Assembly (NCBI RefSeq): GCF_963675165.1
Contig: NC_087379.1
Coordinates: forward strand, 310,001 to 374,000
Origin: Halichondria panicea
Taxonomy: Eukaryota; Porifera; Demospongiae; Suberitida; Halichondriidae
Direction: 5' to 3'
DNA: 64,000 nt
Each line of letters opens with the position of its first letter. Within the stretch, counting starts at the first letter, position 1. Under the pieces are notes generated by a model. That model saw only the letters and a program-made list of their open reading frames with translations, had not been told where the DNA came from and made no database searches. The translations under genes and the position numbers were made by a program. Positions 1 to 64,000 of the stretch are shown one piece after another.

Positions 1-153
1 AGTCTCATTTGTTTATTCCTACCCCCCACAGAGCCCCCCTCAATCAATCATTAGTTTGTTTCTTACCCCACAGCCCCCCTCAGTATCATTTGTTTATTCC
101 TACCCCCCACAGAGCCCCCCTCAGTCTCATTTGTTTATTTCTACCCCCCACAG
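1..153 (+). repeat. Tandem repeat carrying serial 3' splice acceptors
   Basis: About four imperfect copies of a 39-42 bp unit (TCATTTGTTTATTCCTACC, then CCCCACAG and AGCCCCCCT). Each copy ends in a pyrimidine-rich acceptor-like CACAG, at about 31, 73, 112 and 153. The last one opens the first visible exon of the receptor gene. The unit length is not a multiple of three, so use of an upstream acceptor would change the frame or add different residues. Seen directly in the sequence; use of the upstream acceptors is inference. Confidence 0.8.
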
Positions 154-957
154 AGCCCCCCTCCTCCCCCTTGCTCACTGTGGAGCCAGTGGTTGACGGC
201 ACTTTTGTCACAGTGTGCTGGGGGTCTGCCCTCAACACTGGGGGTCTGGACGACCTTCACTACAACGTGTACGTGCATCAAGTTGGAATGGATGGAGCAA
301 TGTACAACAAAGTCAATGACAACCCTATCACAGGATCTGGGGAACTATGTCATGAGATTTCCGGACTCAATTCGATGTCTAGCTATGCTGTCGTGGTGAC
401 ATCAGCCAATGGAGCGACAGGTGACCCGCCCACGTTGGATCAGCAGCTCTCCTCCGTACAAGGACAGTTTGTGGCGTATTTTGTGGACACGGGAGAGCCA
501 GGTGTGTGTGTGTGTGGTGTGTGTGGGTGTGTGGGAGGGATGTGTGGTGTGTGGTGGGTGTGTGTAGTAACTGATCGTATTGCCCCCACCATTTGAAAGC
601 TTTCTTCTATGTGTGTACATAATGTATAGAACTGTAGAGAGTTGTGATTGTACGAATTTTGGTATAATTATAATTTTAACATTATTCTTTTCCATTCCAG
701 GTCTTCGGAAGGGTGATGCCATAGCATTGACCTTCTTCATGACCCTCATCTTTGTGGCTCTAATAACAGCTGCCATCGCAATCACTGTCATGTGGTTCGT
801 CTGCGTCAAGAGGAACGCTACCATGGCAACCTCCCCAAAGACCAACGGAGATCATTCAATGAGTGATTATAAAGTAGGCAATACGGCTAAGGTTGAGACC
901 ACACCCTCGACACGCCCCTCCCGTCCACCAAGACCCCCCACCAGGCCAAAAGTGTGA
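154..957 (+). CDS. Fibronectin type III membrane receptor, 3' end (partial)
   Basis: This is the last part of a gene that begins before the window. Exon 154-501 encodes one fibronectin type III-like domain (TVEPVVDGTFVTVCWG... through SYAVVVTSANGATG). Exon 701-957, after a TTCCATTCCAG acceptor, encodes a linker, one transmembrane helix (ALTFFMTLIFVALITAAIAI and onward) and a basic cytoplasmic tail of about 55 residues ending in a proline/arginine-rich stretch (RPSRPPRPPTRPKV). Joining the exons keeps the frame (G split across the intron). The layout is that of a single-pass cell-surface receptor or adhesion protein with a short tail that could bind SH3 domains. No kinase or phosphatase domain follows. 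The exact family cannot be named from this fragment. A polyadenylation signal AATAAA lies at 1092-1097. The gene runs tail-to-tail with the Tuba-like gene, stops 206 bp apart. Confidence 0.75.
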
Positions 958-1163
958 TCATTTTACAACAATTGAACTTTCTTTTTCACTTGTACATTTA
1001 GCAGGTCTATCCGAATGTTTTCACACTATTACTTTAAATTAATTTATTATTATCGAAAGATGCGTCAATTTATTTTATAACAGCAAAGCACAATAAATAA
1101 TTATTATAAAAAGAACATGAAAAAGATTTAAAAAGTTGAAAAAATAATATTAATATCATCTAA

Positions 1164-4100
1164 TTATATAATATTTGGTGTTCGTTTTTCGAGGTATGTT
1201 GCAGGTACGTAACCTCTGTGCCCCACCCCACTCTCCACCAACCACCACTCCTCACACCCGATACGGTCGTGAGGGCAACGCAGGACCACCACCTCTCCAC
1301 GCGTCAAACTGAGCTCGGCAGAATCTTGAGCATCAAAGTCGTAGAGGACCTCCAACTCAGAGCCCTCAGGGAGGTCCTGCGTGTGGGGGGGGGGGGTACA
1401 AGGGAACATGATCTATATTCTATAAGCTGTATTATATGCAGGTACTAATTTTAGCTCGTTTGTAATGAAGTCAGTGCTAATTTTACAGAGCTGATTGTAG
1501 TACTCGCAAATAAGGGTACTTTAATTTCTCATTAATTAAACTCAGAACGATAATATTATAGAGTTAAACAGTTTCACGCAGTATATATTGTACACTGGAA
1601 TAGCTACCACAATATTGATATCTAGAATCGACTCACCTCGTCCTCCTCGCCCTCCTCTGCCAGATTCTCCTCCAGGGAGAACACTCCCTCAGAAGGGGGG
1701 GAGCTGACCATCAGGGGGTGGTCCAGGGGGGACATTGGGGACGACCCCTCGCTCAGTGAACCCTCGGATGACCTCTTTGGAACATTTGTTTTGGTGGTAA
1801 AGTTCATCGCTAATGATGCAGGGACTAGCGACAATTGTGTGAGCTTATGAGATATATAGGCTATCTCAGTGGCATGTTTGGTGTGGATCTCTGTACTGCC
1901 TTCAATCACCTCACAAAACGGATAGAGAAGCTTCGAGACGTCCGTATGAAACAGGTATTGTGCTTGTACCAATACTGTCAGCTGATGTTGTAACATGTTA
2001 ACCGAAATGTCCAAAAAGTTTGGCAGCTCCTCCAAAAGCTGTTGGTTCAGTGCTTCGTAATTTCTCTTTGCTAGGAGCGATTGCTCTCTGAGTTGTTTTA
2101 TTTTGTCTGGCTCTTCAGCGTGCTCGTACGCGTACTGGGTGTGGTCATAGTCCAATAGCTTGTCCTTGCGTTTGTGTATCAAGTGAAGGGGGTCTGGGAA
2201 GAGAGACAGGAGACTGTCCAGCGGAGCCATCACAAAATCCTTGACATACTGCGACTGGAGAAAAAATTTATTATTAATAATAGAAATCTAGATACACGCA
2301 AACTTCCTATAGACAAGTACGTATACATGCATAAAAAACATTGTACAAATCACATTTTTTTCGTCTGCCATTGGGCTACTCTATCTTCATTAAATGGAGG
2401 CAATAAGGGCAAAGAAGAAGACTCACATGTGACTTGAGGGCCTGCCGTAGCTCGGTCAGAATGGTCTCATAATTGGTTAGACTCGACACGTCACTATTGT
2501 AAAGTGTCATCCCATCTTTAGAGCATTCTCGACTATCACAGATATGCTAGGGGGGAGATTACAGAGAGGATTACTAAAGATTACTATTCAACTGGCTAAG
2601 ATTACTAGAGATTACTAATTCAGCTGGCTAAGATTACTAGAGATTACTGACTTGTGTACCTGTAACTCCTCGATCCATGTACTAATATCTTTGAGTACTG
2701 TTCTCAGCTCTGTCTCCAATGACAACACTTTACTCTCAATCTCGTCAAACTTTGTATCGATGGTCTGCATGAATACGCAACAATAATAATTATATACAGC
2801 TGTTGAAATTATCTGAGCGTGACTGACCTTTGACCTCAGTCCAGTGAGCTGTGTGAAGGCTTGCTGCATTCTCCGTACTTTTTTCTGGATAGAGTGTTTT
2901 GAGAGTGTTCCTCTTCTCTCGTCCTTGGGGCCAGTGTAACGCTCAACTAGAGGGAGGGGGGCGAATCATTTAGAACACAAGCACTGCCCCCTCCACATAA
3001 GTACCGCCCCCTCCACACTAGCACCACCCACTCACTCCACACAAGCACAACTTCCACTTACCGATATCTTTCCTCCTCTTAATCTCGTTGATGTCCTGAG
3101 CCATCTTGACGATGACATCACGAGCATTCTGTATGGCCTTTCTGTCAGCGTGCTTCTCCTCCGTGGACTCAACCAACTTGTCCACCAGGAGAGGATATTT
3201 GAGTATCCTCTGGACTGGCTTGATCAGGAACGACTGGAGATCCCACGCCTGGATCTGGTCCCTGTGTATATACATGTACATGTGTCATGTGACTACAAGT
3301 ACGAAAGTGCATGGAGACATGTGGCTATGAGCACTTGAAGGTCTACCAAAACCTTATATATGACACGGGTTAATTGTTTTGTACATGACGTTAATTGTGG
3401 TCTTATCAATTAATTAGAGGTTGTGCTGATGAATTATGATAATTAAAAATGTTTACTGGACTCCATTAATGGCAGTGGGTGTTGAGGTTGCTACACTCAC
3501 CTTAGCTCGTCCATACAGTGTCTTATCTTGTCAGCGAGGACAGGGCTTTCCATGTACTGTGTGGGTGGGTGTGTGTGTGTGTGGGTGGGGATGACAGTAC
3601 TAGTGCACCAATTAAGTGTGTGTGTGATGGATGCACTACTAAGGCTTTGGCTAGCCTCACAGTCTCCAGTGGCAATGTCCCATCAGCCCTGGGGCATAGT
3701 AAACACACCACCACCCACTTAGCGCCTGCCCTTTTAAGGGCATGAAAACCATTATTTCTGATTTAGAACCCATTCAATATAATGATCATAATTGGACTCC
3801 AGTCATGTTGGCAACATTCTTACATAATAGCCCACAAATAATTATTAGACATTAAGGCTATCGCTATAATTATATTAAAAAGCACAAACCTTCTCCAGAA
3901 TAGAAGCTGCTACATCGTGATTACGACAGTACATTCCATAGGTATCTCGTAGTCGGGGTGCAAAGGTCACAAAGACTCCGCCCACCAGTGGTTTCCCCTC
4001 CTCCAGAGCTGAGAGGAGGTCCTTTGATAACGAGGCCACCTCATCCAAGTTGCCAAACAGCAGCTCACTGTTGATCTCAGACACCTAGAGTAAGAATCAA

Positions 4101-6857
4101 ATAAAATGAAAAAAAACCTCATTAATTTTGTCTATAGCTGCTTAAACGTTTCAACCAAGAGAGCCACGTTTATATGGCACAGGCCCTACCATACAAAGAT
4201 TGTACATTGCTAAGAGCTACATTTGCTCTGCCAATTGTTTGCTAGAGAATGCTTTGTATAACAGTGTCATGCCAATAGCAGCAGCATGGTACTGCATGTA
4301 CACGAAACAATAGCAATAAGCTTTTTGTCAGAATATAAAGAGAATAAAAAACTGGTTGAAAAATAATAATTATTACTGAGAGTCAACATGCACTCTATAC
4401 ATATAACAGTTGAAATATTACCCAATCCACTGTTACCATTTGCAGGGAGGGTATCACTTTATCCACGCAAAGTTGAACTTGATGGTGGAAGTCTCGCTCC
4501 GTGTGTACCAGCTCGTTGATAACCTTTGACCTCTGCTGCTGCTGTGCAGAGGTGGGTGGGGCAGGTCGTGGAGGGGGGAGTGGCGGGGGAACAACAGGGG
4601 AACACTGAGGGACACTCTCACGTTCTACTAGAAGATAAAATTATGATTGAGCTAGTACATGATTTCAATGATGATCTAGCTACTTCTAAAAAACATTTGA
4701 AGCAAATCTATAAGATCATAGCTAATTATTAAAGATTTGTGGCCGATTGAAGACATACATTATGTCGGTTTGATTTCCGTCAGATTAATCTGAAAGATCT
4801 AAGCCATTAACCCATGCAGTCAATCTGACTCCAGGTCTGCTATTGAGCCAGCCCTCAGACACACACCACACACACACACACATCCAGAGAAGCACTGAAA
4901 ATGGGTTTTTAAGATGCTCTGTGGAAGTGAAAGCACCAATTAAGCTGTACCAGACAAGTGGCCTCATCAAAGGCGTCCAGTAATTATAGAGCCAAACACT
5001 GGATAATTTGCAACACCAGGAAACCCCACAATATCTAATGTGCATGATGCACTGACCACAGTGGAACTGATCACTGCATTATAATGTTCACTCACGTCTG
5101 ATGGCATTGATTTTTGAGGTAAGTGTGTCGATGTTGTTCTGGTGTGTGACGACCGTTATTTCTAGTTTCTCCATCTTGAGTTGTGAGTGGTTGATGCGGA
5201 GGAGGTTCTGAGCACTCTCCAGCAGCTTGTGCTCAATCTACACACACAACACACACACACATGCAGAGGTAATGACTATTTATTATGGCTAGGATTGGTG
5301 CACAGCTGTATATTAACATGTACTGACCATTTTGTGATGGCTACAGGCATCACAGTGCTATCTCTTAATTATAGGGCAAATAGACATTATAAAAATACAA
5401 GGTAGAAGCAATCTTAAAGTAATGGAATGCCATGGAGATGGACGTACCTGCAGATCTGACTCCAGATTCCTGAGCTTCTGGTTGTTATCTGACATGGAGA
5501 CGTGTCTAGTGAGAGCCTTCCTTGGTTTGGGTTTAGGCAATGTCATGTACTGAGGGAATTAAGGGGGAGTAATGGCATGGGGTAGGGGGGAGTAGTGGTC
5601 TAGGGGGGGAGTAACAGTGTAACGGTGTGGTCTAGGGGGGGGGAGTAACGGTGTAAGGATGTGGTCTAGGGGGGTAATTAAAGGCATGGTTAAGCTATCA
5701 TCATGGAAGCAGTCAAGTGTATGTTTAGCTCATCATCCGTACTTCCCTGCTCTGAGGGAGGTCTTGTGCTAACTCTCTCACCTTGTCTTGTTTCTGTGCT
5801 GGTAGTGAGTTGGGTGGGGCTGGTGCAGAGCGTGAGGGGGTGGGGTGCAAGTCCCCCACCTCCTCGTAGAGTGGGCTAACTTCTGATTGGACGGAGGGTG
5901 CTGATACAGTTGTACGCAACAGTGGGTGTGGTTGCTTAGTAACCTCCATTGGACCGTCGACCCCGTTGACTCCATTAACGAGAGGGTGGTCCTCTTCCGT
6001 CTCCTTAATCACCTTCACAAATGACCCTACGCAAAAAAAATTAACTTTAAAAAGTCAGGTTTTGTAGGACTGTAACTACAGAATATTTTGCTGGTGAAAA
6101 ACCTTTGCGAATGAGCCAATCAGCAGAAAAGTTGACCCTTTGCGATCTAACTATTGCGTTCTGGCAAGGATCGTGTGTATTTACTAGTAATAATTTAGGT
6201 TTTGTGGATTTGATTGTTGCGAATTGATCAACCAACACCAAAGTTCGCAAATGTTTGATGCATTCTAGTAATACGGTATACCACTTACCCGGGAATATTC
6301 CCTCCGTGTCACGTATCCGCCCCCTCAACCACCCACTCCCCACCACCTCCACCAACTCCACAAGGTCACCTTGTCCGAACGACAGGTCGCCAGGACGATC
6401 ACCGGCAAAGGGAAACCTAGCAATCGCATACGGCTTCCCTGATCGTGCCAAATCACTCTCATGCGATACTGGAGAGAAGATCAAGAAATAGTTACACAGC
6501 AATCAATTGTATACATTGTCTGTACAATTTGCATTCATAGAGGGAACATAGCTAGCCAAATAAAGTAGCTATAAAATATTAATAAAAACACACAAACAAT
6601 GCACTAAACAAACACTACAAAGATGGCTGTCTGTGCTCAACCTAACCTGATGGACTCCCTAGCTCTATCTTGACGTAGTTGGCCGGGAAGATGCCCACTT
6701 TGCTGTCCAGCTTCCCCTCAAGCCAATTCTCATCAATTCGCCTGAGTAGCATGATGGACTCTCCAGCAGCAAACCCTAGCTCGTGCTCTGCCTGGCTCTC
6801 GAAGCTATGTACTGCACGTGCACAAGGGATCTGCTTGCTTGCCATCATTGATTCCAT
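1164..6857 (-). CDS. Tuba/DNMBP-like Rho guanine nucleotide exchange factor (SH3-SH3-DH-BAR-SH3)
   Basis: Exons by GT-AG sites: 6857-6647, 6468-6289, 6026-5782, 5549-5448, 5237-5096, 4627-4422, 4084-3890, 3556-3501, 3261-3062, 2946-2828, 2764-2660, 2546-2427, 2254-1637, 1376-1164. They sum to 2712 nt (903 aa). Two N-terminal SH3 domains: residues about 10-66 (ARAVHSFESQAEHELGF, NWLEG, GIFPANYVKI) and about 80-137, the second split by an intron in GIFPG/SFVKVI. A low-complexity linker and a coiled coil follow, then a PPPLPPPRPAPP stretch. A DH domain follows (INELVHTERDFHHQVQ; SFLIKPVQRILKYPLLVDKL is the conserved DH core), then a BAR-like helical region (residues about 560-800) and a final SH3 (LYDFDAQDSAELSL, GYVPATYLEK). 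In Tuba/ARHGEF38-type proteins DH activates Cdc42-like GTPases, BAR binds curved membrane, and SH3 domains bind dynamin or N-WASP; here this role is inferred from domain order. There are fewer SH3 domains than in human DNMBP. Confidence 0.9.
2575..2652. repeat. Short tandem repeat in a Tuba-like intron
   Basis: A unit of about 35 bp containing GGCTAAGATTACTAGAGATT is repeated about two and a half times between exons 11 and 12. No coding role is seen. Confidence 0.7.
4738..5090. other. Intron 5 of the Tuba-like gene, no gene seen
   Basis: Intronic stretch with a short CA run near 4861-4882 and otherwise unique AT-rich sequence. I see no exon, RNA gene or complete mobile element in it. Confidence 0.5.
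5556..5685. repeat. G-rich minisatellite in a Tuba-like intron
   Basis: Three to four degenerate copies of a unit containing GTGTGGTCTAGGGGGGGAGT, between exons 3 and 4. The runs of G on the + strand are runs of C in the transcript. Confidence 0.7.
6062..6281 (-). mobile_element. Interspersed repeat, about 190-220 bp, copy 1
   Basis: Lies in intron 2 of the Tuba-like gene. It is the reverse complement of a sequence found again at 19379-19550, 23388-23577 and 25342-25532. Shared landmarks on the repeat's forward strand are TACTAGAATG, GCGAGCATCAAA, TTGATCA, TACTAGTAAT, TGGCTCATTCGCAAAGG and TTTTTCACCAGCAAAATA. There is no ORF. Copy number and length suggest a non-autonomous DNA element; the superfamily is not determined. 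Confidence 0.7.
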
Positions 6858-7182
6858 AGCTCTAGCCGGTGGCCGTAGCTAGTTCTAGCTATTGTCTGTC
6901 TTGTTTACAGGTTGTTGTTGATCTCAGGGTGAGAAACTACCACATGACCACGCCTCCAAAACTGCCCTTCCCATAAAATTAGGTGTTTTCCCTTTACAAG
7001 GAGGTGGGGCTGGTCTGCAGCTCTAGCTCGATTAGTTGTGGTTTTCCTGCTTGTAGTGTGACAAAATTCCTCAAAAAATGTTATGCTGATGAAGGCGTGG
7101 CTCGTTTATGTACTTCCCGTGTCCAGAGCTAAAGCCAGGGTCGCAAATTAATTCTCTAAAATCAGCAAGCAAGCAAGCAGAA
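6858..7182. promoter_or_regulatory. Shared divergent promoter region (Tuba-like / ADP-ribosylglycohydrolase-like)
   Basis: Only 325 bp separate the two start codons, which point away from each other. No exon or repeat is visible, so the space must hold both 5' ends and core promoters. No TATA box is obvious. The region includes CCACGCCTCC and GGGGCTGG GC-rich blocks. Confidence 0.6.
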
Positions 7183-9147
7183 ATGTCAAAAGCGAAGCTG
7201 CAACAACTGAGCCCTGTTCAGCAGAGGAAGGCTGCTGCCATCTTGGGAGCTCTAGTAGCAGACTCTGCAAGTAAGGAAGCTCCATCACATCACTATGTAC
7301 ACACACCTGTTATTGCTGGCTATATCTTCACCCTCCCCCCCCCCCCCGGCCCCCCCCACTACTATTTGACCCCCCTGCAGCTTCCCCCCTGCACTGGATC
7401 TACGACCAGGAAGAGGTCAAGAGGATCACGTCCACAGGAACGATTGCATTTGTCCCGGAACCTCACTGCCCTTACTACCACATCCCCACGGGTACCAACA
7501 GTGCATACGGTGCTCAAGTATTCGTAACCCTCAGAGAGGTGGCTACCAACAAAGGTGACCTCTCAATATAGTGCAGCTGGCAGGAATTCGGTTTCAGTGG
7601 TTTTCATTGTTGATATTTTACTATAAACCTGTAATTTGCTTTTTAGTGTGATTGTTGTGATAAGAGTTTCCTTGTTTATATCCTGGTGATTGTGTTGTGT
7701 GCTTCTTCCTGTGTAGGTGTCTTCGAGGCTGGCAGACTTGCAGATGCCCTCTATAAGGAGTGCGGACCTGGCACAATTTACGAGAAGGTTCGACAAGAAA
7801 GTGGACAGCCAAAGAAAGGACCGTGGACCAACCATAACCTCAAGATCTTCATAGCCAACAGAGAGGAAGGCAGAAAGCCGGAGGCTGACCCAACAAGCCA
7901 GGACCCCGATGGACTGTGCAAGGCTATCGTGGTGATTGCTTCGCTCAGCGGTACGGCTTCAGTCCTGGACAAGGTTGGAGAGTGCGTTGGAACCACACAG
8001 GTGAGCATAAGAGCTGGGACACTAGTTTTGTTTGTTAGTGATCTTTGGATTCATGATCACATTCTCTGATAGCTCTGTTCAGTGTTGCTGCTATTTCTGA
8101 TTTGTTCCTGAGGCTTTTTTTAAGACTTTAAATGCTATAAAGCCTTAGGATGGCAACTAGCTAGGATGGCACTACTTCTGTAATTTTTCAGCACTTTTCA
8201 CGTATTTCCCCTATGTTTAAAATTATTATAATTATAGAAATTTTGTTATTTCTTGAAAATGGGTGCTGGACATGCTATTAATAGCCAACTTTGTCATTGT
8301 CGACCTTCCCCACCTCCCCCAGTCGAATGAAGCAGCTACTAACTATGCTAGGAGCGGTGGAGCTCTGTTAGACTCTATAATACAGACTGGAGAGATTGAT
8401 TTCGAAGCAGCCAAGAAAGCCGCCTCACCTAACGTGTTGGCTGCCCTGGAGGAGGGGCTTGCTGCTAAGGGAAAACCCCACCAGGTGGCAGCCAAGGAGT
8501 TTGGTTTAGCTTGTGGTGAGCATATAGCATAGAATTTAGTTTGAGGGGTTTTATTGACTTCCTGTCAGTAATGTCCTGTGGGCCTTCGATGACTTACATG
8601 TATCGTGTATAATTATAGCTATGTACTACTCACTCATTACTATGTTGTTATTTTTTAACCCCCAGGATTCCCTGCCTCGTTCAAGGGCATGATCCAGGGC
8701 ATTGCCTCGGCAACCAGTTTCCCTCAGGCAGTCAAAGACGGTATCCTAGCCGGAGGAGACAACTGCAGCAGAAACACCTTCATTGGAGCTTGTGTTGCCG
8801 CAAAGTAAGTCACGTAGTTATGCCCTAGGGTACTTAGATACAGCAAAACTCTAGCAGTTGAGATCCAGCTATGAATTTTATTCCATTGTTGCAAGTGAAC
8901 CTATAATCCTGCATAAACATATTACTTCCTTACTTTGCTGGCGTGTATTTGTGTTCGGTATCTTATGATGTTGGCTTAGAGCACTTTTCTTAGTCCCTAA
9001 ACGCTGAGTATATGAGGTTGTGAATGACTGTGTCCCACACCCACTCACTCCAGGTACGGGCTGGAGTCCTTCCCTGATGAGTGGCTCAAGAAGTACGACT
9101 TCACAGATCAAGTCATTGATTGGATCTGCACGGTTGTCAAGGCCTGA
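7183..9147 (+). CDS. ADP-ribosylglycohydrolase family protein, J1-crystallin-like
   Basis: Exons 7183-7270, 7381-7554, 7717-8000, 8323-8515, 8666-8804 and 9054-9147 join in frame to 972 nt (323 aa). The start is the ATG of AGAAATGTCAAAAGC, whose next in-frame residues are SKAKLQQLSPVQQRKAAAIL. The N-terminal AAILGALVADSATSPLHWIY resembles the first motif of the ADP-ribosylglycohydrolase (DraG/ADPRH) fold, in the variant found in J1 crystallins of jellyfish lenses. Near the C-terminus GGDNCSRNTFIGACVAAKYG occupies the place of the GGDTDT metal-binding motif. In active enzymes these aspartates bind Mg ions and the protein removes ADP-ribose from targets. Here the missing DTD suggests altered or lost catalysis. 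The protein is probably cytosolic, with no signal peptide or membrane segment. AATAAA is at 9326-9331. The gene is divergent from the Tuba-like gene. Confidence 0.85.
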
Positions 9148-9420
9148 GAAACTGCGCTATTGAACTTTAGTTAATGTTATATTAGCAACCTTTAGACTAG
9201 GATTTATTTACCGTCGACAGCTAAAATTCATTAATTTTGTCGGTCATCATGATGTTGATTGTCACTTACTCCGCTAGTTATGATTGAGGAGTGTTTGTGA
9301 GCTGGAGTGGTTTCAATTTGCTAACAATAAAATTTGAATGAGTGTTAAATCATCACAAAACATGAACAAGGGTAGTGCAAAAGAAACTAAGGATTTACTG
9401 GCGGCTACATACACGTGACA

Positions 9421-9810
9421 CTAGCTAGTGGTGTCCTCCATGTCATCACTGTCTGCTGACCCTACACTCGCCATGGACGTGTCAGCTGATATCACATGAC
9501 AACTGGAGGCAGTTGGGTCGTTATCATCAGCCTCAGCTTCAGCAAGGTCCTGTGTGTGTGTGTGTTGGAGGGTTGAAACTATTACGAGGAACTGCTTTAT
9601 CTGACCGTAGAATTGGGTAACCACCTCTCCTATTTTCATTAAATATTGTATATAAAAACTGACAAAATTAATAGTTGCAGGAATAACTCTTACTGTAGTT
9701 AATTAGCTGTCTACTGGTAGGCTTCTTTTATATATTCAGACAACACAGAAATACAGAGACAAACCACAAGAAAAAGGCAAACAGAGCTCGGCCTTGAGAG
9801 CCAAGAATGA

Positions 9811-9842
<32 letters not shown>

Positions 9843-10958
9843 TGTGTGTGGGTGGGTGTGATTACTACGTATTTGAACAGCACTAATGATACAAGTTGCA
9901 GTAATCTGAGACAAGGTCAAAGGTAAAGACAAGGTCAAAGGTAAAGACAAGGTCAAAGGTAATTCTTTCTTATACTACACTATTCCTTGCAAGCCCAGCT
10001 TACAGCCAGCTCTTCTGAGCTTACTAAAATTATACACAGCATCTGCCCACCTCACTGAGACCACACCCACCTTTGGGATGAGCTCTCTGGCTCGTTTAAC
10101 AGCATAAAACTCGTTGTAATGTTTCTTCCTCCATTGTCGAAACTCATCCTTGTGCTTGATCTGTTCCTCATTATCCTCACTGTCACTCGACTCTTGCTCC
10201 CACTTGCTAGGACCAGCGCCATCACCGGAGGCAGCCTCCTGTACCCTGTGTGTGGGGGCGGGGTTTGTGTGTGTGTGTATGTGTGTGTGGGGGCGGGGTA
10301 CGTGCACTGTGCTATTACATGACTCAAATTATTGAGAATGTGGTAATAAATTCACAAGAGTTCAGAGTTCATGACAGCACTGTAACCTTTGAGGGTCAAG
10401 GACATAATTATAGATACCATATAATTATAGCGTGTAATTTTTGGGGACACAATTTTCGTGGTTTTCGTGGTTACCCTCAGAAATTACCCACTATATGGCA
10501 AATGCAACAAGCAATACAAAGCAAATCTACTGGACATAGTAACCATGGTTCTCACCGGCTAGCTAGGTCATCAGGGGAGATGAGGCCAGGTGTGATTGGT
10601 TCCCCCTCATCGTCCACCAGCTCATGATAGGGCGTCTTGGGCTCCTCTATCTTCATGTGGCCATAGTCCTTGTCCGGGGGGTGCTCTGTCATCAATATGT
10701 TCATCTCGTCCCATTGGATACCACCATCGGCATCACTGGGGGGGGGGGGGCAATCAATGTATAGTGCTTGTATGTAGTTGTTACAAATGGCCGTTTATAC
10801 ATTACATTATTGTCGCACAAGATAAGTGAGGAAATCGATACCACTACTCACATATTTCCAAAGCTAGGTGTGGCTGCTGCTTTAGGTTTCCCTTTCTTGA
10901 GGATGCTCTTCACAGGTTGTCCTGAGCTATTCTGAACTGCATTTCCACCGTCTGCCAT
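9421..10958 (-). CDS. PPP1R2: Protein phosphatase inhibitor 2 (PP1 regulatory subunit 2)
   Basis: Exons 10958-10852, 10735-10556, 10245-10056 and 9549-9421 join in frame to 606 nt (201 aa, close to the 205 aa of the human protein). The start is the ATG of [14 protein letters not shown]. The family landmarks are present in order: [10 protein letters not shown] (the KGILK site that docks PP1), [34 protein letters not shown] (with the TP site that is phosphorylated by GSK3 in vertebrates), then [20 protein letters not shown], matching the HYNE helix that sits over the PP1 active site. The tail is acidic ([10 protein letters not shown]). The protein binds and restrains protein phosphatase 1 in cytosol and nucleus; this role is known for the family. 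The gene is head-to-head with VCPIP1 (414 bp between start codons) and tail-to-tail with the ADP-ribosylglycohydrolase gene. Confidence 0.93.
9811..9859. repeat. TG microsatellite in PPP1R2 intron 3
   Basis: A run of TG dinucleotides with a few GGG interruptions, between the last two exons. Confidence 0.9.
9910..9962. repeat. 18-bp tandem repeat, three copies
   Basis: GACAAGGTCAAAGGTAAA is repeated three times with almost no change (last copy slightly truncated), inside PPP1R2 intron 3. Confidence 0.9.
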
Positions 10959-11372
10959 TGCCAGATCTATATATCTAACAGTAAACCAGCTCAATCTACA
11001 TAAACTAGTACTGTATTCTATACCGCATGCACACTGCACACTGTACTGTACTAACTGACAAACCAGAGACAAACTATACTGTATATAATATGTACAGGGT
11101 CGATAAGTTCACTGATGACAAGACGTCACATTATTATTGTACAGCCTATATTTGGGAGTCTATAGAAAGCCCCTAAAGTACACAGTACAGACAGTTAAGT
11201 TGTGCAAGGCTAACCAACACCTATGAGCTGCTACTGAGGCTCCAGTGGATAGTCGGGAGCTAAACACAAGCCTACAAGCAACCAAGTCAGAACCAAGAAA
11301 CAGAAGTGTGGATACCCATTCCAGTGCATTTCAAGACCAGTACACACTCGACACACACACACACACACTTTG
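10959..11372. promoter_or_regulatory. Shared divergent promoter region (PPP1R2 / VCPIP1)
   Basis: 414 bp between the two outward-facing start codons with no other gene. A CA run (ACACACACACACACAC) lies just before the VCPIP1 start at 11351-11368. Short TGTACTGTAC-like repeats occur near 11040-11095. No clear TATA box. Confidence 0.55.
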
Positions 11373-12533
11373 ATGGATGGTCTCACAATACTAAACAGTC
11401 TGGCAAACCTGCTGAGTCAGCAGCAAGGGATTGCCACGACAACGACCACCCCTCGCCACAAGACCCAATATTCCTCGGCCACTTGTCTGGACCCCGAATG
11501 TCAGACCACACTTTATTTCCCATCGCACGAGGCCAGTGTTGAGTGCCCCACTTGCGGTCAACGGCACACTGTGGGGGACCTCCCGGACAGAAAGGAGATC
11601 AGCGGAAAAGATAACAGTTTTCGAGTGGAATTAGCCCAACTAAGACAGAGCTACAAGACAGGGAAGAAGACACCAGAGTTGGTGAAGGTGAAGGGGATAT
11701 CGAACTATCAATGCAAGCTTCTCTCTCCATCGCTCACTTTGTACGGGATGGATAAATCTGATAACGCCAAGACCCTCGAGGAACTGGGGATGGGGACAAC
11801 GTTCGACTGTGGGAAACTTGCCTCCAGGGCTTTTGCAATCGATGAGAGCCACTTCAAAGTGGTGGGTTATGGTCGTGATAGGTCAGGCTCTGAGCGATAC
11901 TTGCAAGACACCCTCAAAGAAGTGCAAGTGGCCAATGAGAGTACAGAGTGTCTTGTGCCTGTGCATGCAGACGGAGATGGTCACTGTCTAGTGCATGCTA
12001 TTTCACGTTGTCTAGTCGGGAGGGAGCTGTTCTGGCATGCCCTGAGGACAAACCTGTACGACCACCTCACATCAAAACAAAAAGAGTACGCGGAAATGTT
12101 CAAAGATTTCATCAGCGATGAAGAATGGAAGGATATAATTGCTGAGTCAGCGCCTGACTTCCAACCACCGGATGCACAATCGCTTGGCTTGAGGAACATC
12201 CACGTATTTGGTCTGGCCAACGTTCTCAAACGTCCAATCGTATTGCTGGATTCTTTGTCGGGGATGAGGTCAAAGGGGGATTACTCGGGACTCTTCCTGC
12301 CCACTCTCAGCACACCAGAAGGTGAGTTGATTCGTGTTGTATCATGTCCACCATTACATGATGACTGTTGATATTACATGTTTCCCTTAATGACTGTTGA
12401 TATTCAGTGTCTGTTGTCAGTCTTGTCTCTGTACATGTTAGGAGGTACAGTTAGACATTTGTTTTTGTTTGTTGTCCACTTCACATTCATTAGCTCTACA
12501 CAGTGTTGCCTAGCAGCCATATTCCCCCCCCCC

Positions 12534-12600
<67 letters not shown>

Positions 12601-15600
12601 TGCAGCTCAAAGGGGGGGATACTCAATTCCCCTATTGTGATAGCCTGGAGCAGCAGTGGGCGTAACCACTTCATACCCCTCTTACCCGTCAAGGGGAGGC
12701 CCCTCCCTAAACTACCCCCCACGTTGCGGCCAAAGGTGTGGGGGGCGGATGAGAGCATCCTCAGCAAGTGAGCCATGCATACACACATTCACAGCCGTCG
12801 GTCACACCTGGCTACTGCTCTAGTTCCGGGTATTCTATAAACGTATTCATTCAGTGTACTAGTCGTGGTTATTTGTGTCGGGTATATAAGATTATTCATA
12901 GCTTTAATATACATTCCAGAATATCACAAACTAGTCTTTTGTATATTCATTGTATTCTACCAGGTATGTAGTTCTGGACGAGCTGGGTGCCATGACGATG
13001 TGTGCAGGGAAGGAGCTAGCCGACAGTTACCTCGCTCGTCTCGTGGCTTGTATGGAGAGACTCTTCTTTGAGAAGCACGAAGTTGTCCCGTCACTAGTGG
13101 CAGAGTTTGACCATTTCGTCTACAAAAGTGTCGGTAGGTGTTTATATGACCACTAACTTAATTGAGGTGCTGTAGTCTTTCATTTTGAGAAATTTCTCAG
13201 AGTGTCAATAGCTAGCTACCTCTAGAGGTGAAATATGAGGATCTGCAAGTAATAAAGTAAATAAAGTATGTACAATGAATGTAGCTCTTTGAACTACTAT
13301 CAGAAGGCTCCTGGACTAGCAAAAGAATGGATCTAAAGACCATCTTATCCCCCTAGCTACCTTGGAGGTCCCTCTCACCAGCTGTGTAATGTATAGAATA
13401 TGAGCGGCCTTGGCCTAGGGACAAAGATAATGTGCAAAGCATTGTGCAAGGTCCTAGCTACCTTCCATTGTAATATATTGACGTTACTCCCCTCCAGGTT
13501 GTGTGGGCGTATCAGCAGACATCTTAATAAGCTCTACCCACTTAGCTGTTGGAGAGAGTCGTCTCTTCCGTTGTCTGATCTGCTCAGGGCTGACGTGTGT
13601 GCCGGGGGAGTGGCTTGTGGAGGGGGGGATGCTCTACAACAAGGCCGCCGATAATCTCTCACTAGAGGACAAAGAGACATACAATTTCCCATTTGATGGG
13701 GTTACGGCAAAGTACGATGAGGAGAAGAATCAGCTGGTACCTGTGGAGGTGAGGGGGTCACATGACATTAGGGGGCGTGGCTTAGTATGTTATGAACGTA
13801 AAATTATAATAATTATCATAATTACAAGTGCCCAAGAGCTTATTACCGTATATACATGTACATGTATATAGTGGGTGATTTTCGGGGCCAAAACACTTGT
13901 GGTTTTTGTAGTTAAAACCCTGAGCACGAATATCTTACCTGTTACTTTTGAACACCACCCACACACCTCACACCCACACGCACACCTCACACCCACACAC
14001 GCACACCTCACACCCACACGCACACAGTTGAGTTGTTCTTGGTGCATGCAAATGACGAGGCGGGTCCTCGGCTCAGGGAGGGTGGTCTATGAGAATGGTG
14101 ATCGTACGGACACCATCTCACACGGCTCTCGTTGTGGGTGTGGTTACATGCACTACTGGGACGGGAAAGAATACGACAACCTGCCAGAAAAGTTAGTGAT
14201 CGTGTCATACAGGCCCTATAGCATACTATATCATAATAATACCAACCAAATCTACCTGTTTTTAGACAGCCATCATGTAACTTTAGTACTGTTGATCCAA
14301 TTTAATTTGTTTGGGGCCATAATTTGGAGATTAAGGTATTTGACTGAAATTGGCAAATTCTATCTCATTCCTATTCTAGCTTCCTCATAAAAATAAAAGT
14401 TATGGCAGCTGAATGAGTCCCCGGAACTATTGATTAAATGGAGGGGGTTTTAGTTGAATATCTCCACACCCTCATACCCCCAACACACCTCACACACTCC
14501 ACACCCTCACACACATCACACACTCCACAACCTCACAGAGTGCCGTTGAAGCTCACGTGGGGGGGTTGTAGCAAGGAGATCTCTGCCCACTGGTTCCAAT
14601 ATGAATCAGACCCAGCTAGAAACTCTAATGTTTATGAAGTCGCTCAGAAAGCTCTTAATGATAATTTTCCTGGAGAATTTGGTAGTGAGCGACTAGCACA
14701 AGAGATAGTGGACCGTATCCTCGCTGTCACGGCAACGAAAGAGACTCTAGAGCAGGTGACGGGACTACACCCACCCACTGTGGAGAAGGTTCAAAGTTCA
14801 ACCACGCCCACCACACCCACCAAGGATGAATCAGCAGGTATACAGAATTAATTTTATTATTATTTTACAGCCCATGCAATCATCAGCTCTATAATTATTG
14901 GCAGCCTATACATGTACTAATGATAGTGTACACACAGAGACCCCCCCCTGGTGTATTAATGACCACATTGTTGTACCCCCCACCCCCTAGAGACCCCCCC
15001 TGCTGGTGACGTCTCTGCGTCCAAGATCATCATGGTTGGACCCAAGAGTCGCACACTCCACAAGGAAGAGCTGACGGCTAGCGAGACTGAGAGACGTGTT
15101 CGGAGGAGGATAGAGGAGAATGCACGTCAGCAACAAATGAGAGGACGGAGTGGGCGTGGCCCCGAGAAACCACCCCCTGTCAAGATAACGGTAAGCTAGG
15201 GCTATCACTAGTTGTATTTGAATTATAACCCTCAGCCTATAATTATTGTATATACTGGGAAACCTATAATGTACTGTATAGCTAGAAATTTCTGCGGCCC
15301 AAAATTCTGTGAATAGACCTTCTGCGGATAATATTTCTGCGTTTACTCGCTCATTCGGGCGGCAGAAATTTCTAGCTATACGATAATAATATAGAACCTT
15401 TTGCAGTACCTCACTGGGAAACCGCAGCTTGCATCACATTCGTATATTCTCTTTTCTACAGAAGTCATTGACACCCCCACCGCCAGCCAAGACCACACCC
15501 CCTCGTCCCACAGGGGATTCCCCCAGTCCTACCAGCCAGCCGGCTAAGAAGAGGATTAAGGTGACATCATCAGATGGGAAGACTGCTAATTTGACCCTTG

Positions 15601-18600
15601 AACTCAGCGTGACTTTCTCTGAGCTACAGGAGGCCATCGCTAAAGAGCTGAGGTGAGTAAACGAGGGTGTAGTTGAATATCTTTCAACAGCCATAACTTG
15701 AGTACCGTTGATCCAATGTCAAAAATGTTATGATTTTATGAAAGACAAATGTCAATCCAAAATTTTGTCGGGGCCCTAATTTCTCATTTTTCGGCCTTGG
15801 ACCATGGGCTATTATCCATGGTATCGCCAAATTGGTAAATACTTTTATCTCTCAATATTTTGATGACACCATTTGAACTATTTTTTTCTAAGCTTTCAGA
15901 AAATCCTAAAAAAATGACATTGGATCCACGGAAATCAAGTTATGGTGTCAAAAATGTTCTGATTTTTAGAAAGAGACCTTTCAAAATGTTATCTATTTCT
16001 AAGCTTTCAGAAATTGAAATTCAAGTTATGGCAGCTGAACAAACCATAGTATAAACTTGCGTATAAATAGGTGTATGTTTTTGTCTGAAAGTGGTAGTAA
16101 CCACCACTGTATCCATAGGCCCATTGTATAGTGTGTACGAGATTCAATAGTCATGTGATATTTCTTTAATGTCACATGACCAGTATTCCACCGGAGAGAC
16201 AAAGATTGAGAAGTGGATTTCCGCCCAAGGAGTTGAAGCCGGGACCTGACCCCGCCCACCCCCTGGAACTGGCCAATGGGGAAAGAGTATCTGTTGACAT
16301 CATCGAGATCAAAGCAGAGTCCCCCATTCCCATAGCCAAGTCAGTCCGAGGGAGGAATGAAGTGATGGACAGGGACGAGGAGGCAGGAAAGAGTGAGTGA
16401 AAGATAGGGCTTGTCTGATTGTGACCTCATGCATACAAGTGAAAATTGTACACTAAAAACTTAGTAGCATTTGTTTGCTAGTGCTACAATTATTATGGTG
16501 TATACAAGTTCTACAATATTCTACTGTTTGTTGAAACTACTTTAACAGTGTACACGCTTCTCCTCCCGCCCACACACACACACACAGCACTAAACACACT
16601 CATGCAGCTGCTAAGAGGGGAGAGCGTTGACTTCTGGTTGGTTGGTCAGAATCAGCCGGCCATGTTCGAGAGAGGAGGGGAGTACTACCAACAAGTGGTG
16701 GACCAGTACGGGGGGCAACTCAAGACTGGGACACACCTCCAGTTTAGGGAATTCCCCAATAAAGTGTTCGCCTTCAATGCTGAGAAACAGAGACTAGAGC
16801 TGTGCCTGGGTAAGTGTGTCTGTGCCTGGGTGAGTGTGTCTATAGGGCCGGCTGTACATGTGTGGGCTTCTATCTTGAGTTAGATATTCTGTTGCATATT
16901 GCCTCATTGGTATGTCATCTGTGAATAGAAGTACATATATTGTACACATGGCATGGCACAGTACGTGCACCCCCTACACACACCCTCCACACACACACAT
17001 CCACCCACACACACACAGGTCTCCAGCACATGGCGATAGCTCCTCTCACACCTGACCAGGAGAAGCTAGCCCTCGCTGCTGCACAACTCTCGGCCACACC
17101 CACTACCACAGGGGACCACCACCACCATCACCAAGAGACACACCCACACAATGACGAGGGGTCAGGGTTCAGCGGAGGAGCCTACAAAGGACCTGTAAAC
17201 AAGATCAAAGCATTCTCGGGCAAAGGTCAAACCCTCAGTAGCAGCGGCACCTCCGATATGGGCGGGGCTTCAGATGTTGGCGGAGCTTCAGAGAGCAGTG
17301 CCAGAGGAGCAAAGAGGCCAAAAAGACGAGCAGAAGATGTACGTTGGTGTAGTCATGTGATATTCAGTAAATGCTCAAATTTGGAATTGGCCATATAATT
17401 TCCTATTTTCGGAAAGACCATGGGCTATTGATATTTTGTCAAAAACCGGCCCAAAATAGACTTTTGATTTTAAGACACCATCTTGGCGAGCTTTAGCCTC
17501 GATCCCAGGCCGCTCTTCCTCGAAGAGAGGGCCTGGTATCGACTGTTTGCGCATGCGTCACATAATCCCCAGAAACTGGGGACTCCGGATATCATCGTAT
17601 AATGCTCAGTAAAACCATGACGTCACAACGAACGGAAGTGGGTTGAAGAAAGTGGAGAAGAAGGTTTCTAGCCCGTGTGATAGCATCCTAATAGCTACCC
17701 TTAGCCTGCTATGTTAACAAAGAACTCATAGCCTGCAACAGTGTGGATGGCAATCGTCTGAACGAAGGGAAGGCTGACAAAAGCCTATATGGACAGGCCA
17801 CGCCCATCTGACACTTGGTGAAAGTCTACATGTAGACTCTATCAGAAGAAATAGCATGCTGTAACCAAACGTACAGCTCTGTCTCTAGCTAGCTAGCTAT
17901 ATAGCTCTGTGTATGTAGTGTTCTTTGTGTGTATATGTTATTCAGGATATTTTTCGGGTAAAATGTCAGTTTAATGGAAACATTACGGGGAAATTATCCA
18001 ATAATTTTGCGCATGCGCAAACAGTCAGTAGCAGGCTTATGCTAACGGAACCAAATGTTATGGCCTTTAATTCATTGAACTCTGGGTCCCCTGTATTTTT
18101 AGTTCTGGTGTCTAAATTCATGATTTCTGAAAGCTTAGAGGAATTTCATTATTTTGGTACATGTACGTGTAGGTACGCTCTGATGAAGACTCGCTGATGG
18201 AGACCGCTCAGATGGTTGCTAAGCGACTGGCTAACCTTCAATCCCGAGAGAAAGATCTTCAGCTGCAGGTACTGTGTTAGTATAGACTTGTGTATAGAGT
18301 TCATGAACCCTCCACCTCCTCCAGGTGAGGACACTCAACCGAGAGCTGGTGAATGCTGAGTATAAACAAGATGGAGCGTCAGTGAGAGATGACCTCGTGA
18401 CCTCTCTGGAGAGCCGGCTCCTTGACTACAGCAGTGAACTGGTGAGTGGATGAAGTACAGTGACCACCCCCCTCTGTAGTGACCACACCTCCAACTGTGA
18501 TATTAAGCAGTTTGTGTACAAAATAACCCTCACACAATAACCCTCACACAACAGCCTCTGTAGTGTAACCAATACAGCCATGCAGTTACTTTGCCCCCCA

Positions 18601-18764
18601 GCCCCCCAGTCCCCCTGCCCCCCTCCGTTCCCATAAATTAAGGCATTCCACTTCTGTATACTAGCAAGTCATGATAAGCTGATGATAATGGCTGTCCCAT
18701 TTCCTCGCTACAGAAACAAGTACGTGAGCACATCAAAGAACTGACGACTGCAGACACTCAATAA
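11373..18764 (+). CDS. VCPIP1: Deubiquitinating protein VCPIP1 (OTU-domain, VCP/p97-p47 complex partner)
   Basis: Exons 11373-12321, 12599-12767, 12964-13133, 13498-13748, 14028-14191, 14539-14837, 14991-15190, 15462-15652, 16184-16392, 16588-16809, 17019-17338, 18173-18268, 18325-18441 and 18714-18764 total 3408 nt (1135 aa; human 1222 aa). The N-terminus has a Cys-rich segment (CLDPECQTTLYF, CPTCGQRH). The OTU catalytic domain starts near residue 190 with VPVHADGDGHCLVHAISR, where DGDGHC holds the catalytic Asp and Cys; IAWSSSGRNHF at the start of exon 2 carries the catalytic His. Exons 8-9 encode the ubiquitin-like UBX-type fold (KKRIKVTSSDGKTANLTLEL ... PPERQRLRSGFPPKEL). The C-terminus is basic and helical. 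In animals VCPIP1 removes ubiquitin and works with p97/p47 in Golgi and ER reassembly after mitosis and in DNA-protein crosslink repair. All key catalytic residues I can place are present, so the enzyme should be active. AATAAA is at 19000-19005. Confidence 0.95.
12537..12598. repeat. CA microsatellite forming the VCPIP1 intron 1 acceptor
   Basis: About 30 CA dinucleotides run directly into the acceptor ACACAG at 12598, leaving only a short C-run upstream as a pyrimidine tract. Confidence 0.95.
14250..14425. repeat. Degraded dispersed intronic repeat (AAGTTATGGC family)
   Basis: VCPIP1 intron 5 holds a stretch sharing GTTGATCCAA and AAAGTTATGGCAGCTGAA with the longer copy at 15670-16046. Related pieces recur at 17385-17480, 18050-18150, 20580-20735, 25565-25720 and 27660-27735. 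No coding capacity. Confidence 0.5.
15277..15380. mobile_element. Small inverted-repeat element (MITE-like)
   Basis: The 19-bp ends TATAGCTAGAAATTTCTGC (15277-15295) and GCAGAAATTTCTAGCTATA (15362-15380) are perfect reverse complements. The 66-bp interior has no ORF and repeats TTCTGCGG. It lies in VCPIP1 intron 7. No clear target duplication beyond TA. Confidence 0.75.
15670..16050. repeat. Dispersed intronic repeat, longest copy
   Basis: In VCPIP1 intron 8. It holds internally repeated modules: CTAAGCTTTCAGAAA occurs twice, TTATGGTGTCAAAAATGTT and TGTCAAAAATGTTATGATTT are related, and AAGTTATGGCAGCTGAA closes it. The same modules occur in introns of VCPIP1 and HELZ. Its type (SINE, MITE or older DNA transposon) is not resolved. 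Confidence 0.6.
17494..17546. mobile_element. TAGCCTC palindromic element, diverged copy
   Basis: Begins TAGCCTCGATCCCAGGCCG, followed by CTCTTCCTCGAAGAGAGGG (a small hairpin) and a decayed right end GGCCTGGTATCGACTG. The left 19 bp are identical to the elements at 51702 and 63953. In VCPIP1 intron 11. Target duplication not recognisable. Confidence 0.75.
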
Positions 18765-19157
18765 TAACAGCTAGTTTTAAAAATTCATTGATTGCGTGTT
18801 TTTCCGTTTCTGTGTTGTGCAATTGCTAATTGTGTGGGTGGGATATATATGATGTCATTATCAAGTGGCCATGCATGGGTGGGGTGTGGATGATGACTGC
18901 GTGGGTGGGGCCTATAAAGATGGGCGGGGCTCCACACATAAAATTATTATCACTGTAAGAGTGGTAAACAAAATATAGAAATGAACGATCATTACCAACA
19001 ATAAAAATTAATTAAACCCCAAAAAAGAAAAACCACCAAAATAATAATAACAGATAATAATTATATAGTAAGACAAATCCCTAGTGCGGAAATTTGCCAC
19101 AAAAAATGTTCCAAAGCACTTGAGGCTATTAATATTATTATTAATTACTTATTAAAA
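18765..19157. other. Convergent spacer between VCPIP1 and HELZ 3' ends
   Basis: 393 bp between the two stop codons. It holds VCPIP1's AATAAA (19000-19005), several TGGGTGGGG-type GC blocks at 18835-18930 and a long AT-rich stretch. No gene is visible. The 3' UTRs probably overlap or abut. Confidence 0.5.
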
Positions 19158-21383
19158 TTAATTAGTAAACAGTTCATCGTCTGAGACGTATAATTCCTGA
19201 TCGCTCCTATGAACAGAAGGAGCGGAGCTTGCCGATATTGCAGCGTCCAATGGGGTTGTAGTATTCATTGTTCGCCCACCCTTCACTTTGCCAGCCACGA
19301 AAATAGGCTGCAGAAACAAAGAGAAAGAAAGAGATGATTATACAGAGTAGCATACACACATCGTATTATTGCAGGTACAGTATTACTAGAATGTTTTGCG
19401 AGCATCAAACATTTGCGAAGGTTGATCACTTTGCCTTAAACTAGTACTAGTAATGATAGTAACTACACATGATCTTTGCCAAACGCAATAGCTGATCGCA
19501 AAGGGTGGCTCATTCGCAAAGGTTCTTCACCAGCAAAATAATTTATTATAATAGTCATAATTATACTGAGTAAGAACACAGAGGGAGATAGATACTGACC
19601 TTAGGTTTTTGGCTATGCTTTTGCTCCGTTGGGTTTGGGAGAAGTGCTGACACTGCACAAACAGACGTTAGCAAATCACAAAATTCTCAAAATAATACCG
19701 ATAAAATTACACTCACCTCCGTAAGAGAATGCCGAGTTGCCATGGTTTCCAGTAGGGACAGTCCCCATTGAACGAGGGGTAGTCTGAATGCCTGGATTGG
19801 AGGGAGGTTGGGAGAACAGTTGGTAGGACTGAGAAGATTGAGGGGGCGGGAATTGTGGGGGCGGGCGTGTAGTGGGAGGGGGAACAAACATGTGATTGGA
19901 CACTGGCTGAAAGGGGTGTGGTCCCTGAGGTTGAGGTGGTGGTCGTACCTGCTGTTGTATCAGCTTACCCACCTCCTGCAAAGGGGAGGGGCAATGTAGA
20001 GAGCAACTTAATTATATCATTATTAAGAGTTTGTACGACAACAGACATCAATCCAATCATGCATATTTTGAGGGTATAGCCGTTAGAAAGATTTTTGCCC
20101 ATAGAATAGCAGCAGCATGCATTCATGCGATATTAAATTCGTAAGGATAAATGTTCGCGGTGGGTACATGTGAGCATTTATACCCACGAAATATACCACA
20201 TAAAGTGACGTTTTCCCATACAGATACGGACTAGTTTCCATACACATACGGACTAGTTTCCATACAGATACAGACTGCACTTACCCTGTACAAGAATATC
20301 TGCTCATTGACTAGTCTCAGCTGATGACCCACGTTGGCTTTTTGACGTAGAATATTCTCACGTACGACCTCAGAGGAGGCTACCAGGGGTGACTGGATCA
20401 TGTGATCCACCCACCGTGCATACACAACCACTGACTCCATGGAACTGCGAAGGTACGGGGGAAGGTCACCTGAGAGAAAAGATAGACGGTGGATATGTGA
20501 TAGATACATTGCACTTGCAAGAGAGATTTGCCTGACAGCAAAATCACATGAAAATATGATTATCAATAAACCTAATGAACTATTGCAAATTTAAAATGGG
20601 CCATAATTTCAAAAACAGGCCCGAAATAGGATTTTAACACACCATTTGAAAGGCCTACCTCTAAGCTTTCAGGAAATCATAAAATTAACATTGTTGGACC
20701 ATCGGAACTAAAGTTATGGCCGTTCAAAAGATGCCTTGCAGCAGCTATAACTTAAATCTTGAATGGTCCAAATTCAAGGTTAATGTATAGTACTTACTTG
20801 CAAGAGCAGCTAGTCCACCGTTGGCATTGGGAACAACCATAGGTACGTTGGATCCCACAGCTCCGTTAAACCCTGAACCCTGTGCCGGCTGAGGTGCACT
20901 TTGACCTACAGGGGTGGTGGTCTGAGAGAGCAGAGGAGCCTCCATACGATTGCTGTTTAGAATAGCCGCAGTGGGACCAGCTCTGTGTGTGTGGGTGTGT
21001 GATGTGTGTGTGTGTGGGGTGGGTTTAATCGTAACACCATTGTATTCCAGAATTTACTTGGCGCTCAATTGGAGTAAAAAAAATATTTGTGGACTTGGTG
21101 CTTCTATTTAGAGCGGCGTTGTGATTAGAACAAAGACGATACTTCATGCAACCTTATAATTATCGTATACTTGTGGTAGCCAGCACACTGTAACCCACGT
21201 GACGTGACGATGTTAGTTTCTTTAGTTTCTGTGTCTCTTTTCTGGTTTGCAGCTTATTTTAATACCATGACGATTGTGTTTAGGCTCATGTGATTCCCAT
21301 ATCTGGGTATCTTACGTTTAGGTGTTTTGTGATGTACAATCAGTGTAAGATCTAACCTGATTTGCCATTAGTCCAAAATAAAT

Positions 21384-21472
<89 letters not shown>

Positions 21473-24400
21473 CTTCTGAATACTTGCTCTATCTCCCTGA
21501 CTTTGCCCTGGAAGAGCTCTGGCTTGACTATCAATGAACTCTGTTGTTCAACACTCATCCTGAGCAGCTCATCTGCAGCAGAGGAGAAGGCACAGCAGTA
21601 TCAGGGTGTCATACAGGATTTTGAAGTAGAGGGGGAAATAAGAAAAGTAACCAGAAAATGTTGCCAAAAAAAAGGTTAACTGTTATTTCAATACCTTGTT
21701 ATAGTATGTAAAATTGCCAGCTATGGACACTCAGTCATAATTATAACTAGTATCTGAATGCAATAAAAGGGGGATATCCCCTAACCCCCCTCCTGTATGA
21801 CACCCTGAGTATAGCATGGCACAGAGTTAGCCTCCTTCGCAGCCTCTCCTTTTTCTGTTTTTTGTCACACAGGTAAGAATTTGAGGTACAAAGAAAGAAA
21901 GAATGAGACAGTTCGTTCTATCTTTCTTTGTTCCTCCAATTCTTACTGTATTTTATCTTATTGACCTGTGTGACAAAGAACAGAGGCTGCGAAGGAGGCT
22001 AGTATAGAGTGGCTCTACTAGGTACAGCCACCGCACACTCACAAGAATAGCCACATTATAAGCTCCTCTTAAGCAAACATGCCTCGAAGCACAGGGATAT
22101 TTAGTCTAGTGAGAGCACACGTACACTAGCTAGCGTGTAAGTATGTACTGAGATGTTGAGATATTGAGATATTGGGCATATTTCACAATTACCTGTGATT
22201 TTCTTGATAGTTGACTCGTCTCCATTCTGAGTCACCAGCTTGATCTTTGACCTCAGTATCTCCACTTTCTGCTGCGGCGTTGCTCCCATGTAGACGGCGG
22301 GTGTGAGGTGTGAGGGGGCGGGGGTGACAGGTGTGGGGGTGTGAGACTTGTGAGGACTGAAAAAAGTGCTGTGTGCCTTTTCCAAAACTTGTCGCACAAC
22401 AATTTTATAATCTAAAGACTCCTCGATGAATTGATCAGCATTGGTGTAATCGAAGGAGCCCAGTTGCTGGCAGCAGCGGATGTACTCCATCCAACAGAGT
22501 CTATTCTCTCCCACAGTGCACAGAGTGAAGGGCTCACCCACCACCACCAGCCATTGCTTGGCTCTAGTCACTGCTGTATTGAACATCTGTGTGTGTGTGT
22601 GTGTGGGGGGGGGGGGGGGTGGGGGGTTGAAACCAGTGTACCATGTACATCCATATATGCCGTTTTACAAGCACACACCTAAGAGGTCGGTGGTTGGTAT
22701 ACAAACTACCTCTTGGCCTAGTTTAGTACGTAAAAGAGGCAAATTTGTGATTGAAAATAATCCGGGCACATCACTGTCATGTGATAGTCATGTGATACCT
22801 TGGGGTTCGTCAGGAAGCCAGCTTCCTCCTCGGCTGGAGGTTCAGTGGAGCATGTCCGCACGGTGGAGATCAATAGAGCACGGTACTCCTTCCCCTGGAC
22901 ATCGTCCACACGGAATACTTGGACCTAGCGGAGGGGAGGGACTGGTGAATATGGACTTTGAACCTTGTGTATTGAACCATTGATTAATCCACAGACTGAG
23001 TTAAACTATTTCGTAAAAAAGTTCAACTCAAGCTAAAGCGTATCCTCCCACAGAGTAGCTATATACTCGAGTTAGCTGTGTTCTAGTGTGTGTACCGAGC
23101 CTAGTCCTTTCTTCCTGAGTAGATCTCTGATGCGACGGACTTGAAGAAAATAGTAGGAGAGTACACAGATGTCAGTCATATGGAGACCACCCTTCACAAG
23201 CAGTATGACCTGTACATAGGGCAGGGGGGCAGGGGCGGCATGTTGTCAGGTAACAAACGTGTAATAAAAAGTCCACATTACATGGTCAAGTAAGCCCACA
23301 TGTATAATTTGGTAAAGGGTCATCGCAATAAAAAACACAAATATTGTGTGTAAGTAATACAAGTAGATGAGACACTTCATACCATACCGTATTATTAGAA
23401 TGTTTTGCGAGCATCAAAACATATGCTAACTTTACAAGTGTTGATCACTTCGCAAAATAAAATATAAATCGCAAAACCTAAAATTAGTACTAGTAATGAC
23501 ACACCACGATCCTTGCCAAAACCCAGATCGCAAAAGGTCAAATTTTCTGCTAATTTAGCTCATTCACAAAGACCACACCCACCTGCTCGACTATCTTAAG
23601 AGCCTCGTCTTGATTGTAGTATGAGGGAGAGTCTTCATCCTGACACTCCCGTCCAGTCACACCCACAAACTTGATGGGGGGGAAATCCCTCGGCCCTGTC
23701 TCAGGGAACACAGCTTTACAAGTGAGCTTGTTCTTATAGAACAACTTAGAGGGCAGCTCCAATATCTGAGGAGGGGGGGTGGGAACATTCTGTACTGGTA
23801 CTGTATGTAACAAGATTAGATTGTTTAAAATGCTTAAAATGTGTTTAAAATAGAATTAGGGAGTGTTGTAATGATAGTGAGCCCACAGAGAGAATGTAAC
23901 CAACACAACTTAGAGGGCAGCTCCAATATCTGAGGAGGGGGGGTGGGAACATTCTGTACTGGTACTGTATGTAACAAGATAAAATGCTTAAAATGTGTTT
24001 AAAATAGAATTAGGGAGTGTTGTAATGATAGTGAGCCCACAGAGAGAATGTAACCAACACACACAGGTGGCAGACAGGTGGCACACACGTCCTTTGTCTA
24101 ACACTACACTGTACATCCATGTACTTATAATTGATTGTTTAGCAACAGCAAACAATTGTTGTTTTGATAGCTGAGGGGTTATCTAAAGATGCTAGAGACA
24201 GTGTTGCAAACTTGCAATACTAGTTAGACCACAGAGTGAAACTAGGCCTCCAAACACACACACACACAACACAGGTGGCACCCACCCACCCACACAGGTG
24301 GCACACTTTTTTGTCTAACTAAGTGCAGGTAATTAACTGTGAATGCCAACAAGCACATGTATACAGTAGTATAATCAATGCTGCTAACAGCAAGCAATGC

Positions 24401-27400
24401 GTTGTGTGGCTCTTAGATGGCAAAGGAGGTCCGACATGCGTGGACAAATCACTACAAGTTCAGTGCATTGATGTGTCACTGTGGTCAAGTGATAACATCC
24501 AGGCCAATACACTAGCATTTGAACTGATTCTTGCACGCATGTCAGACCTGCTCTGCTCTGATGTTGGTGAGTGTAGACACTTGCCTACCTGTGAGTGTGA
24601 TCGGTGGTTCTCAGTCAGCAGTGTTTTACAGAGCATGCCCACGCCACTGTCGTAGGCCACATAATCGTAGAGTCTCTCCAGTAGTGAAACGTGGAGGCCA
24701 TACTTGCGTGCTATGGGGGAGTGCACAGGAGGGTCCATCTGCATGTGATCCCCCGCCAGCACTATCTTAGTGCGAGAGGTGGCAAGACACAGTGGGATGA
24801 TGGCCTCGGACTCTAGAGCCTGTGTGTGGGTGTGTATGGTGTGTGGTGTGTGGGTGTGTGGTGTGGGGGGATTCTTAATAACTTTGGTAGACTACACCGT
24901 ACATTACCAAATTGCTGAGCAATCAAAAAGGCTTCTAGAGGCTTGGCCCAGTAAAGTATTTGATTATACCATACCACACCACTTGTCGGTGGTTGATACT
25001 ACATGTAGACAAAGTCCTATAGTCCTAACAATAGGCTATTAATTGAGATTGAGATCGGGGATTGAAAACTTCCAACACTTCAAAAAATTCTGGGTACATC
25101 ACTACCCACACCCACACCCACCCACACCCACCACCCACCCACCCACCACCCACCCACCCACACCCACACACACACCTGAGCAGCCTCATCAATGAAGATA
25201 TGTGTGAAGTGGCCTCGAGGCAGTTTAGACAAGAAGATAGCTCTTGATGTGCTGAGAGTTGCCACGATGATCTTGTGGCTCTGTAGATATGCAACAGTGG
25301 GCACACCAAGACTTTTCTCATTAAACCTGCAATGATGGAGTATAGTGTTACTAGAATGTTTTACGAGCATCAAATATATGCGAATTTTGTGAGCGTTGAT
25401 CAATTCTCATAAATAAAATCGCAAACACTTAAATTAGTACAGAACTGGTAAATACATGCCAGAATGCAATAGTCAATTATTCTGCTGATTTGGCTCATTC
25501 GCTAAGGTTTTTCACCAGCAAGTAATACGCACGATAATGTAAATCAATGAAATAAGGCTACTGTTTGTCAGCTAACTTCAAGAGGTCATAACTCGAATAC
25601 GGAAGGTTCAATTACAAAACTAATGGATGCATCTTGTAGCCCTTAAAAAAGTCTATTAAATGGTGTGTTCGGATTTAACGGGCCTGAAATTAAACAATCT
25701 ATTATTCTTTAAGGAATGGAAGCAGATAGCTTGCTACCTGACGGTCATACACAGAGCTCTATAGTTAGACACTCTCTCACTTGCAGTAGAGGCGGACGTT
25801 CGGTGGAATGGTGGCGATGTTCCTGCCAGTGTAGTAGACCCTGAACATTGGGGCTAGACTGTGGTAGCAATCTGGAGGAAGGGGGAGGAGCTTCGTGAGT
25901 GTGTGCTATCAGTAACATTCGCAAAAGTGGGGTAATAATTATTTCTATTTGGTATGGTTGGTATTGGTGATGTTTGCATGCAGAAGACATACACACATTA
26001 ACATCATACACACATTAACACGTGTAGGAATGAAGGAAGGGAAGGTTCTATAAAGTGTCAATAACAATAAACAAATCAAACAAAACCATAATAAACTCAG
26101 CGGAAATCACCCACAAGCTAATAAGTGCTGCTCAACAAATGCAGAGATTCCTTAACCCTCTTTCACTAGAGTATCACACACATACACACACACACACACA
26201 CATCACACACCACCCACACTCACACATCACACACCACCCACACACACCGTTCCACTCCCTGTGTAGACTCTCCACGTAGAGATTAGCGGCACTGTTGGAG
26301 TGTGTACAGATGAGGATCCGAGCCTCCGTCACATGACTAGCCAACAACTTGATGCATTCATTCAGTGTACGAGTCTTACCACAACCAAATGGCCCCAGGA
26401 CAAGAGACGGCACCTGGGGTCAAAGGTGAATGGATAATCAACAAGTACGCAAATAAATACTGTGCACTAAGGAAAGGTCATCCTGAGAGATACAGAATAC
26501 AGACAATAGTGGACAATCTGCTAAGTTCCTTGCCATTACGAGACTGGTAGTCCAATTTCAATGGTTTTATGATTTCATGAAAGCTTAGAAGAAGCTTTAT
26601 AAAATGGAATAATCAACCCACAAACTTGATTGCTGCTGTAGATACACCACTCACTCTTGTGCAGGCAGGGTCCAGCATGCTAGTGATGGCCTCCTGTTGA
26701 CTCTGGTTCAACTCTGACCTCTTGAGCTCCTTCAAACACTCCATGACAGTAGAGGACCTCTCATTCATTGTATTCCCGTCACAAGGGGTAGGGAATATGG
26801 TGGCCAGGTCCAGTTGGTCTACAGCATGGTGCATGGAGCGCATGTGAATACGCCCCAGGACAAACCGAACAGAGCAACGACCACCAGCATTGACACTGTG
26901 GGGGGTGTGATGTGTGTGTGTGTGTGTGTGTGTGTTAACATCAATCTAGAACAAGAGTTATACAACCCCCCCCACCCATACACACACACACGTACACCCA
27001 CACCCCCCCACACACACACACACACACGTACCCACACACACACACACACACACACACGTACACCCACACAACCCACCAAGCTTGTTTGGCTGTGTCTGTG
27101 ATCTTGAGTACTACTCCTTCCTTAGCAACGTGCTCCACATTACACTCGTGGGCCACTTGCTGGTTGCTGGGCAACAACAACGCACTATCTCCTTTCCTGC
27201 AAACAGAGAAAACCTCTAGTTACTATAGGTACATTCCAGACAGAGCATAAATTATGTGCAATGGTACAACAGGAACTTACTAAGTACATCGAAAAAGCAT
27301 TTTTAAGGAATACATTATATATAATTATACACAACATACATGTACCTCACAGTACGGCCGCCCTCGAATATAGCCTCCTCCAGTGGCAGCTTGAGGTAGC

Positions 27401-29169
27401 AATAGCCAGGGGTAGCAAATGTAGTGCCGTTGAGAGTGGAGTAATCCCTAGTGGGGGTCGCCTCTATATCATAGAGGTCATATCTGGAGGGTAGGGAGGC
27501 ATTGTTGGATCGTGACAGAGAGCTTCTAGCGTTTTTAGTACATGTACGTACACACACCTCACAGTGTCTTACACAAGTACAATAAAGCCAAACTACTACT
27601 AAGCCAGACAACCCTCTTCCCTTACTAGCTACCCAACTTTAAGCCCCACTACTTAACAGCTACTAAATGCTCTTTTAGTTTTGAAATCGGACGTTCCTAA
27701 CAAAAGTTATGGCCCCTTCTCTTTATGGCCTCTCGATTCTGAAAAACACCCACTTGTCCCAGACCAGGCAACCCCCCTCCCTATTACTCTACCTACCCCC
27801 CAGACCAGACAACCCCCCTCATATTACTCTACCTGCTCATATCTTCGCGTTGTCTGTACTCCTCCAAGTACAGGAGGTTGTGCATACGTCGCTGGTAGTT
27901 CTCTCTGGTGACCCTATTCTCTACGTTGCGATACGTGCCCTTCTCAATGAATCTCTCTATTTGCTCCGGGAGGGCGAACTCCGGCAGGTCACGATCTGTC
28001 TCCTCCATAAACTGATCCATGGATATCACCCCGTGACGTTGCTCCCAGAATAGGTCACTGAGAGGGGGTGGGGTGGGAGGAGTTTACACACACAAACACT
28101 ATGTATTGTAATTTTTAATTAATACGCATTGCTATTGGAGCAGAGCATTATGCTGACTCAGCTGGTTCAACTTTAAGTGTATTCATGAGATTATTGATAA
28201 TAGTGCTGATCTATCAGTTATCATGGGATCTAACAAAAAAAATTGAATTTTAGTGAGGAATGTAATTAGCAGATATTGCACCTTATATGTACATTGTATT
28301 GGCTACGAGCTTGTACCATGGTTACACTCAAAGAACCACACCCCCTCCACACTCACACACATGCCCACTCCACACACACACACACATGCCCACTCACGGC
28401 TTCCGTCTAGCCTTCCTCCTATCATTATCGAGGCTCTTTGTCTCTTGCTCTGTGAGCACGTGAACAGCCAGACCACGTACCATCGTGAAGGAACCAAAGT
28501 TAAACACTACCAGCTGACCCAGGAGGCCCGAGCGTGGGACCAACGTCACCTGAGGGCATAGTAACAATAGACATGTATATACAGTGAAGTTATGCTGAGT
28601 AAACATTGGGTGATAGACAATGAACACAGCCAACAATGGTGGTAAGGTACAATAAACACAGCCAACAATGGTGGTAGTAGGTATAAGGCTGCTCTAGTGC
28701 TGACAATACAGTCACAAAGATGGTGCCTGCCACAGTGCATGATTTGACCATTACCAAACACATAATGTGATTATAAGAACAAATACAATGACCAAACAAT
28801 CTGAGTGTCTGATGCTAGTTAACCAAAGAGATATTGAACGGATGTGCTAGAAAACAGAAGGTTTCAGTGTTTCTATTTATTTAGTCTGCAAAACTTCAAA
28901 AACTAATTACTAGCGGAGTATTGACACACAGTAAAGCCCTGAGGCAATGTGTACACACACACGCTCTATACTTTCAGCCATGGCTTACTCTGAGTTGAAT
29001 TTTGTCCGAAGGATTGAACTTTTGATTGAGTAGAATACCAACTCCTTTCTCACTCTTTAATAGAACGCTGAGCTTCTGTGTGCCCCCAGGCGTGATGAGA
29101 CAAGCGCCTGTGATGTCATAGTCTGTCAGAAATGAGTCAAACAGCGTCACAGAGTGAAGAGCACGCGGA

Positions 29170-29210
<41 letters not shown>

Positions 29211-31708
29211 CGGTGTGTGTGGGTGTAGGGGGTGTGGTGTACACCTAGTCAATTCCTCTCACAATCATTCTAAGTCACATGGCCAGTATCGGCTACTCTC
29301 CTGAAGCGGAGGTGACAAATAAGATATGTGTGTGGGGTGTGTGTGTGTGTGGGGTGTGTGTATGGTGTGGGGTGTGTGTGTATGGTGTGGGGTGTGTGTG
29401 TATGTGTGTGTGTGTGTGGGGTGTGTGTGTGTGTGTGTATGGTGTGGGGTGTGTGTGTATGTGTGTGTGTGTGTGGGGGGTGTGTGTATGGTGTGGGGTG
29501 TGTGTGTATGGTGTGGGGTGTGTGTGTATGGTGTGGGGTGTGTGTGTGTGTGGGGTGTGTGTATGGTGTGGGGTGTGTGTGTATGGTGTGGGGTGTGTGT
29601 GTATGTGTGTGTGTGTGGGGTGTGTGTGTGTGTGTGGGGTGTGTGTGTATGGTGTGGGGTGTGTGTGTATGGTGTGGGGGGGTTACTGTCAGTTATACAA
29701 TTTCAAAACATTCCTGAAGATACACAATTATTACAATTATTTAAGCTCAACTTACAAGCACAAAGGAAGCCAGCTAACACCCTCAGCTAATACTAGAGTG
29801 AACTGTGTAGCCATGCACAGCCGTCACCATGCAGGCTACGGCTATCTCACAACGTACAGCAGAGGTGATCTCAAACACCCAGTCCACGGCCGTGGCTTGT
29901 GACCAGAGGAGACACAGATCACGACCAGACACCTCGGAGATAGTCACACCCTCACATGTGGTCTGGAGGGGGGGGGGATATAGAGGCAAGCACACACATC
30001 ACACATTCTCAACTTGTGACTGTTTTCATTGTAACGTATGTAGAAGTGTCTCCATTATTTATTAGGGATATGCCCACACTGGTTGGTTGGTGGTGGGTGG
30101 TACTAACCACCTCTACACAAAAGACAATAACCACCTCTTAGGGTTAGTCACAATAGAGGAAGGGATTAGGAAACACGATCACATGAGCGTATAATTATCT
30201 ATGGCTTAGTTTACTAGATAAATGTCTCAGGATCTTATAATTAGAGGGCGTCCACTAATTGAGTACACACTCACCTCAAGTTCCGCTAGTGTTTCTTTTT
30301 TGTGTTCCTCTAGCAATTTATTTCTGACAGCCGCGCCAAAGTCCCCACTATCAGGGGGAAGTCCCTCCTCTTCAAAATCATCAAGCCCTGAGGCAGAACC
30401 AGCGACTGAAACCTCCCCCGCACTCGCCTGGGGGACACCACCTGGAGAGCACACACATCACACACATCACACACATCACACACACTAGACTGCATACAAA
30501 CACAGGCCTTTTCAATAAAATATAACATTTATAATGATGTCATGGGAATGTTAGAGGACAAGGGCTTCATTCAATTATGTAAACAGTGATAGTAACCACT
30601 GACCACTTTTAGCATATTCATAAGTCCCCAATAGTACACAAAAACTGTCACATCATTCTTCCCGACTCTATCCCACCATTCTAGTTCCATAAGAACACGG
30701 AACACACTGACCTCCGTCCCTACCACCTGCAGAAATGCGGCTGTCTACGATGCTTTAAACCCCCCCCCCCACAGGGCCGCACTTACCTGAGCTCTGGAAC
30801 CTGTTGATATGAGGTGATGCTCGTGACTGACTGGCTACTTGCAACTGCTTGTTCCATTCATCCAGCTCCAGCTGAGTGTGGGAGAATGTGCAGAAATCAC
30901 CATAGATACAGCGTCGCCCGGCTTGAATATGAAGGCACATCTTGTAGCCATTTATCGGAAATGCTAGAGTTGGTCGACGCCTGAAATGTCCGGAGCCAGA
31001 GATGGCCCTAGGAGGTGGGGCATATTGTTGGTATTGCCCCGTGGGCTTATTCACGTTCTGTCGATGTCGTGAACCGGATAAATGATCTTCGAGTTGTTTC
31101 ATACTCGTACAAGTTAAACCACACGAATCACATTTATAGTCGATGGAATTCACCACGCCGCCGACCGTCGGCTGGGGGTTACTGTAGCCGAACCCTGTAA
31201 TTACTCGTTCGTTAGTCTCCCCCCCAGTCTGCGTCCTCAACCATTGTTTCCATTCGTCTTCAGAATGTGCGAAAGTGCATCGTTGCCCATAGGGACAATT
31301 CCCTGTGTTAATCATGTGCTTACAAAGTTGATATTGATAGGGCCCGTTAATGGGCGGGGCTGGGCGGGGCTCCGTCTGTCTCTCAGCATTCCAAATCGCC
31401 AACTCGGCTTTACTGTGAGCAAACGAACACTCCAAGCCTTTAGGGCACTCAATTTTAGACTGACAATTTTTGCACAACTGGTAATCGATGTTGGGAGGTA
31501 TCTTTGGACGTATTCTGATCTCGACATATCTTCCACTGGCACTGTCCTTGGCTATTTTAATTGGAGCCCATCCTTGTCTACATACATTGCATTTCTTTTT
31601 CTTAGTTGAGGCATCGTAAGTGGATTTTGACTCTAGTGTTACTGTTGGGTTGGCTTTATGACTAGTAGACCTGTAGCATATCTGACACACATCTCGGCTC
31701 TCAGCCAT
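19158..31708 (-). CDS. HELZ: HELZ-like CCCH zinc-finger RNA helicase (superfamily 1)
   Basis: 23 exons: 31708-30787, 30441-30275, 29962-29828, 29171-28989, 28549-28398, 28057-27833, 27483-27346, 27196-27077, 26895-26655, 26413-26248, 25871-25781, 25326-25176, 24819-24589, 23765-23583, 23209-23096, 22924-22799, 22586-22193, 21572-21473, 20982-20798, 20469-20285, 19975-19717, 19652-19600, 19307-19158; 4671 nt, 1556 aa. N-terminal CxxC motifs, then C-x8-C-x5-C-x3-H fingers at residues 79-98, 129-148 and 258-277, with a C2H2 finger at 193-215. The helicase core has Walker A GPFGCGKT (about 767), FIDEAAQ (about 891-897), LAGDHMQMDPP, ENHRSHSQ, KEYRALLISTVRT and FNTAVTRAK. The tail is Pro/Gln-rich. 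HELZ proteins are MOV10/UPF1-type helicases linked to mRNA decay and translation. HELZ2 also carries several fingers, so the exact orthologue is uncertain. An upstream in-frame ATG at 31753 would add 15 residues. Confidence 0.92.
19379..19550 (+). mobile_element. Interspersed repeat, about 190-bp family, copy 2
   Basis: In the last HELZ intron. Starts TATTACTAGAATGTTTTGCG and ends near TTCACCAGCAAAATAATT. See the copy at 6062 for shared landmarks. Confidence 0.75.
20575..20740. repeat. Dispersed intronic repeat fragment in HELZ
   Basis: Contains GGGCCATAATTTC, CACACCATTTGAAAGG, CTAAGCTTTCAGGAAATC and AAAGTTATGGCCG, modules shared with 15670-16050 and 25565-25720. Intron between exons 19 and 20. 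Confidence 0.6.
21389..21470. repeat. GT microsatellite abutting a HELZ splice donor
   Basis: About 41 GT dinucleotides on the + strand; in the transcript this is a CA run starting directly after the donor of exon 18 (exon end 21473). Confidence 0.95.
21602..21807. mobile_element. MITE-like element with CAGGGTGTCATACAGGA ends
   Basis: Perfect 17-bp terminal inverted repeats (CAGGGTGTCATACAGGA at the left, its reverse complement ending at 21807). The flanking AGTAT appears on both sides as a likely short target duplication. 206 bp, no ORF, in HELZ intron 17. Confidence 0.8.
21828..22001. mobile_element. TAGCCTC-type element, 174 bp, in HELZ intron 17
   Basis: Left end TAGCCTCCTTCGCAGCCTC matches the right end GAGGCTGCGAAGGAGGCTA as a perfect inverted repeat, and the similarity extends inward (CACACAGGT / ACCTGTGTG). 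Flanks GCACAGAGT and GTATAGAGT agree at 7 of 9 bases, fitting an old 9-bp duplication. Terminal TAGCCTC is shared with the palindromic family in the receptor array. Confidence 0.8.
23388..23577 (+). mobile_element. Interspersed repeat, about 190-bp family, copy 3
   Basis: In the HELZ intron 14, immediately 3' of exon 14 in transcript sense. Shares GCGAGCATCAAA, GTTGATCACTT, TAGTACTAGTAATG and TTAGCTCATTC with the other copies. Confidence 0.7.
23741..24060. repeat. Tandem duplication across a HELZ 3' splice site
   Basis: Unit 1 at 23741-23904 and unit 2 at 23905-24060 are nearly identical apart from a 12-bp gap in unit 2. Unit 1 contains the first bases of exon 14 and its acceptor (transcript CCCCTCCTCAG/ATATTGGAG). 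Unit 2 therefore carries a second complete copy of that acceptor and about 25 bp of exon, 164 bp upstream in the transcript. Confidence 0.9.
25342..25532 (+). mobile_element. Interspersed repeat, about 190-bp family, copy 4
   Basis: In HELZ intron 11, with landmarks GTTACTAGAATGTTTTACG, GAGCATCAAA, GCGTTGATCAATTCTC, TTGGCTCATTCGC and TTTTTCACCAGCAAGTAAT. Confidence 0.7.
26970..27070. repeat. CA-rich microsatellite cluster in HELZ intron 8
   Basis: Interrupted CA repeats with ACACACGTACCC spacers, ending next to the donor of exon 8. Confidence 0.9.
28610..28682. repeat. Short tandem duplication in a HELZ intron
   Basis: ACACAGCCAACAATGGTGGT is present twice, about 37 bp apart. Confidence 0.8.
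29174..29230. repeat. TG microsatellite at a HELZ acceptor
   Basis: In the transcript this is a CA run leading straight into the acceptor of exon 4 (exon start 29171). Confidence 0.9.
29326..29685. repeat. GTGTGTATGGTGTGGG minisatellite in HELZ intron 3
   Basis: About 360 bp built from alternating GTGTGTGTATG, GTGTGGG and GTGTGTGTGT units. It gives spurious Cys/Val/Gly-rich open frames on the + strand, which are not genes. Confidence 0.95.
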
Positions 31709-31963
31709 TTCACTCCACACGCTCCTATAGTGCACACAACGCTTGACTTCCAAGCTAGCTAGCTAGCTAGTACATGTGTACGTGTACATTGTGGTGGTGG
31801 ACGGTCACGCCCACAACATATTCACAGTGTGCATCCTTTTCTTCTTTCTTTCCCTGGCCGTGACATAAAGCCGCCCTCGAAACTCATCCTGGATCGCACA
31901 TGTGCATTAGCTATTAGGATCATGATGTCTCGATCTCAACTCTAATCCACAGAATAGTTAGTG
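31709..31963. promoter_or_regulatory. Shared divergent promoter region (HELZ / receptor A1)
   Basis: Only 255 bp lie between the HELZ start codon and the ATG of the first receptor. The part next to A1 (about 31909-31963: GCTATTAGGATCATGATGTCT and CTCTAATCCACAGAATAGTT) is repeated in front of A3 at 52353-52405, so it belongs to the receptor unit. The remaining roughly 200 bp must serve HELZ. A GCTAGCTAGCTAGCTAG run lies at 31753-31770. Confidence 0.6.
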
Positions 31964-34264
31964 ATGTCTAGGCTAGCTACAATGTATCAAAACTGGCTGC
32001 TCCAGTTGCTCTGTATCATAGCTGTATTATCTGTAGTTAGAAGCTCACAAAAACAACCTCTATATATCCTTTCCTTGCTGCCCTACCCAGACCCAGTGGG
32101 CACCCAACCCTCCTGGACTGAAGGGCCTACTTTGATCTTGGCTGAACAATTAGCAGTGGACATAATTAACAACAGAACAGATATACTCTCTGACTACACA
32201 CTAGAGCTAATCCAAGGAGACAGTGGATGTAATATTGGAACTAAAACTGCAGCTGCTTTTATAAAAAATACTCTCTACAGTGTTCAGAATATTGCTGGAA
32301 TTGTTGGCCCTGGTTGCTCTACATCTACCATCACAGTATCTTCCCTCACTGGAAACAATCAGATTGCTCTGATCACTGTGCATGGAGCTGGTTCCCTGCT
32401 GCTGGAGGATCGAGTCATCTATCCCTACAGTTTTGGTACACTGGACTCAACCAAAGCATTTGCTAAAGCTGCTCAGAGATTACTAGTCGAGAATCAATGG
32501 AACAGAGTAGGAAGTTTGTACGACCCGGGAAGAGTGTACTACTCTACAACTCTGAAGTACTTTGAAGGATTAATTGAATGCCAAGAACATTTTGAGTGTT
32601 CAACAAATTTCATTTTTGGTGTGCAAAATGCTTCGATACCACTTGACATTCTGAGAAAAAACAACATCAGGATAATATTTCTTTTTGTGGGTCCAGAATT
32701 CTTGCGACGGATTCTTTGCTTGGCATTCCATCAAAATATGCTCCCCCCAAATTATCAATGGATTATTGTGAGCAGAGTGGTAGAAGAAATAACATCCATT
32801 ACTTTCACAATAAACAATGCTGAATACTATTGTTCCAATGATGACATGAAATTGATGGCAAGAGGGTCGCTGATTTTACACTACTCTCTAAAACCAATTG
32901 ATCCACCGGCTTCCTTGGACCAATACATAAACTACACGGAGTTTCTGTCACAATATGAGAGTAGGGTTACCCAGTACAATTCATATGTGAGCAAACCTAG
33001 TGAGAGGATTGAGCCAAGTTTTTGGGCTACAGCTTATTTTGATGCAACTTGGGCACTTGCTCTAGCTCTGAATAATTCCAGAGATGAACTGATGGCAACA
33101 ATTGGTTTAGAGCTGTCCCAGTACAGACATGGCAACTCATTCGCTACTGATATCATCAGAAAGAATCTCCTAAAGTTGGACTTCAATGGAGTTTCTGGTC
33201 AGATATCATTTAGAGAGACAACTGGATATGTACCGAGACTAATAGACGTGTACCAAATCAATAATGCGAATGAAATGTCAATTGTAGCTTACTACAATAG
33301 TCGCAACGATACCATCACAGCAATCGATGACTACCAGTTCATTAATGGAACCTTCAATCAGGAATTAATTACCGTGAAAGTTCATTTGGCTCTAGGAATT
33401 GTGTACTTGGTATTTACGATTGGTCAATTGGCTTTAATAATTACATTACACATTCTAACACTCCAATTTCGAGACAAGAAGCCAGTGAAAGCGTCCAGCC
33501 CAAAGCTATCTCATTTTTCCTTTATTGGCTGCTACTTTTTGATTGTTGGTGCAACAAGCTATATCATAGCAGAAACATTTTCAGGACAAATTGACTCAAC
33601 CATTAAATGCAATCTCTTTTATGTGACCTACTTTGCGTCTAGTATTGGCGGTACTCTTATCTTTGGAACTGTGTGTGCACGCATTTGGAGGTTGTATCGC
33701 ATCTTCGTCTTTTATCTTAATCCAGGAAAGCTGATCACAGAAACAGCACTCATAACATTTATCCTGACACTGTTTCTGTGTAGTCTGTTCTTGTGCTCTC
33801 TATGGGTGGTGTTTGACAGACTTGTTCCTATGGAAACGGAACAAGAGGAGATAACAGAACAGCATAACAGCGATGGGAGCAGCGTCTTTAATATTCAAGT
33901 GTACCTCGATATACATTGTCTCCAAGATACTTCAATTTACTGGCTAATTTCCCAGCTTGTTTTCAATCTACTTGTCATGAGCATTGCTCTGTGCCTGGCA
34001 ATATTAACCAGACGAATTCCACACAAAGATTTCAAAACAAAACGAATTGTACTCCTAGTTTACATTCTCTCTGGTGTACTGATGCTGGGATACATAACTT
34101 CATACATCCTACAAGCAAGACAAGCAACTGTAATAGCAAAGTTCATTGTTCTCAGCACAGTACACAATCTGGTGATTTTTGTAACAGCTATGTTATTGTT
34201 ATTACCTCCTGTGTACATGGCTGTGCTGGAACTGAAGACACAGCAAACAAAACATTACCTATAA
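31964..34264 (+). CDS. GABA-B-like class C GPCR, subfamily A, copy 1 (A1)
   Basis: Single exon, 766 aa. A signal peptide (NWLLQLLCIIAVLSVV) is followed by a Venus-flytrap domain (residues about 30-450) with the GABA-B-type landmarks GIVGPGCSTST, VHGAGSLLLEDR, YYCSNDDMK, SFWATAYFDATWALALALNN and LDFNGVSGQISF. Seven membrane helices run from about 469 to 755: VKASSPKLSHFSFIGCYF at TM2, FGTVCARIWRLYRIF at TM3, and a last helix ending LLLLPPVYMAV. The tail is only about 10 residues. Many N-glycosylation sites lie in the ectodomain. The annotated ATG is 31964; a second in-frame ATG at 31982 also leaves a signal peptide. The class and fold are well supported; the ligand is unknown. Members of this class couple to G proteins as dimers at the plasma membrane. 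It is the first gene of the array and divergent from HELZ. A2 (from 40124) is nearly identical. Confidence 0.93.
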   Translation: MSRLATMYQNWLLQLLCIIAVLSVVRSSQKQPLYILSLLPYPDPVGTQPSWTEGPTLILAEQLAVDIINNRTDILSDYTLELIQGDSGCNIGTKTAAAFIKNTLYSVQNIAGIVGPGCSTSTITVSSLTGNNQIALITVHGAGSLLLEDRVIYPYSFGTLDSTKAFAKAAQRLLVENQWNRVGSLYDPGRVYYSTTLKYFEGLIECQEHFECSTNFIFGVQNASIPLDILRKNNIRIIFLFVGPEFLRRILCLAFHQNMLPPNYQWIIVSRVVEEITSITFTINNAEYYCSNDDMKLMARGSLILHYSLKPIDPPASLDQYINYTEFLSQYESRVTQYNSYVSKPSERIEPSFWATAYFDATWALALALNNSRDELMATIGLELSQYRHGNSFATDIIRKNLLKLDFNGVSGQISFRETTGYVPRLIDVYQINNANEMSIVAYYNSRNDTITAIDDYQFINGTFNQELITVKVHLALGIVYLVFTIGQLALIITLHILTLQFRDKKPVKASSPKLSHFSFIGCYFLIVGATSYIIAETFSGQIDSTIKCNLFYVTYFASSIGGTLIFGTVCARIWRLYRIFVFYLNPGKLITETALITFILTLFLCSLFLCSLWVVFDRLVPMETEQEEITEQHNSDGSSVFNIQVYLDIHCLQDTSIYWLISQLVFNLLVMSIALCLAILTRRIPHKDFKTKRIVLLVYILSGVLMLGYITSYILQARQATVIAKFIVLSTVHNLVIFVTAMLLLLPPVYMAVLELKTQQTKHYL

Positions 34265-34749
34265 AATCTTACCATTCTCATTTTTATCATAATCACTGTA
34301 CTGATGCAATATTTATAAATGGAATGTGAAGTAAATGCGAAACCCCCTCGAGGTGTGTGTAGTCTAGTTGCAATTGTATTCGGAAGGTTGTAAAAATATC
34401 AGTAATAGCTAGTGTTCGTCATGGGGATAGAGATGAAAAAGACTGGTGGAAACTTACAGGGAAATGTGTGTTATGTGATATGGATCATAGCAGAGTCAAG
34501 TTACTAGTTCCAGGAGCACATAACAGAATGTGCTCTTGCTTGGAAAAATGGGCATACATTGCGCATGCGCATTAATTTAACACCCACTCACCACTCACAT
34601 GTGGGTGGAGCTCTGCTTGCAAATCACAATGTCAATGGAAGCACAATGACACACTTTCACTATGTGTTCTCCCTACTTCCTTAAAATGAAATGTATAACT
34701 ACCGGGCATGTTATTTAAACAAACACTACAGTGTTTAGATGCCATAATT
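34265..34749. other. Spacer A1-B1
   Basis: 485 bp without a gene, nearly identical to the A2-B2 spacer 42110-42597. It holds the palindrome GCGCATGCGC (34561-34570) in TTGCGCATGCGCATT about 180 bp before the B1 start, followed by CACCCACTCACCACTCACAT. This is likely the B-type promoter. Confidence 0.6.
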
Positions 34750-36999
34750 ATGGCTGCTCTTAAACTACAAGTGTGGACTGTGCTTGCCACACTAGTTTTA
34801 ACCACAGTATCAAGCAAGAACCAGATCATTAACATCCTAACACTACTGCCCTATCCAGATACTCTGTTCAATCCTTCTTGGAGAGATGGACCACAAGTTT
34901 CAGTGGCTCTGGAAATTGCTAAAGAGGACATCAATAATCGAACTGATATTTTACTTGACTATCAAATCGAACTGATTCATGGTGACAGTGGATGTGAGTA
35001 CACCACTAAGGCTTATGAAGCTATCTTGAGCAATGTGTATTCTTCAAGCACAGGAGTGGTCGGAATCATTGGTCCTGGTTGCTCAAGTGCGTCCATTGCT
35101 ATGACTACGTTGTCAAGTCGAAAGGAGCTTTCGTTAATAACTGTACATGGAGGGAGCAGTCCGATATTGTCGGATAGAACTAAGCGACCTTATGCCCTAG
35201 GCACGTTAGGGTCCAGTGAAGCGTTTGCAATAGTTGGAGTTCAGATAATGCAGAAGCATAACTGGCGGAGGGTGGGGATTATATTCGAAGAGGCTCGCTT
35301 GCTTTACTCCGCCACAGCTGCGAGAATTGGAGAGATCTTATCAGAACTGAACTCTACTACATTGGATACTACTGCTCTTACTATCAGTGGCTTTGTATTT
35401 CCTGTTTACGATTCGTTTATTCCTCTGAACGTGATCGTGGATGAAGGTCTTCGTGTTAATCTGTTGTTAACATCAGTGCCCGCTACACAGCGGATCATCT
35501 GTCTAGCATTTCACCGTGGTATGGTGTACCCCAAATATCAGTGGGTTATAACAAGTAATACATTTGAGGAAGTTGCTAAAGATATTGAGTTTTATTTTGA
35601 GGGACAAGAATACAATTGCTCTGCTGCAGAAATGCAGGAAATAGCTCTAAACAGAACATTATTTTTCAATTTCAGACTAACTCCATTGAATGAATCAGCT
35701 CCTTCAAATTATTCTAAAATCTCCTTTAAAGAATATGATCGAATTTATAGAAGCAAGCTTGAAGATTATAACCTCACCTATTCCATTTGGACCACTTATT
35801 TCTACGACGCCCTTTGGGCATGGGCAGTCGTTTTGGACAGACTTTCACAGAGAGGTTTGGACCTCACCAAGTTTCGGTATGGGAACACCTCGCTATCAAA
35901 TATGGTGCTCGAGGAGTTCTACCGTCTAGACTTTGAGGGGGTGTCAGGAAGGATAAAGTTTAATAATGACTCGGGACTTCTAACTCGACCATCTTCGGTA
36001 TTTCAAGTGGTTAATAGCACTGCACAATTGGTTGCCATTTACGACGATAATGGTTTAACAATGCTCACTTCATTAGATCCCATATTGGATCATTTCCCTG
36101 ATCAATCCGGCATAGAAATAAATCGTGCACTGCTTGCAGTTTTTATTGCAATTATACTGTTTCAGCTCATAGTCTTAATCATACTCCACATACTCAGTAT
36201 CAAGTACAGACATGTCCCATCAGTCAAAGCTTCAAGTCTTAAGCTCAACCAATTGCTGTACATTGGATGCTATCTGTTTACGGTCACTCTGCTGCTCTAC
36301 ATTGCAAACGTTGGCTATGAATTGTTTGATGATGAAGCGACAGTGGTGATGTGCAATATACAATGGTTTTGGCTCTTCCCCATTTCTTTTACGCTGACTT
36401 TCGGAACAGTAGCTGTTAGAACATGGAGACTGCATCGAATCTTCACACACTATCTCAATCCAGGATGCTTCATTGCTGACCACTACCTCGTGGCCTTTGT
36501 ATTCATCTTGCTGGGTGTTGATGTTCTATTCGGTACTTTGTGGGTGGCCATCGACCCACAGCAGCTGGTGATTACCAAATTTCCTCAAATTGAAGGAGTT
36601 ATTAAGTACAATGTTCTTATGCGACTGTGCGTTAGTAGCAATCAATGGTGGTCTTTTGGTTTGGTATTTGGCTACAAACTGACATTAATGACAATTGTTC
36701 TGGTTTTGGCATTTATAACTCGGAACATAAAGAACCAATCGTTCACCACAGTAACACTTCGCACTCTTGTCTATCTGTCCTTGGTTGATATTTTGTTCGG
36801 ATTTTTCTTTTACTATCTGTTCCGATTTTTAATGCCACTCTCTCCTGCATCTTTCATCTCCATAGTGGTATCACTGAACATCATGCTGTTCTTCTTTATG
36901 GGGCTAGTGTGTATACCTCCCTTGTTACCAAAGCTTAAAGAAGAGCTCAAGAAATGTTCGCAAAGAATGCATTTTACTAAATTAACTGACTCCAGCTAG
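34750..36999 (+). CDS. GABA-B-like class C GPCR, subfamily B, copy 1 (B1)
   Basis: Single exon, 749 aa from the ATG of MAALKLQVWTVLATLVL (signal peptide). An upstream ATG at 34708 is open but is not kept in the B2 paralogue, whose frame is closed there, so 34750 is preferred. Venus-flytrap landmarks: LLPYPDTLFNPSWRDGPQVS, GIIGPGCSSASIAM, VHGGSSPILSDR, EYNCSAAEMQEIALNR, SIWTTYFYDALWAWAVVLDR and DFEGVSGRIKFNN. The 7TM domain spans about 457-725 with VKASSLKLNQLLYIGCYLF, FGTVAVRTWRLHRIFTHYLN, GTLWVAIDPQQLV and FGYKLTLMTIVLVLAFITRN. The tail is short (about 24 residues, ending KLTDSS) with no coiled coil. B2 differs by roughly nine residues. One difference in TM3-TM4, NPGC here versus NPGR in B2 and all C members, looks specific to this copy. 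Confidence 0.94.
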   Translation: MAALKLQVWTVLATLVLTTVSSKNQIINILTLLPYPDTLFNPSWRDGPQVSVALEIAKEDINNRTDILLDYQIELIHGDSGCEYTTKAYEAILSNVYSSSTGVVGIIGPGCSSASIAMTTLSSRKELSLITVHGGSSPILSDRTKRPYALGTLGSSEAFAIVGVQIMQKHNWRRVGIIFEEARLLYSATAARIGEILSELNSTTLDTTALTISGFVFPVYDSFIPLNVIVDEGLRVNLLLTSVPATQRIICLAFHRGMVYPKYQWVITSNTFEEVAKDIEFYFEGQEYNCSAAEMQEIALNRTLFFNFRLTPLNESAPSNYSKISFKEYDRIYRSKLEDYNLTYSIWTTYFYDALWAWAVVLDRLSQRGLDLTKFRYGNTSLSNMVLEEFYRLDFEGVSGRIKFNNDSGLLTRPSSVFQVVNSTAQLVAIYDDNGLTMLTSLDPILDHFPDQSGIEINRALLAVFIAIILFQLIVLIILHILSIKYRHVPSVKASSLKLNQLLYIGCYLFTVTLLLYIANVGYELFDDEATVVMCNIQWFWLFPISFTLTFGTVAVRTWRLHRIFTHYLNPGCFIADHYLVAFVFILLGVDVLFGTLWVAIDPQQLVITKFPQIEGVIKYNVLMRLCVSSNQWWSFGLVFGYKLTLMTIVLVLAFITRNIKNQSFTTVTLRTLVYLSLVDILFGFFFYYLFRFLMPLSPASFISIVVSLNIMLFFFMGLVCIPPLLPKLKEELKKCSQRMHFTKLTDSS

Positions 37000-37394
37000 T
37001 TTCACAGATACTTACTCATCATTTAATTTGTGTATTGACAATTCTTGTTCATACAAAACACACTCTTGCAACCGAAAAAAATGATTTCAGTGTTGACACA
37101 AGTGATTACACAGATGCAATATCCTTACTGTTATGAACAACCATCAACTTAAAACATACTTTCAACATAATTATATAGGTACACTGCATGCATGCAGTAC
37201 TACAGCTTCACTTAGCCTTGGATTCTCATGTGAATGCATATTCATAGCCTGACCATGTGATTCTTGTGGTAGAATAATTACACTGTATATGGGTGATGAT
37301 TAAAAGCAGCCACACCTAGAAATATGTATTAAAACTACAAGTTAGTGTATTTAGCTTGTTTAATTAACAACTAAAATAGATCTAGTTACAGCTC
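37000..37394. other. Spacer B1-C1
   Basis: 395 bp, no gene. The first part is shared with 44848-45140 and partly with 53304-53460. The end (CACACCTAGAAATATGTATT ... AGATCTAGTTACAGCTC before the ATG) is shared with the region upstream of C2, and in weaker form with all other C genes, and is a likely C-type promoter and 5' UTR. Confidence 0.6.
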
Positions 37395-39701
37395 ATGGCT
37401 ATTGTACAAGTGCTTGTTGCTAGCATTCTGCTTGCTAGCAACGCTCTAGCTGCAGCTGGAAGCAAGAACCAAACTCTGTACATCCTAACACTACTGCCCT
37501 ATCCTTATATCAACCCACTGTTTGATCCCTCTTGGGTTGAAGGACCTCAAGTTTCTCTGGCTCTGGAAATTGCTAAAGAAGAGATCAATAATCAACTTGC
37601 AATTCTACCAGGCTATCAAATAGAACTGATTGGTGGTGACTGTGGATGTGAGTATGTGGACAGGGCTTATGAAGCAATAGGAAGCACTACATACTATCCT
37701 GGTGTATCCAAGATGCCAATCGGTATAATTGGTCCAGGCTGCTCGAGCTCATCTCTTTCAGTCTCTTCATTGACCAATCGAGAGGCTTTATCTCTTGTAA
37801 ATGTTCATGGGGGTGGCAGTCCATCATTGTCTAACAGAACCAACTTCCCCTACTCACTTGGTACGCTTGGATCTGCAGAATCTTTTTCAAATTTAGTCAT
37901 CAAACTAATGCACGCAAACAATTGGCATAGAATAGGAATACTGTTCAACGAACTCCGAGAATTTTATTCTACTACATCGCAAAATCTCCATGACATCATA
38001 TCTTCTGATTCCACGTTATCTAGTTATTTGTCGCCAGTTTACGATAACACTTACATTCCATTGTCGGAAATTATGCAACAAGGCATTCGAATAAACGTAC
38101 TCTTCACACCAGTGAGGACCACACGGCAAGTGCTCTGTCTAGCTTTGCATCGTGGGGTCGTGTATCCAGCCTACCAGTGGATAGTGACCAGCAATACATT
38201 CGAGGATATTGCTCAAAATGTGAACTTTGAGTTCGACCATCAAGTCTATAACTGTTCCGAGACAGAAATGCGACAAACCGCTCTCAATAGAGTCTCGTTT
38301 ATAAATTACCGACTCTCTCATATTAACGAATCAGCTCCTTCAACCTATCCCAAGCACTCCTTTAAAGAATACGATGCATTATTTCGGAACAGACTTGAAG
38401 AGCATAATTTACAGAACAATGACAACATAACGTATTCTATATGGACCACTTATTTGTACGACACCTTCTGGGCATGGGCAGTAGTTTTGGACAGAGTCGC
38501 CATTAGAGAGCCTAATATGGACCTCACCCAGTTTCGATATGGGAAAACTTCGTTATCAAAAGTGGTCCTCGAGGAATTCTACCGTCTAGACTTTGAGGGG
38601 GTGTCAGGAAGGATACATTTCAACAATAACTCGGGATTTCTGAATCGAGTAATATCTGTGTTTCAAGCAAAAGATGGTAATGTGACGGAAATTGGTAACT
38701 TTGATGGTGTGCACTTCATAGTTAAAGAAGACCTAGATGCTATAGAGGGTGAGTTTGCTGATGAACACTTCAATATTGGCCACGGTGTGTTTGCGGCTCT
38801 TCTCATTGTGACTGTTCTAGAGCTAGTGTTACTAATAACACTCCATGTGCTTACGATAAAATATCGATTCTCTCAATCTGTAAAAGCCTCGAGCCCCAAG
38901 CTCAGTCAGCTAACCTTTATTGGGTGCTATCTCATTATATTCACACTAATCCTGTACATTTTTAGGAGTTATCTCTTGTTAGATGATTATACCACAGTTT
39001 TTCTCTGCAACTTAACCTGGGCATGGTTGCTTCCCATCTCCTTCACGCTGGCATACGGTACAGTGGCTGTTAGAACATGGAGATTGCATCGAATCTTCAC
39101 ACACTATCTCAATCCAGGACGCTTCATTGCTGACCACTATCTCATGGCCTTTGTATTCGTCTTGCTTGGTGTTGATGTTTTATTGGGTACTTTGTGGATG
39201 GCCATTGACCCACAGCAACTGGACGTGAAAAATGTTACCGTTCCTCAAGACGTTACAAATTTTGTAGTTCGGACATGCAGGGACAATTCGTATTGGTCTT
39301 ATGGGTTGGTATTTGGATACAGGGGAGTATTGATTGTTGTTGTTCTGGTGCTGACATTTCTGACTCGGAACATTCAGAACCAGTCATTCAGAACTAAAAC
39401 CCTGCGTGTCCTGGTTTATCTCTCCAGTCTTACCTTGGTGGTTGGATTTGTGCTCTTCTACTTGTTCCTATTGTATGGTTCTCCGTTATCCCACGGACCT
39501 ATTGTATTTATAATGCTGACTTTCCATGGTCTCCTGCTCCTGTTCATAACGCTGATTTGCCTACCTCCCCTCATACCAAAACTGCGTGAAGAATTCTATA
39601 AAAAGTTTCCACGCTTCATCAAGACCCATGAAGTTGATTTCGAAATCGAAATCGAAAGTGAAAGCGTTCTAGTGGAGGGTTCTAGTCGATTTTACATATG
39701 A
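37395..39701 (+). CDS. GABA-B-like class C GPCR, subfamily C, copy 1 (C1), mosaic
   Basis: Single exon, 768 aa. Signal peptide MAIVQVLVASILLASNALAA; Venus-flytrap domain with LLPYPYINPLFDPSW, GIIGPGCSSSSLSVSSL, VHGGGSPSLS, NCSETEMRQTALNR, SIWTTYLYDTFWAWAVVLDR and DFEGVSGRIHFNNNSG; seven helices at about 462-725; tail of about 43 residues with an acidic EVDFEIEIESES patch and final SSRFYI. The first half is almost identical to C2, while the part from RIHFNNN through WMAIDPQQLD and the 3' flank is almost identical to C3. C1 therefore looks like a product of gene conversion or unequal crossing-over. The frame is intact. Glycosylation and disulphide positions match the other C genes. Ligand unknown. 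Confidence 0.94.
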   Translation: MAIVQVLVASILLASNALAAAGSKNQTLYILTLLPYPYINPLFDPSWVEGPQVSLALEIAKEEINNQLAILPGYQIELIGGDCGCEYVDRAYEAIGSTTYYPGVSKMPIGIIGPGCSSSSLSVSSLTNREALSLVNVHGGGSPSLSNRTNFPYSLGTLGSAESFSNLVIKLMHANNWHRIGILFNELREFYSTTSQNLHDIISSDSTLSSYLSPVYDNTYIPLSEIMQQGIRINVLFTPVRTTRQVLCLALHRGVVYPAYQWIVTSNTFEDIAQNVNFEFDHQVYNCSETEMRQTALNRVSFINYRLSHINESAPSTYPKHSFKEYDALFRNRLEEHNLQNNDNITYSIWTTYLYDTFWAWAVVLDRVAIREPNMDLTQFRYGKTSLSKVVLEEFYRLDFEGVSGRIHFNNNSGFLNRVISVFQAKDGNVTEIGNFDGVHFIVKEDLDAIEGEFADEHFNIGHGVFAALLIVTVLELVLLITLHVLTIKYRFSQSVKASSPKLSQLTFIGCYLIIFTLILYIFRSYLLLDDYTTVFLCNLTWAWLLPISFTLAYGTVAVRTWRLHRIFTHYLNPGRFIADHYLMAFVFVLLGVDVLLGTLWMAIDPQQLDVKNVTVPQDVTNFVVRTCRDNSYWSYGLVFGYRGVLIVVVLVLTFLTRNIQNQSFRTKTLRVLVYLSSLTLVVGFVLFYLFLLYGSPLSHGPIVFIMLTFHGLLLLFITLICLPPLIPKLREEFYKKFPRFIKTHEVDFEIEIESESVLVEGSSRFYI

Positions 39702-40123
39702 TTTTTGTATCACTATTGTGTTTTATTGTATGCACACTTATTCATTGTATCATCAATAATCAGACACAATCATGTTCCAGTTTTGTTATATTCCTGTTGT
39801 ATTATTTACATTCACTCAGACATAATGAAATCATGCTACAAAACTTGGAGACATAATAATTTGTCTCTAGTTAAGATTATATATGTATCAGCATATCGGG
39901 GTCAGCTGACAAGCTATTTATTTTTGTCACTGTGTTCAGCCATTTAGAACACAGAGAAGCTACAAAAACTTCAATTCAGCTACTGTGTGCAGTACTATAT
40001 ATCTGCACTGGAAATAACCTTTTGTGTTTGTTCTTTCTGCATTAGGTTTGTGTAAGCACCTTGTGGGCATAGACCACTAATTGCATTATAAAATCACATT
40101 ATAACTGATAGGAATCTCGTTAC
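39702..40123. other. Spacer C1-A2
   Basis: 422 bp, nearly identical to 51114-51526 downstream of C3 (AGACACAATCATGTTCCAG, TCAGCATATCGGGGTCAGC, TTGTGGGCATAGACCACT). It stops abruptly at the A2 truncation point. No gene is seen. Confidence 0.7.
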
Positions 40124-42109
40124 TGTGCTCAGAATATTGCTGGAATTGTTGGCCCTGGTTGCTCTACATCTACCATCATGGTATCTTCCCTCACTGGAAA
40201 CAATCAGATTGCTCTGATCACTGTGCATGGAGCTGGTTCCTTGCTGCTGGAGGATCGAGTCACCTATCCCTACAGTTTTGGTACACTTGACTCAACCAAA
40301 GCATTTGCTAAAGCTGCTCAGAGATTACTGGTTGAGAATCAATGGAACAGAATAGGAAGTTTGTACGACCCGGGAAGAGTGTACTACTCTACAACTCTGA
40401 AGTACTTTGAAGGATTAATTGAATGCCAAGAACATTTTAAGTGTTCAACAAATTTCAATTTTGGTGTGCAAAATACTTCAATACCGCTGGACATTCTGAG
40501 AAAAAACAACATCAGGATAATATTTCTCTTCGTGGGTCCAGAATTCTTGCGACGGATTCTTTGCTTGGCATTCCATCAAAATATGCTCCCCCCAAATTAT
40601 CAATGGGTTATTGTGAGCAGAGTGGTAGAAGAAATAACATCCATTACTTTCACAATAAACAATGCTGAATACTATTGTTCCAATGATGACATGAAATTGA
40701 TGGCAAGTGGGTCGCTGATTTTACACTACTCTCTAAAACCGATTGATCCACCGGCTTCCTTGGACCAATACATAAACTACACGGAGTTTCTGTCACAATA
40801 TGAGAGTAGGGTTACCCAGTACAATTCATATGTGAGCAACCCTATTGAGAGAATTGAGCCAAGTTTTTGGGCTACAGCTTATTTTGATGCAACTTGGGCA
40901 CTTGCTCTAGCTCTGAATAATTCTAGAGATGAACTGATGGCAACAATTGGTTTAGAGCTGTCCCAGTACAGACATGGCAACTCATTCGCTACTGATATCA
41001 TCAGAAAGAATCTTCTAAAGTTGGACTTCAATGGAGTCTCTGGTCAGATATCATTTAGAGAGACAACTGGATATGTACCGAGACTAATAGATGTGTACCA
41101 AATCAATAATGCGAGTGAAATGTCAATTGTAGCTTACTACAATAGTCGCAACGATACCATCACAGCAATCGATGACTACCAGTTCATTAATGGAACCTTC
41201 AATCAGGAATTAATTACCGTGAAAGTTCATTTGGCTCTAGGAATTGTGTACTTGGTATTTACGATTGGTCAATTGGCTTTAATAATTACATTACACATTC
41301 TAACACTCCAATTTCGAGACAAGAAGCCAGTGAAAGCGTCCAGCCCAAAGCTATCTCATTTTTCCTTTATTGGCTGCTACTTTTTGATTGTTGGTGCAAC
41401 AAGCTATATCATAGCAGAAACATTTTCAGGACAAATTGACTCAACCATTAAATGCAATCTCTTTTATGTGACCTACTTTGCGTCTAGTATTGGCGGTACT
41501 TTTATCTTTGGAACTGTGTGTGCACGCATTTGGAGGTTGTATCGCATCTTCGTCTTTTATCTTAATCCAGGAAAGCTGATCACAGAAACAGCACTCATAA
41601 CATTTATCCTGACACTGTTTCTGTGTAGTCTGTTCTTGTGCTCTCTATGGGTGGTGTTTGACAGACTTGTTCCTATGGAAACGGAACAAGAGGAGATAAC
41701 AGAACAGCATAACAGCGATGGGAGCAGCGTCTTTAATATTCAAGTGTACCTCGAAATACATTGTCTCCAAGATACTTCAATTTACTGGCTAATTTCCCAG
41801 CTTGTTTTCAATCTACTTGTCATGGGCATTGCTCTGTGCCTAGCAATATTAACCAGACGAATTCCACACAAAGATTTCAAAACAAAACGAATTGTACTCC
41901 TAGTTTACATTCTCTCTGGTGTACTGATGCTGGGATACATAACTTCATACATCCTACAAGCAAGACAAGCAACTGTAATAGCAAAGTTCATTGTTCTCAG
42001 CACAGTACACAATCTGGTGATTTTTGTAACAGCTATGTTATTGTTATTACCTCCTGTGTACATGGCTGTGCTGGAACTGAAGACACAGCAAACAAAACAT
42101 TACCTATAA
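40124..42109 (+). CDS. GABA-B-like class C GPCR, subfamily A, copy 2 (A2), 5'-truncated
   Basis: Nearly identical to A1 from the middle of lobe 1 of the Venus-flytrap (AQNIAGIVGPGCSTSTIMV) to the end, with the same stop and 3' flank. About 107 residues, including the signal peptide and first strand-helix units, are missing. Upstream the frame closes at TAG 40109-40111, so no replacement N-terminus exists in this exon. The first ATG inside is 40178 (MVSSLTGNNQIALITVHGAG), giving 643 aa. The remaining frame is fully open over 1.9 kb, so the truncation is recent or the product is still tolerated. A protein without a signal sequence and with half a ligand lobe is unlikely to work as a normal receptor. 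I treat it as a probable pseudogene with an intact remaining frame. Confidence 0.85.
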   Translation, partial: CAQNIAGIVGPGCSTSTIMVSSLTGNNQIALITVHGAGSLLLEDRVTYPYSFGTLDSTKAFAKAAQRLLVENQWNRIGSLYDPGRVYYSTTLKYFEGLIECQEHFKCSTNFNFGVQNTSIPLDILRKNNIRIIFLFVGPEFLRRILCLAFHQNMLPPNYQWVIVSRVVEEITSITFTINNAEYYCSNDDMKLMASGSLILHYSLKPIDPPASLDQYINYTEFLSQYESRVTQYNSYVSNPIERIEPSFWATAYFDATWALALALNNSRDELMATIGLELSQYRHGNSFATDIIRKNLLKLDFNGVSGQISFRETTGYVPRLIDVYQINNASEMSIVAYYNSRNDTITAIDDYQFINGTFNQELITVKVHLALGIVYLVFTIGQLALIITLHILTLQFRDKKPVKASSPKLSHFSFIGCYFLIVGATSYIIAETFSGQIDSTIKCNLFYVTYFASSIGGTFIFGTVCARIWRLYRIFVFYLNPGKLITETALITFILTLFLCSLFLCSLWVVFDRLVPMETEQEEITEQHNSDGSSVFNIQVYLEIHCLQDTSIYWLISQLVFNLLVMGIALCLAILTRRIPHKDFKTKRIVLLVYILSGVLMLGYITSYILQARQATVIAKFIVLSTVHNLVIFVTAMLLLLPPVYMAVLELKTQQTKHYL

Positions 42110-42597
42110 AATCTGACCATTCTCATTTTTATCATAATCACTGTACTGATGCAATATTTATAAATGGAACGTGAAGTAATGCTAAACCCCCTCGAGGTGT
42201 GTGTAGTCTAGTTGCAATTGTATTCGGAAGGTTGTAAAAATATCAGTAATAGCTAGTGTTCGTCATGGGGATAGAGATGAAAAAGACTGGTGAAAACTTA
42301 CAGGGAAAATGTGTGTTATATGATATGGATCATAGCAGAGTCAAGTTACTAGTTCCAGGAGCACATAACAGAATGTGCTCTTGCTTGGAAAAATGGGGGC
42401 ATACATTGCGCATGCGCATTAATTTAACACCCACTCACCACTCACATGTGGGTGGGGCTCTGCTTGCATACAAATCACAATGTCAATGGAAGCACAGTGA
42501 TACTTTCACTATGTGTTCTCCCTACTTCCTTAAAATGAAATGTATAACTACCGGGCGTGTTATTTAACAAACATTACAGTGTTTAGATGCCATAATT
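42110..42597. other. Spacer A2-B2
   Basis: 488 bp, nearly identical to 34265-34749, including the palindrome GCGCATGCGC at 42408-42417. It also has a small open frame at 42256-42567 that the homologous A1-B1 spacer does not keep intact, so that frame is not a gene. Confidence 0.65.
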
Positions 42598-44847
42598 ATG
42601 GCTGCTCTTAAACTACAAGTGTGGACTGTGCTTGCCACACTAGTTTTAACCACAGTATCAAGCAAGAACCAGATCATTAACATCCTAACACTACTGCCCT
42701 ATCCAGATGCTCTGTTCAATCCTTCTTGGAGAGATGGACCACAAGTTTCAGTGGCTCTGGAAATTGCTAAAGAGGACATCAATAATCGAACTGATATTTT
42801 ACTTGACTATCAAATCGAACTGATTCATGGTGACAGTGGATGTGAGTACACCACTAAGGCTTATGAAGCTATCTTGAGCAATGTGTATTCTTCAAGCACA
42901 GGAGTGGTCGGAATCATTGGTCCTGGTTGCTCAAGTGCGTCCATTGCTATGACTACGTTGTCAAGTCGAAAGGAGCTTTCGTTAATAACTGTACATGGAG
43001 GGAGCAGTCCGATATTGTCGGACAGAACTCAGCGACCTTACGCCCTCGGTACGTTAGGGTCCAGTGAAGCGTTTGCAATAGTTGGAGTTCAGATAATGCA
43101 GAAGCATAACTGGCGGAGGGTGGGGATTATATTCGAAGAGGCTCGCTTGCTTTACTCCGCCACAGCTGCGAGAATTGGAGAGATCTTATCAGAACTGAAC
43201 TCTACTACATTGGATACTACTGCTCTTACTATCAGTGGCTTTGTATTTCCTGTTTACGATTCGTTTATTCCTCTGAACGTGATCGTGGATGAAGGTCTTC
43301 GTGTTAATCTGTTGTTAACATCAGTGCCCGCTACACAGCGGATCATCTGTCTAGCATTTCACCGTGGTATGGTGTACCCCAAATATCAGTGGGTTATAAC
43401 AAGTAATACATTTGAGGAAGTTGCTAAAGATATTGAGTTTTATTTTGAGGGACAAGAATACAATTGCTCTGCTGCAGAAATGCAGGAAATAGCTCTAAAC
43501 GGAACATTATTTTTCAATTTCAGACTAACTCCATTGAATGAATCAGCTCCTTCAAATTATTCTAAAATCTCCTTTAAAGAATATGATCGAATTTATAGAA
43601 GCAAGCTTGAAGATTATAACCTCACCTATTCCATTTGGACCACTTATTTCTACGACGCCCTTTGGGCATGGGCAGTCGTTTTGGACAGAATTTCACAGAG
43701 AGGTTTGGACCTCACCAAGTTTCGGTATGGGAACACCTCGCTATCAAATATGGTGCTCGAGGAGTTCTACCGTCTAGACTTTGAGGGGGTGTCAGGAAGG
43801 ATAAAGTTTAATAATGACTCGGGACTTCTAACTCGACCATCTTCGGTATTTCAAGTGGTTAATAGCACTGCACAATTGGTTGCCATTTACGACGATAATG
43901 GTTTAACAATGCTCACTTCATTAGATCCCATATTGGATCATTTCCCTGATCAATCCGGCATAGAAATAAATCGTGCACTGCTTGCAGTTTTTATTGCAAT
44001 TATACTGTTTCAGCTCATAGTCTTAATCATACTCCACATACTCAGTATCAAGTACAGACATGTCCCATCAGTCAAAGCTTCAAGTCTTAAGCTCAACCAA
44101 TTGCTGTACATTGGATGCTATCTGTTTACGGTCACTCTGCTGCTCTACATTGCAAACGTTGGCTATGAATTGTTTGATGATGAAGCGACAGTGGTGATGT
44201 GCAATATACAATGGTTTTGGCTCTTCCCCATTTCTTTTACGCTGACTTTCGGAACAGTAGCTGTTAGAACATGGAGACTGCATCGAATCTTCACATACTA
44301 TCTCAATCCAGGACGCTTCATTGCTGACCACTACCTCGTGGCCTTTGTATTCATCTTGCTTGGTGTTGATGTTTTATTTGGTACTTTGTGGGTGGCCATC
44401 GACCCACAGCAGCTGGTGATTACCAAATTTCCTCAAATTGAAGGAGTTATAAAGTACAATGTTCTTATGCGACTGTGCGTTAGTAACAATCAATGGTGGT
44501 CCTTTGGTTTGGTATTTGGCTACAAACTGATATTAATGATAATTGTTCTGGTTTTGGCATTTATAACTCGGAACATAAAGAACCAATCGTTCACCACAGT
44601 AACACTTCGCACTCTTGTCTATCTGTCCTTGGTTGATATTTTGTTCGGATTTTTCTTTTACTATCTGTTCCGATTTTTAATGCCACTCTCTCCTGCATCT
44701 TTCATCTCCATAGTGGTATCACTGAACATCATGCTGTTCTTCTTTATGGGGCTAGTGTGTATACCTCCCTTGTTACCAAAGCTTAAAGAAGAGCTCAAGA
44801 AATGTTCGCAAAGAATGCATTTTACTAAATTAACTGACTCCAGCTAG
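42598..44847 (+). CDS. GABA-B-like class C GPCR, subfamily B, copy 2 (B2)
   Basis: Single exon, 749 aa, about nine residues different from B1 (for example PDALF for PDTLF, LSDRTQRP for LSDRTKRP, FTYYLNPGR for FTHYLNPGC, and two T-to-I changes in YKLILMIIVL). Same signal peptide, Venus-flytrap, 7TM and short tail as B1. The 5' flank closes the frame just before the ATG, supporting 42598 as the true start. It is in the second A-B-C block, between truncated A2 and C2. The differences look like ordinary drift; nothing is missing. Confidence 0.94.
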   Translation: MAALKLQVWTVLATLVLTTVSSKNQIINILTLLPYPDALFNPSWRDGPQVSVALEIAKEDINNRTDILLDYQIELIHGDSGCEYTTKAYEAILSNVYSSSTGVVGIIGPGCSSASIAMTTLSSRKELSLITVHGGSSPILSDRTQRPYALGTLGSSEAFAIVGVQIMQKHNWRRVGIIFEEARLLYSATAARIGEILSELNSTTLDTTALTISGFVFPVYDSFIPLNVIVDEGLRVNLLLTSVPATQRIICLAFHRGMVYPKYQWVITSNTFEEVAKDIEFYFEGQEYNCSAAEMQEIALNGTLFFNFRLTPLNESAPSNYSKISFKEYDRIYRSKLEDYNLTYSIWTTYFYDALWAWAVVLDRISQRGLDLTKFRYGNTSLSNMVLEEFYRLDFEGVSGRIKFNNDSGLLTRPSSVFQVVNSTAQLVAIYDDNGLTMLTSLDPILDHFPDQSGIEINRALLAVFIAIILFQLIVLIILHILSIKYRHVPSVKASSLKLNQLLYIGCYLFTVTLLLYIANVGYELFDDEATVVMCNIQWFWLFPISFTLTFGTVAVRTWRLHRIFTYYLNPGRFIADHYLVAFVFILLGVDVLFGTLWVAIDPQQLVITKFPQIEGVIKYNVLMRLCVSNNQWWSFGLVFGYKLILMIIVLVLAFITRNIKNQSFTTVTLRTLVYLSLVDILFGFFFYYLFRFLMPLSPASFISIVVSLNIMLFFFMGLVCIPPLLPKLKEELKKCSQRMHFTKLTDSS

Positions 44848-46177
44848 TTTCACAGATACTTATACTCATCATTTAATTTGTGTATTGACAATTCTTGTTC
44901 ATACAAAACACACTCTTGCAACCGAAAAAAATGATTTCAGTGTTGACACAAGTGATTACACAGATGCAATATCCTTACTGTTATGAACAACCATCAACTT
45001 AAAACATACTTTCAACATTGGGATTCTTTGGCACACTGCATGCGTGCAGTACTACAGCTTCACTTAGCCTTGGATTCTCATATGAATGCATATATTCATA
45101 GCCTGACCATGTGATTCTTGTGGTAGAATAATTACACTGTAGTATAACCCTTTCCTTGCCATTCGTGAAATCTGGAACAGGAGCGTCTTTAGGTCGATCA
45201 ATTAGTGTGGATCCGGCCTCACCACGCCTCCAAGTCATTCTATTAGTCTAGATCCGGCTAGCAATTCTAGCTGGGACTCCCAGTTCTAGCTCCTTTTGTT
45301 TAGCGTGTCAGAGACTGGGAGAAGATGATTGGCACTCCCTGGCTCCTTTGGATGTACAGCTGTCCAGATCCCTAGAACATACCCTCCATTCTGACGAGTT
45401 ATCAGTGCATAGGGTGCTTACTAGATTCTTGCCAGCCAGTACAGTTCAAGCTACACACAGCACCGCTCAACTATTCTCTACCCCATTATCTAGCTAAATC
45501 TGGTCCAACTAGACAGCAGACACAGCTAGTTAATTCAGTAAAGCCAGGGGTAGCCCTACTTCTACGGTTGTTCAGTACCCACGGTAACAATTCCTCTGGG
45601 CTGGGCTAACTAGTTGAGCCACGCCTCCCAATTCTCAAGGCTAGGTACATGTCTCTGTCTAGCTGCTTCTTCAGCTTCTTGCTCAGTTTTGTGGCTTAGA
45701 GAAAGGCCAGCTACTCAGGGGGAAGAGTCCAGATGAAAGTCTGGCAGCCAGGTGACGTCCAAACGGTCAGTTATTCTTTCCACCAACTTTTTAATCTAGT
45801 CTAGTCCTGCTTGCACTGCTACTACTACTGCTGCCTACTGCTGCTACTCTTCCTAGCTAGTCAAAGGTTTCTTTTTTTTTTTTTTTTTTTTATAACTACA
45901 TATGCACAAAGAGACATCAAAGCTTACATCAAAGGACACAGATTTTTAGCCTACTTGACTGATAAGGCGGTTACCTAGACTACAGTTTGTTTGTCAGGGA
46001 GGAGCTCACATACAACTTCATCTAATTCATCATAACGATTCCTTACCCATTGTTGTAATTTCTACAACAGATTGCCAAGGAAAGAGATATGGGTGATGAT
46101 TAAAAGCAGCCACACCTAGAAATATGTATTACAACTACAAGTTAGTGTTGTTTAATTAACAGATCTAGTTACAGCTC
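44848..46177. other. Spacer B2-C2 with a roughly 945-bp insertion
   Basis: Positions 44848-45141 and 46088-46177 are the same spacer as 37000-37394. The middle, about 45143-46087, is absent from the B1-C1 spacer. See the separate entry for the insertion. No gene is seen in either part. Confidence 0.75.
45143..46087. mobile_element. Inserted element of about 945 bp, unknown class
   Basis: The paralogous spacer reads ACACTGTATATGGGTGATG without a break; here ACACTGTAG and ATATGGGTGATG flank about 945 extra bases. The ends are loosely inverted (CCCTTTCCTTGCCA at left, TTGCCAAGGAAAG at right). A poly-T run lies at 45869-45890. The interior has only short frames, no recognisable transposase. It is best read as a non-autonomous mobile element. 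Confidence 0.65.
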
Positions 46178-48493
46178 ATGGCTATTGTACAAGTGCTTGT
46201 TGCTAGCATTCTGCTTGCTAGCAACGCTCTGGCTGCAGCTGGAAGCAAGAACCAAACTCTGTACATCCTAACACTACTGCCCTATCCTTATATCAACCCA
46301 CTGTTTGATCCCTCTTGGGTTGAAGGACCTCAAGTTTCTCTGGCTCTGGAAATTGCTAAAGAAGAGATCAATAATCAACTTGCAATTCTACCAGGCTATC
46401 AAATAGAACTGATTGGTGGTGACTGTGGATGTGAGTATGTGGACAGGGCTTACGAAGCAATAGGAAGCACTACATACTATCCTGGTGTATCCAAGATGCC
46501 AATCGGTATAATTGGTCCAGGCTGCTCGAGCTCATCTCTTTCAGTCTCTTCATTGACCAATCGAGAGGCTTTATCTCTTGTAAATGTTCATGGGGGTGGC
46601 AGTCCATCATTGTCTGACAGAACCAACTTCCCCTACTCACTTGGTACGCTTGGATCTGCAGAATCTTTTTCAAATTTAGTCATCAAACTAATGCATGCAA
46701 ACAATTGGCATAGAATAGGAATACTGTTCAACGAACTCCGAGAATTTTATTCTACTACATCGCAAAATCTCCATGACATCATATCTTCTGATTCCACGTT
46801 ATCTAGTTATTTGTCGCCAGTTTACGATAACACTTACATTCCATTGTCGGAAATTATGCAACAAGGCATTCGAATAAACGTACTCTTCACACCAGTGAGG
46901 ACCACACGGCAAGTGCTCTGTCTAGCTTTGCATCGTGGGGTCGTGTATCCAGCCTACCAGTGGATAGTGACCAGCAATACATTCGAGGATATTGCTCAAA
47001 ATGTGAACTTTGAGTTCGACCATCAAGTCTATAACTGTTCCGAGACAGAAATGCGACAAACCGCTCTCAATAGAGTCTCGTTTATAAATTACCGACTCTC
47101 TCATATTAACGAATCAGCTCCTTCAACCTATCCCAAGCACTCCTTTAAAGAATACGATGCATTATTTCGGAACAGACTTGAAGAGCATAATTTACAGAAC
47201 AATGACAACATAACGTATTCTGTATGGACCACTTATTTGTACGACACCTTCTGGGCATGGGCAGTAGTTTTGGACAGAGTCGCCAATAGAGAGCCTAATA
47301 TGGACCTCACCCAGTTTCGATATGGGAAAACTTCGTTATCAAAAGTGGTCCTCGAGGAATTCTACCGTCTAGACTTTGAGGGGGTGTCAGGAAGGATAAA
47401 GTTTAATAATAACTCGGGATTTCTGAATCGAGTAATATCTGTGTTTCAAGCAAAAGATGGTAATGTGACGGAAATTGGTTACTTTGATGGTGGGCAGTTC
47501 ATAGTTAAAGAAGACCTAGATGCTATAGAGGGTGAGTTTACTGATGAACACTTCAGTATTGGCCCCGGTGTGTTTGCGGCTCTCCTCATTGTGATTGTTC
47601 TAGAGCTGGTGGTATTAATAACACTCCATGTGCTCACGATAAAATATCGATTCTCTCAATCTGTAAAAGCCTCGAGTCCCAAGCTCAGTCTGCTAACCTT
47701 TATTGGGTGCTATCTCATTATATTCACACTATTCCTCTACATGTTCAGGAGGTATCTCCTGTTTGATAATTATTCCTCAGTTTTTCTCTGCAACTTAACC
47801 TGGGCATGGTTGCTTCCCATCTCCTTCACACTGGCTTTCGGAACGGTGGCTGTTAGAACATGGAGACTGCATCGAATCTTCACACACTATCTCAATCCGG
47901 GACGCTTCATTGCTGACCACTACCTCATGGCCTTTGTATTCATCTTGCTTGGTGTTGATGTTTTATTTGGTACTTTGTGGGTGGCCATCGACCCACAGCA
48001 GCTGGTCGTGAAGAATGTTACCGTTTATCGAGGTGTTGCAAACTTTGAAGTTTTCGTTCGGTCATGCTCCAGTAACAATCCATATTGGTCCTTTGCATTG
48101 GTATTTGGATACAGGGGAGTGTTGATTGTTGTTGTTCTGGTACTGGCATTTCTGACTAGAAACATTCAGAACCAGTCATTCAGTACTAAAACGCTGCGTG
48201 TCCTGGTTTATCTCTCCAGTCTTACCTTGGTGGTTGGGTTTGTGCTCTACTATCTGTTCATGTTCTATGGTTCTCCGATACCCTATACATCGTTTGTATT
48301 TTTAAATCTCACTTTCCATGGCCTCCTGCTCCTGTTCATAGCGCTGATTTGCCTGCCTCCCCTCATACCAAAGCTACGTGAAGAATTCTATAAAAAGTTT
48401 CCACACTTGATCAAGACCCGTGAAGTTGATTTTGAAATCGAAACTGAAACTAAGAGCTGTGTGATGGAGGGTTCTAGTCGATTTTACATATGA
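46178..48493 (+). CDS. GABA-B-like class C GPCR, subfamily C, copy 2 (C2)
   Basis: Single exon, 771 aa, the longest of the array. The N-terminal half is nearly identical to C1 (LSDRTNFPYSLGTLGSAESF, FYSTTSQNLHDIISSDSTLS). The second half has its own features: DGGQFIVKEDLDAIEGEFTD before TM1, RRYLLFDNYSSVFLCNLTWA in the TM2-TM3 loop, and a longer second extracellular loop VKNVTVYRGVANFEVFVRSC shared only with C6. The tail has EVDFEIETETKSCVMEGSS and ends RFYI. All landmarks of a working receptor are present. It closes the second A-B-C block. Confidence 0.94.
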   Translation: MAIVQVLVASILLASNALAAAGSKNQTLYILTLLPYPYINPLFDPSWVEGPQVSLALEIAKEEINNQLAILPGYQIELIGGDCGCEYVDRAYEAIGSTTYYPGVSKMPIGIIGPGCSSSSLSVSSLTNREALSLVNVHGGGSPSLSDRTNFPYSLGTLGSAESFSNLVIKLMHANNWHRIGILFNELREFYSTTSQNLHDIISSDSTLSSYLSPVYDNTYIPLSEIMQQGIRINVLFTPVRTTRQVLCLALHRGVVYPAYQWIVTSNTFEDIAQNVNFEFDHQVYNCSETEMRQTALNRVSFINYRLSHINESAPSTYPKHSFKEYDALFRNRLEEHNLQNNDNITYSVWTTYLYDTFWAWAVVLDRVANREPNMDLTQFRYGKTSLSKVVLEEFYRLDFEGVSGRIKFNNNSGFLNRVISVFQAKDGNVTEIGYFDGGQFIVKEDLDAIEGEFTDEHFSIGPGVFAALLIVIVLELVVLITLHVLTIKYRFSQSVKASSPKLSLLTFIGCYLIIFTLFLYMFRRYLLFDNYSSVFLCNLTWAWLLPISFTLAFGTVAVRTWRLHRIFTHYLNPGRFIADHYLMAFVFILLGVDVLFGTLWVAIDPQQLVVKNVTVYRGVANFEVFVRSCSSNNPYWSFALVFGYRGVLIVVVLVLAFLTRNIQNQSFSTKTLRVLVYLSSLTLVVGFVLYYLFMFYGSPIPYTSFVFLNLTFHGLLLLFIALICLPPLIPKLREEFYKKFPHLIKTREVDFEIETETKSCVMEGSSRFYI

Positions 48494-48812
48494 TCTTTTT
48501 TGCTGTGTATTTTTTGTGTATAATTATGTCTGCACGCTTGATTGCTTATTCATTCACATGTACTTGTATTTATGCTCTTCATCCAGTTAATTAACTTACC
48601 TATAATTATATAATAACAATTTTGCGGCATACTTTTTACTCGGGAAGATATGGATACAACGCAGCTACAAGGAAGTTTTATCATGTGGTCAGATCAGATA
48701 GATGAGTATGATACGGTAGCCAGCCACACGTACTTATACGTACCTCTAATTAAATTGGGTTGTGACAACTACAAGCTTGTGTTATTTAGCTAGATAGATC
48801 TAGTTACAACTC
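48494..48812. promoter_or_regulatory. Spacer C2-C3 with C-type promoter block
   Basis: 319 bp. 48669-48812 (AAGGAAGTTTTATCATGTGG ... GATCTAGTTACAACTC) is almost identical to 53491-53635 before C4. Upstream, TTTTGCGGCATACTTTTTAC followed by TCGGGAAG is a decayed copy of the TTTTGCGCATGCG..TCACTCGGG block seen at 52198, 56081 and 61737. Confidence 0.6.
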
Positions 48813-51113
48813 ATGGCTATTGTACAAGTGCTTGTTGCTAGCATTCTGCTTGCTAGCAACGCTCTGGCTGCAGCTGGAAGCAAGAACCAAACTCTGTACA
48901 TCCTAACACTACTGCCCTATCCTTACATCAACCCACTGTTTGATCCCTCTTGGAGTGAAGGACCTCAAGTTTCTCTGGCTCTGGAAATTGCTAAAGAAGA
49001 TATCAATAATCAAAATGCAATTCTACCAGGCTATCAAATTGAACTGATTGGTGGTGACTGTGGATGTGAGTATGTGGACAGAGCTTACGAAGCAATAGGA
49101 AGCACTGCATACTATCCTGGTGTATCCAAGATGCCAATCGGTATAATTGGTCCAGGCTGCTCGAGCTCATCTCTTTCAGTCTCTTCATTGACCAATCGAG
49201 AGGCTTTATCTTTTGTAACTGTTCATGGGGGTGGCAGTCCATTATTGTCTGACAGAATCAACCTCCCCTACTCACTTGGTACCCTTGGATCTGCAGAGGC
49301 ATTTGCGAATGTAACCATCGAACTAATGCGTGCAAATAACTGGCATAGAATAGGAATACTGTTCAATGAATTCCGACAATTCTACTCCAGTACAGCGCAA
49401 AGTCTCCATGACATTATATCTTCTAACTCCACGTTAAGTAGTTATTTGTCGCCAGTTTACGATAGTACTTACATTCCATTGTCGGAGATTATACAACAAG
49501 GCATTCGAATAAACATACTCTTCACACCAGTGAGGACCACACGGCAAGTGCTCTGTCTAGCTTTCCATCGTGGGGTCGTGTATCCAGCCTACCAGTGGAT
49601 CGTGACCAGCAATACATTCGAGGATATTGCTCAAAATGTGAACTTTGAGTTCGACAATCAAGTCTATAACTGTTCCGAGACAGATATGCGACAAACTGCT
49701 CTCAATAGAACGTCGTTCTTAAATTACCGACTCTCCCATATTAATGAATCAGCTCCTTCAACATATTCCAAGCACTCCTTCAAAGAATACGATGCATTAT
49801 TTCAGAACAGGCTTCAAGAGCATAATTTTCAGAACAATGCCAACATAACGTATTCTATTTGGACCACTTATTTCTACGACACCCTCTGGGCATGGGCAGT
49901 AGTTTTGGACAGACTTGTCATTAGAGAGCCTAATATGGACCTCACCCAGTCTCAGTATGGGAACACCTCATTATCAAATATGCTGCTCGAGGAATTCTAC
50001 TGTCTAAACTTTGAGGGGGTGTCAGGAAGGATACATTTCAACAATAACTCGGGATTTCTGAATCGAGTAATATCTGTGTTTCAAGCAAAAGATGGTAATG
50101 TGACGGAAATTGGTAACTTTGATGGTGTGCACTTCATAGTTAAAGAAGACCTAGATGCTATAGAGGGTGAGTTTGCTGATGAACACTTCAATATTGGCCA
50201 CGGTGTGTTTGCGGCTCTTCTCATTGTGACTGTTCTAGAGCTAGTGTTACTAATAACACTCCATGTGCTTACGATAAAATATCGATTCTCTCAATCTGTA
50301 AAAGCCTCGAGCCCCAAGCTCAGTCAGCTAACCTTTATTGGGTGCTATCTCATTATATTCACACTAATCCTGTACATTTTTAGGAGTTATCTCTTGTTAG
50401 ATGATTATACCACAGTTTTTCTCTGCAACTTAACCTGGGCATGGTTGCTTCCCATCTCCTTCACGCTGGCATACGGTACAGTGGCTGTTAGAACATGGAG
50501 ATTGCATCGAATCTTCACACACTATCTCAATCCAGGACGCTTCATTGCTGACCACTATCTCATGGCCTTTGTATTCGTCTTGCTTGGTGTTGATGTTTTA
50601 TTGGGTACTTTGTGGATGGCCATCGATCCACAGCAACTGGACATAAAGACCGTTCATCAAGACGTTTCAAATTTTGTGGTTCGGAGATGCAGGGACAATT
50701 CGTATTGGTCTTATGCATTGGTATTTGGATACAGGGGAGTATTGATTGTCATCGTTCTGGTGCTGACATTTCTGACTAGAAACATTCAGAACCAGTCATT
50801 CAGAACTAAAACCCTGCGTGTCCTGGTTTATCTCTCCAGTCTTACCTTGGTGGTTGGATTTGTGCTCTTCTACTTGTTCCTTTTGTATGGTTCTCCGTTA
50901 TCCCACGGACCTATTGTATTTATAATGCTGACTTTCCATGGTCTCCTGCTCCTGTTCATAACGCTGATTTGCCTACCTCCCCTCATACCAAAACTGCGTG
51001 AAGAATTCTATAAAAAGTTTCCACGCTTCATCAAGACCCATGAAGTTGATTTCGAAATCGAAATCAAAAGTGAAAGTGTTCTGGTGGAGGGTTCTAGTCA
51101 ATTTTACATATGA
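48813..51113 (+). CDS. GABA-B-like class C GPCR, subfamily C, copy 3 (C3)
   Basis: Single exon, 766 aa. The N-terminal half (SWSEGPQVSLALEIAKEDIN, ALSFVTVHGGGSPLLSDRIN, FRQFYSSTAQSLHDIISSNS) is almost identical to C4. The central part (NCSETDMRQTALNRTSFLNY, DLTQSQYGNTSLSNMLLEEF, YCLNFEGVSGRIHFNNNSG) is close to C6. The region from RIHFNNN through TM4 matches C1. The second extracellular loop is short (DIKTVHQDVSNFVVRRC). Seven helices and the FYI end are intact (SSQFYI here). Its 3' flank is the same as C1's. Confidence 0.94.
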   Translation: MAIVQVLVASILLASNALAAAGSKNQTLYILTLLPYPYINPLFDPSWSEGPQVSLALEIAKEDINNQNAILPGYQIELIGGDCGCEYVDRAYEAIGSTAYYPGVSKMPIGIIGPGCSSSSLSVSSLTNREALSFVTVHGGGSPLLSDRINLPYSLGTLGSAEAFANVTIELMRANNWHRIGILFNEFRQFYSSTAQSLHDIISSNSTLSSYLSPVYDSTYIPLSEIIQQGIRINILFTPVRTTRQVLCLAFHRGVVYPAYQWIVTSNTFEDIAQNVNFEFDNQVYNCSETDMRQTALNRTSFLNYRLSHINESAPSTYSKHSFKEYDALFQNRLQEHNFQNNANITYSIWTTYFYDTLWAWAVVLDRLVIREPNMDLTQSQYGNTSLSNMLLEEFYCLNFEGVSGRIHFNNNSGFLNRVISVFQAKDGNVTEIGNFDGVHFIVKEDLDAIEGEFADEHFNIGHGVFAALLIVTVLELVLLITLHVLTIKYRFSQSVKASSPKLSQLTFIGCYLIIFTLILYIFRSYLLLDDYTTVFLCNLTWAWLLPISFTLAYGTVAVRTWRLHRIFTHYLNPGRFIADHYLMAFVFVLLGVDVLLGTLWMAIDPQQLDIKTVHQDVSNFVVRRCRDNSYWSYALVFGYRGVLIVIVLVLTFLTRNIQNQSFRTKTLRVLVYLSSLTLVVGFVLFYLFLLYGSPLSHGPIVFIMLTFHGLLLLFITLICLPPLIPKLREEFYKKFPRFIKTHEVDFEIEIKSESVLVEGSSQFYI

Positions 51114-51640
51114 TTTTTGTATCACTATTGTATGCACACTTATTCATTGTATCATCATAATCAGACACAATCATGTTCCAGTTTTGTTATATTCCTGTTG
51201 TATTATTTACATTCACTCAGACATAATGAAATCATGCTACAAAACTTGGAGACATAATAATTTGTCTCTAGTTAAGATTATAGGTATCAGCATATCGGGG
51301 TCAGCTGACAAGCTATTTATTTTTGTCACTGTGTTCAGCCATTTAGAACAGGCAGAGAAGCTACAAAAGCTTCAATTCAGCTACTGTGTGCAGTACTAAT
51401 ATCTGCACTGGAAATAACCTTTTGTGTTTGTTCTTTCTGCATTAGGTTTGTGTAAGCACCTTGTGGGCATAGACCACTAATTGCATTATAAAATCACATT
51501 ATAACTGATAGGAATCTCGTTACTGTAGGAACCCACACAAACATGTAAAACACCTCAGAATTAGCCATCTGTGTACTTGGATTCGAGGCTAAGTACTTTT
51601 AGGGAATGTAAAGTGTTGTACATCACTTCCTGTCGTACCT

Positions 51641-51683
51641 TAGAATCCAGGGCCGATTAAAATACGGCCTGGTCTCGAGGCTA
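51641..51683. mobile_element. TAGCCTC palindromic family, 43-bp copy
   Basis: Ends TAGAATCCAGGGCCG and CGGCCTGGTCTCGAGGCTA, with a GATTAAAATA core. Flanks GTCGTACCT (51632-51640) and GTCGTACCC (51684-51692) agree at 8 of 9 bases. Confidence 0.8.
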
Positions 51684-51701
51684 GTCGTACCCACTTTGAT
51701 C

Positions 51702-51804
51702 TAGCCTCGATCCCAGGCCGATCCGTCTCTAATTGAACGCTAGGTCGCCTCCTCGAGGCGACCTAGCGTTCAATTAGAGACGGATCGGCCTGGGATCGAG
51801 GCTA
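51702..51804. mobile_element. Perfect 103-bp palindromic element with 9-bp target duplication
   Basis: Two perfect 49-bp inverted arms (51702-51750 and 51756-51804, outer end TAGCCTCGATCCCAGGCCG) around a 5-bp centre CCTCG. Flanked by identical ACTTTGATC at 51693-51701 and 51805-51813. No coding capacity. A 9-bp duplication is typical of Mutator-like elements; that assignment is inference. Confidence 0.95.
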
Positions 51805-51854
51805 ACTTTGATCATGCTCTTCACTTACTACTAGTCCAGTTAATGATCCTTACC

Positions 51855-52168
51855 AAGAGTTCATTAGGAAGAGTACGCAACTCCACTTAAAACCATAGTA
51901 GGCGTTCCTTCAGTCCTATGTCGCAACCGCATGCTGTTGTATAAACTGTGAAGCCAAATTTGCAATGAATAACATAGTGATGATTATCACTAATGTTATT
52001 CATTTACAACTGCGGTAGGAAAGGCAATGAATAACAGCGTTACTAATTTTATTCATTGCCTTTCCTACTTGTTGCGGTTACAACAGCTAGTATCTGTGAC
52101 CTATGAGTGGAGGAATGCTTTTTGTGCACAGTCTATTGGAGTTGCGTACTCTTCCTAATGAACTCTTG
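51855..52168. mobile_element. MITE of about 314 bp with 31-bp inverted ends
   Basis: The arm starting AAGAGTTCATTAGGAAGAGT (51855-51885) is perfectly inverted at 52137-52167. Flanks TCCTTACC at 51847-51854 and 52169-52176 form an 8-bp duplication, as in hAT elements. The interior has further inverted repeats, such as AGGCAATGAATAA against TTATTCATTGCCT and AACATAGTGAT near ATCACTAATGTT. Remnants of the arms occur at 56446-56470 (AAGAGTTCCTAATGAACTCT) and 59094-59107. Confidence 0.9.
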
Positions 52169-52405
52169 TCCTTACCTATACAAATTAATAATGACAACTT
52201 TGCGCATCTTTCACTCGGGAAGAATGTGTACGTACAACAAAAGTAATGCAGCTGCTTAATCTTGAGCTGGGATGCCTTGTGTTAGCTTTTCAGTGTGGCT
52301 CGGTATTACTGGCTCCATTGTATATAGCCACTTTCTTCCAAAATTGGCAAGAGAACAGCTATTAGGATCATGATGTCTCAACTCTAATCCACAGAATAGT
52401 TAGTG

Positions 52406-53303
52406 ATGTCTAGGTTAGCTACAATGTATCAAAACTGGCTGCTCTAGTTGCTCTGTGTCATAGCTGTATTATCTGTAGTTAGAAGCTCACAAAAACAACC
52501 TCTATATATCCTTTCCTTGCTGCCCTACCCAGACCCAGTGGTCACTCAACCCTCCTGGACTGAAGGGCCTACTTTGATCTTGGCTGAACAATTAGCAGTG
52601 GACATAATTAACAACAGAACAGATATACTCTCTGACTACACACTAGAGCTAATCCAAGGAGACAGTGGATGTAATATTGGAACTAAAACTGCAGTTGCTT
52701 TTATAAACAATACTCTTTACAGTGCTCAGAATATTGCTGGAATTGTTGGCCCTGGTTGCTCTACATCTACCATCATGGTATCTTCCCTCACTGGAAACTG
52801 GAAACAATCAGATTGCTCTGATCACTGTGCATGGAGCTGGTTCCTTGCTGCTGGAGGATCGAGTCACCTATCCCTACAGTTTCGGTACACTTGACTCAAC
52901 CAAAGCATTTGCTAAAGCTGCTCAGAGATTACTGGTTGAGAATCAATGGAACAGAATAGGAAGTTTGTACGACCCGGGAAGAGTGTACTACTCTACAACT
53001 CTGAAGTACTTTGAAGGATTAATTGAATGCCAAGAACATTTTAAGTGTTCAACAAATTTCATTTTTGGTGTGCAAAATACTTCAATACCGCTGGACATTC
53101 TGAGAAAAAACAACATCAGGATAATATTTCTCTTCGTGGGTCCAGAATTCTTGCGACGGATTCTTTGCTTGGCATTCCATCAAAATATGCTCCCCCCAAA
53201 TTATCAATGGGTTATTGTGAGCAGAGTGGTAGAAGAAATAACATCCATTACTTTCACAATAAACAATGCTGAATACTATTGTTCCAATGATGACATGAAA
53301 CTC
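52406..53303 (+). pseudogene. GABA-B-like receptor subfamily A, copy 3 (A3), broken 5' fragment
   Basis: Matches A1 from the 5' flank through NNAEYYCSNDDMK and then stops matching at about 53303, about 300 residues into the gene. It carries an in-frame TAG in the signal peptide (codon 14; CAG in A1) and a 7-bp duplication (CTGGAAA) near 52795 that shifts the frame. The last two thirds, including the whole 7TM domain, are gone; the sequence jumps to a spacer of the B-C type (CTCACTTTCAACATGGGACT). It is very similar to A2 where both exist (for example ECQEHFKCSTNF, QNTSIPLDILR), so the decay is recent. Non-functional as a receptor. Confidence 0.92.
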
Positions 53304-53635
53304 ACTTTCAACATGGGACTGCATGCATGGGTACACACTAGATGAATAAAATTAATGTCAACTGTTTCACACAAACTGCTGTCCATGCATTCTGCAGCTT
53401 GATTCTATCAGTACATGTGAATGCATAATTATTCATGGTCTGACCATGCACGACGTGTGAATATAATGTACATGGCTCAGTGTGCTGTACAAGGAAGTTT
53501 TATCATGTGGTCAGATCAGATAGATGAGTATGATACGGTAGCCAGCCACACGTACTTATACGTACCTCTAATTAAATTGGGTTTGTGACAACTACAAGCT
53601 TGTGTTATTTAGCTAGATAGATCTAGTTACAACTC
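53304..53635. promoter_or_regulatory. B-C type spacer and C4 promoter block
   Basis: 332 bp. 53304-53460 resembles the spacer that follows B genes (CTTTCAACAT, ATGTGAATGCATAATTATTC, CTGACCATG). 53491-53635 equals the block before C3. The first part is the trace of a lost B gene. Confidence 0.65.
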
Positions 53636-55936
53636 ATGGCTATTGTACAAGTGCTTGTTGCTAGCATTCTGCTTGCTAGCAACGCTCTGGCTGCAGCTGG
53701 AAGCAAGAACCAAACTCTGTACATCCTAACACTACTGCCCTATCCTTACATCAACCCACTGTTTGATCCCTCTTGGAGTGAAGGACCTCAAGTTTCTCTG
53801 GCTCTGGAAATTGCTAAAGAAGATATCAATAATCAAAATGCAATTCTACCAGGCTATCAAATTGAACTGATTGGTGGTGACTGTGGATGTGAGTATGTGG
53901 ACAGAGCTTACGAAGCAATAGGAAGCACTGCATACTATCCTGGTGTATCCAAGATGCCAATCGGTATAATTGGTCCAGGCTGCTCGAGCTCATCTCTTTC
54001 AGTCTCTTCATTGACCAATCGAGAGGCTTTATCTTTTGTAACTGTTCATGGGGGTGGCAGTCCATTATTGTCTGACAGAATCAACCTCCCCTACTCACTT
54101 GGTACCCTTGGATCTGCAGAAGCATTTGCGAATGTAACCATCGAACTAATGCGTGCAAATAACTGGCATAGAATAGGAATACTGTTCAATGAATTCCGAC
54201 AATTCTACTCCAGTACAGCGCAAAGTCTCCATGACATCATATCTTCTAACTCCACGTTAAGTAGTTATTTGTCGCCAGTTTACGATAGTACTTACATTCC
54301 ATTGTCGGAGATTATACAACAAGGCATTCGAATAAACATACTCTTCACACCAGTGAGGACCACACGGCAAGTGCTCTGTCTAGCTTTGCATCGTGGGGTC
54401 GTGTATCCAGCCTACCAGTGGATCGTGACCAGCAATACATTCGAGGATATTGCTCAAAACGTGAACTTTGTGTTCAACAATCAAGTCTATAACTGTTCCG
54501 AGACAGAAATGCGACAAACTGCTCTCAATAGAGTCTCCTTTATAAATTACCGACTCTCCCATATTAACGAATCAGCTCCTTCAACATATTCCAAGCGCTC
54601 CTTCAAAGAATACGATGCATTATTTCGGAACAGACTTCAAGAGCATAATTTACAGAACAATGCCAACATAACGTATTCTGTTTGGACCACTTATTTCTAC
54701 GATACCCTCTGGGCATGGGCAGTAGTTTTGGACAGAGTCGCCATTAGAGAGCCTAATATGGACCTCACCCAGTTTCGGTATGGGAACACTTCGTTATCTA
54801 AATTGGTGCTCGAGGAATTCTACGGTCTAGACTTTGAGGGGGTGTCAGGAAGGATAAAGTTTAATAATGACTCGGGATTTCTGAATAGAGTTATATCTGT
54901 GTTTCAAGCAAAAGATGGTAATGTGACAGAAATTGCTTACTTTGATGGTGTGCACTTCATAGTTAAAGAAGACCTAGATGCCATAGAGGGGGAATTTCCG
55001 GATAAAAACTTCAATATTGGCCCCGGTGTGTTTGCGGCTCTTTTCATTGTGACTGTTCTAGAGCTGGTGATATTAATAACACTCCATGTGCTTACGATAA
55101 AATATCGATTCTCTCAATCTGTAAAAGCCTCGAGCCCCAAGCTCAGTCTGCTAACCTTTATTGGGTGCTATCTCATTATATTCACACTATTCCTCTACAT
55201 GTTCAGGAGTTATCTCTTGTTAGATGATTATACCACAGTTTTTCTCTGCAACTTAACCTGGGCATGGTTGCTTCCCATCTCCTTCACGCTGGCATACGGA
55301 ACAGTGGCTGTTAGAACATGGAGACTGCATCGAATCTTCACACACTATCTCAATCCAGGACGCTTCATTGCTGACCACTACCTCATGGCCTTTGTATTCA
55401 TCTTGCTGGGTGTTGATGTTCTATTTGGTACTTTGTGGATGGCCATCGACCCACAGCAACTGGCCGTGAAGAATGTTACTCAAGACGTTACAAATTTTGT
55501 GGTTCGGACATGCAGGGACAATTCGTATTGGTCTTATGCATTGGTATTTGGATACAGGGGAGTATTGATTGTCATTGTTCTGGTGCTGGCATTTCTGACT
55601 CGGAATATTCAGAACCAGTCATTCAGAACTAAAACGCTGCGTGTCCTGGTTTATCTCTCCAGTCTTACCTTGGCGGTTGGGTTTGTGCTCTTCTACTTGT
55701 TCCTATTCTATGGTCCTCCGTTATCCCACGGACCTACTGTATTTTTAAATCTCACTTTCCATGGAGTCCTGCTCCTGTTCATAACGCTGATTTGCCTGCC
55801 TCCCCTCATACCAAAGCTGCGTGAAGAATTCTATAAAAAGTTTCCACACTTGATCAAGACCCGTGAAGTTGATTTTGAAATCGAAACTGACTCTGAGAGC
55901 TGTGTGATGGAGGGTTCTAGTCGATTTTACATATGA
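53636..55936 (+). CDS. GABA-B-like class C GPCR, subfamily C, copy 4 (C4), mosaic
   Basis: Single exon, 766 aa. From the promoter to about residue 245 it is almost identical to C3 (IAKEDINNQNAILPGYQ, FVTVHGGGSPLLSDRIN). From about VNFVFNNQVYNCSETEMRQT onward it follows C5 (DLTQFRYGNTSLSKLVLEEF, YGLDFEGVSGRIKFNNDSGF, EGEFPDKNFNIGPGVFAALF). This is a mosaic with a switch inside the second lobe. The second extracellular loop is short (VKNVTQDVTNFVVRTC). The 7TM and the tail EVDFEIETDSESCVMEGSSR ending FYI are complete. Confidence 0.94.
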   Translation: MAIVQVLVASILLASNALAAAGSKNQTLYILTLLPYPYINPLFDPSWSEGPQVSLALEIAKEDINNQNAILPGYQIELIGGDCGCEYVDRAYEAIGSTAYYPGVSKMPIGIIGPGCSSSSLSVSSLTNREALSFVTVHGGGSPLLSDRINLPYSLGTLGSAEAFANVTIELMRANNWHRIGILFNEFRQFYSSTAQSLHDIISSNSTLSSYLSPVYDSTYIPLSEIIQQGIRINILFTPVRTTRQVLCLALHRGVVYPAYQWIVTSNTFEDIAQNVNFVFNNQVYNCSETEMRQTALNRVSFINYRLSHINESAPSTYSKRSFKEYDALFRNRLQEHNLQNNANITYSVWTTYFYDTLWAWAVVLDRVAIREPNMDLTQFRYGNTSLSKLVLEEFYGLDFEGVSGRIKFNNDSGFLNRVISVFQAKDGNVTEIAYFDGVHFIVKEDLDAIEGEFPDKNFNIGPGVFAALFIVTVLELVILITLHVLTIKYRFSQSVKASSPKLSLLTFIGCYLIIFTLFLYMFRSYLLLDDYTTVFLCNLTWAWLLPISFTLAYGTVAVRTWRLHRIFTHYLNPGRFIADHYLMAFVFILLGVDVLFGTLWMAIDPQQLAVKNVTQDVTNFVVRTCRDNSYWSYALVFGYRGVLIVIVLVLAFLTRNIQNQSFRTKTLRVLVYLSSLTLAVGFVLFYLFLFYGPPLSHGPTVFLNLTFHGVLLLFITLICLPPLIPKLREEFYKKFPHLIKTREVDFEIETDSESCVMEGSSRFYI

Positions 55937-56704
55937 ATTTTTTATGGTGTGTTTTTTGTGTATGCACGCTTATTGCTTATTCATTTACTGTTGTTCATTT
56001 ATACTGTGTAATAATTTCATTGCTGCTATAATTATACTCTTCACTCCAGATAATCTTTACTGGCCAAAATCAATTGACAATTTTGCGCATGTGCTTTACT
56101 CAGATACAGCAAAAGTACCTAATCTTGAGCTGGGATGCATATGCCTTGTCACTGTGTTTGCTTTTCGTGCGGCTCAGTGCATGTTACTGGCTCCATTGTA
56201 CTATTATAGGCCACTTTCTTCATATTCCATGCAAGAGAACAGTACAAGATCTGATCAACAAACGGCAATGTTGACTCATGCTACTCTAAACAGTGATTAT
56301 CCTCTACTGTTATGAACAACCATATTAAACTCACTTTCAACATGGGACTGCACTATACAACACATTAATTAGTGCTGTCAGGCATTGCACATGCACAACC
56401 TCACACTAATCAGTGCATGCATGCATGTGAATGCATATACATACCAAGAGTTCCTAATGAACTCTTGTACATATACTGATAGGTGACCTGGTCGTGATGA
56501 ATATAATGTCGTACATGCAAGGAAGTTATTTCTTTACGGGTAGATCTAAGGTAGCCACACCTATATACCAGAGTCTGGCATGCAGAGAAATAATTAGGCC
56601 TATATATACATGTATATTATTGTGGGTGACAACTACAAGCTTGTGTATATAGTCTAGCTTGTTACGCTAGATAATTAGTATACAAGCTCATGATCATAAT
56701 TCAG
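55937..56704. other. Spacer C4-C5
   Basis: 768 bp, no gene. It holds a TTTTGCGCATGTGCTTTACT block (56081) and sequence shared with 52230-52340 and 61770-61860 (CTTGAGCTGGGATGC, GGCTC.GT..TTACTGGCTCC, CCACTTTCTTC), ACTCACTTTCAACATGGGAC at 56330, a joined inverted remnant AAGAGTTCCTAATGAACTCT at 56446, and a promoter-like block 56470-56704 shared with the region before C6. Confidence 0.65.
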
Positions 56705-59011
56705 ATGGCTATATTGTACAAGTACTTGTTGCTAGCATTCTGCTTGCTAGCAACGCTCTGGCTGCAGCTGGGAGCAAGAACCAAACTCTGTACATCCTAA
56801 CACTACTGCCCTATCCTTATATCAACCCACTGTTTGATCCCTCTTGGGTTGAAGGACCTCAAGTTTCTCTGGCTCTGGAAATTGCTAAAGAAGAGATCAA
56901 TAATCAACTTGCAATTCTACCAGGCTATCAAATAGAACTGATTGGTGGTGACTGTGGATGTGAGTATGTGGACAGGGCTTACGAAGCAATAGGAAGCACT
57001 ACATACTATCCTGGTGTATCCAAGATGCCAATCGGTATAATTGGTCCAGGCTGCTCGAGCTCATCTCTTTTAGTCTCTTTATTGACCAATCGAGAGGCTT
57101 TATCTCTTGTAAATGTTCATGGGGGTGGCAGTCCATTATTGTCTGACAGAACCAACCTCCCCTACTCACTTGGTACCCTTGGATCTGCAGAAGCATTTGC
57201 GAATGTAACCATCGAACTAATGCGTGCAAATAACTGGCATAGAATAGGAATACTGTTCAACGAATTCCGACAATTCTACTCCAGTACAGCGCAAACTCTC
57301 CATGACATCATATCTTCTAACGCCACATTAAATAGTTATTTGTCACCAGTTTATGATAACACTTATATTCCATTGTCAGAGATTATGCAACAAGGCATTC
57401 GAATAAACATACTCTTCACACCAGTGAGGACCACACGGCAAGTGCTCTGTCTAGCTTTGCATCGTGGGGTCGTGTATCCAGCCTACCAGTGGATCGTGAC
57501 CAGCAATACATTCGAGGATATTGCTCAAAATGTGAACTTTGTGTTCGACCATCAAGTCTATATAACTGTTCCGAGGCAGAAATGCGACAAACTGCTCTCA
57601 ATAGAGTCTCGTTTATAAATTACCGACTCTCCCATATTAACGAATCAGCTCCTTCAACGTATTCCAAGCACTCCTTCAAAGAATACGATGCATTATTTCG
57701 GAACAGACTTCAAGAGCATAATTTACAAAACAATGCCAACATAACGTATTCTGTTTGGACCACTTATTTCTACGATACCCTCTGGGCATGGGCAGTAGTT
57801 TTGGACAGAGTCGCCATTAGAGAGCCTAATATGGACCTCACCCAGTTTCGGTATGGGAACACTTCATTATCAAGATTGGTGCTCGAGGAATTCTACGGTC
57901 TAGACTTTGAGGGGGTGTCAGGAAGGATAAAGTTTAATAATGACTCGGGATTTCTGAATAGAGTTATATCTGTGTTTCAAGCAAAAGATGGTAATGTGAC
58001 GGAAATTGGTTACTTTGATGGTGTGCACTTCATAGATAAAGAAGACCTAGATGCCATAGAGGGGGAATTTCCGGATAAAAACTTCAATATTGGTCCCGAT
58101 GTGTTTGCGGCTCTTCTCATTGTGACTGTTTTAGAACTGGTGATATTAATAACACTCCATGTGCTTACAATAAAATATCGATTCTCTCAATCTGTAAAAG
58201 CCTCGAGCCCTAAGCTCAGTCAGCTAACCTTTATTGGGTGCTATCTCATTATATTCACACTATTCCTCTACATGTTCAGGAGTTATCTCTTGTTAGATGA
58301 TTATACCACAGTTTTTCTCTGCAACTTAACCTGGGCATGGTTGCTTCCCGTCTCCTTTACGCTGGCTTTCGGAACGGTGGCTGTTAGAACATGGAGACTG
58401 CATCGAATCTTCACACACTATCTCAATCCAGGACGCTTCATTGCTGACCACTACCTCATGGCCTTTGTATTCATCTTGCTTGGTGTTGATGTTCTATTTG
58501 GTACTTTGTGGATGGCCATTGACCCACAGCAACTGGCCGTGAAGAATGTTACTCAAGACGTTACAAATTTTGTGGTTCGGACATGCAGGGACAATTCGTA
58601 TTGGTCTTATGGGTTGATATTTGGATACAGGGGAGTATTGATTGTCATTGTTCTGGTGCTGGCATTTCTGACTCGGAATATTCAGAACCAGTCATTCAGA
58701 ACTAAAACGCTGCGTGTCATGGTTTATCTCTCCAGTCTTACCTTGGTGGTCGGGTTTGTGCTCTTCTACTTGTTCCTATTCTATGGTCCTCCGTTATCCC
58801 ACGGACCTACTGTATTTTTAAATCTCACTTTCCATGGCGTCCTGCTCCTGTTCATAACGCTGATTTGCCTGCCTCCCCTCATACCAAAGCTGCGTGAAGA
58901 ATTCTATAAAAAAAGTTTCCACACTTGATCAAGACCCGTGAAGTTGATTTTGAAATCGAAACTGAAACTGAGAGCTGTGTGATGGAGGGTTCTAGTCGAT
59001 TTTACATATGA
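56705..59011 (+). pseudogene. GABA-B-like receptor subfamily C, copy 5 (C5), frameshifted
   Basis: Full-length C-type gene from ATGGCTATATTGTAC to the conserved end TTTTACATATGA. Three separate 2-bp additions relative to C4 and C6 interrupt the frame: AT in the signal peptide (GCTATATTG versus GCTATTG, about 56710), TA near 57561 (GTCTATATAACTG versus GTCTATAACTG), and AA near 58914 (TATAAAAAAAG versus TATAAAAAG). The rest of the sequence is excellent: all Venus-flytrap and 7TM landmarks are kept with no internal stop. It is either a very young pseudogene or a working gene with three assembly errors in short AT repeats. The second half is nearly identical to C4. Confidence 0.85.
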
Positions 59012-59324
59012 TTTTTTTTTATGGTGTGTTTTTTGTGTATACTATACCATTTACTGTGCACAATGACAAGCAACTTGCAAAACACAGTACATACCAAGAG
59101 TTCCTAAGGTATGTACTGATAGGTGACCTGGTGGTGATGAATATAATGTCGTAGACTCTACATGCAAGGAAGTTATGTTATTTCTTTATGGTTAGATCTA
59201 AGGTAGCCACACCTATACCAGAGTCTGGCATGTAGAGAGGCCTAGAGTATTATTGTGGGTGACAACTACAAGCTTGTGTATTATAGTCTAGCTTGTTACG
59301 ATAGATAATTAGTTACAAGCTCAG
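58991..59324. promoter_or_regulatory. Spacer C5-C6 with C-type promoter block
   Basis: About 59100-59324 repeats the block before C5: TACTGATAGGTGACCTGG, GATGAATATAATGTCGTA, GGTAGCCACACCTATA, ACCAGAGTCTGGCATG, then GTGACAACTACAAGCTTGTG and TTAGTTACAAGCTCAG directly before the ATG. The ACAACTACAAGCTTGTG and TAGTTACA motifs precede C3, C4, C5 and C6, and weaker forms precede C1 and C2. Confidence 0.6.
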
Positions 59325-61610
59325 ATGGCTATTAGTGTACAAGTGCTTGTTGCTAGCATTCTGCTTGCTAGCAACGGTCTGGCTGCAGCTGGAAGCAAGA
59401 ACCAAACTCTGTACATCCTAACACTACTGCCCTATCCTTATATCAACCCACTGTTCGATCCCTCTTGGAGTGAAGGACCTCAAGTTTCCCTGGCTCTGGA
59501 AATCGCTAAAGAAGAGATCAATAATCAACTTGCAATTCTACCAGGCTATCAAATTGAACTGATTCGTGGTGACTGTGGATGTGAGTATGTGGACAGGGCT
59601 TACGAAGCAATAGGAAGCACTACATACTATCCTGGTGTATCCAAGATGCCAATCGGTATAATTGGTCCAGGCTGCTCGAGCTCATCTCTTTCAGTCTCTT
59701 CATTGACCAATCGAGAGGCTTTATCTCTTGTAAATGTTCATGGGGGTGGCAGTCCATTATTATCTGACAGAACCAACCTCCCCTACTCACTTGGTACCCT
59801 TGGATCTGCAGAAGCATTTGCGAATGTAACCATTGAACTAATGCGTGCAAATAACTGGCATAGAATAGGAATACTGTTCAACGAATTCCGAGAATTTTAT
59901 TCTACTACAGCGCAAAGTCTCCATGACATCATATCTTCTAACGCCACATTAAGTAGTTATTTGTCGCCAGTTTATGATAACACTTATATTCCATTATCAG
60001 ATATTATACAACAAGGTATTCGAATAAACATACTCTTCACACCAGTGAGGACCACACGGCAAGTGCTCTGTCTAGCTTTCCATCGTGGGGTCGTGTATCC
60101 AGCCTACCAGTGGATCGTGACCAGCAATACATTCGAGGATATTGCTCAAAATGTGAACTTTGAGTTCGACAATCAAGTCTATAACTGTTCCGAGACAGAA
60201 ATGCAACAAACTGCTCTCAATAGAACGTCGTTCTTAAATTACCGACTCTCCCATATTAATGAATCAGCTCCTTCAACGTATTCCAAGCACTCCTTCAAAG
60301 AATACGATGCATTATTTCGGAACAGGCTTCAAGAGCATAATTTTCAGAACAATGCCAACATAACGTATTCTATTTGGACCACTTATTTCTACGACACCCT
60401 CTGGGCATGGGCAGTAGTTTTGGACAGACTTGTCATTAGAGAGCCTAATATGGACCTCACCCAGTCTCGGTATGGGAACACCTCATTATCAAATATGCTG
60501 CTCGAGGAATTCTACTGTCTAAACTTTGAGGGGGTGTCAGGAAGGATACATTTCAACAATAACTCGGGATTTCTAAATCGGGTAATATCTGTGTTTCAAG
60601 CAAAAGATGGTAATGTGATGGAAGTTGATGATGTGAATTTTACAGGCCTAGAATCTATAGACGGAAAGTTTCCAGATAAAGAATTCAATATTGGCCCTGG
60701 TGTGTTTGCGGCTCTTTTCGTTGTGACTGTTCTAGAGCTGGTGATATTAATAACACTCCATGTGCTTACAATAAAATATCGATTCTCTCAATCTGTAAAA
60801 GCCTCGAGCCCCAAGCTCAGTCAGATAACCTTTATTGGATGCTATCTCCTTATATTAACACTCTTCCTGTACATTTTGAGGAGTTATCTCGAATATTCCA
60901 CAGTTTTTCTTTGCAACTTAATATGGGCATGGTTGCTTCCCATCTCCTTTACGCTGACTTTTGGGACGGTGGCTGTTAGAACATGGAGACTGCATCGAAT
61001 CTTCACACACTATCTCAATCCAGGACGCTTCATAGCTGACCACTACCTCATGGCCTTTGTATTCATCTTGCTTGGTGTTGATGTTTTATTGGGTACTTTG
61101 TGGATGGCCATCGACCCACAGCAGCTGGTCGTGAGAAATGACACCTTTTATCGAGGTGTTGCAAAGTTTGAAGTTTTTGTTCGGTCGTGCTCCAGTAACA
61201 ATCCATATTGGTCTTATACATTGGTATTTGGATACAGGGGAGTGTTGATTGTTGTTGTTCTGGTACTGGCATTTCTGACTAGAAACATTCAGAACCAGTC
61301 CTTCAGAACTAAAACGCTGCGTGTCCTGGTTTATCTCTCCAGTCTTACCTTGGTGGTTGGATTTGTGCTTTACTATCTGTTCCTATTCTATGATTCTCTA
61401 TTATCCCCTGGACCTATTGCATTTATATTGCTCACTTTCCATGGCGTCCTGCTCCTGTTCATAACGCTGATTTGCTTGCCTCCCCTCATACCAAAGCTGC
61501 GTGAAGAGTTCTATAAAAAGTTTCCACAGTTAAGTAAGACCCAAGAAATTGATTTTGAAATCGAAAGTGAAAGTGTTGTGATGGAGGGTTCTAGTCGATT
61601 TTACATTTGA
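59325..61610 (+). CDS. GABA-B-like class C GPCR, subfamily C, copy 6 (C6)
   Basis: Single exon, 761 aa, starting MAISVQVLVASILLASNGLA. The first lobe follows C5 and C2 (LVNVHGGGSPLLSDRTN). The second lobe from NCSETEMQQTALNRTSFLNY to YCLNFEGVSGRIHFNNNSGF follows C3. Its juxtamembrane stretch before TM1 is unique and shorter (NVMEVDDVNFTGLESIDGKF). The TM2-TM3 loop is shortened (LRSYLEYSTVFLCNL). The second extracellular loop is the long type shared with C2 (VRNDTFYRGVAKFEVFVRSC). The tail lacks several acidic residues but ends SSRFYI. Intact in every domain; the last whole receptor of the array. Confidence 0.94.
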   Translation: MAISVQVLVASILLASNGLAAAGSKNQTLYILTLLPYPYINPLFDPSWSEGPQVSLALEIAKEEINNQLAILPGYQIELIRGDCGCEYVDRAYEAIGSTTYYPGVSKMPIGIIGPGCSSSSLSVSSLTNREALSLVNVHGGGSPLLSDRTNLPYSLGTLGSAEAFANVTIELMRANNWHRIGILFNEFREFYSTTAQSLHDIISSNATLSSYLSPVYDNTYIPLSDIIQQGIRINILFTPVRTTRQVLCLAFHRGVVYPAYQWIVTSNTFEDIAQNVNFEFDNQVYNCSETEMQQTALNRTSFLNYRLSHINESAPSTYSKHSFKEYDALFRNRLQEHNFQNNANITYSIWTTYFYDTLWAWAVVLDRLVIREPNMDLTQSRYGNTSLSNMLLEEFYCLNFEGVSGRIHFNNNSGFLNRVISVFQAKDGNVMEVDDVNFTGLESIDGKFPDKEFNIGPGVFAALFVVTVLELVILITLHVLTIKYRFSQSVKASSPKLSQITFIGCYLLILTLFLYILRSYLEYSTVFLCNLIWAWLLPISFTLTFGTVAVRTWRLHRIFTHYLNPGRFIADHYLMAFVFILLGVDVLLGTLWMAIDPQQLVVRNDTFYRGVAKFEVFVRSCSSNNPYWSYTLVFGYRGVLIVVVLVLAFLTRNIQNQSFRTKTLRVLVYLSSLTLVVGFVLYYLFLFYDSLLSPGPIAFILLTFHGVLLLFITLICLPPLIPKLREEFYKKFPQLSKTQEIDFEIESESVVMEGSSRFYI

Positions 61611-61860
61611 TTTTTTGTGGTGTATTTTTTGTGTATGCACACTAATTTCTTATTCATTTACTGTATATACATTTTGGAGTATTTAAATTTTCCATTGCTG
61701 CTTTAATACTCTTGACTTGCTATTATACTGTGACACTTTTGCGCATGCGTTTCACTCGGGTGAAGAGAAAAGAAATGCAGCTACTTGAGCTGTGTTTGCT
61801 CTTCAGTGCGGCTCTGTGTGACTGTTACTAGCTCCATTGTGTGTACTATACTCTCTATAG
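61611..61860. other. Spacer C6-C7
   Basis: 250 bp, no gene. Contains ACTTTTGCGCATGCGTTTCA followed by CTCGGG (61736-61760), the best preserved copy of the block found also at 52198 and 56081, then GCAGCTACTTGAGCTGTG. Confidence 0.6.
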
Positions 61861-63095
61861 GCACGCTTGGATCTGCAGAAGCTTTTGTGAATGTAACCAT
61901 CAAACTAATGCACACGAACAACTGGCATAGAATAGGAATACTGTTCAACAAATTCCGAGAATTCTACCCCAGTACAGCGCAAAGTCTCCATGACATCATA
62001 TCTTCTAACGCCACATTAAGTAGTTATTTATTGCCAGTTTATGATAACACTTATATTCCATTGTCGAAGATTATGCAACAAGGCATTCGAATAAACATAC
62101 TCTTCACACCAGTGAGGACCACACGGCAAGTGCTCTGTCTAGCTTTCCATCGTAGGATTGTGTATCCAGCCTAGTGGATCGTGACCAGCAATACATTCGA
62201 GGATATTGCTCAAAATGTGAACTTTGTGTTTGACAATCAAGTCTATAACTGTTCCGAGGCAGAAATGCGACAAACTGCTCTCAATAGAGTCTCGTTTATA
62301 AATTACCGACTCTCCCATATTAACGAATCAGCTCCTTCATCGTATTCCAAGCACTCCTTCAAAGCATTAATTATTTCAGAACAGGCTTCAAGAGTATAAT
62401 TTGCAGAACAATGCCAACATAACGTATTCTGTTTGGACCACTTTTTTCTACGACACTCTCTGGGCATGAGCAGTAGTTTTGGACAGACTCGCCATTAGAG
62501 AGCCTAATATAGACCTCACCCAGTTTTGGTATGGGAACACCTCGCTATCAAACATGGTGCTCGAGGAATTCTACCATCTAGACTTTGAAGGGGTGTCAAG
62601 AAGGATATAATTATTTCAACGATGACTCGGGGATTTCTGAATCGGGTAATATCTGTGTTTCAAGCAAAATATGGTAATGTGACGGAGGTTGGTTACTTTG
62701 ATGGTGTGCACTTCATAGTTAAAGAAGACCTAGATGCTATAGAAGGGGAATTTACGAATGACTATTTTAGTATTGGCTCTGGTGTGTTTGCGGCTCTTTT
62801 CATTGTGACTGTTCTAGAGCTGTAATAATAACACTCCATGTGCTTACATCAATTCTATCAATCTGTAAAAGCCTGAGCCCCAAGCTCAGTCTGCTATAGC
62901 AACGCTCTGGCTGCAATATTGTTATTGTTCTGGTACTAGCATTTCTGATTTCTGACTTGAAACATTCAGAACCAGTCATTCAGAACTAAAACACTGCGTG
63001 TCCTGGTTTATCTCTCCAATCTTACCTTGGTGGTTGAGTTTGTGCTCTACTACTTTTTTCTATTCTATGGTTCTCCCATACCCTATGCATTTAAT

Positions 63096-63534
63096 CAGGA
63101 GCGTAGCCAGGATTTTTCCGAAGAGGGTCAAAACTTATCAGCCGCGCAGCGCCGAAATTTTGACAGGAAGCCATGCCTCTTAATTATGACGTCATAATTG
63201 ACTTCTCTATTAGTTGGGTGTGGCCTGGTGTTTAGAAGAAGCTAGCCTCGATTCAAGGCCGATTAAAATACGTATTTTAATCCGCCTTGAATCGAGGCTA
63301 AGAAGAAGCTAGTTTAGCAAAGAACAAGAACTGTCTATAGATTTAGACCAAAATAGCTCACAGTTTAGAGACTAAATCATTTTACTTGCCTACTAGCTAG
63401 CTAACTGCAGCAAGATTCCGAAGAAAGGGAGTGCTCAGCAAGATAATCAGATAAAATAACTTGAGCAGAGTAGTAGAGATCCAGCAAAAGGGGGGGCATT
63501 TGCCCCCTTTCCCCCCTGCCTGGCTACGCCACTG
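63096..63534. mobile_element. MITE-like element with GCGTAGCCAGG ends, with a nested element
   Basis: Left end CAGGAGCGTAGCCAGGATTT, right end CCTGGCTACGCCACTG: imperfect inverted repeats of about 16 bp. It splits the C7 relic between TACCCTATGCATTTAAT and TCTTTAAATCTCACTTTCC. No ORF of note. The palindromic element 63243-63300 is inserted within it. Target duplication unclear. Confidence 0.75.
63243..63300. mobile_element. TAGCCTC palindromic element, 58 bp, nested
   Basis: TAGCCTCGATTCAAGGCCG at left and CGCCTTGAATCGAGGCTA at right around an ATTAAAATACGTATTTTAAT core. Identical 9-bp flanks AGAAGAAGC at 63234-63242 and 63301-63309. Confidence 0.95.
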
Positions 63535-63588
63535 ATCTTTAAATCTCACTTTCCATGCGGTTATCTTGCTCCTGTTCATAACGCTGAT

Positions 63589-63645
63589 TAGCCTCGAATC
63601 CAGGCCGATTAAAATACGTATTTAATCGGCCTGGTCTCGAGGCTA
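63589..63645. mobile_element. TAGCCTC palindromic element, 57 bp, inside the C7 relic
   Basis: TAGCCTCGAATCCAGGCCG and CGGCCTGGTCTCGAGGCTA around ATTAAAATACGTATTTAAT. Identical 9-bp flanks AACGCTGAT at 63580-63588 and 63646-63654. The intact receptors carry the uninterrupted site TTCATAACGCTGATTTGCCT (for example near 55779-55798), a true empty site. Confidence 0.97.
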
Positions 63646-63952
63646 AACGCTGATTTACCTGCCTCCCCCTCATACCAAAGCTGCGTGAAAAAAGTTTTTA
63701 CACTTGATCAAGACCCGTGAAGTTGATTTTGAAATCAAAACTGAAACTGAGAGCTGTGTGATGGAGGGTTCTAGTCGATTTTAAATAATTATTATGGTGT
63801 TTTTTTTTTGTGTATGCACGCTTATTGCTTATTTATTTACTGTTGTTCATTATTTTCATTGCTGCTATTAGTCTTGCGGAGGACCCAGACCCTGAATATC
63901 GGCTGGTTCGTATGGGTTCGCTGCTATTAGTCCGGTCTCGCGGACCCAGACC

Positions 63953-64000
63953 TAGCCTCGATCCCAGGCCGAGTTTTCTTGTTATAAAAGCGAAAACTCG
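63953..64000. mobile_element. TAGCCTC palindromic element, cut by the window end
   Basis: Starts TAGCCTCGATCCCAGGCCG and continues GAGTTTTCTTGTTATAAAAG, then GCGAAAACTCG, which begins the inverted right arm. The right terminus lies beyond the window. Expected flank: ACCCAGACC. Confidence 0.85.

Follow-up and report, generated by a model that had tools for sequence, protein, structure and literature searches.

A tandem array of single-frame GABA-B-like receptor genes with few of the known GABA contacts in the sponge Halichondria panicea

The window analysed here, 64,000 nucleotides of Halichondria panicea DNA (NC_087379.1, positions 310,001 to 374,000), holds twelve class C receptor copies, all on the plus strand, between 31964 and 63778, as judged from the open reading frame listing and from tblastn of four copies against the window. 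Eight copies are whole, one is truncated at its 5' end but open (A2) and three are broken (A3, C5 and C7), as an earlier, sequence-only reading had proposed; the order that it gave, A-B-C, A-B-C-C and A-C-C-C-C with the third B lost, was recovered as well. The first group consists of A1 (31964..34264, 766 aa), B1 (34708..36999, 763 aa from the first ATG, or 749 aa from an alternative ATG at 34750 that matches the start of B2) and the mosaic gene C1 (37395..39701, 768 aa). The second opens with A2 (40112..42109), which is open for 665 codons with its first ATG at 40178, lacks about 100 N-terminal residues and has 98.1% nucleotide identity to A1; it is followed by B2 (42598..44847, 749 aa, 99.2% nucleotide identity to B1), C2 (46178..48493, 771 aa) and C3 (48813..51113, 766 aa). 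In the third group only the 5' part of A3 (52357..53345) is present, in two frames, its 3' part and the following B being missing; C4 (53636..55936, 766 aa) and C6 (59325..61610, 761 aa) are whole, C5 (56705..59016) is homologous over nearly its full length in three frame pieces, and C7 (61854..63778) is a remnant that starts near residue 153 and carries several stops and gaps.

The count of twelve is an effect of the window edge. In a joined sequence of 143 kb, made from the first 63000 bases of the window and eight fetched loci, the array continues for 61 kb past the window, to position 435327 of contig C3, with ten more units that include two further subfamilies, D and E. The whole array comprises about 22 single-exon receptor genes over ~93 kb; 18 receptor frames in it are open over 600 aa or more, and the window covers its first third. 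The whole C copies have stayed open beyond chance: the five in the window are 109 to 196 substitutions apart (10 pairs), whereas C1 given 75 or 100 random substitutions was open in only 3.8% or 1.9% of 1000 trials.

The array is bounded by a multi-exon HELZ-like helicase gene on the minus strand, whose first open reading frame, with CCCH zinc fingers, lies at 30755..31708. The ATG of this exon is 255 bp from that of A1, and the two genes are divergent; the array is thus upstream of the HELZ-like gene and not downstream of it, as had been supposed. The B2-C2 spacer contains a 946-bp insertion (45142..46087, no strand assigned) that is absent from the B1-C1 spacer; it is a young dispersed repeat and resembles a solo LTR. 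The gap in C9 is no intron but an insert of 1055 bp, whose terminal inverted repeat measures 14 bp as read by eye. A search for promoter and poly(A) signals at each copy found no TATA-like or AATAAA/ATTAAA pattern common to the array copies.

The segment 32276..37287 (plus strand, block 1) is duplicated at 40121-45141 (plus strand, block 2) with 98.3% identity over 5026 bp, and the block copies of A and of B differ by 1-2%, which bears out the proposal of a recent block duplication. The spacers said to be shared along the array are indeed shared between blocks: the A-B spacers are 95.7% alike, the B-C spacers match at 95.3% over 295 bp plus 83% over 108 bp, and the C1-A2 and C3-A3 spacers are 97.9% alike over 390 bp. 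At C-C junctions, however, the likeness is only patchy, with 80% over 266 bp between the C4-C5 and C5-C6 spacers and only 21-62 bp alike between the C2-C3 spacer and those of C4-C5, C5-C6 and C6-C7.

A simple expansion of C genes after the block duplication, the other half of that proposal, was not supported, as the C genes are recombination mosaics. The binding domain of C1 is as in C2 while its transmembrane domain is as in C3: synonymous divergence (dS) from C2 is 0.013 in the Venus-flytrap (VFT) domain and 0.203 in the 7TM domain, versus 0.121 and 0.050, respectively, from C3. A max-chi recombination test gave 0 of 1000 shuffles in all six triples tried, the strongest of which has its break around codons 404-413. 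The trees of the binding and transmembrane domains are mutually incompatible, with the swapped topologies rejected in AU tests (3.6e-37 and 0.0016). Tract ends are scattered, which ruled out recombination at the domain border only. Together, C2 and C3 have the look of a single C gene that unequal crossing-over divided in two. Among nine C sequences, dN/dS is below 1 in all 36 pairs and in both domains (0.27-0.80 for VFT, 0.18-0.87 for 7TM), and it is 0.37 for A1/A2 and 0.32 for B1/B2; these substitution ratios show purifying selection on the array copies. Recent positive selection on the binding domain was not seen in such pairwise averages.

Pfam ANF_receptor and 7tm_3 matches above curated cut-offs were found in all seven of the nine open window copies that were scanned (A1, A2, B1, B2, C1, C2 and C6), and likewise in D1 and in a copy on contig C6. 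GABA-B receptors have no NCD3G cysteine-rich domain between VFT and 7TM (PMC12716839), and no NCD3G match was obtained in the array copies scanned with Pfam. This silence is weak evidence by itself, since an mGluR-like gene of the same genome (L040) also gave none although it aligns with the cysteine-rich stretch of mGlu3. In C1, however, the ANF match ends at residue 420 and the first hydrophobic segment starts at 459, leaving a linker of about 40 residues that is too short for such a domain. Among solved structures, the best matches are to GB1/GB2 (C1, E 1.7e-42; A1, E 3.6e-34). GABA-B receptors have a C-terminal coiled coil that serves heterodimer assembly; in the array, the tails after the last hydrophobic segment are short, about 8 aa in A1, 19 in B1 and 37 in C1. 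The predicted products are class C GPCRs of GABA-B architecture. They are single-exon as judged from open frames, and their 5' UTRs may contain introns. The copies are single-frame, as had been reported, but this is no special mark of the array: of the 123 scored 7tm_3 matches genome-wide, 57 sit in stop-free frames of at least 550 aa, mGluR-like genes included.

The GABA site of GB1 comprises seven contacts, W65, S130, S153, H170, Y250, W278 and E349 (PMC12499500). Our pocket comparison is based on sequence alignment, in which human and fly GB1 have all seven. Whole A and C copies have two (W65 and S130), B1 and B2 have three (with S153), D copies keep one or two and E1 keeps one; H170, Y250, W278 and E349 are missing from all 18 rows of the array, of which two are truncated. 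The inter-subunit latch of GABA-B receptors is formed by His3.55 and Glu5.60 in both subunits (PMC12499500). Position 3.55 is His in B and C and Tyr in A, D and E, while Glu5.60 is absent from all 18 array rows and from all 54 sponge rows of the same alignment. The pocket does differ between subfamilies. Among eight C copies, its neighbourhood is less variable than the rest of the domain: of the 49 positions that lie no more than 3 residues from a presumed contact, 5 vary, as against 92 of 367 elsewhere (p = 0.019), which argues against recent ligand diversification among the C copies. An AlphaFold model of C1, from nine window proteins, had a mean pLDDT of 39 and was useless.

In our trees the array lies inside a sponge clade of moderate support (89.4/88, and 94 in another tree) and outside the clade (96.8/99) that unites human GB1 and GB2 and fly GB1 with three further genes of this sponge, namely, one on contig C10, one on contig C7 and L007. 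Two of the three are intron-bearing, while L007 is a long single frame. The multi-exon C10 gene retains S153, Y250 and W278 without H170; its position among GB1/GB2 has a support of only 51/57. The trees, a quick one among them, contain many long branches, and the C10 and contig C7 rows are partial. Because rows were selected for open frames of 600 aa or more, the absence of introns from the sponge clade is in part a product of row choice; moreover, long single frames also occur in L007, which falls with GB1/GB2, and in the mGluR-like genes, so intron status is no clean divider of the groups. The attribution of the array to the GABA-B type is upheld for its architecture but not for strict GB1/GB2 membership, given the separate sponge clade and the loss of most GABA contacts.

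We consider it reasonably probable (about 0.67) that the locus is a sponge-specific tandem array that stands beside the animal GABA-B receptors and encodes receptors for a small ligand other than GABA. Each gene would specify a receptor at the cell surface, in which closure of the Venus-flytrap domain around a small extracellular molecule would drive a G protein by way of the 7TM domain. That molecule would not be GABA bound as it is in GB1; it may carry a carboxylate, since the whole A, B and C copies retain both anchoring residues, Ser130 and Trp65. Unequal crossing-over would raise the copy number, of A-B-C blocks and then of C units that were split and multiplied, while conversion would swap binding and transmembrane halves between paralogues. 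Specificity for ligand or partner probably varies with subfamily (A, B, C, D or E) more than from one C copy to another. The receptors would likely serve to detect chemical signals that are water-borne or come from symbionts or tissue; a role in sensing external cues is what we infer.

Several other accounts of the locus were weighed. Blocks 1 and 2 might be two haplotypes set in tandem by the assembly, as their 98.3% identity over 5 kb would allow and as might be feared in an assembly with at least one 4.2-kb duplicate, 100% identical, at a contig end. We reject this as very improbable on the flank and the block contents: the 31.9-kb flank (1-31900) is single within the joined 143 kb, which contains no N's, and the blocks differ by the truncation of A2, an extra C and the insertion; in addition, C1 recombines features of C2 and C3, and long alignments between C copies are 88-97% identical. 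If the copies were true GB1/GB2 orthologues, binding GABA and acting as heterodimers (A paired with B or with C, for instance) in the manner of sponge contraction control, the same architecture and the same best PDB matches would be expected; GABA does affect contraction in Tethya and Ephydatia (PMC10133484), and A, B and C were duplicated together in blocks. Such orthology is nevertheless improbable for copies that fall outside the GB1/GB2 clade, keep 2-3 of seven GABA contacts where whole (A, B and C) and share with all 54 sponge rows of the alignment the absence of Glu5.60 from the latch, in a genome with a better GB1-like, intron-bearing gene on C10.

It is also possible, though we think it distinctly less likely than a set of receptors for a non-GABA ligand, that the locus mostly provides redundant dosage, with near-equivalent C copies in an unstable tandem array kept by conversion and purifying selection and without sensory diversification. 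The conserved pocket neighbourhood of eight C copies, dN/dS below 1 throughout, pervasive conversion and several broken copies agree with this, and the recent C copies may be redundant rather than a diversifying chemoreceptor set. Against it, subfamilies A, B, C and D are very unlike (A-C about 34%, B-C 55% and C-D about 30% identical) and each is kept, and whole C copies are open beyond chance. A more speculative extension of the non-GABA reading, which we regard as rather unlikely, is that one intronless retrocopy of a GABA-B-type gene founded a sponge-only superfamily that dropped GABA while the intron-bearing lineage kept it, and that recombination re-pairs ligand-binding and signalling halves into a modular chemoreceptor repertoire in a nerveless animal. 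We have lowered our estimate for it slightly in view of the selection of tree rows by open-frame length and of the single frames seen in L007 and in mGluR-like genes as well. If true, new ligand-to-output combinations could arise without new point mutations.

Tandem GABA-B-like arrays are already known in sponges, and the present one is a well-resolved example. In Ephydatia, there are >120 mGABA-receptor genes, 48% of them on three scaffolds, and a dot plot of scaffold 22 shows a dense cluster of duplicates; the same paper speaks of 'one cluster' with more than 50 members, perhaps in the sense of a family cluster (PMC7385117). These are, as here, tandem GABA-B-like genes in a demosponge, compared by description and not by sequence; the accessible text of that account does not describe intron status, pocket residues or recombination. 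Amphimedon queenslandica has a smaller set, 33 glutamate-family GPCRs, most of them sponge-specific, with GABA-B-like receptors that are unstable in trees; the words 'tandem' and 'intron' are absent from the main text (PMC4302439). The 37 GABA-B-like genes of Trichoplax are, like the array, a lineage-specific radiation in a nerveless animal, but the placozoan receptors form seven separate clades and one is a GB1 orthologue (PMC10133484). Bilaterian GB1/GB2 share with the array a Venus-flytrap and a 7TM domain without a cysteine-rich domain, and the binding domain of fly GB1 is 23-28% identical to array copies; what sets the array apart from GB1/GB2 is the absence of most GABA contacts and of Glu5.60, its short tails and its place outside their clade. 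Vertebrate ORs, TAARs and V1Rs are also single-exon, tandem and subject to birth-and-death evolution (PMC11526382) but are other receptor families, and the array C copies carry no sign of pocket diversification. The resemblance to chemoreceptor clusters noted in the sequence-only reading therefore extends to the layout (tandem, single-frame, copies gained and lost) and not to the pockets of the C copies.

Sponges lack neurons but carry many GABA-B-like receptors, sometimes read as pre-nervous GABA signalling. Here, a large and well-assembled part of such a repertoire lacks most of the GABA site and stands apart from GB1/GB2-type genes of the same genome, which offers a simple rule for telling sponge genes worth testing as real GABA receptors from those better tested as orphan, possibly chemosensory, receptors. 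The array also clarifies how class C receptors multiply, by block duplication, intragenic crossing-over and exchange of binding and transmembrane halves. In the open-access literature, which was the scope of our search (most subscription papers and bioRxiv lay outside it), no description was found of intron status, pocket loss or domain mosaicism in sponge GABA-B-like arrays; a 2017 preprint on Tethya reportedly discussed sponge GABA receptors. A silicatein gene, consistent with a siliceous sponge and probably a demosponge, was found elsewhere in the Halichondria genome.

The window corresponds to C3:310001-374000. Twelve class C receptor copies occupy the + strand at window positions 31964-63778, and both the ORF list and the tblastn map agree with the sequence-only reading on the number of copies and on their order: A1 B1 C1, then A2 (5'-truncated) B2 C2 C3, then A3 (broken) C4 C5 (broken) C6 C7 (broken), the letters denoting subfamilies. 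Spacers between adjacent window copies measure 243-1330 bp. All seven copies scanned, from nine open copies in the window, have a Venus-flytrap binding domain (ANF_receptor) and a transmembrane domain (7tm_3). In copy C1 the ANF match extends to 420 and the first hydrophobic segment begins at 459, which leaves too little space for a cysteine-rich domain. The five whole window C copies end in SSRFYI or SSQFYI, resembling a PDZ-binding tail; other C-termini are present in copies C8, C9 and C10 and in a C-type copy on contig C6. When the first 63000 window bases were joined to eight fetched loci, up to C3:453000, the array was found to extend to C3:435327, adding copy C8, an interrupted C9, five D genes, C10, a broken C11 and E1 (919 codons). 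Copy C9 (C3:384273-387606) carries, after about codon 68, an insert of 1055 bp whose termini are inverted repeats. Over its ~93 kb the whole array has 18 open receptor frames that reach 600 aa or more, every one on the + strand, with small C-type fragments in addition; the C-type copy on contig C6 has 84% identity to C1 and adjoins a decayed remnant.

The left flank is a multi-exon minus-strand gene consistent with HELZ: its CCCH zinc fingers score above cut-off, and of its helicase pieces matching AAA_11 one exceeds the cut-off and one falls short of it. As the A1 start and the ATG of the zinc-finger ORF, on opposite strands, are only 255 bp apart, this gene and the array are head-to-head, which means that the array does not lie downstream of it. 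A long TG-rich tandem repeat (period 20; window 29279-29902) gives a spurious 207-aa ORF in the same gene region.

Our trees place the array outside the GABA-B (GB1/GB2) clade. GB1 and GB2 were the best relatives in PDB sequence searches with C1, A1 and D1. A first tree, made by a quick method and with many long branches, had 58 rows, four of them references and 54 of them sponge open frames of 600 aa or more; human GB1, human GB2 and fly GB1 grouped with one sponge gene, L007 (96), while 47 sponge rows, including all 18 from the array, formed a neighboring group (94). Because rows were picked for long open frames, the lack of introns in this sponge clade is in part built in by the selection; L007, which falls on the GB side, likewise consists of one 865-codon frame, beginning within the binding domain. 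In a second tree, of 29 rows from the first plus exon pieces (partial rows) of two intron-bearing genes on contigs C10 and C7 located with a fly GB1 query, both genes fell with GB1/GB2 and L007 (96.8/99), still separate from the sponge clade holding the array (89.4/88). Support (51/57) does not decide whether the contig-C10 gene is closer to GB1 or GB2. Over some 60 residues an exon of this gene has 53-56% identity to fly GB1; array copies have 23-28% over the binding domain.

Seven GABA-contacting residues of human and fly GB1 are given in PMC12499500. Both proteins showed all seven in our alignment. Human GB2 does not itself bind GABA and has one of the seven. Trp65 and Ser130 are kept in A1 and the whole C copies, and Ser153 as well in the B copies; D copies keep one or two contacts and E1 one. 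His170, Tyr250, Trp278 and Glu349 occur in none of the 18 array rows, those of A2 and C9 being truncated. The latch pair His3.55/Glu5.60 is reduced in the array to at most the His, in B and C. These residues lead us to infer that the array receptors would not bind GABA in the manner of GB1; the retained Ser and Trp anchor is compatible with a carboxylated ligand. The contig-C10 gene (C10:226001-232000), multi-exon and GB1-like, has Ser153, Tyr250 and Trp278 with Leu at 170, positions 65, 130 and 349 lying outside its pieces, and keeps Glu5.60 with Tyr instead of His3.55. Among the genes examined in this genome it is the best candidate for a real GABA receptor.

Growth of the array has left close duplicates. 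Window 32276-37287 is 98.3% identical to 40121-45141, and dS is 0.017 for B1/B2 and 0.037 for A1/A2. A3 has 98.1% identity to A2 in the aligned part and the C-to-A spacers preceding A2 and A3 have 97.9% over 390 bp, indicating one ancestral C-A junction common to blocks 2 and 3. The C genes have a mosaic history. For the binding domain, dS is 0.013 between C1 and C2 and 0.121 between C1 and C3; for the 7TM domain it is 0.203 and 0.050, respectively. The break lies at alignment positions 1212-1239, near codons 404-413; informative sites of C1 are C2-like at 84/86 to its left and C3-like at 96/106 to its right, and none of 1000 shuffles was equally extreme, either here or in each of five further triples. 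The upstream spacer of C1 matches that of C2 and the downstream one that of C3. The simplest reading is that unequal crossing-over divided one block-2 C gene into the C2-C3 pair. For ten C sequences, the tree of either domain is rejected by the other domain (AU 3.6e-37 and 0.0016). An identity run unmatched in 400 shuffles (uncorrected) is present in 8 of 55 copy pairs. The tract ends are scattered, which rules out exchange aimed at the domain border and implies that exchange is general. A 946-bp repeat (window 45142-46087) is present in block 2 only and was inserted after the block duplication. It has at least 39 other genomic copies at 99-100% identity (40 of 346 candidates scored), several of them ~5 kb or 9 kb from each other, and resembles a solo LTR from a very young element.

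The whole copies are maintained, since simulated copies with 75-100 random substitutions stayed open in only 2-4% of cases. In both domains dN/dS was below 1 for each of the 36 pairs among nine C sequences, a set that includes C9 and the contig-C6 copy; for ten D pairs it was 0.44-0.89. Among eight C copies, 5/49 positions within three residues of presumed contacts were variable versus 92/367 elsewhere in the domain (p = 0.019), which speaks against the C copies having recently diversified in ligand. Any difference in specificity should then lie between subfamilies.

Sponge mGABA-like receptor clusters exist, and the array belongs to this already published kind. The respective papers report >120 mGABA receptors in Ephydatia muelleri, 48% on three scaffolds, with a dense cluster in a dot plot (PMC7385117), 33 mostly sponge-specific glutamate-family GPCRs in Amphimedon (PMC4302439), 37 GABA-B-like genes in placozoans (PMC10133484) and intronless tandem chemoreceptors as common in other families (PMC11526382). 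On three details we found no description in the open-access literature searched, namely on GB1/GB2-type genes beside a separate sponge clade in one genome, on residue-level GABA-site loss across an array and on mosaic C genes.

Single-frame genes are common in this genome (131 Mb, 39 contigs), given that 57 of 123 stretches matching 7tm_3 fall within frames of 550 aa or more that contain no stop; mGluR-like genes are included, such as L040 (match to mGlu3, E 2.6e-136). Other matches, on contigs C7, C5, C2, C9 and C10, are split into exon-size pieces, with class C clusters at C7:3208136-3298284 and on parts of contigs C2, C5 and C9; the contig-C7 gene (in L046) is intron-bearing, GABA-B-like and distinct from the single-frame arrays. 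At C4:7232001-7302000 lies a second class C array of single-frame genes, which occupy both strands; the one copy searched matched PDB chains of mGluR and GABA-B, mostly over the 7TM domain. Two 4182-bp loci, C11:6026012-6030193 and C11:6804501-6808682, are 100% identical and the latter is at the contig end; they are possibly an assembly duplicate of a single receptor gene.

Siliceous sponges produce silicatein, and on this ground we place the host among them, most likely as a demosponge. A degenerate pattern for CGASYAF, which we take to be its active-site motif, had three matches, all on contig C2 within 11 kb (C2:656915-667884), and its reversed control had zero in the genome. One of the three sites, read by eye, is inside an evident multi-exon cathepsin-L-like gene.
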